Shown here: piece after piece, positions 1-64,000 of the stretch
Layout of the letters: every line of letters starts with the position of its first letter
Numbering within the stretch: position 1 is the stretch's first letter
NCBI GenBank assembly: GCA_033816765.1
Contig: CM066292.1
Location: 2,170,001-2,234,000 of the forward strand
DNA: 64,000 nucleotides
Direction: 5' to 3'
Origin: Nothopassalora personata
Lineage: Eukaryota > Ascomycota > Dothideomycetes > Mycosphaerellales > Mycosphaerellaceae
Notes under the pieces: generated by a model
Seen by the model: only the letters and a program-made list of their open reading frames with translations
What the model was told of the DNA's origin: nothing
The model's database searches: none
Translations under genes and position numbers: made by a program

Positions 1-521
1 CCAAACCTGACTCAGAACTTGTTGGAGACCTGTGATCTCGACGACAAGGACCCGAACGCGTAGCTGTGGTCGAATTGGTTGGGTTCGAGGTCGGTCGAGA
101 AGCGAAAATGACCCAAGGATCAAAGATGACACCAAAGTCTGAAGATAATGCAATGGCCGCATTTCATGCTGCTCTGCTCTGCGTCGTCTGCTGCATCTCT
201 TGCGTTGTGTTTGCGATGAGAGGTGGTGCTTGTATCTTAGGCCGACGTGGTACCGGTTTGACGCGTCTTGCGTGTTTGTTTATGCTCGTCATCAATTAAT
301 TGCTGAACCGGGACCCATCAAATTAACCATCGCACAGGCAGGTGCCGAACAGGCATTGCCTTGCTTTGTTCACCAACGACACCTCGACAATACCGTCAAA
401 GCCCATTTATGGCCTGGTGAAACATGACATGACAATCGACGTTCAGAGATCTTGGACAGCAGGAGCAATAAGAGAATCACGCTTCTTAATTAGCGATCAC
501 TATCCGTTCATACTCCACTAA
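1..521. other. Left-edge intergenic DNA, no gene seen
   Basis: Mixed-composition DNA with only short open frames lacking recognisable protein motifs. It lies downstream of the minus-strand SAM-domain gene and shows no repeat structure or RIP bias. A gene lying mostly outside the window could end here, but nothing supports it. Confidence 0.4.
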
Positions 522-1409
522 TTAGACCCACAGCACCCTACCAGCCTTCTCCTCTATACACGCAGCACAGAAGCAAAGAGGCTGTGTCCAAGCAACGCAT
601 TCCTGCCGCGCCGCGGAAACCTCTTCGACTGGATCCTGCACCATCTCCTCGACGTCGACCGAAGCCAGACCTTCGCAGAGGTCCTGGAATTCATCCGGTC
701 GTGTCGGGATGATCATAAGCCTACCTTGGGCCTCTGCTCGTTTGAGTCTGTCAAAAATTTCAAGCAGACATCCTCGGGCTGCGGGATCATTCACACCTCT
801 GCTTTCGAGCTCAGCATCGTCGAGCATTACAATGCGCTGCCAGGAGAATCCTGAGAAGACAGATTTGTACTGATGCAAATGGACGAGCTTGAGCCAAGAC
901 TTGACGTCCTCGAGGACTTTACCTTGAAAGTCGATGATGTGGTATTGGCGAAGGTGGGTTCTGTTTCGTCGCCAGTGCCATTGGGTGCGGAAGATGTCGC
1001 CAAGGCGAAGAGGCTTATTTTTGCGAACCATGACTGAGATCTCCTGGATCTTGGGTGAACTGCTGGTATTGGAATATACGTACCTTTTATGGTGGGCGTT
1101 GAAGCAAAGCACGGAATCGTCCTGGCCTGCAAGACTGCGATACGCGTGCTGATGGTAAACAAGAGCGATAATTATCGAACACGACCGGTTGACGAGGGTT
1201 ATATACATTCCCAAGCGAAGTGACGCTCGCTTTCTCTTGTTCGAAAGGATCTTTATTAGAGCCTTTGTTCTCTCTTTGAGCATTGTCTGCGAACAAGGAG
1301 GCCAATTATAAACCCACCAGCGACATTGTTCTGGAGCACTAATCCACTTTCGTCGCCTGACTATACAGCGAAATGACCATCTCGAGAATAGCGAGTCAAG
1401 CAGAAGCAA
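522..1409 (-). CDS. SAM-domain protein (Vts1/Smaug-like SAM fold)
   Basis: Open frame of 295 codons. Residues about 166-224 read as a sterile alpha motif: WLKLVHLHQY, then GFSWQRIVMLDDAELESRGV, then a closing helix ending FDRLKR. The order and the LDDAxLExxGV core resemble the RNA-binding SAM domain of fungal Vts1, which binds hairpins in mRNAs to be decayed; RNA binding is inferred only. The C-terminal 70 residues are acidic, then Cys-rich (CFCAACIEEK). The N-terminal 120 residues are low-quality (Trp/Arg/Cys-rich, no motif), so the true start may be Met127 at 1031, or the 5' part may contain an unrecognised intron. The protein is much shorter than Vts1, so this is probably a lineage-specific SAM protein. 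The domain call is good; gene boundaries are weak. Confidence 0.5.
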   Translation of the reverse strand: MLLLDSLFSRWSFRCIVRRRKWISAPEQCRWWVYNWPPCSQTMLKERTKALIKILSNKRKRASLRLGMYITLVNRSCSIIIALVYHQHAYRSLAGQDDSVLCFNAHHKRYVYSNTSSSPKIQEISVMVRKNKPLRLGDIFRTQWHWRRNRTHLRQYHIIDFQGKVLEDVKSWLKLVHLHQYKSVFSGFSWQRIVMLDDAELESRGVNDPAARGCLLEIFDRLKRAEAQGRLMIIPTRPDEFQDLCEGLASVDVEEMVQDPVEEVSAARQECVAWTQPLCFCAACIEEKAGRVLWV

Positions 1410-1689
1410 AGGCGAGGCTCACTGGACATGTTCGTTCCGTGGCCAATAACAGTCAGCTAGCGATGCTATCCACTGGATTGCAAATCCGAGCAACTAATCA
1501 ACAATTTAACCCTCGCAATTGGCAGCAGTCGACACCAGATGATCACCAGACTGAGGTGAGTGCGAACGATACAGCGGCACAGAACCCCCAACTTAACTTA
1601 TGTACACATCCCGACCAGGCCCAAGGCGAACTGGCCCTCACATCCTGACTTGGTGCTGAGCATGCTATGACTACCGACCTTGCATTCAT

Positions 1690-2640
1690 AATTCATATAG
1701 TATATCTGTGCTATCCGCAGGATCACGCAACAATCGCCGACTCTGCTCGCCATTGGTGCCATGAGGAAGCTGTCGAGTTGAAGCGAAGTGGCCACGCTGC
1801 GTATGGAGAACACGAACAAGGACCGCATAGGGCCAGTTCTCAAAGCGCAGCTGACTTGCCTGACGTCGTTGCGGTTGGCCAAATGCCCAGCCAGATTGAC
1901 CATGAAGGCTTTCCTGAGCCATTAGACCACCGAAGACCAAGCTGGAGGCTCCCTTCCTGCGTGTTGTCTGACATGCGATGGTAGATATAGCTCTCCACAT
2001 TTGGTGGTAGGATGTTGCGGAAAGTTTGACACTTAGCACTGGTTTGAGCGTCCTCGCTCGACTGACTACCAGAGTTGATACCGTTCTCGATGATTGGGAC
2101 TTTCCAGGCGTGCGGGTTGTTTGGGAACTCCTGGCGAAGCGAACCAACAAGAATGCCAATGTTGCCGAAAGTCACCATTGGGTAGTCGTCAGCTGAGACA
2201 GTTGGGCTGAACCGATTCGGTGGGTAAGGATGGAGTGCGACACGCCACTGATGATCGCCAGCTCAATACCTTTGCAGTAGACCGCTCTGATACGATGAAG
2301 TCGTTGGCTGCATCATACTTGCCTGCGATCTGATCAAGCCAGTCATTCTGGTCGCATAGATCGCCCTGACCACAGCCAATGTCGGACCAGGTGTTGCTGT
2401 TGACCTCATTTTCGAGGATGAAGTCCGCAATACGGCCAGGCCCATTGATTCCATTGTATCGCTGGGCAAGCATGCCGGTGAAACGACAGAAGTCGGCTGG
2501 ATCATTAGGGACGCAGAACATGTCGAAGCCTGCCGCTGCTGGTGAAGGTCTGTTTCCTCGAGTCCAGGCTGGGGTGCCGTCGACGATTGCTTTGACGACG
2601 AGAGCTCGGGCATTCTAGCCTTCAATGGCTTGGTCGGTGG
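1690..2640 (-). pseudogene. Decayed secreted glycosidase-like gene (clan GH-A-like barrel)
   Basis: Pieces of one protein lie in order in different minus-strand frames. At about 2600-2290 there is [20 protein letters not shown], then [20 protein letters not shown] followed by GCGQGDLC. At about 2180-1840 there is [20 protein letters not shown], then [10 protein letters not shown] and [10 protein letters not shown] tail in a third frame carries [12 protein letters not shown]. The NEVN and IIENG pair matches the acid/base and nucleophile glutamates of TIM-barrel (clan GH-A) glycosidases. The overall sequence resembles DUF5722-type secreted proteins, but that family name is from memory and unverified. 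At least two frameshifts and an in-frame TAG (about 2618) break the frame, and the N-terminal half and signal peptide are not recognisable. It is not AT-rich, so ordinary decay fits better than RIP. Confidence 0.6.
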
Positions 2641-3150
2641 CTGGGTCAATCACGAAGCAAACTTGGGAGGGGCCCGCGGTAGGAGGGCCCCTAAAGTGAG
2701 GGAGGATTTCGTGAGAGGATCCAAGTGCAGCGGCGGGCTAGGGGGATGGTATTCCCTATTAGTCAGAATGTGAGCCGCCCGTAGACGATATATCACACGA
2801 AGGCAAAGCAAAGCTCGCGAGCATGTTATAGGCATGCTACTTAATACTACAGCATTCGTGGAGCTGGAATACTTCAAGCTTATACGAAGCATTGCAGGCG
2901 TTGCATAGCCGCCTTGGCCCTTTTTGCTGCTTTCCATCTCAGTCATTCATTGGTCTAATGCATGACTTCTCATGAGCCCCCAACCCCACCACACCACCGG
3001 ATGCACGTCCTGCCCCTCCATGGGAGCGAGGGGCGAGGATAGCTTAGTCATGTCGATGGTGATCTCAGGGATTCGGATCCTCCCAAGATACGACTCAAAA
3101 GCATGAAAAATGCCCATCGAAATGACAAGAATCATCATCTAACATCGAAC
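2641..3150. promoter_or_regulatory. Intergenic region upstream of the SDR gene
   Basis: About 500 bases between the decayed glycosidase gene and the SDR start, without a credible open frame. It presumably holds the SDR promoter. A GC-rich inverted motif (GGGCCC...GGGCCC, about 2671-2693) is visible; I see no clear TATA element close to the start. Confidence 0.35.
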
Positions 3151-4128
3151 ATGGGTATCACGTACTCCCAATTCTTCCCACCAGCGCCAAGGCTGACCGA
3201 ACAGAATCTGCCAAGCCAAACGGGGAAAGTATTCATAGTCACAGGCGGAGCAGCCGGAGTGGGCTACGAGCTGTGCAGGATTCTGTATGGAGCCGGCGGC
3301 ACAATATACCTAGCTGGACGATCCAAGGTCAACGCCGACAAAGCAATAGCAGAGATCAGGAACAGCTCCACTAGCACGCCGGGAAAGATAGAGTTCCTAC
3401 ACCTCGACCTCTCCGACCTTCGGACTATTAAACCAGCAGCTGAGGCATTTCAGAAGGTAGAGCCGAAACTGGATGTCCTCATTAACAATGCTGGAGTGTC
3501 CAACCCACCTAAGGGCTCAACGTCGGCACAAGGATATGAGCTGCAGATGGGAACAAACTGCCTTGGCCACTACCTTTTGACGCAACTCCTTTTGCCACTC
3601 CTCACTTCGACAGCGAAGCAAGCTCCAGAAGCATCCGTCAGGGTCGTCTGGACTTCATCAATCGCCGTAGACCTCGGTGCTGCTAAAGGCGGCGGCGTCG
3701 ACGTCAAAGAGCTAGCAAATCAGCTCGACCTCCACCCTCAGACCAACTACACCATCTCGAAGACCGGAAACTGGTATCTTGCTCAAGCTCTCGCAGCCCA
3801 AGCAGGCAAAGACGGCGTCTTGAGCATCACGCAGAATCCTGGCAATCTGAAGAGCCAGTTGACTCGACACTTCTCGAATCTCGTCCCGATTCTTGTCAGT
3901 CCACTTTTGCATCATGCAAAGTATGGTGCCTACACGGAGCTTTGGGCAGCTGTATCGCAAGATTTGACAATGAGCGATCAAGGTCTCTATGTCTTACCGT
4001 GGGGACGAAAGCACTCGGCTCCAAGAGCTGATCTGGTAGCAGCTTTGAAAGGGCGAGGTGAGGGAGGAACCGGTGCGGCGGCAGAATTTGCGGAGTGGTG
4101 TGAGGAGCAGACGAAAGTATTCCGCTGA
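3151..4128 (+). CDS. Short-chain dehydrogenase/reductase (retinol-dehydrogenase-like)
   Basis: A 325-residue SDR counted from the Met at 3151. The frame is open from a Met 16 codons upstream (3103), but MGITYSQFFPP is the usual opening for fungal members of this group. Residues 31-38 are the Rossmann dinucleotide site TGGAAGVG. LDLSDL (85-90) is the adenine-pocket region and INNAG (111-115) the structural motif. Ser170 and the pair Y200-xxx-K204 (YTISK) complete the catalytic set, and QNPGN follows where family members have the PG motif. AGRS after strand 2 suggests NADPH use. The family reduces or oxidises small carbonyls and alcohols; the substrate cannot be told. No intron and no truncation, so likely functional. 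It stands between two pseudogenes and is transcribed away from one and towards the other. Confidence 0.9.
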   Translation: MGITYSQFFPPAPRLTEQNLPSQTGKVFIVTGGAAGVGYELCRILYGAGGTIYLAGRSKVNADKAIAEIRNSSTSTPGKIEFLHLDLSDLRTIKPAAEAFQKVEPKLDVLINNAGVSNPPKGSTSAQGYELQMGTNCLGHYLLTQLLLPLLTSTAKQAPEASVRVVWTSSIAVDLGAAKGGGVDVKELANQLDLHPQTNYTISKTGNWYLAQALAAQAGKDGVLSITQNPGNLKSQLTRHFSNLVPILVSPLLHHAKYGAYTELWAAVSQDLTMSDQGLYVLPWGRKHSAPRADLVAALKGRGEGGTGAAAEFAEWCEEQTKVFR

Positions 4129-4209
4129 CTATGCAAATGCTATGCTCGCTAGACTTCAAGATACTAGTCTATGGTCTATAGTCATGCTGAGACCTTTGCG
4201 ACTCCGCTG

Positions 4210-5852
4210 TCACTTTTCCGCCGACGCTGGCGTTCTGCGTCTCTCCTTTCGTCCCAATAGTTTTTCAGCACGAACACAAATGCGAGCAAGACTCCCACCC
4301 CAGCTAGACCTATTTCCATGTACAATGCACTTCGCTAGCCATGCAGTGTATCTTCGTACGTTAGGCCGCCAATGTTGACATGTACTTCCACGGTTCCAGC
4401 AATGCCGAGACCAAGACTGACGCTCTACTTGACCACAGTGGTCACCAGACTTGCAGCAACTCCCTGGTGTGCCTTCTTGACAGAGTCCAAGTTGACCAGA
4501 GTAGCAGATTGAAACGAAATGTCCATTCCGAATGGTGCGATCAAAAGTGCAGACAAAGATCTGCGCCCAATAGATCTTATTCGGCGGGAGTGTTGCAATG
4601 AGAATAGTGCCAGTCATGAAGGCGCACAACGCGACCATCATGACCCATGCCGGTTTCAACTTGTTTAGCCATGCGCCAGATGTGACTGCTGCTATAGCGC
4701 CGCTGGTAGGGGATGGCGACATGTAGGCCAATGCAAGCAGAGGTGACGAGCCACGGAGCACTTCGATGATCTGCTAGAGGTAAAAGAACCAAATCCTAAA
4801 GTTAGCCCAACCGGCTGAGACACAGCCAAGAACGAATGCGTTGCTGGTCGTAAAGACATCCATTGGCAAGAGAGAATTGGGGGAAACCTTGAACTCAGTT
4901 CAGAAGAACAATGGAACCACCACCTTACCAAGGACCAAAGTGGCGATGCAAGTGGCACTGGACCAGCCGGAGATTGGCGTTTGGTCCCACGCAAAATTGA
5001 CAAGAATCAAAGCAGTAATGCCAATGACTGCGCCGAGTAGATCGGGTTCCCATATCGCCCCCACAAGATTCTTGCCTTTAAGACCTGGCTTCTCGTCTTG
5101 TGGATGATCCGGCATCACGACTTGCGCGACACCGGCGATGACGGCAAGCGTGATGGCAAAGGAGCATAACGTCTAGAGCCACCGCGCGAGAGCAAACAAC
5201 CTCGCGAAAAGCAGCTCCAAGGATCGATCCCTCAGGAGCACATGCGCCAAAGACCGCAAACGCCATATCCTTCCTCTTACCACTGCTATACAGTCCTTCG
5301 AGGAGAGCTAGTCCATTCGGCAGACAGATAGCAGGCCCAATCCCTTGGAATACTCTCACGAAGACGAAAAGCACATGGTTCGAGTACGCGGCCAACCCAG
5401 CAATCATGGACCAAACTGCGATACCAGACATACCCTATGACCCGCATGTTCTTCCACCCAAATAAGTCTCCAAGTCGGCCGGAGAAGAGGATCAAAGTCC
5501 CAACTGTCAGTGAGTAGCCAGCAATGAGCCAGCTGAGGACTTCTAGAGTCCTCGATTCCGACATGTGGAGGATTGACGAGCATTGACCCTGTCCGACTTG
5601 GGTTGTGAACTGGGCGAGGCATATGATGGCGACGACGGAGATTTCACGTGGGAGTGAGACTCGCTCCCCAAGCGATTTTGTCTTGGTTAAGGCTGCTTGT
5701 TGTGCTTCCTGGTCCGCATCGTCCAGGTGTGATTCGGGAGATGTTGATCGATCGGGACTTTCGAATTCGTCTTTAGGTTCCATGTTGTGAGCAGGATCAT
5801 GTCCACTGTTAGACTGTTCGAAGTCCTTCTTGAACTTCTCATGGTCCATCAT
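4210..5852 (-). pseudogene. MFS drug:H+ antiporter (DHA2-type) pseudogene
   Basis: The 5' part reads well from Met at 5852: an acidic cytosolic N-terminus, then ISVVAIICLAQFTTQVGQGQ (membrane helix 1) and SWLIAGYSLTVGTLILFSGR with LGDLFG (MFS motif A region). The frame shifts near 5430. A second frame holds SMIAGLAAYSNHVLFVFVRV followed by FQGIGPAICLPNGLALL, typical of DHA2 multidrug exporters. It shifts again near 5200 into LLGAVIGITALILVNFAWDQ, meets a stop near 4905, resumes with TTSNAFVLGC, stops near 4777, then runs through WVMMVALCAFMTGTILIAT and breaks near 4530. At least four frame breaks or stops make this a dead gene. Composition is normal, so it is not a RIP product. Whether it lies within the inverted repeat is unknown because the right arm leaves the window first. 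Confidence 0.8.
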
Positions 5853-6172
5853 GCTCGTTAAGAGGAAGGGCTTTAATGCTTTAACGCCGGTACTATTTTC
5901 CGAGCACTATGAGCCACAGACTACTCCGTCTTGTTCGTCGTCGCGCTGGCAGCTATTGTTTGTCTGCAATAGTCCCAATATGCATGCGGTATAGATTGCG
6001 GTCCTGGTCTAGGTGTCGTTGTCAGGACCGTTGGTCGTGAGAGCCACTGCAGTACGATTCTCAGTCGTTACAATCAGTATGCAATCGCGTAGCACACGCG
6101 CGCGAAGGTTCCTTTCCTGCCAGAAGTGGACGAGACAAGCCGGATCAGTGAAGGAAGATGCCACAATGTATC
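5853..6172. other. Intergenic DNA between MFS pseudogene and visible arm edge
   Basis: No credible gene. The outer edge of the left arm is set at 6173 only because its mirror position is the last base of the window. The duplicated tract may continue leftward through this stretch and into the MFS pseudogene. Confidence 0.4.
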
Positions 6173-7019
6173 CGCAATCGTTGCAGCTTCGTGCTCTCAT
6201 AAGCGGTCGTGGGCGGTGTCCGGTTCTGAAAGGAAAATGCTACTACGAGCGCACATTCAAGAAGGTCTTCTTGAGAAAACACTTATATCCAGTCATGAGT
6301 TTCGGCAACCCTTAGAACATCCGCTACAAACTTCGTTGATCAAGCACGTAAAATTGACAGCTAGACAACGCCAGACCGAAACTTCTTACCTCGTAGCACT
6401 CGCACCTTCTTGCGCAGAAAGCTTCGCAAATTCGCGAGGCACAATATTCCCCAACCCATTGATAAGTGATGATGAAAGAGCTGAGTAGAGCTAATGAATA
6501 CGCCACGGCAACCGGACAAATAAGAAGCACAAGGACTAGGGGTCCGAGCGCTATATGGGTACGTGCTTTCGCTTAGTCTGGTTGCTACTTACTCGCATGT
6601 GCCAAAAAGTAGGCCTGAAGCTATGTAAATACGTGCAAGGGAAACATACAACAGTCTCCTAGCTCCCAACACAATTTCTCTCCCCTTCCTTCCAATTGAA
6701 ATCCAACCAAAACCTATCAATTCTAGGCTGCGGGCGGGTAGGTGAATCGATACTGCGGTTGTCTATAGCTGGTTCGGGCGGATACATAAGGAGCAAGATC
6801 AGGACGGAGTGGCGAAATCCCTAAGTGCCCTTAGTATAAGTGACGCTGCCAAGCAGGCCCGGTGGATCGCGACACGTTGCTGCGGCATTTGGGCACGGAA
6901 GTACTTGCATGTGACACGACCAAGCAGACCGGTGGGACGCGATAAGATGGCGTATCGAAAATTGATGTACAAATGTTACTGACATTCTCGTACGGCAAGA
7001 AGTTCCGCGAATGACTCCG
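6173..7019. other. Non-coding part of left arm
   Basis: About 850 bases with no frame that I can defend. Some short open frames occur on both strands, none with recognisable motifs. It is identical to 63154-64000 in the right arm. Confidence 0.4.
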
Positions 7020-7661
7020 CTATAGCTGCTTCCCCGAGCGAGCGAGCATAAAGTCCGGCCGAAATGGCGCCTCTTTAGACCCGATGGACGCCAAGAGACA
7101 TGTGTATAGCCTTGATCTTTCCCTATGCACCACTTCACTCCCCAACGCGACATGGCCCATGGTCTTGAGCCGCTGCTCCTTGATTATGGATCTGCTGAGC
7201 TGGAGGTTCTGGGTGCGCGGACGCACTTGAGTATTGCTTGGAGTCTCGCGGATTGGGTCTGACGCCAGTCGTGTAGACGGTTTTCTGGCAAGGTTCTGCT
7301 GTCGAAGCCAGTCTGCTCTTTCCGCATTGCTCGCCTCAGTCCAGTTTCTCTTGTACGCACGGCAATAGTGCTGTCGTGAGAATGTGCCGGTGCTGATAGC
7401 TGAGAATGTAGCAGAGCGCTGGGCACGCTCGTTTGGACCCATGGGCGATATCACATGACTTTGTGGTTCTGTGCTCTTAGAGGCCGAGTCTGGGTCTTGA
7501 CTGAGATGCTCGGTGATGGGATGGCCAAGACGTCGCTTGCCGTCTTTGTCCGACAGAGCTGCATCCTGTTTAAACCTCTGGGTGCTGAAATAAAAGTCAA
7601 ATTTCAGACCAGTCCTTCGGTAGAGAGTCACTCCTGACCCCGTGTGCCTTGCAATCGTCAA
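7020..7661 (-). CDS. Hypothetical protein (left-arm copy)
   Basis: Uninterrupted 213-codon frame. The product is basic and hydrophilic, with a stretch NWTEASNAERADWLRQQNLA that could form a helix; no signal peptide, membrane segment or known motif. It may be a lineage-specific gene or a chance frame; an overlapping 80-codon frame on the same strand weakens the case. The right-arm copy at 62512-63153 is identical, which reflects recent duplication and not conservation. Confidence 0.3.
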   Translation of the reverse strand: MTIARHTGSGVTLYRRTGLKFDFYFSTQRFKQDAALSDKDGKRRLGHPITEHLSQDPDSASKSTEPQSHVISPMGPNERAQRSATFSAISTGTFSRQHYCRAYKRNWTEASNAERADWLRQQNLARKPSTRLASDPIRETPSNTQVRPRTQNLQLSRSIIKEQRLKTMGHVALGSEVVHRERSRLYTCLLASIGSKEAPFRPDFMLARSGKQL

Positions 7662-8411
7662 GCATGAAGACGAGTCGGTCGCGCGCTACAAGTTCGCCGT
7701 CGGGATGCTTGTAAGGATAAAACAGAGCGAAAGCACAACTCGACAAAGAAGAACAAGAACTTGCCTCAACCCGCTACACGAACCCCGACCGCCGCGTTGA
7801 TTTCCACTGGACGGTTCGGGAAAAGAACAATTCTCCTTAGTTCTCTGATCTCCTCAATAGTAGTATTGCTGGTGCGGGACCTTTGAAGAAGCGCAATCAG
7901 CTCGATCTCAATGTTAATACTCACATTACGATGAAAAGGAAGAGGAGCGCGACCTGCGTCTTTCGATATCTTCTTGATGGGTACAGGGTAGATGAAGCAC
8001 AGTATTCTGCGCTCACTGGGCCGATGCAGCGGAGCCACTTTGGACGACCGGATTTTGACGATATTTTGAGGAGGCATTCCAGGATCTGGTCGATGGTGGG
8101 ACTGTGGAGAAGAAAGTGAGAGTTTTTTTAAAATGCATGGCAGATACCGCTAGCTAGTGGGAAGACTGCTAAAGTTCAAGAGTATTGCGGCAGACCCATC
8201 GTTGGCGAAATCCTTGCGGATGAATGCCACGAACTCACCGCGAAGGCAAGGGATATGGGTTTGCGGATTCGCTACGATTTCTTAATGGAGATGTTGGGTG
8301 AATGTGAATTCACGACAGCATGACACTCGATAGCGTTCAAAGCCAGGGATTGATAACAGTGATATGAGATACACCAGTACAGTACAGTACACTACCGCTC
8401 TGTCCTTAGCT
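7662..8411. other. Intergenic DNA downstream of P450 with weak coding-like traces
   Basis: No complete gene. On the plus strand, 8142-8325 contains an open stretch without a Met reading GRPIVGEILADECHELTAKA then RDMGLRIRYDFLMEML, which looks protein-like. It follows a short frame ending near 8117 and a GTGAG that could be a splice donor. I could not find a splice arrangement that joins them with a normal intron length, so this is left as a possible gene remnant. Confidence 0.3.
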
Positions 8412-10187
8412 CTATCGAGCGCGCTTCCTCAACCTCAATTTCAAGCTCTTCTCACTGCCCTCGGGAACATTATACACATCATTCATCTGCAGCGTCAAGA
8501 TACTGATGCTATCTCTCATCCTCGCATCGAGTCTCGACTCTATTTGCAATTGACTCTCGAGCTTGCCTTGTGCGCCAACAGGGAGCGCCACCGCCTCGAT
8601 CTTATGCTTCCGAAATAAGGACAGAAAGATCGAAACGAACTCGACCTGTGCCATTTTCTGTCCTGGGCATACACGTGGGCCGGCAGACCAGGGAATAAAT
8701 GATCCTTTAGGCGGGTTGAAGAGTTGTAGGCTGCCGTCATCAGTATTGTTAAGCCAGCGTGTGGGACGGAACAGATTCTCGTCATTTTGGCTGGGCTTTT
8801 CACCTTCTTTGAGGTTCAGGTTTCTGTAGACATCGGGATCAACGTGGAGGCCGCAGACACTTGGGTAGATTGTAGCGTTTGCCGGGATCCAAAATGTGCC
8901 GTGTGAGGTGGTAATGGTCTGAGGTGCCTTGGTCATTTTTGACAAGTGTATGACTGGCGTGTAGATTCGGAGCGTCTCGAGCATAACGGCAAGAATGCGT
9001 GTGGCCTCGGGGAAGATTGCGGTGTAGTCGAGGTCTGCGGTAGGGTCTGTGGGCATGATTTGGTCGATTTCTTCGAAAATCCATTGTTGCCATTGCGGAT
9101 ACCTTGCCAGAAGGACGAGGGCGTAAGATAAAGTGTTGGCAGTGGTATCAAAGCCAGCTGCCGTGAAGATGAAGAGATTGCCCACCCTCTCGTCGTCAGT
9201 GAGAGCTTTGGCGCCCTTTTCGCCCTCGGAGGCTTGGAGGAGCTGGCTCATGATGTTGCTCCTCGTCTGACCACCTGCATCTGCCGTGCGCTGCTTCTCC
9301 TGCTCCAACAAGTCCATGGTGTGGGTAGGGAACTCATCAATCGCGTAGCTCAGACTCTTCAATAACTTCTGCCCAGGGAGGAAACTCGGATAGTTGTACA
9401 GAAACCACTTTGGCAAAATAATCGGTCCAGCAACACACTCAATCAACACTTTCACAGCTTCCATATATGTCAGCCTGAAGCCTTCCTTCGGCTTCACACT
9501 GGCATTTTCCTCGTCACTCCACGGTACACTGGACCCCATCCCAGCTCCAGACAGAACATTAATCGTAATCTTCTTCATCATGTCAAACAATTTCGTCGTC
9601 TCCCCTTCCTCTCCGTCCCCAACCACCTCCCCAAGCAGTCCCTGGGTCTGCTCAACACTCTCCTTAAACACTGTGTTTGAAATTCTCTCATTAATGGTAC
9701 TCGCCACGACTTTCCGCTGCCGCGCCCACGCATCCCCTTCCGACGTCAGCACATTATGTCCAAATCTCGACATGAACAGAGTTGTAAACTCATGCGGGAC
9801 AAAATCCCTCGGCCGCCGGAGGATTTCTGTGACAACTTCCGGATCTCGGGTGGAGACTTCGTATTTCCCCATTGAGACCATGACCAGATTCTTAGAGTCT
9901 CCTTGAGGAGCGGCGTACTGTTTGTATGGTCGAAGTCCTTCGTGGAATTCGAAGCCGTAGATTGTCAGGGAGAGGCGGTTGTAGATACAGGTTGGGAGGT
10001 ATTTCTTCAAGATCGGCCGGAGCGGCACTGAGGTGGTCATCCAGATGAAGTGATTCTGGTCCATGGGGACGATGAACCAGGGCATTCCGGACTTTCGAGC
10101 ATTGTTGAGGTTGCGGATGAGGTTGTAGACGAAGGTCGAGGAGTATGCGATGATTAGAGCGCCGATGGCGGTGAGTACGGAAGGCAT
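8412..10187 (-). CDS. Cytochrome P450 monooxygenase (left-arm copy)
   Basis: Intronless 591-codon frame, mirror of 59986-61761 with no amino-acid difference. The complete set of P450 signatures is present: N-terminal membrane anchor, C-helix WARQR (154-158), I-helix AAGFDTT (343-349), ExxR (404-407), FRPTRW (473-478) and the heme loop with Cys507. In this arm it lies 561 bases downstream of the ABC transporter on the same strand. Fuller notes are given for the right-arm copy. Confidence 0.93.
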   Translation of the reverse strand: MPSVLTAIGALIIAYSSTFVYNLIRNLNNARKSGMPWFIVPMDQNHFIWMTTSVPLRPILKKYLPTCIYNRLSLTIYGFEFHEGLRPYKQYAAPQGDSKNLVMVSMGKYEVSTRDPEVVTEILRRPRDFVPHEFTTLFMSRFGHNVLTSEGDAWARQRKVVASTINERISNTVFKESVEQTQGLLGEVVGDGEEGETTKLFDMMKKITINVLSGAGMGSSVPWSDEENASVKPKEGFRLTYMEAVKVLIECVAGPIILPKWFLYNYPSFLPGQKLLKSLSYAIDEFPTHTMDLLEQEKQRTADAGGQTRSNIMSQLLQASEGEKGAKALTDDERVGNLFIFTAAGFDTTANTLSYALVLLARYPQWQQWIFEEIDQIMPTDPTADLDYTAIFPEATRILAVMLETLRIYTPVIHLSKMTKAPQTITTSHGTFWIPANATIYPSVCGLHVDPDVYRNLNLKEGEKPSQNDENLFRPTRWLNNTDDGSLQLFNPPKGSFIPWSAGPRVCPGQKMAQVEFVSIFLSLFRKHKIEAVALPVGAQGKLESQLQIESRLDARMRDSISILTLQMNDVYNVPEGSEKSLKLRLRKRAR

Positions 10188-10748
10188 CTTTGTGTTTATT
10201 GTGGTTTGATGAAGGAGGATGGCAGAGAAAGTGACGTTGGAGTACGGAGGCAGGCGCGGCTATGTGTGCATCAACGGCGTATTATATTGCCACCGCTTTT
10301 GATACCGTGTTGTACTCGATACCGTCCGCAATGTAAGCGCTGGCAGCGATGTGATCAAGTAAGACGCATGTGCGCGGACGCAGACCTTGCTACATAATAC
10401 TAGAGTTGCGAGTCTCTAGATGCTGAATACGAGGTACGAACCAACTCATCCACGTCGGGACATGAACCAATCATAACGTGCACCGGCCGATCAGGGTCCA
10501 TGTCACAACCACAGCAACCATCCAACTCGCACACTCCATGTTTGTTTCAACACATGGCGCTCACGTGGCAACACGTTATGCAGGGCTGCATCTCCAATTC
10601 TCTCTCTATGCTGTCGATTTGGTACATCTGTATCCATCCACAAAGTGTTCAGTAATGCCACCATCAGCCCGCCCACCTCTATCCCAAACACCCACGCTAC
10701 TATGCCAGCAAGCAATTACAGTTCAACACCTTTCACCATAACGTCCCT
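10188..10748. promoter_or_regulatory. P450 promoter region and ABC transporter 3' flank (left arm)
   Basis: 561 bases between the two minus-strand genes. Read on the minus strand, a TATA-like CAATATAATA lies about 95-105 bases before the P450 start (near 10280-10291). The other end must contain the ABC transporter 3' UTR and terminator. No other gene is seen. Confidence 0.5.
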
Positions 10749-13700
10749 CTACCGTCTATTGAAGTTCAGGTAGCGACTCCCAATGAATAGCAAGATCAAA
10801 TTGCTCCCAATGAACGCCGTGAGAATCCCAAAGTCCCTCCATCTGTGATTCCACGAAATGCCAAGCGGCTCGTAGAACTGATCACCAACACGGTAAGCAC
10901 AGTACGAGCAGTCCGAGGTCGCATTGTTGGCGATGTAGCCTGGTCCTCCCGCGGCGAAGAATGCGGACATGTACTCTCCACAAGTCTGGCCCGCGGGCGC
11001 GGTGAAGCGATTGAACTCAACGTCTGTGCAGATCACTGGTTTCTCGTGGAGCTCGTTCGCCACGAGACCGGCGATGAGGCGGGTGAAGCTGCGAGGTGTT
11101 AGCTGGAGTGATTGCAAGAGGCAACGAAGCTGAACTCACGGATCAAGCTGATACAACCACGCACGCCAAAAACCTGGAATCTGCGGCTTTGGAACCGTGA
11201 CACCACAGAAGAGGGCGAAGATGATGATCAAGAACGGGTTGAGCAACACAGCGATGAACGTGCTTGGGGTCAAGGCGGAAACCATCTGGCCGAGGGTAAC
11301 AGAGAACAGCTCAGTGATCAAGACCATCAAGAAGTTGTAACCAGCCCTGTTCGAAACGTGGCTGAAGCCTGGAATGTAGTAGAGCGGGAGGAAGAAGCCA
11401 ACAGCGCAGATGATGCTGTATGGCATCTCTGCCAACACCATGGACGCTGCGAAGGGGAACTGCTTGTAGGTTTTCGAGGCAGCTTCGCGGTAGTAGATCA
11501 GTCGCGAGAGATCGTACTTCGGCTCGACCTGGGCCAAGATGAGTGCCGGCAAGATGGTGACCTGGAAGATGATGAAGACTCGGTACTGTAGGGACGTCCT
11601 CGACTCGTCGAGGTTCAAGAACATGAGACCTGTCAGAAGTGCGATGATAACGTGATTGAACAGTCGGGTGAATCCATAGTTAGGTGATCGCCAAAAAGAC
11701 TTGTGCGTTCGGAGCTGAACGGTCTTGATCTGGTGCCAGAGTGGCGTTGCGAATTCCTTCTGTTCAACCGCGGGCTGCGAGCCAACCTCTTCGATGCGCT
11801 CCTGCTTGATGCGGACGATTTCCTGCTTGGTGGCTGCGAGCTCTTCTGAATCGCGCCAGATTTCGCCCCAGTCTTTGTCGCCGATGCGCGCTGCTTGACC
11901 GGCACCAATGGCGTCCAGCATCCACTCGGCTGGGTTGGCGTTTGGTGGACAGTGTGCGCCGTACTTGCGGAAGTAGTCGATCAGAACGCATGCATCTTTG
12001 CCAATGTCACCGAAGTAGACGGTTTCTCCACCACGCTGCAGCAGGAGCAGACGATCGAAGTTCTCGAACAGCGATGCGTTAGGTTGATGGATCGTGCAAA
12101 GAATAGCCTGACCTGCCCCAGCGAGCTTGCGCAAGAAACGAACAATGTTGAAAGCACTCTGTGAGTCAAGACCGGACGTCGGTTCGTCCAAGAAGAGCAG
12201 CAGTTCAGGCTTCGCAGCAAGTTCAACACCAATGGTGACTCGCTTCCTCTGTTCGACGGCAAGTCCAGCGTCTGGGTCTCCAATGACAGCGTCCGCAATA
12301 TCTTCCATTTCCAAGAGCGCGATGATCTCCTCGACATAGGCGTACTTCTCTGATTGCGCTGTCTCATATGGTTGACGAAGGTCAGCTGAAAAACGTAAAG
12401 CCTCCCGTACAGTCTGTGTGCCCTCGTGCACGTCAAGCTGTTCGGCATAACTTGTTCCGCGCTGGAAAGCAGTGCCAGGTGGCTTGCCATCGATAAGCTT
12501 GTCGCCGGTGATTACACCAATGTTCTTGCGGGAAGCAAGTACATCAAGAAGCGTAGTCTTACCAGCTCCAGATGCACCCATCAATGCAGTCAACTGGCCA
12601 GGCTTGACGTATCCAAAGACGTTCTTCAGCAATCGCAGTTGTCCTGAAGGTACCGGCACGTCGTAGCATAGCTCTTCCCAAGTAAGTACTGCCTTTGACT
12701 CGATCTTCATATCAGAGCCTTCGCTCGCTTCACCCTTCTCGCGTCGTGCTGCCTTCTTCGCCTTCAAAGCATCATTGAGCTGCTTGCGGTCCTTGTCTTC
12801 CTTCGCGAAGAATGTAAGAGTCTTGCCCCCGGCACCCCACTTGATGTATTCTCCGAGGAACATGTTAGCTGCCAGGAAAGCGGCGACCAGCACAACGATG
12901 ATGCCCCAGTTGCGCCACAGCTCGCTTGGTCTATACGAGAAAGATGTCTCCACGTAATCGGTACCCGAGACGAAGGACTGGCCTGGAGTGCTGCCAGCGA
13001 GCGTGCAAGATTGATGCGCGATATCGCCATAGCCTGGACCGGAAGGAACAAGGTAGGTACCATCACATTCGAGGTCAAGTCTGCTGAACTCGTTGACCAT
13101 CATAGCCGAGAATCCAAGACCCAGGGCATTGATGTAAAAGATCCAGCGGAGCCATACCTGCTGTGACTGATATTGAATCAAGTAACCAGAAGTCAAGACG
13201 AACAAAGTGATGATCGTTGCAGCGAACTTGATCGCCGAGTCGAAGTCCGGGCAAAGACAACCCACAGTCCGGAAGAACAACGTAATCCCGAGGTATCCAG
13301 TGATAATGATCAGATAGAACGTGAAGAACGCTCCAGCATCGTAGACAAGTCCACACATAAAGTAGACCATAATCGAAAAGACCAGAATCTGCACGGCCGA
13401 GAATGCCAGGTCGACCAGAATTTGCGCTATCCACAGCGCAGACGGTCGATGGAACGTGTACGCCCGATGCTTATTGACAATCGTCCTCCCCATCATGACC
13501 GTGCCAAGCTCACCAAAAGCCTGGAAGCAGTTGAACAGGAGAGCGATGAACAAGACACCACCACGGGTGAAAGCACCAGCGCTGGTTTTGGGTTGTTGCA
13601 GCCAGACGGTTCCGATAACAACAGCGATGACGATAGATGTGATCCAGGAGACGACGAGGGAGAAACGATCCTGCCACTTGAGGATGAATTGGCGCTTCAC

Positions 13701-15353
13701 CAGAGCCCACATTTGGAGGTAGAAGGGAATCGAGTAGACGGACTTTTTCGGCGCGTGGCGCTTGCCTTGGGCAACGGCGGTTTGGAAGTCTTCGAAGACG
13801 TGCTTCTCTTCGTCCATTACTTTCCGATATTCGGAGATTTCGTTTTGCAGGAAGGTGGCGTATTTGGACTTGTTGAAGGCATCGACGAGATCGTCGGCGG
13901 AGGATGGAGCGTTGGATGCGTCGCGGCCGTCCTTGTATTCTCGCTCGAACGGGTCGGTGCAGCCGGTGAGGTAGTCGGGGGTCGTTTGTCTAGGCTTCTC
14001 GCGGAAGCCGAGTCCTTCGAAGTACGCGCGAGCTTCGTGGGCAGGGCCAAAGAAGACTTGCCGACCCTCATCGATGACGAGGACTTTGTCGAATTGGGAG
14101 TAGATGTTCTCTGATGCTTGGTATAGCGAGACGAAGGTCGTTGTGTTGTAGATGTTGGTCATAACTCGTAATGACTTGGCATAGTCGAGAGCTGTTGATG
14201 CATCAAGTCCGCGGGTACTGTTGTCGTGCGAGCACACTGCAGCACCAGTAATCATCATCTCAGCGATAGAGACACGCTTCCTCTCGCCACCAGAAATACC
14301 ACGCACGAACGGGTTGCCGACAATGGTATTCTTGGTGTGCTCAATGTTGAACATGCGGAGGAGCATATCAATGACCTTGTCCTTGAATTGGTTGGTAGTG
14401 AGGCCTCCAGGTCGCTTTCCAGGGACCTTCGTCTCGAGCGCGAAGCCCAGAGTCTGTCCGACTGTCAAAGTTGGGTGATGCACATCATCCTCCATGCAGT
14501 AAACAGCCTCACCCCGATAACGCTTCTCAAACTCCTCGCTCGTGAATGGTCCATAGAGCACCTTGCCCTCAACGTTAGTGTATCCAAATCTCTGGTTGGC
14601 AACGACCTTCAGGAAAGTAGTACATCCACTCCCCGGTCGTCCCAACACAAGCACCATTTCGCCTGGCTTAACAACACCCTTGAAGTCCTGCAAGATGTTT
14701 ACCTCCTCCCCCTTCTTGCCAAACCCGAACAAGCCCATCGTAAACTTGATCGGAAAGCCAAAGAAGTCTGTAAACGCATCCGGGAACGTCTTGACGAAGA
14801 TCTTGGCACCTCCCATGCCCTTTACTGTGAGATTCTCCCATATGACTCCAATCTTCTTGCTCTTGATGCCGGACTCCTCTTCCAGCTGCTTGCTCGACCG
14901 TAGATACTCTTGCAGATCGAAGGCATCGTCCTCACTCGCCGCGGGGCTGGACGTAGCTTTCTCGAGGTCTTGTACAAGTTCATTGATTTGCCTCGCACTC
15001 TTCCTGCTCGTTCGCGACTGCTGTCGTGAAATGTGGCTCAATTCCCGCTGCAAATGCGACCATTCCCTACGCGCACCCTCGACGTTAACACCATTGGCAT
15101 GATGCTGCCTCTTTTCATCATCATCCCACGAAGGCCTCCTCGTCGAAGCAACATCGTCCTTCTCATTACTCGAGTTCGTGATGTAGCTCTCCCGCTGCTC
15201 ATGAGCCTCAGTCGCTGGGCCAGATTCCTGATCTCTGGCAGAGGGTTGCACACCCGAGCTTGGAGCCTCTGCATTTCCTGCTATTGTTGTCCCTTGTCCA
15301 CTGTGAAAGTGGCCGACATGTCCAAGGTTGAGTTCGTGCTCAACTTTCCCCAT
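10749..15353 (-). CDS. PDR-type ABC transporter (ABC-G), left-arm copy
   Basis: Two exons on the minus strand, 15353-11140 and 11088-10749, split by a 51-nt intron. The product is 1517 residues, full length for a fungal pleiotropic drug resistance pump. It differs from the right-arm copy only at residue 1376, Ile (ATC) here and Val (GTC) there, within a hydrophobic transmembrane stretch (FLIIIFALFCG), a conservative change. Domains are described under the right-arm copy. The start at 15353 is the first Met of the long frame. Confidence 0.95.
11089..11139 (-). other. Intron of ABC transporter (left arm)
   Basis: On the minus strand the exon ends ..CTTGATCC and the intron begins GTGAGT and ends CTCGCAG, with GCTAAC as branch site. 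Splicing joins LDP to FTRLIAG, the normal continuation in PDR transporters; without it the frame stops at once (TGA inside GTGAGT). Confidence 0.9.
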
Positions 15354-16443
15354 CTCACCGTCTGTCCTGGGAGGGGCCTGTGGGGCCGGAAGCCGATTGC
15401 GCTAAAACTCCGTCGCCCTGGGAGAGAGACCGTTTTTTGACCCGATGCGCGCCAATCAGCGGGACTCTGCAAACGGATAGACCCTAGAGGATGAAGGTAT
15501 GTAAGAACTAAGAACCAGGTCGCTGGTATCTGGAATCCAAACCCGTCACAGCAACGAAAAGCGTACAATACAGAGGGACAGCAGGAATGTCGCGAGGCCA
15601 CAAGGACGAATACTTATATTATCCAGACGCCCAGGAGACGAGGCACGAACCTGATTGTTTATCTCCACTCACTAGTCTCGCCTGCTCCGTCTGTATGTGC
15701 CCGTCGATGCGAGTCGGTATCCACACCTGATGCCTGTGGCGTAAAACGAACTGCTGCATTGGTCGTGCGGTAACATTCTGCCGCATTTCTTGGACAAGAT
15801 GCCGATCGCCCAGCCGGAACCTGGAAAGATCGAGGAGCCGAGCAGCTGCCGTAACCGTAGGACAATGCTTTTGCTTGCATGCCTTTGTTCGTGTGGAAGG
15901 ACTTTAGGATCGTACTGTATGAACTACAGTACAGCGTCTTCCAGCGTTGCATTCACAAGTGTCTTTAGCTGCCGCTTTCAGCACAACGATTCGCTGTGAT
16001 CCTGGATCTGGCTGGGATTGTCGGTCCGCTGCCGCTGCGCTACGCTACACAATCTTCATGTGGATATGCATGATTCTTCCCCCTGCTCAGTGCTAGGACG
16101 ATTTGGGGCAGCGGTCTCGAAGGCATGGAACAGTCGCAAGTACTCAACACTTTCTTGTGCGATATGGCTCATGGTGATTGATTCGAAACAGCTGCGAGGT
16201 CAATCATCTAAAGCCACTCAGACGATGGCTGCAGCTGTCACGTCTGTCAGGTAATACTTGTGACCAGCGCTCGCATGGTTTGCGGTTTTGGCAACGCCTC
16301 TTCGATGGTAATACACAGCTATCGACACTACCATATCACGACTCGTGGCTTGTGTCGCCGTTCCTGTTCCTAAGCCCTCCCCTGCCGTACGCCATATGCC
16401 GTACGCGTCGCTCATTGTAGTACAGAAAAATTGCACAAAACAA
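15354..16443. promoter_or_regulatory. Upstream region of ABC transporter to inner arm edge (left)
   Basis: 1.1 kb with no convincing gene; open frames of 69-135 codons occur on both strands without motifs. On the minus strand an AT-rich ATAATATAAGTA (about 15612-15623) lies about 260 bases before the start and is the best TATA candidate. Near the inner edge (about 16386-16408) is the palindromic run CGTACGCCATATGCCGTACG. Confidence 0.45.
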
Positions 16444-17998
16444 AAGCCGCATAGATTAGGCTATTTACGTTCGAAGTAAAGCACGTTACGGGGACTAGGT
16501 ACACTAGCCTAGATGCCCTATCTCGTAGGCCCTCTATACCTTAGGAACCTAGAGAAGCTAACGAAGACGAAGTCGACCGGATAATTAATAATAAACTATT
16601 CGGGTACCCGGAGCCGGTCGATACCTATCTAGTTAAGATCTAGAAAACACGATATCTCGGGGACTAATACTCTAAGAGCTCTTAGCAACTTACTTAGGTT
16701 ATAGAAACTAGGACCCGACCCGATAGTATTACCCGCGCTAAGTACCGGCGGCTAGTAAAGAAGAGCGTCAATTTCTTTATCCGGGACTAATTGCTATTCT
16801 TCTAGAAGGGCCGAGGAGTACCGTTATAACTTGTAATTAACGATAATAAGGCTTAGAAGGAGATCGTTATAGAATACTATAAAAGACACAGTTACCGTAG
16901 CGCTAAGGTCGTATATAACCTTATTTCCAATCAGTATTACTAGGACGGGTGCTTTACCGATGTCTCTACGTAGGTTCGAAGTTATGCTCCTTATAGGTTT
17001 CGCGAAGGCAACTGGCGCGCTAGTGAGCTTTACTTATCGACCCCTTAGGTTATTAGTAAGAAGTAGTACTCGGACCCCGTCTAAGTACATAAAAATAGAT
17101 ACCTCCTAGTTACGTGCGAAGCACTTAGTAACTAGATCGGGGCTAGAGTAACGAGGGTACCTCCTAGCTCTAGGACGGTTACTAAGTTTCTATATAAGGA
17201 TGTCTTCTATAGGCACGGCTACTATACTAAAATTGTGCTTAATAACGCTACGGTTTATATAGCTAAGGTTAAGCGGTTGCTCGTAGGACTTAGTGTTCGA
17301 AGGATCCGAATATTACCGTACTATCCGTAGTCTAATACTCCGGTCGAGGTTAGACACCGTCCGATTCTTATAGCGTTAGTAAAGCTTATAAGGAACATAT
17401 ACCTCGGATAGGAGTAATAGGTACCCGCTGTATTATAGGCTAATAGGACTACGACCTATCGTACTACTAGAATAACGCTAGCTTAGGTCCTATATAGCTA
17501 TCGCACGATTCTACTAATTAAGGTTAAGTACCCGACGTAGGCTAATTATTAATAGGGATCGGTAAGGACGACTAAGGACCTTCTTACTCTATACGTGTAC
17601 GTTAACTCTAGGCTCGAGACCTTAGTTTAGAAGAGCTATATGCTCGAAGGAAGCGACTAAGAGAACTTAGTAAGGACTACTTTAATTCTTACCGGAATGT
17701 TAACTTTACTAGTTTCTAGAAGGGCGACCTTATTATAAGGTTCAATAAGCTATATAAGGACGACTTCTTACGTAAGATCGGTTACCGATAGTAAGGTCTA
17801 TATCGGGTGTCTAGTGTCTCTAGGAAGTTTAGTACCTATATTCTTGAGGAACTTAATAGTACGCTAATAAAGGGTATTTAGGCACGAGAAAACCTTAAGC
17901 TAGTTCTAGAGCTTCGCCCGGATAACATAGGAGTACTAAGCTTAGATAATAGGATCGATCTCGTAATAGGGGAGGGAGACGTCGCTAATAGCGAAGAT

Positions 17999-18246
17999 TG
18001 TTAAGATGTAGCATCTTAAGGGGAGCTAACAGTTAGGTTATGATCTAATAGCCTAAGGCATCCACGATGACTCAGCTTGTCGGAAGACACCTTCTCTCCC
18101 CTTTAGATTAGATAGACATCTAATACAATTAACGCATTTAGTTCCTAATATATTGCTGCATGCCCTGTAGCTATTAGCCAGTTAAAGATTAATCTCTTAC
18201 TCTACTCCGCTACTAACTACGTATCCTATAAGGTCTTAACTTAACA
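17999..18246 (+). repeat. 5' LTR of copia A
   Basis: 248 bp beginning TGTTAAGATGTAGCATC and ending CTTAACTTAACA. It differs from the 3' LTR only by scattered transitions, mostly at CpA or TpG sites. It contains the imperfect palindrome GATGTAGCATC near its start. Confidence 0.9.
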
Positions 18247-21200
18247 GGTTATAAGCCCGGGTTTATGTAGGAGTAAGAGCAACCTATATTAGTATAGGTT
18301 ACTTGTATCCCTTGCTATTATAGCAGAAAACATCTAGGAAGTAGAAGTCTACCCTATCTATCCTATTAAGGAGCTTAGTTTAATACTAAGTAATAGGTAA
18401 TCTAGAAAAGGACTCTATATGGCTTACTATAAGCCAATACCTTAAAGATACTCTATAGGCAGAACTGCATCGAGATACTATTAAGAAGGACTTCAAGTAA
18501 GTCATTTAGAACTCTACTAGGAGAGACAGACCTGTGTCCTAGCTCCGAGACTATACCGCTCTTTCTTTACCCTACTAAGTAGGCCTTAGTATCTACACCT
18601 ACGAACCTTACTATTCTACACTAAAAGCCTTAGCAGGACCTAAGCCACGACTTTAAAGTATATACACCTTGTTTTATTACATTCAATTTATTATAGATTT
18701 ATACTAAGAGAAAGGAGAAGGGAAGGGAAGCAAAATCCCAATTCTTAGGAGAGACAACTAGAAGAGATAGTTCAACCTTTAGAGATATAAGATAGAGAGC
18801 CAGTCAGCATTCTTTGCAATTAATGACCTATTAGAAGTGTCATTTAACAACATTAAGGGTAAGAACCTAAAACTCTAGGAAGAGACTAAGATTAAAGAGA
18901 TTCTTAATACACTAACATAGACAAAACAAAATGTAGCTTGTAGCTTTAGTATCCTAAGTAGGATTATAGAAGAAGATGAATTTAAGCTTAAGGGCTCTTG
19001 CGAATCTAGAAAAGCTACTAAGATATAGGTGCATCTCTAGAATAAGTATAGCTAGGTGTTACTAACCTATGCACATAAGCTTATAAAACAGTTTATGAAC
19101 TTTGAGATAAGTAAAGAGTTCACTATTAGATCTATATAGGCACACCTAGTGTCTCTTAGAAGGAGGATTGCTAATATTGACCTAGAGGGCTAGTACTATA
19201 GGAAAGCTAATGTAAGAATAACCTAGCTTTTAAGCTTACTGCTACCTAACTACCATGTAGCTAGGGATACTATTATGGCTTAGCTAAAGATAGATTATAA
19301 AAGGACCTTAAAGATCCTTAAGGCTTAAGAGGCTAGATTAAATCCCTCTAAGGCTAAGTATAGTATAGCAGCTACCTAGGTTAGGCCCTTAGGTTAGGCA
19401 AGATCACTTTCCTACCTTCTCTATAAGAAGGACTATCTCATTAAGGACTGCCCTAGTCTCTCTAAGGCAAAGAAGGTCCTTAGATCTGATTCCTAAGTAC
19501 TATCCTCCTAGAATGCAACACATATTAAGAAGAGAAGATCTCCACTACTATCTTTAAGAAGAACACTAAGAGAGAAGTCCTCTATAGAGGAACTTAAGAA
19601 AATAGTAAAGAAACTTAGCTCTAACATACTGTCACTCTAGAAGAACTAGGCCTAGTCTCCTTCCTCTAAAACAAGGAAGACTAGGAAAGGTTTCTCTACC
19701 TAAGAGCTACCTAACTTATACAACTTATCCTAGAAGACAATGTCTAATAATAATAAGTATAATAAAGTGGCTTACTTAACTACAGAAGTCTAAGGCAAGT
19801 TCCCCTTATTAGAGTAGTTACTTAATTCTTGTGCTTTATCCTATATAACTAACTAGAACTACCTCTTTAGATCCATAACTCCCTTAACAAAGAAGAAATA
19901 GATTGGAGTAGGAGGTAGGCATTTGTTAGCCACTTATATTAGGACTATAGAGATAAGTAGGAGATCTAGTAGGAAAGTTGTTTTAGAAGATGTTCTACTT
20001 ATACCTAAGCTAGGGGTGAACCTAGTTTCTTAGAACTAGTTTAGTAAGTAGTTTAGTGTCTAACCTCCTTTATTTTCTCTTATATCCCCCTCTAGCTAAA
20101 CTGTTGTCTAGACAAGGCTTCTTAGGGGGGTTCTATTTATTAATGAGATTTCTCCTCTACTATAAGAAAGGGCACATTACTTATTATGTGCACTACTAGT
20201 GGAGAATGCCTTTGTAACTGCTAAATTAGAGACTAACCTAAAACAGTAGGAGCTTTAGCATAGAAGATCTACACACTTTAGGAAGAACTTGCTCTAGAAT
20301 CTTTATAAGGTAATAGACTTAAAAGAACCTATTCCTGTTCCTAGGGATAGCTTCTACTAGTGTAGAGTGTGTTTAATAGTAAAGATAAAGAAGTATAAAG
20401 GCAAAGTTACTAAGAGAAGACCTAAAAGACTTGCCCTTGTATCTATTAATATATATAGTCTACTGCTAATATTAAGGCTAGGGTTCAAATACTAGCTTAA
20501 AATTGTTAATAACTTTTCTAGAAAAAAGTGGACCTGTCCTCTTAAGAAAAGAGAAGATGCTCTAGTTGCTCTCTAGAACTAGAAGATTAAGGCAGAGAGG
20601 AAATCATTAGCATAGTTAAAAGCAGTTAGGCTTAATAATGCAAGGGAACTTATTACATTAGTTAAGCAGTAGGAGAAGGATTTAGGAATTAGGCTAGAGC
20701 ATACTAAGGCATATAATTCGCTCTAAAATAGACTAGTTAAAAGGTCAATACAAACCTTAGAAGACTCTATAAGGGCAATGCTTAAAGAGGCTAAGATGCT
20801 AATTAAATTCTAGCCTAAAGCACTAGAAGCCTAAACCTATATAAGGAACAAACTACTAAATAGTCTAGACTATAATAGGTTTAAGGTTTTACTAGATAAA
20901 GCCTTTAATAGTATTAAGCCAACTATTAACCATTTAAAGGTTTAGGGATACAAAGCTATTGTCTATATAGACATAAGATCCTAGCCTTAATAGGTAAGAA
21001 GTAATAAACTAATAAATAGAGGCAAAGAAGCAGTGTTTGTTAGATACGTTAAAAACACAGCTAAGGCCTAGCTCTTTTAGGAACTAGACATAAAAGCTAT
21101 TAAACAACACATACGTACAGACTTCTTTAAGGACTAACCTAGAGGTAATATAGATCTCAATGTTACAAAATTGAATCTATTAAGCAATGCACTAGCTAGG

Positions 21201-23366
21201 AGACCCTTAGGGAGGCTAAGGAAGGACATATCCTTAGAGCATCCTATTCACTATTCAATTATTTAGTAGAGTAGCCTAGTAAGAGCCTAGCTAAGAAAGC
21301 TGTTTATGCAACTTCCCTAGCCTCTAAAGAATATAGGGGAATTCCAGAAAATCGATAAGCTAATTAAGATAAGCTTACTAGATCCCTAGGAAAAGAATGT
21401 TACTAGGACACAAGTAACTACTCTTAGATCATCCCTTAGTAAGAGGAGGGCTAACTATAATGTTAAGGGCTATAAATAGAAACAGAAAGCCCTAAGATCT
21501 ATAGTCCCTATACCTAAACTAGCTACTAAAGTAGGAGAAGCAATAGACCTCTTAGAGAACCTTACTACTTACTACTAAGCTTTCTTTATAGCTATACAAT
21601 TAGTAGATGATTTAGTACTATAGGATAGTGAATTCCTAGAAGAAGTTAAGGAGATAGCCTTTATAGCAACTACAGAAGTTATTACATACAAGTAAGAGAT
21701 CCTAATTCTAAAGTCCTATAAGGATACTATAAATAACAAGAAATAGGGACACCTTTAGAAGGAAGCAATCTAGAAGGAGCTAGATGCTCTATAGAGCAAC
21801 AACACCTAGGAGAATGCTATTCTACTAAAAGGAGCAAACTTAGTTACGTTAAGATAGGTCTTTAATGTTAAAAGAAGCATTAGTGGAGCTATTAAAAAGT
21901 TTAAGGCTAGGCTAGTTATAAGAGGCTTTTTACAGAAGTTTAGTGTTAACTTTATAGAGACATTTACGCCTACAGTTAGATAGGACACCCTTAGGGTGTT
22001 TATAGCTATTGTATGTAAGAAGGATCTCTATCTTTACTAAGTGGATGTAAACAATGCGTTTATAGAAAGCACCCTCTATAAAGATATCTTCATGTTACTA
22101 CTACTAGGAGTTAAGCTTCTACTAAACATAGTGTTTAAGATCCTTAAAAGCTTATATAGACTTAAGTAAGCAGCTAGAGATTAGAATCAACTCTATATAT
22201 CAAAGCTTAGAGAGATTGGATTTACATAGTTAGAGGTGGATCCATACCTACTCATTTATAAGGAAAAAGAGATTATAATTCTTACATATATAGATAACAT
22301 TCTAATTACTACACTAAAGTTAATAGATGTTCTCTAGTTCAAAAGAGAACTTAATAAAGTCTTTAAGATTAAAGATCTTAGTGAACCTAAAAAGATCCTT
22401 TGCATAAGAGTTATAAGGGACAGGAGGAGAGGAATCCTAAAACTTAACTAGGGACACTTTATTAGGGACAATCTTGCTAAGATAGGGATAAACTATAAGA
22501 AGGCAGCACCTACACACTTACCTATAGATAGCTATAAGGCTCTTAAACCTTTAAGCTACATAGATAAGAGGTGTAACAAGGCAGAGTACTAGAGTATTAA
22601 TAGTACAGGGATGTAGCTAGCAACAATTACAAGGCTAGACATTGCTTTTACCCTAGGAAGGATAAGCTTATTTATAAGTAACCTATCCACCTACTACATA
22701 AAGGCTTTAGAGAAGATTATAAGATATCTAAGGTTATATCCTAATCTTAGCCTTGTCTTCTCTAGGCATAGAGAAGGATGCCTAGTTAGATACTGCAACT
22801 CTAATTATGCAATAGACAAAGTAGATAGAGTCTCTATCCTTAGGTATGTCTTCTTCCTCTATAGGGCACTAGTCTCCTAGATAAGCAAGAAGCAAAAGTC
22901 TATAGCAACATCTATAATAGAAGCTAAATACATAGCTATAAATGTATATGTAAAGCAATCCCAATTCCTAGCTTCACTACTAAGGGAGATAGACTGTCTA
23001 GAGTTAGTAGGAGACTGTTCCTATTAACTAAGGATCACTAGAAACTAGGAGACTATGTTAAGCTTAAGACTAGTCTAATTAAGAGGTAATAACTAAGCTA
23101 CCCTTACCCTAGTAAGGGATGTATGTGTTTATAACAAGTTAAAGCACATTAACATTACCTATAATGCTGTTAGGAAACTTTAGTGGAAAAGGCTTATTAC
23201 TGTTAAGTACACCCTAACATCTAAGATAGTTATAGATAGGTTTATAAAGCTAAAGACTAGTCCACACTTCTAGAGGTTTATAAGCTAGCTTAACCTATTA
23301 TAGAGGTCCAAATACTACTAATAGGAGAAGAGCAGACTATAACCTCCCATATAAGATAAGTGGGAG

Positions 23367-23614
23367 TGTTAAGATGTAGCATCTTAAGGGGAGCTAACAG
23401 TTAGGTTGTGATCTAATAGCCTAAGGCATCTACGATGACTTAGCTTATCGGAAGACACCTTCTCTCCCCTTTAGATTAGATAGACATCTAACACAATTAA
23501 CGCATTTAGTTCCTAATATATTGCTGTATGCCCTATAGCTATTAGCTAGTTAAAGATTGATCTCTTACTCTACTCCGCTGCTAACTACGTATCCTATAAG
23601 GTCTCAACTTAATA
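23367..23614 (+). repeat. 3' LTR of copia A
   Basis: 248 bp, begins TGTTAAGATG after a purine tract (TAAGTGGGAG) and ends ..CAACTTAATA, where the terminal CA has become TA. It is followed by the AAGAT target duplicate. Confidence 0.9.
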
Positions 23615-23830
23615 AAGATAGTAGTAATTCGAACGAGATCGAGCCTATTGCCGACGAAGACGTGCTACCTATAGGAGTTAACGAAAGGGGATCGGACCCT
23701 AAGCCGGAATCTAAGAAGCTATAGGTTAGGCCTTATAACCTTTCTATAGCCGAAATTTTACAGTTTAGTAGGATCGAGGCTAAGAACTAATTAGTTAGCA
23801 ATAGCGTACGGAGTTTACTTCCCTTAGGCA

Positions 23831-24489
23831 TATGTTACATATACCCTTTAGTTTATTAAGCCGATTCGGTTATCTAGACTTCACTTCATAGGGTGTTCTT
23901 ACCTTAGTTAGACCTTAGTTAGTAGAGTTACATTTACCGGTCCCGGGACCGGTAAATTGGATCACGTAATAGCGTGGCATGCCCTACCGAATGCTTACCT
24001 AGGTGGTCACTAGCACTGGTTTTCGGTTACATGTAGGGTTATCGGACCTTTAGTATAACCTTAATAGTACTACTCTTACTACTTATAAGACCGGTCTCGG
24101 CGCTACTACCTTATAACGGTTATAGGGACATACGCTAAGAGGTATACTTAAGCGTAGCTCTCTACCTACTACTTCCTCTCTTTTTCTTTAAACACTAATA
24201 CTATTACTAGAGCTACTAACACATCTATCTACTACTACTATATACATTAGACGGTTCTTTAGCCTCTCTCTCTTTACGACCTTAACCTTCTTTAAAGCCC
24301 CTACCCCGACACTAAGCTTTTAAAGCTTACTAATACTCTAGAGTAGTACTACGAGATAGCTAACTCTTACGATCTTACTACTAGCGAATCCTAGTCATTA
24401 TAGCTTTAGCTAGTCTATCGTTACGCCCGGCTAGCTCGAGCATAGCGCTTACTAGTACTATTACTAGGCTTACCCGCCTACCTTAGACC
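23831..24489. other. RIP-mutated spacer with palindromic LTR-like piece
   Basis: No gene. It holds the 26-bp palindrome at 23932-23957. Read in reverse, the flanks of that palindrome (CGCTATTACGTGATCCAATTT) resemble the LTR sequence at 36301-36350, so part of this stretch is probably a related LTR in opposite orientation. Confidence 0.4.
23932..23957. repeat. 26-bp perfect palindrome
   Basis: Each half reads ATTTACCGGTCCC followed by its reverse complement; the centre is CCCGGG. Imperfect versions recur inside the two 368-bp LTR copies at 33846-33872 and 36321-36347, so it is a conserved internal LTR feature and not chance. Confidence 0.85.
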
Positions 24490-25815
24490 TTGTTCAAGTC
24501 CCTTCGCCTACCGGATAACGTTAAGCATGTCCATACTAATACGAACACGCCGAAGTTCGCCGCTAATGTTTTGTTCCGAGAGCTTAGTCCTTAGAAGCGG
24601 GTTAAGGTGTTAAAGGACTTCTATAAGGGCTTCGAGAAGGTGTTCGAAGACTACTCCGTCTAGGTTAACCTATTTTTCGAGGAAGTTAAGAGCGGCATAG
24701 GCAAGAGCTACTAGGATAAATTCCTTAGTAATAAGAAGCTTAATGTCTTATTTCCTATCGTCGGTAAGATTCGTAAGACCGATTTAGAGATTCGTAACCG
24801 AGAGAAGACTCTTCGAGCTACGCTTACCCGCTACTAGCTATAGTAGATAGATAATAAGATTCTTAATCGACGCGTTATCTCTAAGCTTTATAGTACTAAT
24901 AGCGGGCGCCGCTAGTTTACGGCCTTTATTAACAAGTACCTAGACTATAGTAGGGCTATTAGTAGAATTTAGAGGGCATTAATCTAGCGTATAAGGATCG
25001 GCCGTAAGAGTATAGATCGTAAGCGAATTCTAGAGCCTAGTAATCTTACCCGGTGCGATAGGGAGGCTAAAGCACGTAGCATTAATCCGTAGTCGGCTAA
25101 GAGTAGGGAGATTATTAGAAGACACCGCCTAGCCGTCTATAAGGATAGCCTTCTATACTTTATAGAGGGTACTATTACTAAGAAGTCCGCGTCCCTAGAG
25201 GACAGCATAGATTAACCTAAACTATCTAGCTAGTAATAGTCTTAGCTACGTTAGCTACTACCGGGTAGTAAAGGTAAAGGACGTGTAAAGAGTACTACGC
25301 GAACTCTACTACTAGCCTCTACCTAGCCTATAGTCCTATCGAGAGGCGGTCGTAAGTCGAGTCGACTTAAGTAGCTCCGTATAGGCGAGAGTATAGGTAA
25401 TGGTATAACTGCGCCTACTCGATCCTCGCCTAACCGAACGCTAGACGGCGCACCTATACGCGAGGGCAGTCCGCTAGGTACACCGGTTAGTACCCTACGA
25501 TCTACTCCGGCCTTAACTAAGAATAGTAATCCGATACTTACTATGTTACCTTCGGCTATAATTAGGGATGTATTAGTCTTTAAGGATTAGATCCTATAAG
25601 AAGACGAGGCCCTCCGGATTAAGCGCGCTAACTGCACCTATAATAAGCGGTACTATAGTATTAAGTTTAGAAACTCGATTAATGTAGATAGTATTAACTA
25701 GCTACCTAAGTACCGGATAGCGGGCCTTAAGATACTCGAATATACTATCTCGTAGGTTCTTAAGAGGGATAGTAAGGTTAGCGCTATAATGTACGATTAG
25801 TATATTCGAGATTTC

Positions 25816-26063
25816 TATTAAGTTGAGACCTTACAGGATACGTAGTTAGCAGCGGAGTAGAGTAAGAGATCAATCTTTAACTAGCTAACAGCTACAGGGC
25901 ATGCAGCAATATATTAGGAACTAAATGCGTTGATTGTGTTAGATGTCTATCTAATCTAAAGGGGAGAGAAGGTGTCTTCCGACAAGCTAAGTTATCGTAG
26001 ATGCCTTAGGCTATTAGATTACAACCTAACTATTAGCTCCCCTTAAGATGCTACATCTTAATA
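25816..26063 (-). repeat. 3' LTR of copia B
   Basis: 248 bp, reverse complement of the copia LTR type; the inner end reads CTTAATA, the RIPped form of CTTAACA. Confidence 0.88.
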
Positions 26064-29000
26064 CTCCTACTTATCTTACATAGGAGGTCATAGTCTGCTC
26101 TTCTCCTATTAGTAGTATTTGGACCTCTATAATAGGTTAAGCTAGCTTATAAACCTCTAGAAGTGTGAACTAGTCTTTAGCTTTATAAACCTATCTATAA
26201 CTATCTTAGATGTTAGGGTGTACTTAACAGTAATAAGCCTTTTCCACTAAAGTTTCCTAACAGCATTATAGGTAATGTTAATGTGCTTTAACTTGTTATA
26301 AACACATACATCCCTTACTAGGGTAAGGGTAGCTTAGTTATTACCTCTTAATTAGACTAGTCTTAAGCTTAACATAGTCTCCTAGTTTCTAGTGATCCTT
26401 AGTTAATAGGAACAGTCTCCTACTAACTCTAGACAGTCTATCTCCCTTAGTAGTGAAGCTAGGAATTGGGATTGCTTTACATATACATTTATAGCTATGT
26501 ATTTAGCTTCTATTATAGATGTTGCTATAGACTTTTGCTTCTTGCTTATCTAGGAGACTAGTGCCCTATAGAGGAAGAAGACATACCTAAGGATAGAGAC
26601 TCTATCTACTTTGTCTATTGCATAATTAGAGTTGCAGTATCTAACTAGGCATCCTTCTCTATGCCTAGAGAAGACAAGGCTAAGATTAGGATATAACCTT
26701 AGATATCTTATAATCTTCTCTAAAGCCTTTATGTAGTAGGTGGATAGGTTACTTATAAATAAGCTTATCCTTCCTAGGGTAAAAGCAATGTCTAGCCTTG
26801 TAATTGTTGCTAGCTACATCCCTGTACTATTAATACTCTAGTACTCTGCCTTGTTACACCTCTTATCTATGTAGCTTAAAGGTTTAAGAGCCTTATAGCT
26901 ATCTATAGGTAAGTGTGTAGGTGCTGCCTTCTTATAGTTTATCCCTATCTTAGCAAGATTGTCCCTAATAAAGTGTCCCTAGTTAAGTTTTAGGATTCCT
27001 CTCCTCCTGTCCCTTATAACTCTTATGCAAAGGATCTTTTTAGGTTCACTAAGATCTTTAATCTTAAAGACTTTATTAAGTTCTCTTTTGAACTAGAGAA
27101 CATCTATTAACTTTAGTGTAGTAATTAGAATGTTATCTATATATGTAAGAATTATAATCTCTTTTTCCTTATAAATAAGTAGGCATAGATCTACCTCTAA
27201 CTATGTAAATCTAATCTCTCTAAGCTTTAACACATAGAGTTGATTCCAATCTCTAGCTACTTGCTTAAGTCTATACAAGCTTTTAAGGATCTTAAACACT
27301 ATGTTTAGTAGAAGCTCAACTCCTAGTAGTAGTAATATAAAGATGTCTTTATAGAGGGTGCTTTCTATAAACGCATTATTTATATCTACTTAGTAAAGAT
27401 AGAGATCCTTCTTGCACATAATAGCTATAAACACCCTAAGGGTGTCCTATCTAACTGTAGGCGTAAATGTCTCTATAAAGTTAACACTAAACTTCTATAA
27501 AAAGCCCCTTACAACTAGCCTAGCCTTAAACTTTTTAATTGCTCTACTAATGCTTCTTTTAATATTAAAGACCTATCTTGACGTAACCAAGTTTACTCCT
27601 TTTAGTAGAACAGCATTCTCCTAGGTGTTGTTACTCTATAGAGTATCTAGCTCCTTCTAGATTGCTTCCTTCTAAAGGTGTCCCTATTTCTTGTTATTTA
27701 TAGCATCCTTGTAGGACTTTAGAATTAGGATCTCTTACTTGTATGTAATAACTTCTGTAGTTGCTATAAAGGCTATCTCCTTAACTTCTTCTAGGAATTT
27801 ACTATCCTATAGTACTAAATCATCTACTAATTGCATAGCTATAAAGAAAGCTTAGTAGTAAGCAGTAAGGTTCTCTAAGAGGTCTATTGCTTCTCCTACT
27901 TTAGTAGCTAGTTTAGGTATAGGGACTATAGATCTTAGGGCTTTCTGTTTCTATTTATAGCCCTTAACATTATAGTTAGCCCTCCTCTTACTAAGGGATG
28001 ATCTAAGAGTAGTTACTTGTGTCCTAGTAACATTCTTTTCCTAGGGATCTAGTAAGCTTATCTTAATTAGCTTCTCGATTTTCTAAAATTCCCCTATATT
28101 CTTTAGAGGCTAGGGAAGTTGTATAAACAGCTTTCTTAGCTAGGCTATTACTAGGCTGCTCTACTAAATAATTGAATAGTGAACAGGTTACTCTAAGGAT
28201 ATGTCCTTCCTTAGCCTCCCTAAGGGTCTCCTAGCTAGTGCATTACTTAATAGATTCAATTTTGTAACATTGAGATCTATATTACCTCTAGGTTAGTCCT
28301 TAAAGAAGTCTGTACGTGTGTGTTGTTTAATAGCTTTTATATCTAGTTCCTAAAAGAGCTAGGCCTTAGCTGTGTTTTTAACGTATCTAATAAACACTGC
28401 TTCTTTACCTCTATTTATTAGTTTATCACTTCTTGCCTATTAAGGCTAGGATCTTATGTCTATATAGACAATAGCTTTATATCCCTAAACCTTTAAATGG
28501 TTAATAGTTGGCTTAATACTATTAAAGGCTTTATCTAGTGAAACCTTAAACCTATTATAGTCTAGACTATTTAGTAGTTTATTCCTTATGTAGGTTTGGG
28601 CTTCTAGTGCTTTAGGCTAGAATTTAATTAGCATCTTAGCCTCTTTAAGCATTGCCCTTATAGAGTCTTTTAAGGTTTGTATTGACCTTTTAACTAGTCT
28701 ATTTTAGAGCGAATTATATGCCTTAGTATGCTCTAGCCTAATTCCTAAATCCTTCTCCTACTGCTTAACTAATGTAATAAGTTCCCTTGCATTATTAAGC
28801 CTAACTGCTTTTAACTATGCTAATGATTTCCTCTCTGCCTTAATCTTCTAGTTCTAGAGAGCAACTAGAGCATCTTCTCTTTTCTTAAGAGGACAGGTCC
28901 ACTTTTTTCTAGAGAAGTTATTAACAATTTTAAGCTAGTATTTAAACCCTAGCCTTAATATTAGCAGTAGACTATATATATTAATAGATACAAGGGCAAG

Positions 29001-31183
29001 TCTTTTAGGTCTTCTCTTAGTAACTTTGCCTTTATACTTCTTTATCTTTACTATTAAACACACTCTACACTAGTAGAAGCTATCCCTAGGAACAGGAATA
29101 GGTTCTTTTAAGTCTATTACCTTATAAAGATTCTAGAGCAAGTTCTTCCTAAAGTGTGTAGATCTTCTATGCTAAAGCTCCTACTGTTTTAGGTTAGTCT
29201 CTAATTTAGCAGTTACAAAGGCATTCTCTATTAGTAGTGCATATAATAAGTAATGTGCCCTTTCTTATAGTAGAGGAGAAATCTCATTAATGAATAGAAC
29301 CCCCCTAAGGAGCCTTTTCTAGATAACAGTTTAGCTAGAGGGGGATATAAGAGAAAATAAAGGAGGTTAGACACTAAACTGCTTACTAAACTAGTTCTAA
29401 GAAACTAGGTTTACCCCTAGCTTAGGTATAAGTAGAACATCTTCTAAAACAACTTTCCTACTAGATCTCCTACTTATCTCTCTAGTCCTAATATAAGTAG
29501 CTAACAAATGCCTACCTCCTACTTTGATCTATTTCTTCTTTGTTAAGGGAGTCATAGATCTAAAGAGGCAGTTCTAGTTAGTTATATAGGATAAAGCACA
29601 AGAATTAAGTAACTACTCTAATAAGGGGAACTTACCTTAGACTTCTATAGTTAAGTAAGCTACTTTATTATACTTATTATTATTAGACATTGTCTTCTAG
29701 GATAAGTTGTATAAGTTAGGTAGCTCTTAGGTAGAGAAACCTTTCCTAGTCTTCCTTGTTTTAGAGGAAGGAGACTAGGCCTAGTTGTTCTAGAGTAATA
29801 GTATATTAGAGCTAAGTTTCTTTACTATTTTCTTAAGTTCCTCTATAGAGGACTTCTCTCTTAGTGTTCTTCTTAAAGATAGTAGTAGAGATCTTCTCTT
29901 CTTAACATGTATTGCATTCTAGGAGGATAGTGCTTAGGAATAAGATCTAAGGACCTTCTTTACCTTAGAGAGACTAGGGTAGTCCTTAATAAGATAGTCC
30001 TTCTTATAGAGAAGGCAGGAAAGTGATCTTGCCTAACCTAAGGGCCTAACCTAGGTAGCTACTATACTATACTTAGCCTTAGAGGGATTTAATCTAGCCT
30101 CTTAAGCCTTAAGGATCTTTAAGGTCCTTTTATAATCCATCTTTAGCTAAGCTATAATAGTATCCCTAGCTACATAGTAGTTAGGTAGCAGTGAGCTTAA
30201 AAGCTAGGTTATTCTTACATTAGCTTTCCTATAGTGCTAGCCCTCTAGGTCAACATTAGCAATCCTCCTTCTAAGAGACACTAGGTGTGCCTATACAGAT
30301 CTAATAGTGAACTCTTTACTTATCTCAAAGTTCATAAACTGTTTTATAAGCTTATGTGTATAGGTTAGTAACACCTAGCTATACTTGTTCTAGAGATGCA
30401 CCTATATCTTAGTAGCTTTTCTAGATTCGTAAGAGCCCTTAAGCTTAAATTTATCTTCTTCTATAATCCTACTTAGGATACTAAAGCTATGAGCTGCATT
30501 TTGTTTTATCTATGTTAGTGCATTAAGAATCTCTTTAATCTTAGTCTCTTCCTAGAGTTTTAGGTTCTTGCCCTTAATATTGTTAACTAACACTTTTAAC
30601 AGGTCATCAATTGTAAAGAATGCTAACTGGCTCTCTATCTTGTATCTCTAAAGGTTAAACTATCTCTTCTAGTTGTCTCTCCTAAGAATTAGGATTTTGC
30701 TTCCCTTCCCTTCTCCTTTCTCTTAGTGTGAATCCATAATGAATTAAATGTAATAAAACAAGGTGTATATGCTTCAAAGTCGTGGCTTAGGTCCTACTAA
30801 GGCTTTTAGTGTAGAATAGTAAGGTTCGTAGGTGTAGATACTAAGGCCTACTTAGTAGGGTAAAGAAAGAGTAGTATAGTCTCGGAGCTAGGACACAGGT
30901 CTGTCTCTCCTAGTAGAGTTCTAAATAACTTACTTAAAGTCCTTCTTAATAGTATCTCGATGCAGTTCTGCCTATAGAGTGTCTTTAAGGTATTGGCTTA
31001 TAGTAAGCCATATAGAGTCCTTTTCTAGATTACCTATTACTTAGTATTAAACTAAGCTCCTTAATAGGATAGATAGGGTAGACTTCTACTTCCTAGATGT
31101 TTTCTGCTATAATAGCAAGGGATACAAGTAACCTATACTAATATAGGTTACTCTTACTCCTACACAAACCCGGGCTTATAACC

Positions 31184-31431
31184 TGTTAAGTTAAGACCTT
31201 ATAGGATACGTAGTTAGTAGCGGAGTAGAGTAAGAGATTAATCTTCAACTAGCTAATAGCTACAGGGCATACAGCAATATATTAGGAACCAAATGCGTTA
31301 ATTATGTTAGATGTCTATCTAATCTAAAGGGGAGAGAAGGTGTCTTCCGATAAGCTAAGTCATCGTAGATGCCTTAGGCTATCAGATCACAACCTAACTG
31401 TTAGCTCCCCTTAAGATGCTACATCTTAACA
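31184..31431 (-). repeat. 5' LTR of copia B
   Basis: 248 bp, reverse complement of the copia LTR type; the outer end reads CTTAACA and is followed by the ATTTC target duplicate. Next to its inner end (AACCTGTTAAG) lies the presumed primer-binding region, matching the one at 18247 in A. Confidence 0.88.
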
Positions 31432-33005
31432 ATTTCTACTATAAGGCCCTCTACTTCGTTACGAATCCCGGTATTACCGCTAATACCCTATGTAAGCGTG
31501 CGCTTAAGGTCTAAGACTAGCTCTTTAAAGGTAAGAGTTTTTTAGCTATTAAGGTAAAGAATAGGTCGTGGTTTCGCCCTAATAAGCGTAGTTAGAAGAC
31601 TATTAACCCGCTTAGCTACCTTCGCGTTCGAGGTAAAGTCGGCACTACGAGTAGTATCGTTACGTATACTAACTATAACTAGATCCTCGATAAATTCGGC
31701 ATTAATTAAGCTAATTAAGCCGATCTTAATAGTACCGGTACCTATATTAATAGTAACATACTATACTAGTATAATAACGCTAAACTAGCGCCGCGGGTTA
31801 AAACAGTTAGAGAGATAATAAGTCGAGAATTCGACGTGTACCGATAGTACCTACGAGAATTAAATAAGGTTAGTAACGGCGGCGTCTACTAGAATATGTA
31901 GTATTCTCTAAGCTAATAGATTATGCAATAAGACCCCGGGCTATAGCTCTTATAAGTAGCGCTACACCCTTAACACTGTACTCGGTTTATCTCCTTCCCT
32001 TAGCCTACGATTTTTAGCTTTAATAGGGCTTATTAGGGGGGTAATATAAACGCTATAGTACAGTATGCTAGGGTCGACTTAAACCTCGAAATTGAAAACT
32101 ACTAGACTAGTAACCGGCTTAACATGCTATACTCTCTTAACTTAGAGGGCACTAGTAGGCCGGAGTTTTTGCACGGTTTTCATAAGTAAGAGAATGCTAT
32201 AGAGTTTATCTAGTGGTGCCGGACTAACGACTACATAGAAGACGGCCGATTTAAGCGTTTCTTCTCGGTTAGGGTTTATAATTACCTAAGTAAGAATAGC
32301 ATTAGCTAGTTTAGAGAGGACCTAAGCGCTAGGCAAATGCGGGTAACTACTATAGGCGTTCTAATAAGGTAGGCTATATATAAGAAGACGCTACGTTAGA
32401 TTAACCCTTACTTTATCGAGATCCGCGACGATAACTATCTTAAACTCTAGAGAAGCTAGAGTATGCACTAGGTAATAGACCTCTATTGTGACTTTAAGAC
32501 GCTAAGTAAGAGCGCTATAGGGTTTAAGTATCAACGCCTAGTACCTAGCTATCCTTTCCCTATAGCCGTACACCTTAGTAGCATTAGCCCTCTATCCGAT
32601 ACCCTAGCAGGTTTAAAGTCTTAGAACGACAACGAAGTTATCCTTAATGCTAGAAGGTAGCTTAATGCTACGGTCCGCCTAGACTCGGAGCTCTTCTATA
32701 AGAAGGTATATAATTAGCGCGTCCGAGCTATAAAACTAATAGATAAGTAGCTTAGCTTAGTTACTACTCTCGAGTAGATGTGCTTTATAAGTAAAGGGCG
32801 CGATAAGAGCTTCTTCCGTAACTACTATAGGAACTTTACTAGCTAGCTACTTAGGGACGCGTCTAGTAAGACTAGTGTTAGCTACGATAATAAGTAGGTC
32901 TAGATAAAGGAGTTATGTAAGAATAAGTAGAACTAAGTAGTTAGTACGGGTTTATAGGCTCCTAGTTTCTAGTTGAATTTCCGGCTATAGCTATAGCCTA
33001 TAGGT

Positions 33006-33085
33006 TTCTAGTTCTAATTCTAGTTCTAATTCTAGTTCTAATTCTAGTTCTAATTCTAGTTCTAATTCTAGTTCTAATTCTAGTT
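33006..33085 (+). repeat. 12-bp tandem repeat encoding a former Phe-Gln run
   Basis: About 6.7 units of TTCTAGTTCTAA. In the gag-like frame this reads Phe-stop-Phe-stop; undoing CpA-to-TpA gives a Phe-Gln repeat. It is shorter (about 5.6 units) in the second copy. Confidence 0.85.
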
Positions 33086-33576
33086 GATGCTTCGGGTACG
33101 GGTGCTTCTAGTCCTTAGATCTTACTTGTTTCCTATAGTTACTTATCTTCCCTTAACTCACTTTCTAGCTACGCGATAGACTCGTCTTTAGATTTATTAG
33201 GTTACTAGTACTAATACTTACTTATCTTATAAATAGCGTTCACATTATTTGACTATCTAGTCCGTTCGATTAATACTAACATAGCGCTCTATTCCCTCGC
33301 TAGTTTTGTAGTATACGTTAATATAGTGCGCCGGATGCAAGTCGCGGTTATTAACGTTACTATTACGGTCTCTATTAGAAGGATCCTTTTAATCTTTACG
33401 AACTGTCGCTAGTAGGCCCTAGGATTGCCTGACATCTTATATATTAAGCTAAATAGTAGGGTAAGCTACTATACTACTATAGGACTACCTTAGCTTATAG
33501 CGACTAACTACGCTACCTATAGTGCCCGGGCTTACTGCTTTAGAACCTAAGGACAGGTTTGTAATGGGGGAGGATA

Positions 33577-33944
33577 TATTAACGACTAATAGATTATATT
33601 AACCTTAGGTTTAGAGGGGGTCCCTTAGGTCCAACTTACCTAAATTTCATTTAGGTTTAATTAGACATTTAGGTAAGCTAGTAGGACCTAGTATAGCTAT
33701 TAAGATATATACTACGCAGTTAAGCATTATAAGCGTAAGATTAAGGCAACAATTCAATTCATACCTCTCGAGTAGAGGGTATAGAGGTTTAGATCCGCTA
33801 ATCCTCTTATTTTATCTAGCTACTACGCTACTCGTTACGTAACCTAATTTCCTAGTCCCGGGACTAGCAAATACCCCTGCTTACATAAGCGCCGCTCTAT
33901 ACTACTACAACTCGGATAGGCTTACATAGGGTAGTTAGTAGACA
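33577..33944 (+). repeat. 368-bp LTR, copy 1
   Basis: Starts TATTAACGACTAAT (from TG..) after a GGGGGAGGA purine tract and ends TTAGTAGACA. It has the same length as copy 2 at 36052-36419. Confidence 0.7.
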
Positions 33945-35543
33945 TTAATATACGATTAGTATGTTCGAGATTTCTACTATAAGGCCCTCTACTTCGTTAC
34001 GAATCCCGGTATTACCGCTAATACCCTATATAAGCGCGCGCTTAAGGTTTAAGACTAGCTCTTTAAAGGCAAGAGTTTTTTAGCTATTAAGGTAAAGAAT
34101 GGGTCGTGGTTTCGTCCTAATAAGCGTAGTTAGAAGACTATTAACCCGCTTAGCTACCTTCGCGTTCGAGGTAAAGTCGGCACTACGAGTAGTATCGTTA
34201 CGTATACTAACTATAACTAGATCCTCGACAAATTCGGCATTAATGAAGCTAACTAAGCCGATCTTAATAGTACCGGTACCTACATTAATAGTAACATGCT
34301 ATACTAGTACAATAACGCTAAACTAGCGCCGCGGGTTAAAACGGTTAGAGAGATAATAAGTCGAGAATTCGACGTGTACCGATAGTACCTACGAGAATTG
34401 AATAAGGTTAGTAACGGCGGCGTCTACTAGAACATGTAGTATTCTCTAAGCTAACAGATTATACGATAAGACCCCGGGCTATAGCTCTTATAAGTAGCGC
34501 TACACCCTTAACACTATACTCGGTTTATCTCCTTCCCTAGGCCTACGATTTTTAGCTTTAATAGGGCTTATTAGGGGGGTAACGCGAACGCTATAGTGTA
34601 GTATACTAGGGTCGACTTAAACCTCGAAATTGAAAACTACTAGACTAGTAACCGGCTTAACATGCTATACTCTCTTAACTTAGAGGGCACTAGTAGGCCG
34701 GAGTTTTTACACGGTTTTTATAAGTAAGAGAATACTATAGAGTTTATCTAGTAGTGCCGGAATAACGACTGTATAGAAGACGGCCGATTTAAGCGTTTCT
34801 TCTCGGTTAGGGTTTAGAACTACCTAAGTAAGAACAGCATTAGCTAGTTTAGAGAGGACCTAAGCGCTAGGCAAATGCGAGTAACTACTACAGGCGTTCT
34901 AATAAGGTAGGCCGCACATAAGAAGACGCTACGTTAGATTAACCCTTACTTTATCGAGATCCGCGACGATAACTATCTTAAACTTTAGACAAGCTAGAGT
35001 ATATACTAGGTAATAGACCTCTATCGTAACTTTAAGACGCCGAGTAAGAGCGCTACAGGGTTTAAATATCGCCGCCTAGTACCTAGCTATCCTTTCCCTC
35101 CGGCCGTACACCTTAGTAGCATTAGCACTCTATCCGATGCCCTAGCAGGTTTAAAGTCTTAGAACGATAACGAAGTTATCCTTAATACTAGAAGGTAGCT
35201 TAATGCTACGGTTTGCCTAGACTCGGAGCTCTTCTATAAGAAGATGTATAATTAGCGCGTCCGAGCTATAAAACTAATAGATAAGTAGCTTAGCTTAGTT
35301 ACTACTCTCGAGTAGATGTGCTTTATAAGTAAAGGGCGCGATAAGAGCTTCTTCCGTAACTACTATAGGAACTTTACTAGCTAGCTACTTAGGGACGCGT
35401 CTAATAAGACTAGTGTTAGCTACGACAACGAGTAGGTCTAGATAAAGGACTTATGTAAGAATAAGTAGAACTGAGTAGTTAGTGCGGGTTTATAGGCTCC
35501 TAGTTTCTAGTTGATTTTCTAGCTATAGCTATAGCCTATAGAT

Positions 35544-35610
35544 TTCTAGTTCTGATTCTAGTTCTAATTCTAGTTCTAATTCTAGTTCTAATTCTAGTTC
35601 TAATTCTAGT
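35544..35610 (+). repeat. 12-bp tandem repeat, second copy
   Basis: About 5.6 units of TTCTAGTTCTAA in the duplicated segment; one unit carries TTCTGA instead of TTCTAA. Confidence 0.8.
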
Positions 35611-36051
35611 TAATGCTTCGGGTACGGATGCTTCTAGTCCTTAGATCTTACTTGTTTCCTATAGTTACTTATCTTCCCTTAACTTACTTTCTAGCTACGC
35701 GATAGACTCGTCCTTAGATTTATTAGGTTACTAGTACTAACACTTACTTGTTTTATAAATGGCGTCCGCATTATTCGACTATCTAGCCTATTCGATTAAT
35801 GCTAATATAGCGCGAGTTGCGGTTATTAACGTTACTATTACGGTCTATGTTAGAAGAATCCTTCCGATCTTTATAAACTGTCGCTAGTAGGCCCTAGGAT
35901 TGCCTAACATCTTATATGTTAAGCTAAATAGTAGGGTGAGCTATTATACTACTATAAGACTACCTTAGCTTACAGCGACTAACTACCCTACCTATAGTGC
36001 CCGGGCTCACTGCTTTAGAACCTAAGGACAGGTTCGTAATGGGGGAGGATA

Positions 36052-36419
36052 TATTAACGACTAATAGGTTATATTAACCTTAGGTTTAGAGGGGGTCCCT
36101 AGGGTCTAACTTGCCTAAATTTCATTTAAAGTTTAATTAGACATTTAGGTAAGCTAGTAGGACCTAGTATAGCTATTAAGATATATACTACGTAGTTAAG
36201 CATTGTAAGCGTAGCATTAAGGCAACAATTCAATTCATACCTCTCGAGTAGAGGGTATAGGGGTTTAGGTCCGCCAATCCTCTTCTTTATCTAGCTACTA
36301 CGCTACTCGTCACGTGACCTAATTTCACGGTCCCGGGACCGGTAAATACCCCTACTTACATAAGCGCCGCTCTATACTACTACAACTCGGACAGGCCTAC
36401 ATAGGGTAGTTAGTAGACA
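36052..36419 (+). repeat. 368-bp LTR, copy 2
   Basis: Begins TATTAACGACTAATAGG after GGGGGAGGA and ends TTAGTAGACA; it contains an imperfect version of the CCCGGG-centred palindrome. Confidence 0.7.
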
Positions 36420-36426
36420 TTAATAT

Positions 36427-37329
36427 CTAGCTTAGTCGTAAACTATCGCGCTATCTAGTTATCCTTCTATTTTGTAATCTCGTACTCTAATATAACGTTA
36501 AGTACGCAATTTATAGGATCGCCGTATACGTCTCGATAGAACTCCTTAAAGTCCTAGTATATATACCCTATAAGGTTAACGGCGCTATAGTTAGTATACT
36601 ATCGCTTACTTACCTCTCTACTAAGGTATGTAACCCTATATAGGACCTTTAATTTGTCTATTACGTATATAGTACCTAAGAGGGCGAAGATAAGTAAGAG
36701 CTACTAAAGGAATACCCTTACCTTCCTTATCGAATCCCCTCTAAAAGGCGTCTACTCTTTTAGACGCGGTCGCGTCGTCTACGCTACGGCCGCGCCTCGT
36801 ACTATAATATTATTATTAGTAGTTATAGAGATAGAGGTAGGGGTTATAATAGGGAGGTAATCTTCTCTCCTCCCTCCTATACGCTCTAGAGGCGGTGCGC
36901 TTATAGCGCGTAAGATCTCTAGCCGCTCAATCTCCCGCTATATCTCTTACTCTTTAATCTTAGCCTATAAGGCCTCTCTTCTCGTAACTAAGGCTATACG
37001 ACGCGCCTACTACTATACTCTAGGGCTTAGGGGGGGCGTAGGCAACTCGCCGTCGTACGCGTCGCGATCGGGCTCTATAGCGTATATAGATTATAACGAG
37101 GGGAAGCTTTAGAACTATTAGGACCGTAAGGTTATAAGGGGATATTATAATATATAGTACGCCTACGATCTTTTAATCGTAGATAAACTAAAGCTTACTT
37201 TCTTCTATAGACGCTATACGCGTCTCCTAGTATACGTATGCGCGTTACGTACGGTATACTAAGCCGGGTATAGCCGTATTATATATTAGAGTTAGCTATA
37301 GGCTACCCTTATAAAAGTACTATACTTTA
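36427..37329. other. RIP-mutated DNA, origin not recognised
   Basis: Strong TpA bias with remaining CpG. The minus strand gives long stretches interrupted mainly by TAG/TAA, suggesting a former coding repeat, but I cannot name it. Presumably part of an older transposon truncated by later insertions. Confidence 0.45.
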
Positions 37330-37582
37330 GAGAAACTTTAGAAATATAGCCTAGACTTAGCTAAAAGTATTAAGTATCCCCTTAACCGCCCATATAAAGC
37401 TTATAAAGAATAATATAATATATAGGATTATAATCTATTTAATATATTAATTAGGGAACTCTAGTACCTAGCTAACTAGATAAGGCTAGATATCTCCTAT
37501 ATAATGAACTACTTAGCTAAATTCTTAGCTAATTCTTTAGTAGATTTTATTACTATAGTAAAGTATATTTAGAGATATATTA

Positions 37583-37652
37583 ACGTGCTTCACCACCGAG
37601 CGGGCCACACCACCGAGCGGGCCACTTTTGCCAAGAACTGTACCACTTCCAC
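37583..37652 (+). repeat. Left TIR of pogo element
   Basis: 70 bp, perfect inverted match of 39379-39448, containing two tandem 17-bp subunits; identity stops right after CCACTTCCAC. Confidence 0.93.
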
Positions 37653-37700
37653 TTTGATTGCGACGGTATCTTAACACGACGACATCCTACAGAATCGTTA

Positions 37701-39368
37701 CTAGGAGGACAATTCCTCTTCAGATTCTTCGCTATCTAGCAAGTCTACTTGACAGGTGCGTACGTTATGCCCCGACTCGCCACATCGCTTGCAGCGTCGT
37801 AGCCTTGGTGCTGGCCGAACACCATCTAGCGACTCTCTACTTACTTCCTGCCTCCTAGTATCCTCTGGAGGTATCAATTGCGACGCCTCATCGAAGGTTA
37901 GAGACCCTCTAGACTGAATATACTTGCGCTTTCGTGCTTTCCGCTGTGTAAGGGCCTCGTTAGACTTGCGTAGCTCACTGATCTCGCTTCGCATAAGAGC
38001 CATCTGATGCGCTATCTCTCTACTCCCTTTCACAAGCTGATGCACCCCTTCCTGTAACGAGTTTGGCGATGAACCTGCCCGGGCACGCATTTTGTTCGTT
38101 ACTAGTGTCGATTGAGAGTCGAATTCTTTTGCAGTTCGTGGTGTCTTCGACTCCCAAGGGGTAGAGTCCGGAGCTGGAGGCGTTGGCGTACGTAGCTTAA
38201 CATCAAGCTTGTCTATCACTGCCTGTGGATTGAATGGAACCAAACCAGCGCCTCTGAAGCTCGATAGGATGTTCTCCTGTCTAAATACAGCGTCATGGGC
38301 AGCCCGGAAGGCGCGTAGGAACTCTACTTTGTCGATATGAGTGATGCGCTGGCGTGCCAAGCCCGAGAGCTGAGCACCGTATGCCTTCTTCAAAGGCGAA
38401 TAGCAACCCACATCCAATGGCTGGAGTAAGTGCGAGGCGTGCGATGGCATACATAGGGCCAAGATCTTGTATTCCTTGCACAGATTCTGGAATGCCTTCG
38501 AGTTGTGGCTCTCGTGGCCATCGATAATGAGCAGTCTCCATGCCCCAGTCGTACGAGCTACAGTATGCTTCTGGAAATGCTCCAGCCACCGTATACCGAA
38601 CTCATTGTTGGTCCAGCCGTTCTCTGTTAGCCCGATTGTCCAGTCTGGACCCAAGTTGCCGTCTTGGTACCAGGTACTGATGTGCTGTTTGCCTGCAAGG
38701 ATGACGTAGGGTGGGAGCGCTGTTCCGTCTGCACAGATGGTCTCAATCACTGTTGCCCATTCTCTGTTGCCCTGTTGGACGACCTTCCTCTTTCCACCAC
38801 GCCTTTCTGAACCCGTAACGACGCTCTGCGACGTAATAACACCCATCATAAACCCTGTCTCGTCAAAGTTGTAGGTGTCCTGGTCGAGGATGCCATACTT
38901 CTCCTTCATATTACGCACAAGCAAGAACCACTTCTCGATAACGTCTGGATCTTCCATTAGGGCTCGCTGACGATCGTATCCACGTGTCATGCGAACCTTT
39001 AGCTCACGATGCCGCCCAATGAACCTGTCTGTCCAATTGAGACCAGCGGGCTTGAGGCCCTTCTCTTGTAGCAATGAATCGGCCATTGCTCGTACGCTAG
39101 CCTTTGATGGCGGGAAACCTCTAAGATCCAGCTCGAGTATGTACTCAAGTATCACCCTCTCTTCTAGCTCTGTAAGCTTCTTCGAATTGGGCTCGCAGTC
39201 ACCCCGAGGAGGTCGTCCATTCAATCGATACCCTAGTGTGGTTCGAGACGCGTCGTATACCTTTGCAGCAAGTCAATTCGTGATTGTCGCGTCGCGTTTC
39301 GTGGCCTGGACAGCTAAGGTCAGTTTGGCCTCGTTTGAAGACAATACACGCTGTAATGGTGGTTGCAT
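37701..39368 (-). pseudogene. Pogo/Fot1 transposase with one premature stop
   Basis: From Met at 39368 the frame opens with a typical N-terminus for this family (ending LAVQATKRDATITN) and meets TGA at 39275-39273, codon 32. The same frame then continues (AAKVYDASRTTLGYRLNGRP) to the end at 37701. An in-frame Met at 39224 would still give 507 residues but without the first helix-turn-helix. The DDE_1 core is intact: in the 507-residue numbering D121 (NFDETGF), D235 (IIDGHESH) and D271 (LQPLDVG), with 35 residues between the last two. The C-terminus carries a CCHC zinc knuckle (CKRCGESGHNVRTC). TGA could derive from CGA or TGG by one transition. Translation from 39224 might yield a DNA-binding-impaired enzyme; inference. 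Confidence 0.85.
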
Positions 39369-39378
39369 AGCTGTATCT

Positions 39379-39448
39379 GTGGAAGTGGTACAGTTCTTGG
39401 CAAAAGTGGCCCGCTCGGTGGTGTGGCCCGCTCGGTGGTGAAGCACGT
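39379..39448 (-). repeat. Right TIR of pogo element
   Basis: 70 bp, perfect inverted match of 37583-37652; ends ..GAAGCACGT followed by the TA target duplicate. Confidence 0.93.
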
Positions 39449-39985
39449 TACTAGAATAATTAATAAGTACCTAATCTTTAGAAAGATGTAATCCCTAAAG
39501 CTAGAGATCTATATAGACTCTAATTTCTCTAGAGATCTAATAGGTAGATTAATCTTAGGACTTCTAGTTAAAATAGCTAGAGGTTCTATTATCTAGAAGT
39601 CTAACCTATAGAAGGAGATAGTACTATTAAGTACTAAAGTAGAGTATATAGCTTTAACTAAATACTATAGGGAAGTAATATAGTTAAGAAATCTACTCTA
39701 TAAAACCTAGAAAACAACTAATTATAAAGCTTAAGCCTTTAAGATCTTTATAGATAACTAGTCTACTATTAAACTAGTTAGAGATTATACTAACTATAAA
39801 AGAACTAAGTATATTAGACTTAGGAACTACTTTTATAGATAGGTTTATAAAGAAGGCTTAATTATAGTTAAGTATATCCCTACTATAGAGTAGCTTATAG
39901 ATTAGCTTATAAAGCTAAAGTTACTAAACTATATTCTCTAAGGGAGGCTTCTAGAAGCTAACTATACTTTTATTTATATATAATA

Positions 39986-40591
39986 AGTCTTTTATTTATT
40001 TATAAGTATTTATAAAGTAATATTTTATTTATTTTAAGATAGTAGAGGAAAGCCTTTATTTATTAGCCTTAAGGGCTAGATTTATTTATAGTATTATATA
40101 TCTTACTATACTTATATAACTAGACTATAGAGAGGCTTACTTTAGAACTACCTTTTAAGGTAAGATCTAGTTCATTATTATAGACCCTAATTCTAGGGAG
40201 CTATAGTATTAAAAGTAAAAGTAAAAGGAAATAGAGAAGTAGACCGCCGTTATTTATAATAGCTATCTTATCCTTTAGTCCTAACTAGATCCTAAGAACC
40301 TTACTAAGACCTAAAGTATATAAGTATATCCTCTAGACTACTACCTACTACTAGAACTACTAAAGCCTCTAGAACCCCTCTTATAGGAAGTCGAGTTAGT
40401 TATAGTACCCTCCTAAAAGTTATTATTAGTACCTAGACGCTATAAGAACTAACGAATTAGGGTAGTGATCTTATTCTAAGATAGGGAGTTAGAGAATAGG
40501 AGACGAACCTTAAGGAGGATAGTTCTAGAGCTATTATTAGGAGCCCTAAGGATACTTAGGCGCTAGTCTATATCGCTTAGAATAAGCTAGG
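39986..40591. other. RIP-mutated AT-rich DNA
   Basis: Follows the copia RNase H and probably includes its 3' UTR or LTR (TTTATTTAT-rich, 39970-40100). Further right, 40330-40590 looks like degraded coding sequence of another element. No gene. Confidence 0.45.
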
Positions 40592-41075
40592 TGTTATGTC
40601 TCGTTCCAGGGCTAATCTCAAAAGAGAGATAAGTCAAGTCACGTGGCGGTATTCTTTGGAGAGGCTAAAGCAAACTGAGCGAAGATGAATAATTGGAGTA
40701 AGAGTGTATTCCAATCAGTGAGATCGTAACATGAGTTGAACGCAGTCGAAGCCATAAGGGATTCTCAGCGTTCCTAAATACAAAGGAGATTTGCCAGTCT
40801 TGGCTGTCCTTTCGCGCCATGTGCGCCTTCTGCGACAAGTGCGCTCGTCGCTACCGTCGCGGACGTCGCTCATGTCGCGGGTACGTCTTTCGCGCTATGC
40901 GCGACGAGTCGTCCCCAGTCAGGCGTCGCGGACGTCGCGCATACATCTTTTGCACGTGACCCGTGCCAGGATGTTTTCCCTTGCGGTGTTGTCATACCGT
41001 AACAGTCGCGCATACATCTTTTGCACGTGACCCGTGCCAGGATGTTTTCCTTTGCGGTGTTGTCATACCGTAACA
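40592..41075. mobile_element. Solo LTR, un-RIPped, with CTAGG target duplication
   Basis: 484 bp beginning TGTTATGTCTCG and ending CATACCGTAACA, flanked by CTAGG on both sides (40587-40591, 41076-41080). TG..CA ends plus a 5-bp duplication and no internal coding sequence indicate an LTR left by LTR-LTR recombination. It is CpG-rich and free of RIP bias. The last 142 bp are two copies of one 71-bp unit (40934-41004, 41005-41075) with one mismatch. It matches neither the copia LTRs nor the gypsy LTR nearby. Confidence 0.8.
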
Positions 41076-41080
41076 CTAGG

Positions 41081-42500
41081 TAGGTAGTATCTAAGAATTA
41101 TATCTAAAGGTACTTATACTAGGAGAGCCTAGAGCTAGAGATAGGAAGCTCTTACGTAGAGGACTACTACGTATAATAGGAGGAGAGCGACTAGCTTATA
41201 TACTACCCTAAAAGGCGGTACTAGTAGAGCGAGAGTAACCTATACCTAGCTACTAGTAGGTTCTAGATAGACTAGCTAGACTTAGATAGCTAGTACGACC
41301 GGTAGTACCCTACTATAAGGTCTATAGAAAGAAGAAGCTATACTTATCGTAGTAATTATTAAGAGTATAGTTAGTATAGTAGCCCTTAAACTATCCTAGA
41401 ATAGTATAGTAGCTAGAGAAGGGAAGGTTAGATCTCTCCTTATAGCGGTTATAGGCGCTACTAAAGTATTAAATAAGAAGTCTATAGCGGAAGCCTATAA
41501 GGTAGGAAGGTAGTTCTAACTACTGTTAATATTTATAGTTATAGTATTAGTAATACGGCCTTAAGGGTCGACTATTATATAATCAAAGTCCTAAGTAGCT
41601 GCGTTAATCTAACCCTAGTTTAGTAGGTTAGTAATACTACCCTTAGTAGTTAGAAGCTTCTTCTTATAGAAGGTAATCTTAAGAGATACTATAGTAAGCT
41701 ATAAGGTTATATTCCTCTTAGTAATCTTACGCTTATTATTAGTAATATACCTAACTAGTCTAAGTACCTTAATAAGGGCCTTATACTTAGAGAGCTTACT
41801 AGATATAGGTAGGCCCTTTCTACTATTACTAGGAGGATACTTATTAGGATTATTACCGTTATTAGAGCTAGTTCTACTACTAAAGATATTACTAGTATTA
41901 CTAAATTAGTTAATAGGAGTCTACTTAATAATATCTACTATAATACTACTTATAAGTTAGTAAATACCCTTAAAATATTATTATATATATAGTATACCTT
42001 ACTAAAGCTTCTTAAGAAGCTTTAAGAGTATATATATAGTAGTTATTAGTATATATAAGTATATATAGTAGTCTAGAAGGGGGTAAGAGAGGTATAAAGT
42101 AGTATAAAGTAGAGAGAGTTACTTAGTAAAGAACTAGCTTCTTTTATATATACCTATAAGGTCTATACGCTACTACCTCACTATAAGAGCCTTCTTAAGC
42201 CGAGAAGACCTTCTATTCGCTTCTAAAAGCGAAAAGATAAGGCTATAATATACTTAAAGTAGGTCTATAAAGATCTCTTATATACGTAGATCTAATAAGA
42301 TCACTATCCTTAGTATATACTTACTTATAACGAGGAACCTAGTATCTAAAGCTAGTAAAGGTATTCGAGACTAATATAGTAATATAGGTAATATTAAGTT
42401 AATTAGGCTACCTTTATAGTAGTTAGTCTAAAGGGGGAGTATTATAAGTTAGGTAACTAATAGCTATATTAGTTAGGACTTAGTATATATATACCCTATA
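41081..42500. other. RIP-mutated DNA, includes start of a disrupted LTR
   Basis: Strong TpA bias, no intact frame. At 42430-42439 a purine tract AAAGGGGGAG precedes TATTATAAGTTAGG, which looks like the start of an LTR (former TG). The gypsy element inserted about 60 bp into it. The rest is degraded repeat coding sequence that I cannot assign. Confidence 0.45.
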
Positions 42501-42652
42501 TGTCACGAAGCGACACCAGGCACATGTGAATGGACCCTGCAGTGAAAGATCGGCCCGGAACAACGTTGTTCCGGCGCATTTAAATAGCTCGCGCATCTCG
42601 CGCTCTTCTTCGTAGACTCGTATTGCAACTCGTCTACCACCTGCCCGTCACA
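42501..42652 (+). repeat. 5' LTR of gypsy element
   Basis: 152 bp, TGTCACGAAGCG...CCCGTCACA; identical to the 3' LTR. It contains the palindrome GGAACAACGTTGTTCC (about 42557-42572). Internal sequence follows with TTTTGCAATACC; no primer-binding site could be matched to a tRNA. Confidence 0.93.
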
Positions 42653-42756
42653 TTTTGCAATACCTACCCCAATCAACCAACTGAATAGCCTACAGCGATC
42701 TTGTATCGCGTAGAAGACCCGAACAGACTGACCGACTGACCGACTGACTGAAAGGT

Positions 42757-45700
42757 GTGCAACAGTCGCACATTTTTCTTCTCGACACGACATACAGGAT
42801 CGCAAACAGCACTGTATTGACAGCAGACAAGTCACCAGAGGTACAACACCCTGGTATGAGCGAATTGACCAGACAGACAGTAATCGACCGAGCCCGAGAA
42901 GAATCGCGCGCCGCAATCGCCTCGAACAAGATACAAACGGCACTTAGCAAACACAACTACAGGAGCGACAGCGACAGCGACTTCTCACCTGAAGAGACAT
43001 CTACACCCCGACCCGATATGGACGAGGCCGAACGCGACCGTAGTCGCAGTCGTAGCCGCGAACGCGACCGATTACTAGCAAAGCCCGAGACACGAGGTTC
43101 AGGCTTCTTTGGCCCACAACCACCTTCCTCTAGCATCCATCAACCATTCTCACGACCTAACAAGTCACAGCCTCCGAGTCGCTTACGAGAGGACCATTAC
43201 AAGCACGTCGAACTAGTTCTGGACAAGCTAATGGAAGCCGGCCTTCCTGTGGACATTGAGAAGTCCGAATTCGCAGTCAAGCGCGTGAAGTACCTAGGTC
43301 TCATCCTCACGACTGAAGGCATCGAGATGGACCCAGCTAAGGTAGATGCGATAGCCAACTGGGATACGCCACGTAACGCCAAAGACGTGTTGGCGTTCCT
43401 AGGCTTCGCAGGCTTTTACAGAAGATTCGTAGAAGCATTCTCCCGCGTGGTATCACCCATGGTGGAGCTCACGAAGAAAGACGTCAAGTTCGAATGGTCA
43501 GAAGCATGTCAAAAGGCATTCGAGACGCTGAAAGACAGATTCACGTCGGCAAAAGGCCGTGTGCTTGCCCACTTCAATCCGGACTATGAGACCATCGTCG
43601 AAACCGATGCCTCAGATTGGGTCACAGCAGGAGTGCTATCGCAGCGCCAACCGGACGGTCTCGTACGCCCAGTAGCGTACTTCTCCAAGAAGATGAACGT
43701 GCACGAATGCAACTACGACATCTATGACAAGGAGTTGCTTGCCATCATTAAGTGCTTTGAAGAATGGCAGTATGAGCTAATCGGGCAAGGCACGGATGAA
43801 GCCCCCATTCGTGTGCTCTCGGACCACCGGAACCTGGAATGGTTTATGACTACCAAGCAACTGAACCGGCGACAGGCACGTTGGGCGGAATTCTTGGCTC
43901 AGTTCAACTTCAAGATCACGTACCGGCCTGGGCGACAGGGTACCAAGCCTGACAGCCTGACCCGGAGATCGCAGGACATCCCACAAGGTGTAGAGGACCC
44001 GAGAATGCAACATCAGCACCAAGTAGTGCTCAAGCCAGAGATGCTTGACATCGCCAACTTCGCAATGCATCTTGCTAAGGCTGAAGAGGACGACGAAGGT
44101 CAGCTATACGCGATGACCCGAGCACGAGCACGACAAGAAGCAGCAGAAGAAGAGCAGCTCAACGAGGAAGGGGAGGAAGAAACACCTACAGCAGAGCCCA
44201 CACCAGCAGTAGAACCCGCAGCGCCAGCGCCAGGACAAGAGCCCGCACCCGCCGAAGCAGACCCTGAACACCAAGACGAAGGAGAAGACCTCGTCGAACT
44301 CATTGATGAAGCGTACGCAGACCCATCAATTGCAACTCGTATAAGACGACTGCAAGCCGACCTAGCAGCGCGACGCTCATCCGAGTTCCTGCAGAAGCAG
44401 AAGATAGCGGCGACGGATTGCCTTATTCACAACGACCAGTTGTTCGTGAATGGAAGATTGTACGTGCCCATGTACAAGAACCTGCGGACAAAGGTCATTC
44501 GAGCCCATCATGACACCGCAATAGCAGGGCACCAAGGAGCAGCACGCACATTCGACTTGATCCAGCGCCATAGCATGTATTGGCCGCTGATGCAAGGCGA
44601 CGTAGCACGGTACGTCCGCAATTGTCAACCATGCCGGAGAGCAAACCCGTCACGACTCAAGTACCAGGGATTGCTAGCACCACTTCAAGCCCCACCAGAC
44701 GTATGGAAGCATATTGCCATGGACTTCATTGTAGAATTGCCGCCGAGCAAGCGCACAATCGATGGCGTTACCTACAAAAACATACTGACAGTGACGGATT
44801 GCCTTTCGAAACAAGTCATCTTCATCCCAACGAACAGCCTGGAAGCCGAGCATGTCGTCCGCCTGATCTACACCTATGTGTATCCGAAGCATGGCGTCCC
44901 CGAGATTGTCTTCTCAGACAGAGGAACCCAGTGGACCTGTGCATTCTTCAAGAGGTTCTGCGCGTTGCTGGGAACCAAGCAGAACCTGTCGACTGCATTC
45001 CATCCTCAGACAGATGGCCAATCCGAGAGAACTAACCAGGCATTGGAGCAGTACCTACGCTTGTTCACCAACTACCAGCAGGACGACTGGGCAGACTTGC
45101 TGCCCAATGCAGAGTTCGCACTCAACAACCATGAGTCGGCGACAACTGGCATGACTCCATTCTTTGCCAATACGGGACGACACCCCCGAATGGACGTGAA
45201 AGCTGTGGACCGACCGCAAGCGCTGGCTCGAGAAGTGCCACAACTCGAGCGTGCGGAGACATTTGCCGAACGCATAAGGCAGACTGGCGACTTCCTCAAG
45301 GGAGTGCTCGCGGACCTGCAAGCGGCACATGCTTATGGCCAAGCACGGACCGCTGACCAAGCGAATCGACACCGTGCACCCGCCCCAAATTTTGAGGTTG
45401 GTGACCGAGTTTTCCTGAACACCAAAAACATCACCACCAAGAGACCCGCGAAGAAACTTGACGACAAGTTCATCGGACCATTCCCCGTTACAGCGCAGAT
45501 AGGCAAGCGATCCTACCGACTCGACCTCGACAGCCAGCCCGATCTGAACATTCACAACGTATTCCACTCGAGCCTTCTCCGACGTGACACGAACGACCCA
45601 CTTGCGGGACAACACAACCCTCCGCCGCCGCCCGTCGAAGTCGAAAGAGAAGGAGAAGTGGACACAGAATGGGAAGTTGACGAAGTGCTTAATGCTGCTA

Positions 45701-46095
45701 TCAAGTACAGGAATAGGCAAGTGTGGTTCACCTTGCGCTATAAGAGCGGTGATATACGGACACAGAGATGGGACGACCTATTGCCAGGTTGTGAAGAACT
45801 GGTTGCCGACTTCTACGCGCGCTATCCAGACAAGCCGAAGCCACCCTACGAGCTTCCAGAACCCATACTGTACGGACTGGCAGTGATTGAAAAAGGCCGC
45901 TTGTTTGACAGCGCCACATCCAGACCGGCTCGCGTGACAGACGATGGTGACATGGATGGACGCGACGCAACTACGTCCCCAGTACATAAGCTTGGACAAG
46001 ATGGATTTGCGATGTTGCGACGACGCAAAGGAGCGAGCACAAGCCAGCGACATGATGAGCAGCGACAGCAAGCCAGCGTGAGCGGTTCGGCATAG
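42757..46095 (+). CDS. Gypsy polyprotein, gag N-terminus fused to RT C-terminus, RNase H, integrase, chromodomain
   Basis: Continuous 1112-codon frame. Residues 1 to about 144 are gag-like (SELTRQTVIDRAREESRAA, then an RSRSRSRERDR stretch). At about residue 145 the sequence becomes REDHYKHVELVLDKLMEAG, which in complete elements lies just after the RT catalytic YxDD. Capsid, nucleocapsid, protease and the RT fingers and palm are therefore missing, joined in frame. Then come RT connection (FLGFAGFYRRF), RNase H (ETDASDW, Asp284), integrase zinc finger (HHDTAIAGHQG with CQPC, about 585-630) and integrase core (AMDFIVELP, VFSDRGTQW, TDGQSERTNQ). A chromodomain-like tail follows (EWEVDEVLNAAIKYRNRQVW), probably targeting heterochromatin. 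RT catalysis is absent, so it could only move in trans. Confidence 0.9.
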   Translation: MQQSHIFLLDTTYRIANSTVLTADKSPEVQHPGMSELTRQTVIDRAREESRAAIASNKIQTALSKHNYRSDSDSDFSPEETSTPRPDMDEAERDRSRSRSRERDRLLAKPETRGSGFFGPQPPSSSIHQPFSRPNKSQPPSRLREDHYKHVELVLDKLMEAGLPVDIEKSEFAVKRVKYLGLILTTEGIEMDPAKVDAIANWDTPRNAKDVLAFLGFAGFYRRFVEAFSRVVSPMVELTKKDVKFEWSEACQKAFETLKDRFTSAKGRVLAHFNPDYETIVETDASDWVTAGVLSQRQPDGLVRPVAYFSKKMNVHECNYDIYDKELLAIIKCFEEWQYELIGQGTDEAPIRVLSDHRNLEWFMTTKQLNRRQARWAEFLAQFNFKITYRPGRQGTKPDSLTRRSQDIPQGVEDPRMQHQHQVVLKPEMLDIANFAMHLAKAEEDDEGQLYAMTRARARQEAAEEEQLNEEGEEETPTAEPTPAVEPAAPAPGQEPAPAEADPEHQDEGEDLVELIDEAYADPSIATRIRRLQADLAARRSSEFLQKQKIAATDCLIHNDQLFVNGRLYVPMYKNLRTKVIRAHHDTAIAGHQGAARTFDLIQRHSMYWPLMQGDVARYVRNCQPCRRANPSRLKYQGLLAPLQAPPDVWKHIAMDFIVELPPSKRTIDGVTYKNILTVTDCLSKQVIFIPTNSLEAEHVVRLIYTYVYPKHGVPEIVFSDRGTQWTCAFFKRFCALLGTKQNLSTAFHPQTDGQSERTNQALEQYLRLFTNYQQDDWADLLPNAEFALNNHESATTGMTPFFANTGRHPRMDVKAVDRPQALAREVPQLERAETFAERIRQTGDFLKGVLADLQAAHAYGQARTADQANRHRAPAPNFEVGDRVFLNTKNITTKRPAKKLDDKFIGPFPVTAQIGKRSYRLDLDSQPDLNIHNVFHSSLLRRDTNDPLAGQHNPPPPPVEVEREGEVDTEWEVDEVLNAAIKYRNRQVWFTLRYKSGDIRTQRWDDLLPGCEELVADFYARYPDKPKPPYELPEPILYGLAVIEKGRLFDSATSRPARVTDDGDMDGRDATTSPVHKLGQDGFAMLRRRKGASTSQRHDEQRQQASVSGSA

Positions 46096-46185
46096 CCAAC
46101 CGACACGACGACACGCGCGCAAGTATAAGAGACTCTAGACGTATACGGCACTCGCAGGAGCTCGTTCTTTGAAGGGAGGGGGTAC

Positions 46186-46337
46186 TGTCACGAAGCGACA
46201 CCAGGCACATGTGAATGGACCCTGCAGTGAAAGATCGGCCCGGAACAACGTTGTTCCGGCGCATTTAAATAGCTCGCGCATCTCGCGCTCTTCTTCGTAG
46301 ACTCGTATTGCAACTCGTCTACCACCTGCCCGTCACA
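46186..46337 (+). repeat. 3' LTR of gypsy element
   Basis: 152 bp identical to the 5' LTR, directly after the purine tract and 91 bases past the polyprotein stop. Confidence 0.93.
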
Positions 46338-46870
46338 TATATTATACTATTTCTATAGCTAGATAGTCTTATGCCTTATACAAATTATAAGGGTTACTAA
46401 TCTACCCTATTGTTTTAATCTAGAAGCTTATACTTGTTAAATACCTATTAATAACATTAAGTACTAAGCTATCTAAGAATCCGGCTATAAAGCTCTTATT
46501 ATTCTTCTAAGAACTTAAGGACAAAGCTAAGCACTTACTAAAAGCTAGAGCTATTATACTAGATGTTAAGTATACTCTAAAGGACAGTCCTACTTTAAGA
46601 GAGCTAAAGCCTATTAACGCTAAATAGATAGCTTTATAGATACGATAGTAGAAGTTATAATAATTGTATCGATAAACTCTTAACTACTAAACGGTACTCT
46701 ACTTACGAGGGTAGCGTTACACTCTTAGGTACCGGCTACTAACCCTCTATAACTAGTTCTCTCGTCGTTTCTCCGCTATTAAAACTATCTATATTATTGT
46801 AAATATTTATATTACCTTTTGCTATAAGGCTACTACTCGCCCTATTAGCTTATTAGTATAGCTCTAGAAC
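46338..46870. other. RIP-mutated DNA right of gypsy element
   Basis: Begins with the rest of the LTR that the gypsy element interrupted (TATATTATACTATTTC...). From about 46480 there is degraded coding sequence of an unnamed element. No gene. Confidence 0.4.
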
Positions 46871-47420
46871 CGGTAAATTACTCCTATAGGGACAATTATG
46901 TCGTTTATTACTCCTATAGGGACAATTATGTAAAAATTACTCCTATAGGGACTTATAGGGATGCTAATTACTACTATAGGGACATATTATAGTAGGTGCT
47001 CTTTACGACTTATTTATATAATACTATTATTTAATAATATGTTCTACTAGCTTATACGAGTATATTAAATAACAGTAGTACGTTTTAATTCTAACGACTT
47101 ATAGCTCGTAGCTTATATAAGTTACGAGTAGGTAAAGAGTAGCTCGACATAATAAGCAAGATAGGGCTTATCTAAGATATATAATACGGACATATAGTTA
47201 AGAGCCGACATTCGGAGTAATATCGTTATACTATAGTATATTTAGTATCTATAGAAACAACGGTTAACTATATTATAGGTGCAAAAAATAAAGATTGCTA
47301 TAATGTATCCCTACAGCAGTAATTTGGCATCCCTATAAGTCCCCATGGGAGTAATTTTTACATAATTGTCCCTATAGGAGTAATAAACGACATAATTGTC
47401 CCCATGGGAGTAATTCACCG
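46871..47420. mobile_element. MITE-like element with about 120-bp inverted repeats
   Basis: Ends read CGGTAAATTACTCC (left) and, in reverse, CGGTGAATTACTCC (right, ending at 47420). About 120 bp at each end pair as inverted repeats, each holding three copies of a unit like ATTACTCCTATAGGGACAAT. The centre is AT-rich and non-coding. The left end has CTATAGGG where the right end has CCATGGGG at two of the units, so the left side is more RIP-mutated. No clear target duplication; the superfamily is unknown. It forms the right boundary of the RIP block. Confidence 0.65.
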
Positions 47421-48017
47421 CTCCTCTTATGTAATTCACCGCACAGCATCGTCATCCACCTCATCATCTGAGTCGCACCCCGGTACCGATTCCCGAATCT
47501 TGCCCTTCCCACGAGCCCGATGCTGACTCGGGCTGCATCTGAGCACAGCAAGCACAAAATTCAGCACCATTCCCAGATCTCCCGATCCTCCTGGAACCTC
47601 TTCATCATAAACCTCACGCTACCCCCTACTTTCCTCCCATCTCCACGACGGTTGCCACTCATCGTCTTCAGAACTCGTCATATCCTGCTGCATCACGACC
47701 TTGAAGCGTAAGTTCATACAGGAGAGAACTCTTCCGGCTTCCAGTGCTTCTTCGTCCAACGCGAATCGCGGTATGTTTCGATCTGGGCGAAGTATGTCAT
47801 TGTGTCGCGTCGTTGGCCGGTGACTCTATCTCACTGCTATCGACGAAGTGAGCACCAGATGGCACGATTGGGGCCGAACTATGCGCAAAGGCCAATCTGA
47901 CGAAGTAGCCAGCCGGCTAGTCTCACTTCACTGTCTCGAAAGCCATTCAGAGGTTAGAGGAGCATGAGCAGGTGGCAGGTCTTGGAATTTTCGATTGCGG
48001 CCTGGAAAGTGCTGTGT
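47421..48017. other. Transition to single-copy DNA, no gene supported
   Basis: Normal composition returns here. Only short open frames are seen; fragments such as YFAQIETYRDSRWTKKHWKP on the minus strand (near 47760) could be the tail of the decayed F-box gene next door, but frames do not connect. Confidence 0.35.
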
Positions 48018-48174
48018 ACCCGCTTCATGATGAACAGGTCGAATACCGGCGAAGGCAGTTTGGTATGAAGGGAAGTTCACCGAGGCGTGCTGTCAGGTCG
48101 TCGTCTACCTGGATGAGGATATTCTCGAGTAGCTCTGTAATTCCGAGGACTCAGCTCTGGGCCGTTGGCGCCAT
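48018..48174 (-). pseudogene. F-box-like gene remnant
   Basis: The minus strand reads GITELLENILIQVDDDLTAR then LGELPFI, the opening helix pattern of fungal F-box-like proteins, similar to GELVENILIYLPD in the next gene upstream. An in-frame TGA (48153-48151) separates it from the nearest Met (48174), and the frame ends soon after at about 48018. Probably the decayed sister of the neighbouring F-box-like gene. Confidence 0.4.
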
Positions 48175-48432
48175 GCTGTGGGTGTCGGTGCTGCTGCTGA
48201 TCATGATTGTAGTGTTTGCTGGAATTATGATGGCTTTGGAGAAGGGAGGTAGTTCTGAAGTGGTATGTTATGTTCAAGTCGTGAAGCGAAGAATTTTAAA
48301 TGCGTGCAAGCGATGCAAAAGCATCAAGTGCAGCGGATCGGTGCCATAGGCAACGCTATCGCATCTGCGCTTACCCACACTGTGGCAACAGCAAAGTCTC
48401 CTCCTCTGGTGGCTGGCCTCACGACGAAGCAG

Positions 48433-49176
48433 TCAAACTCTCTCCCTCACTGCCCTGAGATGTGCGCTCTGGTGCAGCCTATGCTCCGCGGGTGTGCGTC
48501 CCATCACCTCCAGATACTTGTCGAGTAGATCGCCCACTGTCGGAGCCTCTCCATGCTCCCACCTCTCGGTATACGATGCGTTAAGAACACCGTCCCGCCA
48601 CCACTTCGTGAGCTCCTTCGGTCTGAAGCCGAAATTCCATATGTATTCCGACCCAACTTGAATGCGCATGTTAAAACTGCTCCTATCCGAACCATCTGCG
48701 CCTGTAATCTTGAGATGCCTCCAGCCCAAATTTCGATAGGCTTCCACCTAGCTGAATGCCGCAATGCAATCTCTGAGATAGCCGTGCACCTTGCAGGTGA
48801 AGGTGCCGTGTGGGCCGTGGCTAATGATATGAAGGAAGTCATAATGCTTGGTGCTTGCGGTATAATCGTGTATGCCCAACTGGCGTAACAGCCATATCAT
48901 GGGAGTCCTTGCCGCCGGTGAAGTCGAGTCCTGCGGCTCCAAGAACATGTGTTGACGCAGTGCCTTCGAGCTGTTGATGGTGATTTTGGTAGTGCTGTTG
49001 AGGCTCTGTAGCTCGAAGAGCTGAAAGAACGGGGCGGACTGCTGCTCGACTGCTGTATCTGGCAGGTAGATGAGGATGTTCTCTACCAGCTCGCCGATGC
49101 TGAAGACCTTCTCGGCGGCAGTCGGTGCCTTGGCTGTTTGCTCGATGGCACTCGAGGCGTCGCTGGCGGATTTCAT
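48433..49176 (-). pseudogene. F-box-like protein gene with an in-frame TAG
   Basis: From Met at 49176 (MKSASDASSA) the frame gives a short Ala-rich lead, then AAEKVFSIGELVENILIYLP (F-box-like helices) and KALRQHMFLEPQ, a common pattern in fungal F-box-like families; F-box proteins link substrates to SCF ubiquitin ligases. At codon 143 (48750-48748) is TAG, after which the same frame stays open for 104 codons: AYRNLGWRHLKITG, YIWNFGFRPKEL, TVGDLLDKYLEVMG. CAG to TAG would explain it. Alternatively the stop lies in a very short intron (TAG directly precedes GTG), but no good donor or branch site is present. The start might instead be 49287. Composition is normal. Confidence 0.55.
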
Positions 49177-49888
49177 CTTGTGTGCAAGTATTTTCGAGGA
49201 CCGAAATGATCTTGTTAAGTAAGACCGGAAAGGAAGAGCGGCAGAGAGTCCGGAGTCGCGTAGCACAAACGCGAAGATCCTTGTCAACCGCTAGCTGCAG
49301 CTTCACATGCAGCAACCTGCTCGCCTTGCGTGATGCACCGCACCTCTTGCTCGGATTTGGAAGGCCAGCAACACGTTACTGGACCTTCGTGGCATCTTGC
49401 CATCTTGACTGCTCTCTTTGCGTTAAGTCCAATCGGACGAGCGATGAAGTTTCCCATGTCGACCATGACACTTAGACTGTCTGGAGCGTTCCATGACTTG
49501 ACCGTCGGATACGCTGCGTATCGTTCGTTCAGATGTGGCTTCGTCAGGACATTGCATCGCTCATCCCATCTCAGGGAGCATGAGCGTGTTGCTCGGGTAT
49601 ATAATGGAAGCTGTCCTTATTTGACACAATCGTCAGCACCAGAGCCCATACTGCAAGCCTTGTGAATAAGGCTCTTTCCAATCCACAACAACCCCATATC
49701 AGTTTCAATTGCATGTCGTCCAGTATTGCGTGCTCGACTCCACAAAGCTTCTACTCCATCTCGAGCGAGCTTCCCCACTTCCAACATGTTTTCCTCGACT
49801 TCTCAATATACACATACCAACATCACTGAAGATAGAGACCGGAAAAGACCTCACGATACTAAGGCCCTTCAGCAAAAGGTCCTGACCA
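49177..49888. promoter_or_regulatory. Divergent promoter region of F-box-like and Old Yellow Enzyme genes
   Basis: About 700 bases between divergent genes. TATATAAT at 49598-49605 lies about 290 bases before the Old Yellow Enzyme start and is the clearest TATA element in this stretch. Upstream ATGs (for example 49726) open frames overlapping the main start, so leaky scanning or a downstream transcription start is needed. Confidence 0.45.
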
Positions 49889-50959
49889 ATGTCACCCTCC
49901 ACCACCAAGCTCTTCGAGCCCCTCCAACTCGGCCCCTGCACCCTCTCCCACCGGATCGTCATGGGCCCTCTCTCCAGCAAACTAGCAGACACTTCCAACG
50001 TCCTAACACCTGCCGCAGTAAACTACTACAGCGAAAGAGCCCAATACCCTGGGAGTCTCATAATCGGCGAAGCAACCTTTGTCAGCGCCCTCGCAGGTGG
50101 AACTTCCGAACTTCGCGCCGGAATCTGGAGTCCAGCTCAAATCGCAGGCTGGAAGAACGTCGTATCCGCTGTGCACAAGCAGGGAAGTTTCATCTTCCTC
50201 CAGTTGTGGGCACTCGGAAGGTCTGCGGATCCAGAAGTCAAGAAGAGAGAGGGGACGGGGGACGTGGTGTCGAGTTCGGCGGTGGCGGTGGCGGGGACGG
50301 AGGGGATGGTTGTGCCGAGGGCGTTGAGTGAGGAGGAGATTTGGGGGTATGCGAAAGATTATGCTGAGGCTGCGAGGACTGCCGTGGAAGTTTGCGGGTT
50401 TGATGGGGTGGAGTTGCATGGTGGGAATGCGAGTTTAATTGATCAGTTTACACAGAGTTGTGTTAATCAGCGGACTGATCGATGGGGAGGTAGTGTCGAG
50501 AATCGGTCGAGGTTTGCGTTGGAACTTACGAAGGCTGTTTGTCAAGCTGTTGGTGCGCATAGGGTTGGGTTCAGAATTAGTCCTTGGAGTACGTACCAAG
50601 GTATGGGTATGGAGCGGGATGCGACCATTGAGCAGTTTAGCGACCTATTGGGTGGCTTGAAGGCACTGGGCATTGCATACGTGCATTTCGTGGAGAGCAG
50701 GATAGCCGGGAGGGTTGACGTTGAAGCTGGAGAATCGTTGGAACCGTTCACTCAGCTTTGGGGCGAAGGACGTCCATTCGTGATTGCTGGAGGTTACGAT
50801 GCTAGCTCTGCAAGAACGGCAGTGGACGAGGAATATCGGGATAGGGATGTGGCGATAGCGTTTGGTCGAGCTTTTGTGATGAATCCAGATCTCGTGCAAC
50901 GGTTGAAAGACGGACGGGAACTTGTTGAGCATAATTCGTGGACAGCGACGGCCGGTTGA
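49889..50959 (+). CDS. Old Yellow Enzyme family NAD(P)H:flavin oxidoreductase
   Basis: Intronless 356-residue frame beginning KLFEPLQLG after a short lead, as in OYE proteins. FMN-barrel landmarks in order are HRIVMGPLSS (21-30; Ser where OYE has a conserved Thr), FLQLWALGRSADP with Gln105, ELHGGN with His177 and Asn180, TDRWGGSVENRSRF (196-209), RISPW with Arg228, and AFGRAFVMNPDLVQRL with Arg327. The family reduces alkenes conjugated to carbonyl or nitro groups using FMN. The usual proton donor, Tyr two residues after the Asn (HxxNxY), is Ser182 here (HGGNAS). The C-terminus ends about 20 residues earlier than classical OYE and lacks the FYTPG block. It may be an active variant with altered protonation, or in early decay; the intact frame favours function. 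Confidence 0.9.
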   Translation: MSPSTTKLFEPLQLGPCTLSHRIVMGPLSSKLADTSNVLTPAAVNYYSERAQYPGSLIIGEATFVSALAGGTSELRAGIWSPAQIAGWKNVVSAVHKQGSFIFLQLWALGRSADPEVKKREGTGDVVSSSAVAVAGTEGMVVPRALSEEEIWGYAKDYAEAARTAVEVCGFDGVELHGGNASLIDQFTQSCVNQRTDRWGGSVENRSRFALELTKAVCQAVGAHRVGFRISPWSTYQGMGMERDATIEQFSDLLGGLKALGIAYVHFVESRIAGRVDVEAGESLEPFTQLWGEGRPFVIAGGYDASSARTAVDEEYRDRDVAIAFGRAFVMNPDLVQRLKDGRELVEHNSWTATAG

Positions 50960-51077
50960 ACTGGTCAATCGTACTAGTGATATGCTACATCGAAGGCGTT
51001 ATGCGTGGCAACATTGTCGTGAGCCAACCCGCGAGTCGCGTCGACGGAAGTTGTGCTCCGATCAAGAACTCCATGTT

Positions 51078-51506
51078 TCACTTCATTACCTTGCAGTATG
51101 CTATGATATGATTTAAAGTCGCATTAGAAACGCTGATGTGCCTTCGATTCCAATTGGCAGGTATGGTTGCGATGCGGCTCCCTCTCGATGGACCACGTCT
51201 TACGGAGCGAAGCAACATTGAAAGGTACGTCGCCACATCTTCACGTGCCATGCCGAGCTGTCGGCAGTGCTGATAGATAAATGTGGTAAGGTCGGCGTGG
51301 CTGTCGAGCATGTGAACGTGTGCGGTCGCAGAAGAGGACGTGTCCAGAATTGTGGCTGAATGATGACTGACTGTAGCGTCGTCATTAGCTCGATCTACCT
51401 GCGATTCCCCGACACCAATTCGCCAATGCTGGGGTGTGTGTTTCAGGGCTGGAGCTCGGATGATCTCTGGTGAGAACCATTCACCTCCGTAATAATGAGC
51501 CGTCAT
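51078..51506 (-). CDS. Hypothetical protein
   Basis: Uninterrupted 142-codon frame, convergent with the Old Yellow Enzyme gene. The second half contains LTTFIYQHCRQLGMAREDVA then TYLSMLLRSVRR, an amphipathic helical pattern that looks protein-like, followed by a basic tail. No signal peptide or known motif. It could be a small lineage-specific gene or a chance frame. Confidence 0.35.
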   Translation of the reverse strand: MTAHYYGGEWFSPEIIRAPALKHTPQHWRIGVGESQVDRANDDATVSHHSATILDTSSSATAHVHMLDSHADLTTFIYQHCRQLGMAREDVATYLSMLLRSVRRGPSRGSRIATIPANWNRRHISVSNATLNHIIAYCKVMK

Positions 51507-51851
51507 GTCATACTCTGCAACATGATACAGGGATTATCGTAGGGCAAGGACATGAGAAGGCGGCCGAACATGTGAAAGTGGAGTCATGCTGGTTATCTTA
51601 AAGTTCATCCTGAGACGAGCTACGCTAGCGAATCAGCTCGAGATCGATCACATGTCTGCTCCCGGCCCAACTGCGAGGAGCGCCGTGTGCCTTTCTCTTA
51701 CCGAGCGCTGACGCACCGGCCAATCTGCCATTCTTCGTATGCTCGCACACAATTCTTTATGTCCCCGCTGCGCGACAAACACGACCCACGACGCTTTCAC
51801 GTCCACAACAGCTAGCGACTGTCGCGCCGAGCGCGTGCCCCATGCTCGGAA
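51507..51851. promoter_or_regulatory. Upstream region of the Opi1-like gene
   Basis: 345 bases without a gene, presumed promoter. It contains CACATGT (near 51650) and CATGTGA (near 51569), E-box-like CANNTG motifs of the kind bound by bHLH factors; functional role not shown. Confidence 0.35.
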
Positions 51852-53405
51852 ATGGAGGCAGTCAGAGAGACGTCCAAACCGCCCGCGTACCGCCAGATCT
51901 CACCGGAGCAAGTCGTATGGCCATCAGTACCAGATCATGAGCCTAGGGCCAGCAGTGAACTCACGTTACCGGGCATCGATACCATCACCCAGCCCGGCTT
52001 CGTCGAAAGTGCTGCATATGAGCGGCATGCCTCGAAATCGCCGAATTCAGTCCGAAGTCTGCCGCGAATCGATCCTGGCACATTCGACCATCCAAGAGCT
52101 GAGGACACAATAATGGGGAGTCCCATTGAAACAGGGAGCGTTATGAGCATGGACGAGCGGGCTGGTCGCAGTACATCGGCCATTTCGGACAGTGAGCTTA
52201 CCGCTGCGCAAGCGCTATCAGGCCTAGGCGGAAACCCACGACGTGAGCTCTTATATGAATGGCGAGATGAAGCAAAAAGACTGCGCTTACAACACTTAGA
52301 TTACGCCCGTTCGTCCCGAGGCCAAAACGGGCACGTGTCATCACATGCAAATGGCGCACGTGAACCGGAGCCGCTGCTGGAGCTTGTGTCGCAAGCGCAT
52401 CCATGGGTCGGAGGCAGCATCAGGGGATCGATGTCGGTATATGAGACCACGAAGTACTACTCCCCGCGCATCGTGCAGTATGGTGTCAACTTCATGGAGA
52501 GGAACATCGGCACGCCGATCGTGAATACGGTTGGCACTGTCGGCACCATGACCGGCGTTGAAGGTCAGCTACGACGGCATCTAGACTCTCGTCGGCCGCA
52601 GGATATCGAGGCGGGAGCAGCTAAGAGCAATGGGGACGTTCCGATGGAGGATGGTGTAGAACAGCTACCTCCATACCCAACAAGCAGACCGCCCTCTTAT
52701 CGCGAAGAGCCAAGTCCGCATGCGATCGATCGCGCACAGGATCGCCCTGCTGCCAATAGAACATGGTCATCGCGAGTCTTCGTCACAACGTCTGGGCTTT
52801 CAGTCGCGCTGAGCACCACGTCACGGCAAAGCTTGCGTTTCTGCCTGAAGCTGTTGGCTAGCCAGTTTCACAATGTGGAGTCACTCACTAAGGCTCTGTC
52901 AATGGCTCTCAACAACTACGAAGAAACGCGAAAGCGAGTCCGCGAGAACCGCGAGGCGGACTTGGAGAAGGGACAGCGACCAGCCACCCCAGACCAGGAC
53001 GACGACGCTAGACGCCTGGCGCAGGAGATCAGGCAGCACTGCGATACAATCTGGAGTACAATCCAAAACGTGGTCCAAGGCGTGTCGAGATCAGTTGGCG
53101 GTGCCTTGCCGCAGAACGCGCGCGAGTTCGTGCGCGCACAGCTCATGTCACTACCTCAACGCTGGCGCATAGTCTCTGATCACCAAGCGAACGTGCCATC
53201 CGAGACAAGCCGCGCTGCACAACGTATGATTGACTTCGCGACCGAAGGCTTGGACATGATGACTCAAGTCAGCGGTGTCCTGAAAGCGACTCTTGACTCC
53301 GCGGAGCAATGGCTCGCAACTGTCGGCAGAAGGGACGCGACTGCACAAGACGATCGCGCCATGTTGGACGCACCAGCACCACAGGAACACAGCGAGAAGT
53401 CATGA
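51852..53405 (+). CDS. Opi1 family transcriptional regulator (CCG-8-like)
   Basis: Intronless 517-residue protein. The Opi1 domain begins about residue 115 (SELTAAQALSGLGG) and continues through LLELVSQAHPWVGGSIRGSM (about 175-194), TTKYYSPRIVQYGVNFMERN (199-218) and IGTPIVNTVG. It resumes after a Pro/Ser-rich linker (250-300) with RFCLKLLASQFHNVESLTKA and a helical region with LAQEIRQHCDTIWSTIQNVV. In yeast Opi1 represses inositol and phospholipid genes; in filamentous fungi the family member CCG-8 is clock-controlled and tied to lipid metabolism and azole response (established knowledge). The acidic, disordered N-terminus with SVMSMDE fits the family. ATG at 51852 is preferred since the reading frame is closed just upstream. 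Confidence 0.9.
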   Translation: MEAVRETSKPPAYRQISPEQVVWPSVPDHEPRASSELTLPGIDTITQPGFVESAAYERHASKSPNSVRSLPRIDPGTFDHPRAEDTIMGSPIETGSVMSMDERAGRSTSAISDSELTAAQALSGLGGNPRRELLYEWRDEAKRLRLQHLDYARSSRGQNGHVSSHANGAREPEPLLELVSQAHPWVGGSIRGSMSVYETTKYYSPRIVQYGVNFMERNIGTPIVNTVGTVGTMTGVEGQLRRHLDSRRPQDIEAGAAKSNGDVPMEDGVEQLPPYPTSRPPSYREEPSPHAIDRAQDRPAANRTWSSRVFVTTSGLSVALSTTSRQSLRFCLKLLASQFHNVESLTKALSMALNNYEETRKRVRENREADLEKGQRPATPDQDDDARRLAQEIRQHCDTIWSTIQNVVQGVSRSVGGALPQNAREFVRAQLMSLPQRWRIVSDHQANVPSETSRAAQRMIDFATEGLDMMTQVSGVLKATLDSAEQWLATVGRRDATAQDDRAMLDAPAPQEHSEKS

Positions 53406-53729
53406 TGAATCACCAATGATTTTCATACGGTATGCGATACTGCATGGCCGGCCATGTGCTTGCACGCTCGATATGAGACACTGCTTGAATGCACAGCATA
53501 CACAGGCAAGGACTATGTCTGTGCATTCAATACACCGCTGTGCAGATTGTGCTGTGCATTGTTTCGTACATTACAAAGCAGGCACAACGACGTGATGCAA
53601 GGTCCTTATCATTGGTGCCCACCGCGGCCGCATACCCGAGCGTTTCGAGCATTGGATTGGCTCAGGACTTGAGTCCGTTATCCACAATCAGTAATCAGAT
53701 TGTGGCTCAAGTGGTTGAGATTACGGCTA
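53406..53729. other. 3' flank of the Opi1-like gene up to right arm
   Basis: 324 bases with no gene; contains the hairpin listed separately and several TGTGCATT-type direct repeats (53519-53530, 53551-53560). Confidence 0.5.
53485..53530. repeat. Hairpin-forming inverted repeat downstream of the Opi1-like gene
   Basis: TTGAATGCACAG (53485-53496) pairs perfectly with CTGTGCATTCAA (53519-53530). Four more pairs (CATA with TATG) follow after a one-base bulge, leaving a loop of about 13. It starts 80 bases after the stop, so it may lie in the 3' UTR; role unknown. Confidence 0.6.
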
Positions 53730-54819
53730 TTGTTTTGTGCAATTTTTCTGTACTACAATGAGCGACGCGTACGGCATATGGCGTACGGCAGGGGAGGGCT
53801 TAGGAACAGGAACGGCGACACAAGCCACGAGTCGTGATATGGTAGTGTCGATAGCTGTGTATTACCATCGAAGAGGCGTTGCCAAAACCGCAAACCATGC
53901 GAGCGCTGGTCACAAGTATTACCTGACAGACGTGACAGCTGCAGCCATCGTCTGAGTGGCTTTAGATGATTGACCTCGCAGCTGTTTCGAATCAATCACC
54001 ATGAGCCATATCGCACAAGAAAGTGTTGAGTACTTGCGACTGTTCCATGCCTTCGAGACCGCTGCCCCAAATCGTCCTAGCACTGAGCAGGGGGAAGAAT
54101 CATGCATATCCACATGAAGATTGTGTAGCGTAGCGCAGCGGCAGCGGACCGACAATCCCAGCCAGATCCAGGATCACAGCGAATCGTTGTGCTGAAAGCG
54201 GCAGCTAAAGACACTTGTGAATGCAACGCTGGAAGACGCTGTACTGTAGTTCATACAGTACGATCCTAAAGTCCTTCCACACGAACAAAGGCATGCAAGC
54301 AAAAGCATTGTCCTACGGTTACGGCAGCTGCTCGGCTCCTCGATCTTTCCAGGTTCCGGCTGGGCGATCGGCATCTTGTCCAAGAAATGCGGCAGAATGT
54401 TACCGCACGACCAATGCAGCAGTTCGTTTTACGCCACAGGCATCAGGTGTGGATACCGACTCGCATCGACGGGCACATACAGACGGAGCAGGCGAGACTA
54501 GTGAGTGGAGATAAACAATCAGGTTCGTGCCTCGTCTCCTGGGCGTCTGGATAATATAAGTATTCGTCCTTGTGGCCTCGCGACATTCCTGCTGTCCCTC
54601 TGTATTGTACGCTTTTCGTTGCTGTGACGGGTTTGGATTCCAGATACCAGCGACCTGGTTCTTAGTTCTTACATACCTTCATCCTCTAGGGTCTATCCGT
54701 TTGCAGAGTCCCGCTGATTGGCGCGCATCGGGTCAAAAAACGGTCTCTCTCCCAGGGCGACGGAGTTTTAGCGCAATCGGCTTCCGGCCCCACAGGCCCC
54801 TCCCAGGACAGACGGTGAG
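53730..54819. promoter_or_regulatory. Upstream region of ABC transporter (right arm)
   Basis: 1.1 kb with no convincing gene. ATAATATAAGTA (54550-54561) is the best TATA candidate. Since the duplication stops at 53730, about 1.1 kb of common upstream DNA accompanies both transporter copies. Beyond that the two promoters face different neighbours: heterochromatin-like repeats on the left, the Opi1-like gene on the right. Confidence 0.45.
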
Positions 54820-57800
54820 ATGGGGAAAGTTGAGCACGAACTCAACCTTGGACATGTCGGCCACTTTCACAGTGGACAAGGGACAACAATAGCAGGAAAT
54901 GCAGAGGCTCCAAGCTCGGGTGTGCAACCCTCTGCCAGAGATCAGGAATCTGGCCCAGCGACTGAGGCTCATGAGCAGCGGGAGAGCTACATCACGAACT
55001 CGAGTAATGAGAAGGACGATGTTGCTTCGACGAGGAGGCCTTCGTGGGATGATGATGAAAAGAGGCAGCATCATGCCAATGGTGTTAACGTCGAGGGTGC
55101 GCGTAGGGAATGGTCGCATTTGCAGCGGGAATTGAGCCACATTTCACGACAGCAGTCGCGAACGAGCAGGAAGAGTGCGAGGCAAATCAATGAACTTGTA
55201 CAAGACCTCGAGAAAGCTACGTCCAGCCCCGCGGCGAGTGAGGACGATGCCTTCGATCTGCAAGAGTATCTACGGTCGAGCAAGCAGCTGGAAGAGGAGT
55301 CCGGCATCAAGAGCAAGAAGATTGGAGTCATATGGGAGAATCTCACAGTAAAGGGCATGGGAGGTGCCAAGATCTTCGTCAAGACGTTCCCGGATGCGTT
55401 TACAGACTTCTTTGGCTTTCCGATCAAGTTTACGATGGGCTTGTTCGGGTTTGGCAAGAAGGGGGAGGAGGTAAACATCTTGCAGGACTTCAAGGGTGTT
55501 GTTAAGCCAGGCGAAATGGTGCTTGTGTTGGGACGACCGGGGAGTGGATGTACTACTTTCCTGAAGGTCGTTGCCAACCAGAGATTTGGATACACTAACG
55601 TTGAGGGCAAGGTGCTCTATGGACCATTCACGAGCGAGGAGTTTGAGAAGCGTTATCGGGGTGAGGCTGTTTACTGCATGGAGGATGATGTGCATCACCC
55701 AACTTTGACAGTCGGACAGACTCTGGGCTTCGCGCTCGAGACGAAGGTCCCTGGAAAGCGACCTGGAGGCCTCACTACCAACCAATTCAAGGACAAGGTC
55801 ATTGATATGCTCCTCCGCATGTTCAACATTGAGCACACCAAGAATACCATTGTCGGCAACCCGTTCGTGCGTGGTATTTCTGGTGGCGAGAGGAAGCGTG
55901 TCTCTATCGCTGAGATGATGATTACTGGTGCTGCAGTGTGCTCGCACGACAACAGTACCCGCGGACTTGATGCATCAACAGCTCTCGACTATGCCAAGTC
56001 ATTACGAGTTATGACCAACATCTACAACACAACGACCTTCGTCTCGCTATACCAAGCATCAGAGAACATCTACTCCCAATTCGACAAAGTCCTCGTCATC
56101 GATGAGGGTCGGCAAGTCTTCTTTGGCCCTGCCCACGAAGCTCGCGCGTACTTCGAAGGACTCGGCTTCCGCGAGAAGCCTAGACAAACGACCCCCGACT
56201 ACCTCACCGGCTGCACCGACCCGTTCGAGCGAGAATACAAGGACGGCCGCGACGCATCCAACGCTCCATCCTCCGCCGACGATCTCGTCGATGCCTTCAA
56301 CAAGTCCAAATACGCCACCTTCCTGCAAAACGAAATCTCCGAATATCGGAAAGTAATGGACGAAGAGAAGCACGTCTTCGAAGACTTCCAAACCGCCGTT
56401 GCCCAAGGCAAGCGCCACGCGCCGAAAAAGTCCGTCTACTCGATTCCCTTCTACCTCCAAATGTGGGCTCTGGTGAAGCGCCAATTCATCCTCAAGTGGC
56501 AGGATCGTTTCTCCCTCGTCGTCTCCTGGATCACATCTATCGTCATCGCTGTTGTTATCGGAACCGTCTGGCTGCAACAACCCAAAACCAGCGCTGGTGC
56601 TTTCACCCGTGGTGGTGTCTTGTTCATCGCTCTCCTGTTCAACTGCTTCCAGGCTTTTGGTGAGCTTGGCACGGTCATGATGGGGAGGACGATTGTCAAT
56701 AAGCATCGGGCGTACACGTTCCATCGACCGTCTGCGCTGTGGATAGCGCAAATTCTGGTCGACCTGGCATTCTCGGCCGTGCAGATTCTGGTCTTTTCGA
56801 TTATGGTCTACTTTATGTGTGGACTTGTCTACGATGCTGGAGCGTTCTTCACGTTCTATCTGATCATTATCACTGGATACCTCGGGATTACGTTGTTCTT
56901 CCGGACTGTGGGTTGTCTTTGCCCGGACTTCGACTCGGCGATCAAGTTCGCTGCAACGATCATCACTTTGTTCGTCTTGACTTCTGGTTACTTGATTCAA
57001 TATCAGTCACAGCAGGTATGGCTCCGCTGGATCTTTTACATCAATGCCCTGGGTCTTGGATTCTCGGCTATGATGGTCAACGAGTTCAGCAGACTTGACC
57101 TCGAATGTGATGGTACCTACCTTGTTCCTTCCGGTCCAGGCTATGGCGATATCGCGCATCAATCTTGCACGCTCGCTGGCAGCACTCCAGGCCAGTCCTT
57201 CGTCTCGGGTACCGATTACGTGGAGACATCTTTCTCGTATAGACCAAGCGAGCTGTGGCGCAACTGGGGCATCATCGTTGTGCTGGTCGCCGCTTTCCTG
57301 GCAGCTAACATGTTCCTCGGAGAATACATCAAGTGGGGTGCCGGGGGCAAGACTCTTACATTCTTCGCGAAGGAAGACAAGGACCGCAAGCAGCTCAATG
57401 ATGCTTTGAAGGCGAAGAAGGCAGCACGACGCGAGAAGGGTGAAGCGAGCGAAGGCTCTGATATGAAGATCGAGTCAAAGGCAGTACTTACTTGGGAAGA
57501 GCTATGCTACGACGTGCCGGTACCTTCAGGACAACTGCGATTGCTGAAGAACGTCTTTGGATACGTCAAGCCTGGCCAGTTGACTGCATTGATGGGTGCA
57601 TCTGGAGCTGGTAAGACTACGCTTCTTGATGTACTTGCTTCCCGCAAGAACATTGGTGTAATCACCGGCGACAAGCTTATCGATGGCAAGCCACCTGGCA
57701 CTGCTTTCCAGCGCGGAACAAGTTATGCCGAACAGCTTGACGTGCACGAGGGCACACAGACTGTACGGGAGGCTTTACGTTTTTCAGCTGACCTTCGTCA

Positions 57801-59424
57801 ACCATATGAGACAGCGCAATCAGAGAAGTACGCCTATGTCGAGGAGATCATCGCGCTCTTGGAAATGGAAGATATTGCGGACGCTGTCATTGGAGACCCA
57901 GACGCTGGACTTGCCGTCGAACAGAGGAAGCGAGTCACCATTGGTGTTGAACTTGCTGCGAAGCCTGAACTGCTGCTCTTCTTGGACGAACCGACGTCCG
58001 GTCTTGACTCACAGAGTGCTTTCAACATTGTTCGTTTCTTGCGCAAGCTCGCTGGGGCAGGTCAGGCTATTCTTTGCACGATCCATCAACCTAACGCATC
58101 GCTGTTCGAGAACTTCGATCGTCTGCTCCTGCTGCAGCGTGGTGGAGAAACCGTCTACTTCGGTGACATTGGCAAAGATGCATGCGTTCTGATCGACTAC
58201 TTCCGCAAGTACGGCGCACACTGTCCACCAAACGCCAACCCAGCCGAGTGGATGCTGGACGCCATTGGTGCCGGTCAAGCAGCGCGCATCGGCGACAAAG
58301 ACTGGGGCGAAATCTGGCGCGATTCAGAAGAGCTCGCAGCCACCAAGCAGGAAATCGTCCGCATCAAGCAGGAGCGCATCGAAGAGGTTGGCTCGCAGCC
58401 CGCGGTTGAACAGAAGGAATTCGCAACGCCACTCTGGCACCAGATCAAGACCGTTCAGCTCCGAACGCACAAGTCTTTTTGGCGATCACCTAACTATGGA
58501 TTCACCCGACTGTTCAATCACGTTATCATCGCACTTCTGACAGGTCTCATGTTCTTGAACCTCGACGAGTCGAGGACGTCCCTACAGTACCGAGTCTTCA
58601 TCATCTTCCAGGTCACCATCTTGCCGGCACTCATCTTGGCCCAGGTCGAGCCGAAGTACGATCTCTCGCGACTGATCTACTACCGCGAAGCTGCCTCGAA
58701 AACCTACAAGCAGTTCCCCTTCGCAGCGTCCATGGTGTTGGCAGAGATGCCATACAGCATCATCTGCGCTGTTGGCTTCTTCCTCCCGCTCTACTACATT
58801 CCAGGCTTCAGCCACGTTTCGAACAGGGCTGGTTACAACTTCTTGATGGTCTTGATCACTGAGCTGTTCTCTGTTACCCTCGGCCAGATGGTTTCCGCCT
58901 TGACCCCAAGCACGTTCATCGCTGTGTTGCTCAACCCGTTCTTGGTCATCATCTTCGCCCTCTTCTGTGGTGTCACGGTTCCAAAGCCGCAGATTCCAGG
59001 TTTTTGGCGTGCGTGGTTGTATCAGCTTGATCCGTGAGTTCAGCTTCGTTGCCTCTTGCAATCACTCCAGCTAACACCTCGCAGCTTCACCCGCCTCATC
59101 GCCGGTCTCGTGGCGAACGAGCTCCACGAGAAACCAGTGATCTGCACAGACGTTGAGTTCAATCGCTTCACCGCGCCCGCGGGCCAGACTTGTGGAGAGT
59201 ACATGTCCGCATTCTTCGCCGCGGGAGGACCAGGCTACATCGCCAACAATGCGACCTCGGACTGCTCGTACTGTGCTTACCGTGTTGGTGATCAGTTCTA
59301 CGAGCCGCTTGGCATTTCGTGGAATCACAGATGGAGGGACTTTGGGATTCTCACGGCGTTCATTGGGAGCAATTTGATCTTGCTATTCATTGGGAGTCGC
59401 TACCTGAACTTCAATAGACGGTAG
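54820..59424 (+). CDS. PDR-type ABC transporter (ABC-G), right-arm copy
   Basis: Exons 54820-59033 and 59085-59424 encode 1517 residues with the fungal PDR order NBD-TMD-NBD-TMD. A Ser/Arg-rich cytosolic lead precedes NBD1 with the degenerate Walker A typical of the family (GRPGSGCTTFLK, about 238), signature ISGGERKRVSIAE (about 354) and DNSTRGLDAST. Six hydrophobic segments follow around 570-850 (e.g. WITSIVIAVVIGTVWLQ). NBD2 has canonical Walker A GASGAGKTTLLD (about 925), VEQRKRVTIGVELAAKP (about 1030) and LLLFLDEPTSGLDSQ. TMD2 and a Cys-containing extracellular loop (CSYCAY) end with the second exon. Such plasma-membrane pumps export azoles, plant metabolites and other lipophilic toxins. 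All motifs are intact. Residue 1376 is Val here and Ile in the left-arm copy. Confidence 0.95.
59034..59084 (+). other. Intron of ABC transporter (right arm)
   Basis: 51 nt, GTGAGT...GCAG, branch site GCTAAC about 10 bases before the acceptor. It joins LD-P to FTRLIAGLV. Confidence 0.9.
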
Positions 59425-59985
59425 AGGGACGTTATGGTGAAAGGTGTTGAACTGTAATTGCTTGCTGGCATAGTAGCGTGGGTGTTTGGGATAGAGGTGG
59501 GCGGGCTGATGGTGGCATTACTGAACACTTTGTGGATGGATACAGATGTACCAAATCGACAGCATAGAGAGAGAATTGGAGATGCAGCCCTGCATAACGT
59601 GTTGCCACGTGAGCGCCATGTGTTGAAACAAACATGGAGTGTGCGAGTTGGATGGTTGCTGTGGTTGTGACATGGACCCTGATCGGCCGGTGCACGTTAT
59701 GATTGGTTCATGTCCCGACGTGGATGAGTTGGTTCGTACCTCGTATTCAGCATCTAGAGACTCGCAACTCTAGTATTATGTAGCAAGGTCTGCGTCCGCG
59801 CACATGCGTCTTACTTGATCACATCGCTGCCAGCGCTTACATTGCGGACGGTATCGAGTACAACACGGTATCAAAAGCGGTGGCAATATAATACGCCGTT
59901 GATGCACACATAGCCGCGCCTGCCTCCGTACTCCAACGTCACTTTCTCTGCCATCCTCCTTCATCAAACCACAATAAACACAAAG
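59425..59985. promoter_or_regulatory. ABC transporter 3' flank and P450 promoter (right arm)
   Basis: 561 bases; CAATATAATA at about 59883-59892 is the TATA candidate roughly 95 bases before the P450 start. No further gene is supported. Confidence 0.5.
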
Positions 59986-61761
59986 ATGCCTTCCGTACTC
60001 ACCGCCATCGGCGCTCTAATCATCGCATACTCCTCGACCTTCGTCTACAACCTCATCCGCAACCTCAACAATGCTCGAAAGTCCGGAATGCCCTGGTTCA
60101 TCGTCCCCATGGACCAGAATCACTTCATCTGGATGACCACCTCAGTGCCGCTCCGGCCGATCTTGAAGAAATACCTCCCAACCTGTATCTACAACCGCCT
60201 CTCCCTGACAATCTACGGCTTCGAATTCCACGAAGGACTTCGACCATACAAACAGTACGCCGCTCCTCAAGGAGACTCTAAGAATCTGGTCATGGTCTCA
60301 ATGGGGAAATACGAAGTCTCCACCCGAGATCCGGAAGTTGTCACAGAAATCCTCCGGCGGCCGAGGGATTTTGTCCCGCATGAGTTTACAACTCTGTTCA
60401 TGTCGAGATTTGGACATAATGTGCTGACGTCGGAAGGGGATGCGTGGGCGCGGCAGCGGAAAGTCGTGGCGAGTACCATTAATGAGAGAATTTCAAACAC
60501 AGTGTTTAAGGAGAGTGTTGAGCAGACCCAGGGACTGCTTGGGGAGGTGGTTGGGGACGGAGAGGAAGGGGAGACGACGAAATTGTTTGACATGATGAAG
60601 AAGATTACGATTAATGTTCTGTCTGGAGCTGGGATGGGGTCCAGTGTACCGTGGAGTGACGAGGAAAATGCCAGTGTGAAGCCGAAGGAAGGCTTCAGGC
60701 TGACATATATGGAAGCTGTGAAAGTGTTGATTGAGTGTGTTGCTGGACCGATTATTTTGCCAAAGTGGTTTCTGTACAACTATCCGAGTTTCCTCCCTGG
60801 GCAGAAGTTATTGAAGAGTCTGAGCTACGCGATTGATGAGTTCCCTACCCACACCATGGACTTGTTGGAGCAGGAGAAGCAGCGCACGGCAGATGCAGGT
60901 GGTCAGACGAGGAGCAACATCATGAGCCAGCTCCTCCAAGCCTCCGAGGGCGAAAAGGGCGCCAAAGCTCTCACTGACGACGAGAGGGTGGGCAATCTCT
61001 TCATCTTCACGGCAGCTGGCTTTGATACCACTGCCAACACTTTATCTTACGCCCTCGTCCTTCTGGCAAGGTATCCGCAATGGCAACAATGGATTTTCGA
61101 AGAAATCGACCAAATCATGCCCACAGACCCTACCGCAGACCTCGACTACACCGCAATCTTCCCCGAGGCCACACGCATTCTTGCCGTTATGCTCGAGACG
61201 CTCCGAATCTACACGCCAGTCATACACTTGTCAAAAATGACCAAGGCACCTCAGACCATTACCACCTCACACGGCACATTTTGGATCCCGGCAAACGCTA
61301 CAATCTACCCAAGTGTCTGCGGCCTCCACGTTGATCCCGATGTCTACAGAAACCTGAACCTCAAAGAAGGTGAAAAGCCCAGCCAAAATGACGAGAATCT
61401 GTTCCGTCCCACACGCTGGCTTAACAATACTGATGACGGCAGCCTACAACTCTTCAACCCGCCTAAAGGATCATTTATTCCCTGGTCTGCCGGCCCACGT
61501 GTATGCCCAGGACAGAAAATGGCACAGGTCGAGTTCGTTTCGATCTTTCTGTCCTTATTTCGGAAGCATAAGATCGAGGCGGTGGCGCTCCCTGTTGGCG
61601 CACAAGGCAAGCTCGAGAGTCAATTGCAAATAGAGTCGAGACTCGATGCGAGGATGAGAGATAGCATCAGTATCTTGACGCTGCAGATGAATGATGTGTA
61701 TAATGTTCCCGAGGGCAGTGAGAAGAGCTTGAAATTGAGGTTGAGGAAGCGCGCTCGATAG
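59986..61761 (+). CDS. Cytochrome P450 monooxygenase (right-arm copy)
   Basis: Intronless 591-residue microsomal P450. The N-terminus (VLTAIGALIIAYSSTFVYNL) is a membrane anchor without a cleavage site. Conserved elements are C-helix WARQR (154-158), I-helix oxygen-binding AAGFDTT (343-349), K-helix ETLR (404-407), FRPTRW (473-478) and heme loop FIPWSAGPRVCPGQ with ligand Cys507. The C-terminus is longer than usual and basic (SLKLRLRKRAR). The enzyme would oxidise a lipophilic substrate with electrons from NADPH-P450 reductase; substrate unknown. The fungal CYP family cannot be named without comparison. It lies 561 bases downstream of the ABC transporter on the same strand and is duplicated with it, so a joint detoxification role is possible but unproven. 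It is identical in sequence to the left-arm copy. Confidence 0.94.
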   Translation: MPSVLTAIGALIIAYSSTFVYNLIRNLNNARKSGMPWFIVPMDQNHFIWMTTSVPLRPILKKYLPTCIYNRLSLTIYGFEFHEGLRPYKQYAAPQGDSKNLVMVSMGKYEVSTRDPEVVTEILRRPRDFVPHEFTTLFMSRFGHNVLTSEGDAWARQRKVVASTINERISNTVFKESVEQTQGLLGEVVGDGEEGETTKLFDMMKKITINVLSGAGMGSSVPWSDEENASVKPKEGFRLTYMEAVKVLIECVAGPIILPKWFLYNYPSFLPGQKLLKSLSYAIDEFPTHTMDLLEQEKQRTADAGGQTRSNIMSQLLQASEGEKGAKALTDDERVGNLFIFTAAGFDTTANTLSYALVLLARYPQWQQWIFEEIDQIMPTDPTADLDYTAIFPEATRILAVMLETLRIYTPVIHLSKMTKAPQTITTSHGTFWIPANATIYPSVCGLHVDPDVYRNLNLKEGEKPSQNDENLFRPTRWLNNTDDGSLQLFNPPKGSFIPWSAGPRVCPGQKMAQVEFVSIFLSLFRKHKIEAVALPVGAQGKLESQLQIESRLDARMRDSISILTLQMNDVYNVPEGSEKSLKLRLRKRAR

Positions 61762-62511
61762 AGCTAAGGACAGAGCGGTAGTGTACTGTACTGTACTGGT
61801 GTATCTCATATCACTGTTATCAATCCCTGGCTTTGAACGCTATCGAGTGTCATGCTGTCGTGAATTCACATTCACCCAACATCTCCATTAAGAAATCGTA
61901 GCGAATCCGCAAACCCATATCCCTTGCCTTCGCGGTGAGTTCGTGGCATTCATCCGCAAGGATTTCGCCAACGATGGGTCTGCCGCAATACTCTTGAACT
62001 TTAGCAGTCTTCCCACTAGCTAGCGGTATCTGCCATGCATTTTAAAAAAACTCTCACTTTCTTCTCCACAGTCCCACCATCGACCAGATCCTGGAATGCC
62101 TCCTCAAAATATCGTCAAAATCCGGTCGTCCAAAGTGGCTCCGCTGCATCGGCCCAGTGAGCGCAGAATACTGTGCTTCATCTACCCTGTACCCATCAAG
62201 AAGATATCGAAAGACGCAGGTCGCGCTCCTCTTCCTTTTCATCGTAATGTGAGTATTAACATTGAGATCGAGCTGATTGCGCTTCTTCAAAGGTCCCGCA
62301 CCAGCAATACTACTATTGAGGAGATCAGAGAACTAAGGAGAATTGTTCTTTTCCCGAACCGTCCAGTGGAAATCAACGCGGCGGTCGGGGTTCGTGTAGC
62401 GGGTTGAGGCAAGTTCTTGTTCTTCTTTGTCGAGTTGTGCTTTCGCTCTGTTTTATCCTTACAAGCATCCCGACGGCGAACTTGTAGCGCGCGACCGACT
62501 CGTCTTCATGC
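61762..62511. other. Intergenic DNA downstream of P450 (right arm)
   Basis: Mirror of 7662-8411. Contains CTGTACTGTACTGTACTGG-like repeats just after the P450 stop (61784-61799) and the same weak coding traces on the minus strand; no complete gene. Confidence 0.4.
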
Positions 62512-63153
62512 TTGACGATTGCAAGGCACACGGGGTCAGGAGTGACTCTCTACCGAAGGACTGGTCTGAAATTTGACTTTTATTTCAGCACCCAGAGGTT
62601 TAAACAGGATGCAGCTCTGTCGGACAAAGACGGCAAGCGACGTCTTGGCCATCCCATCACCGAGCATCTCAGTCAAGACCCAGACTCGGCCTCTAAGAGC
62701 ACAGAACCACAAAGTCATGTGATATCGCCCATGGGTCCAAACGAGCGTGCCCAGCGCTCTGCTACATTCTCAGCTATCAGCACCGGCACATTCTCACGAC
62801 AGCACTATTGCCGTGCGTACAAGAGAAACTGGACTGAGGCGAGCAATGCGGAAAGAGCAGACTGGCTTCGACAGCAGAACCTTGCCAGAAAACCGTCTAC
62901 ACGACTGGCGTCAGACCCAATCCGCGAGACTCCAAGCAATACTCAAGTGCGTCCGCGCACCCAGAACCTCCAGCTCAGCAGATCCATAATCAAGGAGCAG
63001 CGGCTCAAGACCATGGGCCATGTCGCGTTGGGGAGTGAAGTGGTGCATAGGGAAAGATCAAGGCTATACACATGTCTCTTGGCGTCCATCGGGTCTAAAG
63101 AGGCGCCATTTCGGCCGGACTTTATGCTCGCTCGCTCGGGGAAGCAGCTATAG
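62512..63153 (+). CDS. Hypothetical protein (right-arm copy)
   Basis: Uninterrupted 213-codon frame identical to the left-arm copy. Basic, no recognisable domain. Its existence as a gene rests on frame length alone. Confidence 0.3.
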   Translation: MTIARHTGSGVTLYRRTGLKFDFYFSTQRFKQDAALSDKDGKRRLGHPITEHLSQDPDSASKSTEPQSHVISPMGPNERAQRSATFSAISTGTFSRQHYCRAYKRNWTEASNAERADWLRQQNLARKPSTRLASDPIRETPSNTQVRPRTQNLQLSRSIIKEQRLKTMGHVALGSEVVHRERSRLYTCLLASIGSKEAPFRPDFMLARSGKQL

Positions 63154-64000
63154 CGGAGTCATTCGCGGAACTTCTTGCCGTACGAGAATGTCAGTAACAT
63201 TTGTACATCAATTTTCGATACGCCATCTTATCGCGTCCCACCGGTCTGCTTGGTCGTGTCACATGCAAGTACTTCCGTGCCCAAATGCCGCAGCAACGTG
63301 TCGCGATCCACCGGGCCTGCTTGGCAGCGTCACTTATACTAAGGGCACTTAGGGATTTCGCCACTCCGTCCTGATCTTGCTCCTTATGTATCCGCCCGAA
63401 CCAGCTATAGACAACCGCAGTATCGATTCACCTACCCGCCCGCAGCCTAGAATTGATAGGTTTTGGTTGGATTTCAATTGGAAGGAAGGGGAGAGAAATT
63501 GTGTTGGGAGCTAGGAGACTGTTGTATGTTTCCCTTGCACGTATTTACATAGCTTCAGGCCTACTTTTTGGCACATGCGAGTAAGTAGCAACCAGACTAA
63601 GCGAAAGCACGTACCCATATAGCGCTCGGACCCCTAGTCCTTGTGCTTCTTATTTGTCCGGTTGCCGTGGCGTATTCATTAGCTCTACTCAGCTCTTTCA
63701 TCATCACTTATCAATGGGTTGGGGAATATTGTGCCTCGCGAATTTGCGAAGCTTTCTGCGCAAGAAGGTGCGAGTGCTACGAGGTAAGAAGTTTCGGTCT
63801 GGCGTTGTCTAGCTGTCAATTTTACGTGCTTGATCAACGAAGTTTGTAGCGGATGTTCTAAGGGTTGCCGAAACTCATGACTGGATATAAGTGTTTTCTC
63901 AAGAAGACCTTCTTGAATGTGCGCTCGTAGTAGCATTTTCCTTTCAGAACCGGACACCGCCCACGACCGCTTATGAGAGCACGAAGCTGCAACGATTGCG
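63154..64000. other. Non-coding outer part of right arm, runs off window
   Basis: Mirror of 6173-7019; no supported gene. If the duplication continues past 64000, the next feature would be a second copy of the MFS pseudogene. Confidence 0.4.

Follow-up and report, generated by a model that had tools for sequence, protein, structure and literature searches.

The window analysed here (the whole stretch of 64,000 nucleotides from Nothopassalora personata contig CM066292.1; coordinates below 1 or above 64000 lie in neighbouring DNA) very probably holds part of a real, recent inverted duplication present in two copies. Taken as a whole, the locus is probably a two-copy inverted segmental duplication of 31.2 kb, in which the right arm is likely native and the left likely a recent break-repair copy placed in transposon-rich DNA. 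A first-pass annotation had described near-identical inverted arms of 10,271 bp with one difference and no indel, and realignment of 6173-16443 directly to the reverse complement of 53730-64000 bore this out (10,271 aligned bases, one mismatch, zero indels). Its inner edges, 16443 and 53730, were correct within a few bases and are refined here to 16449 and 53724; its pairing of the arms is real, but the outer coordinate 6173 merely mirrors the window edge. The structure was also suspected to be larger, and when 100 kb of DNA neighbouring the window was included, similarity was found to continue to -14749 and 84849, giving arms of about 31.2 kb (left -14749..16449, right 53724..84849) that are 99.80% identical over 30,992 ungapped columns. 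This length excludes a chance origin of the repeat, and two long, near-identical, reverse-oriented copies on one chromosome are what defines an inverted segmental duplication. The parts within the window are as follows.

1..16449, + strand: left arm, in-window part, beginning outside the window at -14749; probably the added copy
16450..53723, no strand: spacer, 37.3 kb
53724..64000, - strand: right arm, in-window part, ending outside the window at 84849; probably native, judged by locus tags

Each arm consists of a gene block of about 21.8 kb and about 9 kb of old RIP-mutated transposons. In this genome of 54.5 Mb, whose closest protein matches are in Fulvia and Dothistroma, the gene block occurs exactly twice according to three tested segments (1,001, 2,001 and 477 bp), further copies of the arm's transposon part are spread through the genome, and the spacer end beside the right arm is single-copy. 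The earlier suggestion of a recent inverted duplication is supported, both by how far the arms reach and by the two copies of each tested segment. In addition, each arm does carry a PDR-type ABC transporter and a P450, as annotated, with ORFs of 1405 and 591 aa that are open and equally long in both arms. The genes of the arms and the spacer are listed below; the best match of the Opi1 protein is in Fulvia fulva (syn. Cladosporium fulvum; 86%), and scanning the window for Rfam families and tRNAs yielded no matches.

3103..4128, + strand: short-chain dehydrogenase ORF, left arm; the right-arm copy lies beyond the window
4210..5906, - strand: likely MFS transporter split over several ORFs; two of the pieces match MFS_1, both under the Pfam cut-off
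8412..10187, - strand: cytochrome P450 ORF, left copy, 591 aa
11136..15353, - strand: PDR/CDR-type ABC transporter ORF, left copy, 1405 aa, with another exon probable at 10749-11135
49889..50959, + strand: old yellow enzyme type FMN oxidoreductase ORF, spacer
51852..53405, + strand: Opi1-domain protein ORF, adjoining the right arm
54820..59037, + strand: PDR/CDR-type ABC transporter ORF, right copy, 1405 aa
59986..61761, + strand: cytochrome P450 ORF, right copy, 591 aa

All four arm junctions differ from one another. The left inner edge, with its microhomology inside a broken transposon, is as in break repair, and the right arm ends outward in a solo LTR of a young retrotransposon family, E (LTR of about 183 bp), whose flanks are unmatched (CTCTT versus TATAA). 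The 40 E LTRs scored among 212 candidate matches are all 99-100% identical, 14 pairs among these 40 lie 6.9-7.1 kb apart, and the internal DNA of five copies is not RIPped. Moreover, the left arm alone has a 201-bp insertion, which is a solo LTR plus its target-site copy (5-bp TACTG), and the length of a tandem repeat differs by 128 bp between the arms. The left outer edge does not discriminate among repair routes. The features at the inner edges are these.

16443..16449, + strand: left inner junction, where the arm joins the interior of transposon B with 2-5 bp of microhomology
16444..33952, + strand: transposon B, RIPped, left end broken; pieces 16444-17993, 23615-25817 and 31432-33952 around two nested elements
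53719..53724, no strand: right inner junction, where the arm passes into single-copy DNA towards the Opi1 gene

A natural end of transposon B at 16448 was considered (other scored matches start at query 195-202) and rejected, as 11 other inspected copies extend upstream, and a natural end of transposon A at -15027 was rejected likewise.

Because the adjacency of the right arm to the Opi1 gene is echoed by locus tags in two relatives, this arm is probably the native copy. Among assumed orthologues, the tag numbers of the P450 and Opi1 genes differ by 4 in Zasmidium cellare (PRZ48_007657, 007661) and by 9 in Meristemomyces frigidus (LTR85_005866, 005875). Among the species found in both the P450 and the Opi1 matches listed, the two proteins fall on contigs of equal length in six (D. 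septosporum, Z. cellare, M. frigidus, Septoria linicola, Saxophila tyrrhenica and Baudoinia panamericana) and on contigs of different length in five (Vermiconidia calcicola, Cryoendolithus antarcticus, Elasticomyces elasticus, Teratosphaeria nubilosa and Oleoguttula sp. CCFEE 5521). Assembly breaks or strain differences may lie behind these five, which nevertheless lowered our confidence in the whole statement slightly. The outermost arm gene, 176 tags from Opi1 in Z. cellare, counts against a native right arm.

We propose that the chromosome broke inside transposon B and that the broken end switched by microhomology onto the native block, which would have been copied outward in reverse sense into its transposon flank and rejoined there, through break-induced or template-switch replication. 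The right outer end was likely trimmed later by recombination between two young E retrotransposons. Such an event would double the dose of the arm genes, create a substrate on which spacer inversion and conversion between the arms could act, and present a target for RIP, so far lightly hit. Flipping of the spacer between the arms, one of the consequences raised in the first-pass annotation, is plausible, and gene conversion between them is possible, the one hint of it being how little the gene part has diverged; extrusion of hairpins, which it also raised, would be implausible across a spacer of 37 kb.

The full arms are separated by 61 substitutions, of which a single one lies within the 10,271-bp stretch. 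Beyond that stretch the arms are less alike: the gene block adds nine substitutions, the outer transposon part 50 and the edge of the tandem repeat one, together with the indels. Two features of the gene block are relevant here.

121..5875, no strand: patch with nine of the ten differences in the gene block, each of the nine a CpA/TpG transition
11228, no strand: sole difference in the 10,271-bp stretch, T in the left arm and C at 58945 of the right arm (left-arm strand); a CpC site, giving Ile/Val in the ABC transporter ORF

All ten gene-block differences are transitions, nine of them at CpA/TpG (background 28.2%, p=8.4e-5) and these nine distributed over both arms, and 20 of the 46 transitions in the transposon part are at CpA (background 7.6%, p=3.3e-11). 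This bias is the signature of RIP, so that the CpA-biased C:G to T:A change of a RIP-mutated duplication is found in the gene block and the transposon part alike. The RIP indices, with published thresholds of at least 1.1 for product and at most 0.75 for substrate (PMC9453070), reach only 0.48-0.81 and 1.15-1.42, respectively, in all ten 2-kb bins from -3999 to 16000, and the arm is therefore at most lightly hit. The transposons neighbouring the gene blocks are heavily RIPped, and the genome contains open C5-methyltransferase frames that are candidates to serve RIP. Probably, RIP has only just begun mutating the duplication. A more tentative and rather doubtful reading is that of a natural RIP experiment at its start, with only nine CpA transitions in the 21.8 kb of gene-bearing DNA, all in one 5.8-kb patch, and with mutation continuing in the transposon parts of the arms; RIP would then be patchy and stop at, or be erased from, gene-bearing DNA. 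Synonymous-only divergence as a sign of selection was not borne out by the codon effects: the short-chain dehydrogenase ORF has two synonymous differences and one Gly/Ser; in the first MFS piece, 5688 and 5859 are synonymous and 5875 is Leu/Ser and may precede the start codon; no tested frame contains 121 or 469, and 4180 falls only in a probably spurious one.

In transposon A, a dense patch at -13847..-13272 has 11 of its 17 transitions at CpA. Polarized by outgroup copies, 18 changes in transposon A are derived in the left arm, 6 in the right and 9 are ambiguous, and some derived changes are T-to-C or A-to-G, which RIP does not explain. Plain RIP is a doubtful explanation of the dense patch, where the outgroup copies show mixed polarity; conversion from another transposon A copy is therefore possible.

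The same anatomy, with one end-joined inner edge, would result if the 37-kb spacer had been inverted by staggered breaks whose fill-in left opposite-oriented copies at both ends, which would make the left outer junction and the right inner one native. Arms of 31 kb are long for a stagger, and the right outer edge is a solo LTR, so the junction predicted there is gone or hidden; in Cladosporium fulvum Race 0WU a 654-kb inversion does have an identical 7.2-kb multi-gene segment at each of its breaks (PMC10823647), and we regard such an inversion as fairly unlikely here. An older duplication, whose gene blocks were kept alike by repeated gene conversion and spacer flips while the transposon parts diverged, is distinctly improbable. 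It would account for non-CpA, non-CpG differences being 23-fold rarer in the gene block (1/21,837) than in the transposon part (9/8,403; p=7e-5; dense patch left out), and for all four transversions lying in the transposon part (p=0.007). Quicker mutation of RIPed heterochromatin would give the same pattern, however, and in C. fulvum the RIPed regions are described as having raised diversity of both transitions and transversions (PMC10823647); furthermore, a young age agrees with the solo LTR being confined to one arm and with the E copies being nearly identical.

Compared with the duplication favoured here, an assembly artefact, produced by collapsing or mis-joining a repeat or by folding in a second haplotype, is very unlikely. 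Near-identical stretches of 5.2-5.5 kb between differences could invite it, but the four junctions differ, overlap assembly would not be expected to create a junction with 2-5 bp of homology, and the arms differ by 61 substitutions, by a solo LTR and in the length of a repeat. A swap of flanks across the arms would yield the same inverted repeat with its spacer flipped, and it is unlikely that the structure arose through misassembly driven by repeats. The palindrome-type gene amplification also offered at first pass, by breakage-fusion-bridge or origin-dependent inverted-repeat amplification (ODIRA) of an efflux and P450 locus, suits the PDR-type ABC transporter and P450 ORFs in each arm. Such palindromes have head-to-head arms, a short spacer and usually more than two copies, whereas here the three tested segments occur exactly twice and the arms flank 37 kb that include single-copy DNA, with no short loop, which makes it extremely improbable.

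The scarcity of long duplications in many ascomycete genomes is generally attributed to RIP. Here, a linked 31-kb duplication has open transporter, P450 and dehydrogenase frames in a genome whose transposons are heavily RIPped, and its few RIP-type hits are legible. The dose of efflux and detoxification genes could change by such a route, and the change could persist for a while; RIP rate, gene conversion and spacer flipping could also be measured directly at this locus. If RIP acts patchily and stops at genes or is erased from them, gene duplications could survive it until selected. In Drosophila, inverted duplications and staggered breaks are reportedly named together in papers on inversion breakpoints (PMC7584159, PMC5080602), but these are animals without RIP, and the mechanism here is not proven. 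Literature searches of open-licence PMC papers found no description of this locus; comparable duplications are already published for C. fulvum. The Race 0WU case is alike in that a rearranged piece has the identical segment of several genes at either end, and differs in size (7.2 kb versus 31 kb here, and a 654-kb piece versus a 37-kb spacer), with copy orientation unstated in the account of that inversion (PMC10823647). In Race 5, a 26.6-kb segmental duplication with Ecp11-1 and 99.2% identity is likewise long and sits in repeat-rich DNA of a genome with heavy RIP, but its copies are described as tandem and carry an effector gene, and an older third copy was destroyed by RIP-like mutations (PMC9453070).

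A Starship element was rejected, as there is no captain (DUF3435) near the locus: the four matches in the genome, all with internal stops, are at C6 1.14 and 1.49 Mb, which puts them beyond the studied region of 2.13-2.29 Mb. The idea that 17993-31436 forms a second palindrome was rejected as well, for this part of the spacer consists of two separate nested retrotransposon insertions, each with its own target-site duplication.

17993..23614, + strand: LTR retrotransposon C, copy 1, nested in transposon B; 5-bp target-site duplication AAGAT
25816..31436, - strand: LTR retrotransposon C, copy 2, nested in opposite orientation, 97.0% identical; 5-bp target-site duplication ATTTC

The inverted arms of the first-pass annotation are real, being complementary over 10,271 bases without indels and with a single substitution, and represent the inner portion of a larger structure. 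The window covers G000:C6:2170001-2234000. Once 40 kb of DNA on its left side and 60 kb on its right side were included in the self-comparison, the left arm ran from -14749 to 16449 and the right arm from 53724 to 84849 (positions below 0 or above 64000 being flanking DNA), with an identity of 99.80% (30,931/30,992 ungapped columns). Relative to the right arm, the left arm has a 201-bp insertion, namely a 196-bp solo LTR together with its 5-bp target-site copy, and the right arm has 128 bp more of a tandem repeat. Genome-wide (54.5 Mb, 40 contigs), three segments of the gene block were each found in two copies. The contents of the arms are as follows:

gene block, about -5394 to 16443 in left-arm coordinates, 21.8 kb
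outer transposon part, about 9 kb, in each arm
unassigned protein, gene block, left arm, outside the window
methyltransferase-domain protein, gene block, left arm, outside the window
HD-domain ORF, gene block, left arm
SAM-domain match, gene block, left arm, below Pfam's cut-off
DUF5722 match, gene block, left arm, below Pfam's cut-off
two MFS_1 matches, gene block, left arm, both below Pfam's cut-off
SDR, gene block, left arm
P450, gene block, left arm
ABC transporter, gene block, left arm; its best matches among solved structures are multidrug exporters of the CDR1/PDR type

The tandem repeat that differs in length between the arms is an 8-bp repeat situated where the gene block meets the transposon part, at -5567..-5394 and at 75566-75868 in the flanking DNA.

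The four edges of the arms differ in structure. At its inner edge, the left arm terminates within transposon B, a RIPped element broken at this point; related sequence extends upstream in all 11 other B copies inspected (L014-L024), out of 39 other scored matches (40 of 362 candidates scored). Microhomology of 2-5 bp is seen at this joint, which reads AAAAGCCGCATAG where the native arm reads AATAGCCG; in B copies, AAGTCG or AGGTCG precedes identical B sequence. The right inner edge continues into single-copy DNA toward Opi1, an ORF for an Opi1-domain protein in the spacer. On the outer side of the left arm, transposon A breaks off at -15027, where it meets the end of a B-type element. On the outer side of the right arm, transposon A is interrupted by an LTR (~183 bp) of retrotransposon family E. 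The sequences on either side of this LTR, CTCTT and TATAA, are mismatched, which would follow from recombination between the LTRs of separate E insertions; this edge is therefore probably of secondary origin, and the original duplication may have extended beyond the present arms.

The P450 finds its best match in Dothistroma septosporum (83%), and Opi1 in Fulvia fulva (86%) and D. septosporum (85%); a metagenome contig also gives a 98% match across 69% of Opi1. The genome is placed near Dothistroma and Fulvia, fungi of the Mycosphaerellaceae. The locus tags of P450 and Opi1 are neighbouring in Zasmidium cellare (007657 and 007661) and Meristemomyces frigidus (005866 and 005875). Among the matches listed (120 per gene, judged by eye, equal length of the longest contig being taken as a common contig), P450 and Opi1 sit together in 6 of the 11 species common to both lists (D. 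septosporum, Z. cellare, M. frigidus, Septoria linicola, Saxophila tyrrhenica and Baudoinia panamericana) and lie on different contigs in five (Vermiconidia calcicola, Cryoendolithus antarcticus, Elasticomyces elasticus, Teratosphaeria nubilosa and Oleoguttula sp. CCFEE 5521). Since the right arm retains the P450-Opi1 neighbourhood and the left arm abuts a broken transposon instead, we infer that the left arm is the added copy. In F. fulva, the longest contig is 5,146,409 bp for the outermost arm gene and for Opi1 alike; in Z. cellare, the outermost arm gene (PRZ48_007837) is 176 tags from Opi1, which counts against a fully conserved block.

The locus is thus probably best explained as a recent two-copy inverted duplication, in which the right arm is likely native and the left arm most likely arose via break repair: a break in the transposon zone would have been followed by microhomology-driven repair copying the native block in reverse orientation, and the copied end would then have rejoined in transposon DNA. 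The main rival mechanism, a staggered-break inversion, is less likely; for C. fulvum, PMC10823647 describes an inversion whose two breaks each carry the same duplicated segment of 7.2 kb, showing that inversion and duplication co-occur in a relative. The locus is a large new example of an already known kind of duplication, and no description of it was found in the open-licence literature searched.

According to PMC9453070, RIP thresholds in C. fulvum are a product index of at least 1.1 and a substrate index of at most 0.75. Around the arms, the product index of transposon-filled 2-kb bins is about 1.7-3.0 and their substrate index 0.13-0.61. For the ten bins between -3999 and 16000 the corresponding values are 0.48-0.81 and 1.15-1.42, and a few mixed bins are intermediate. 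Ten sites distinguish the two gene blocks. Every one is a transition, and nine fall in a CpA or TpG context (p=8.4e-5 against a background of 28.2%), the T being on the left arm at six of these nine and on the right arm at three; nine of the ten differences are located between 121 and 5875 (p=6.7e-5), and no stop codons are created in the frames tested. In the transposon part, 46 of the differences are transitions, including 20 at CpA (background 7.6%, p=3.3e-11), and four are transversions. Four C5-methyltransferase matches represent three genes with open frames, one being DIM-2-like with a BAH domain, the second probably RID-like by a motif and the third presumably DNMT5-like. Judging from these genes and the CpA-biased differences, RIP seems possible in this genome and has probably touched the arms lightly.

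Outside a dense patch in transposon A (-13847..-13272), substitutions away from CpA and CpG are 23 times less frequent in the gene block (1/21,837) than in the transposon part (9/8,403; p=7e-5). Either arm-to-arm conversion removes differences from the gene block, or mutation is faster in RIPed heterochromatin; the latter is enough on present evidence, since both transition and transversion diversity are raised in RIPed regions according to PMC10823647. With other A copies as outgroups (a single copy at 11 of the 33 sites), 18 differences in transposon A are derived on the left arm, six on the right and nine ambiguous; several left-derived changes are T-to-C or A-to-G, which argues against a purely RIP reading of the transposon part.

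Family E is about 7.3 kb long (e.g., G000:C2:3868811-3876111), with near-identical unRIPped copies on many contigs. Among 212 candidates, the 40 LTR matches that were scored are all 99-100% identical, 14 pairs of them being spaced 6.9-7.1 kb, and the internal DNA of five copies is 99.6-99.9% alike and not RIPped, apparently reflecting a recent burst amid heavily RIPped transposons. Such a young family would fit a recent history of little sex; rare sex was proposed for C. fulvum in PMC9453070.

Other elements were also observed. The two 153-bp LTRs of a retrotransposon at 42501-46338 are identical, and its open frame of 1115 aa matches RNase H and integrase domains but neither gag nor a reverse transcriptase core; it is probably a young internally deleted element. 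Elsewhere on the contig, G000:C6:1138898-1139752 and 1491206-1491712 hold remnants of DUF3435 (Starship captain-like) sequence, decayed and carrying internal stops. MAT alpha-box matches occur separately on two contigs (G000:C12:636845-637207 and C9:304785-304910). A DNA transposon at 37578-39453 has terminal inverted repeats of 72-75 bp, and its open frame of 523 aa contains DDE_1 and Tc5 DNA-binding domains; its bins show intermediate RIP indices and are surrounded by strongly RIPped DNA.
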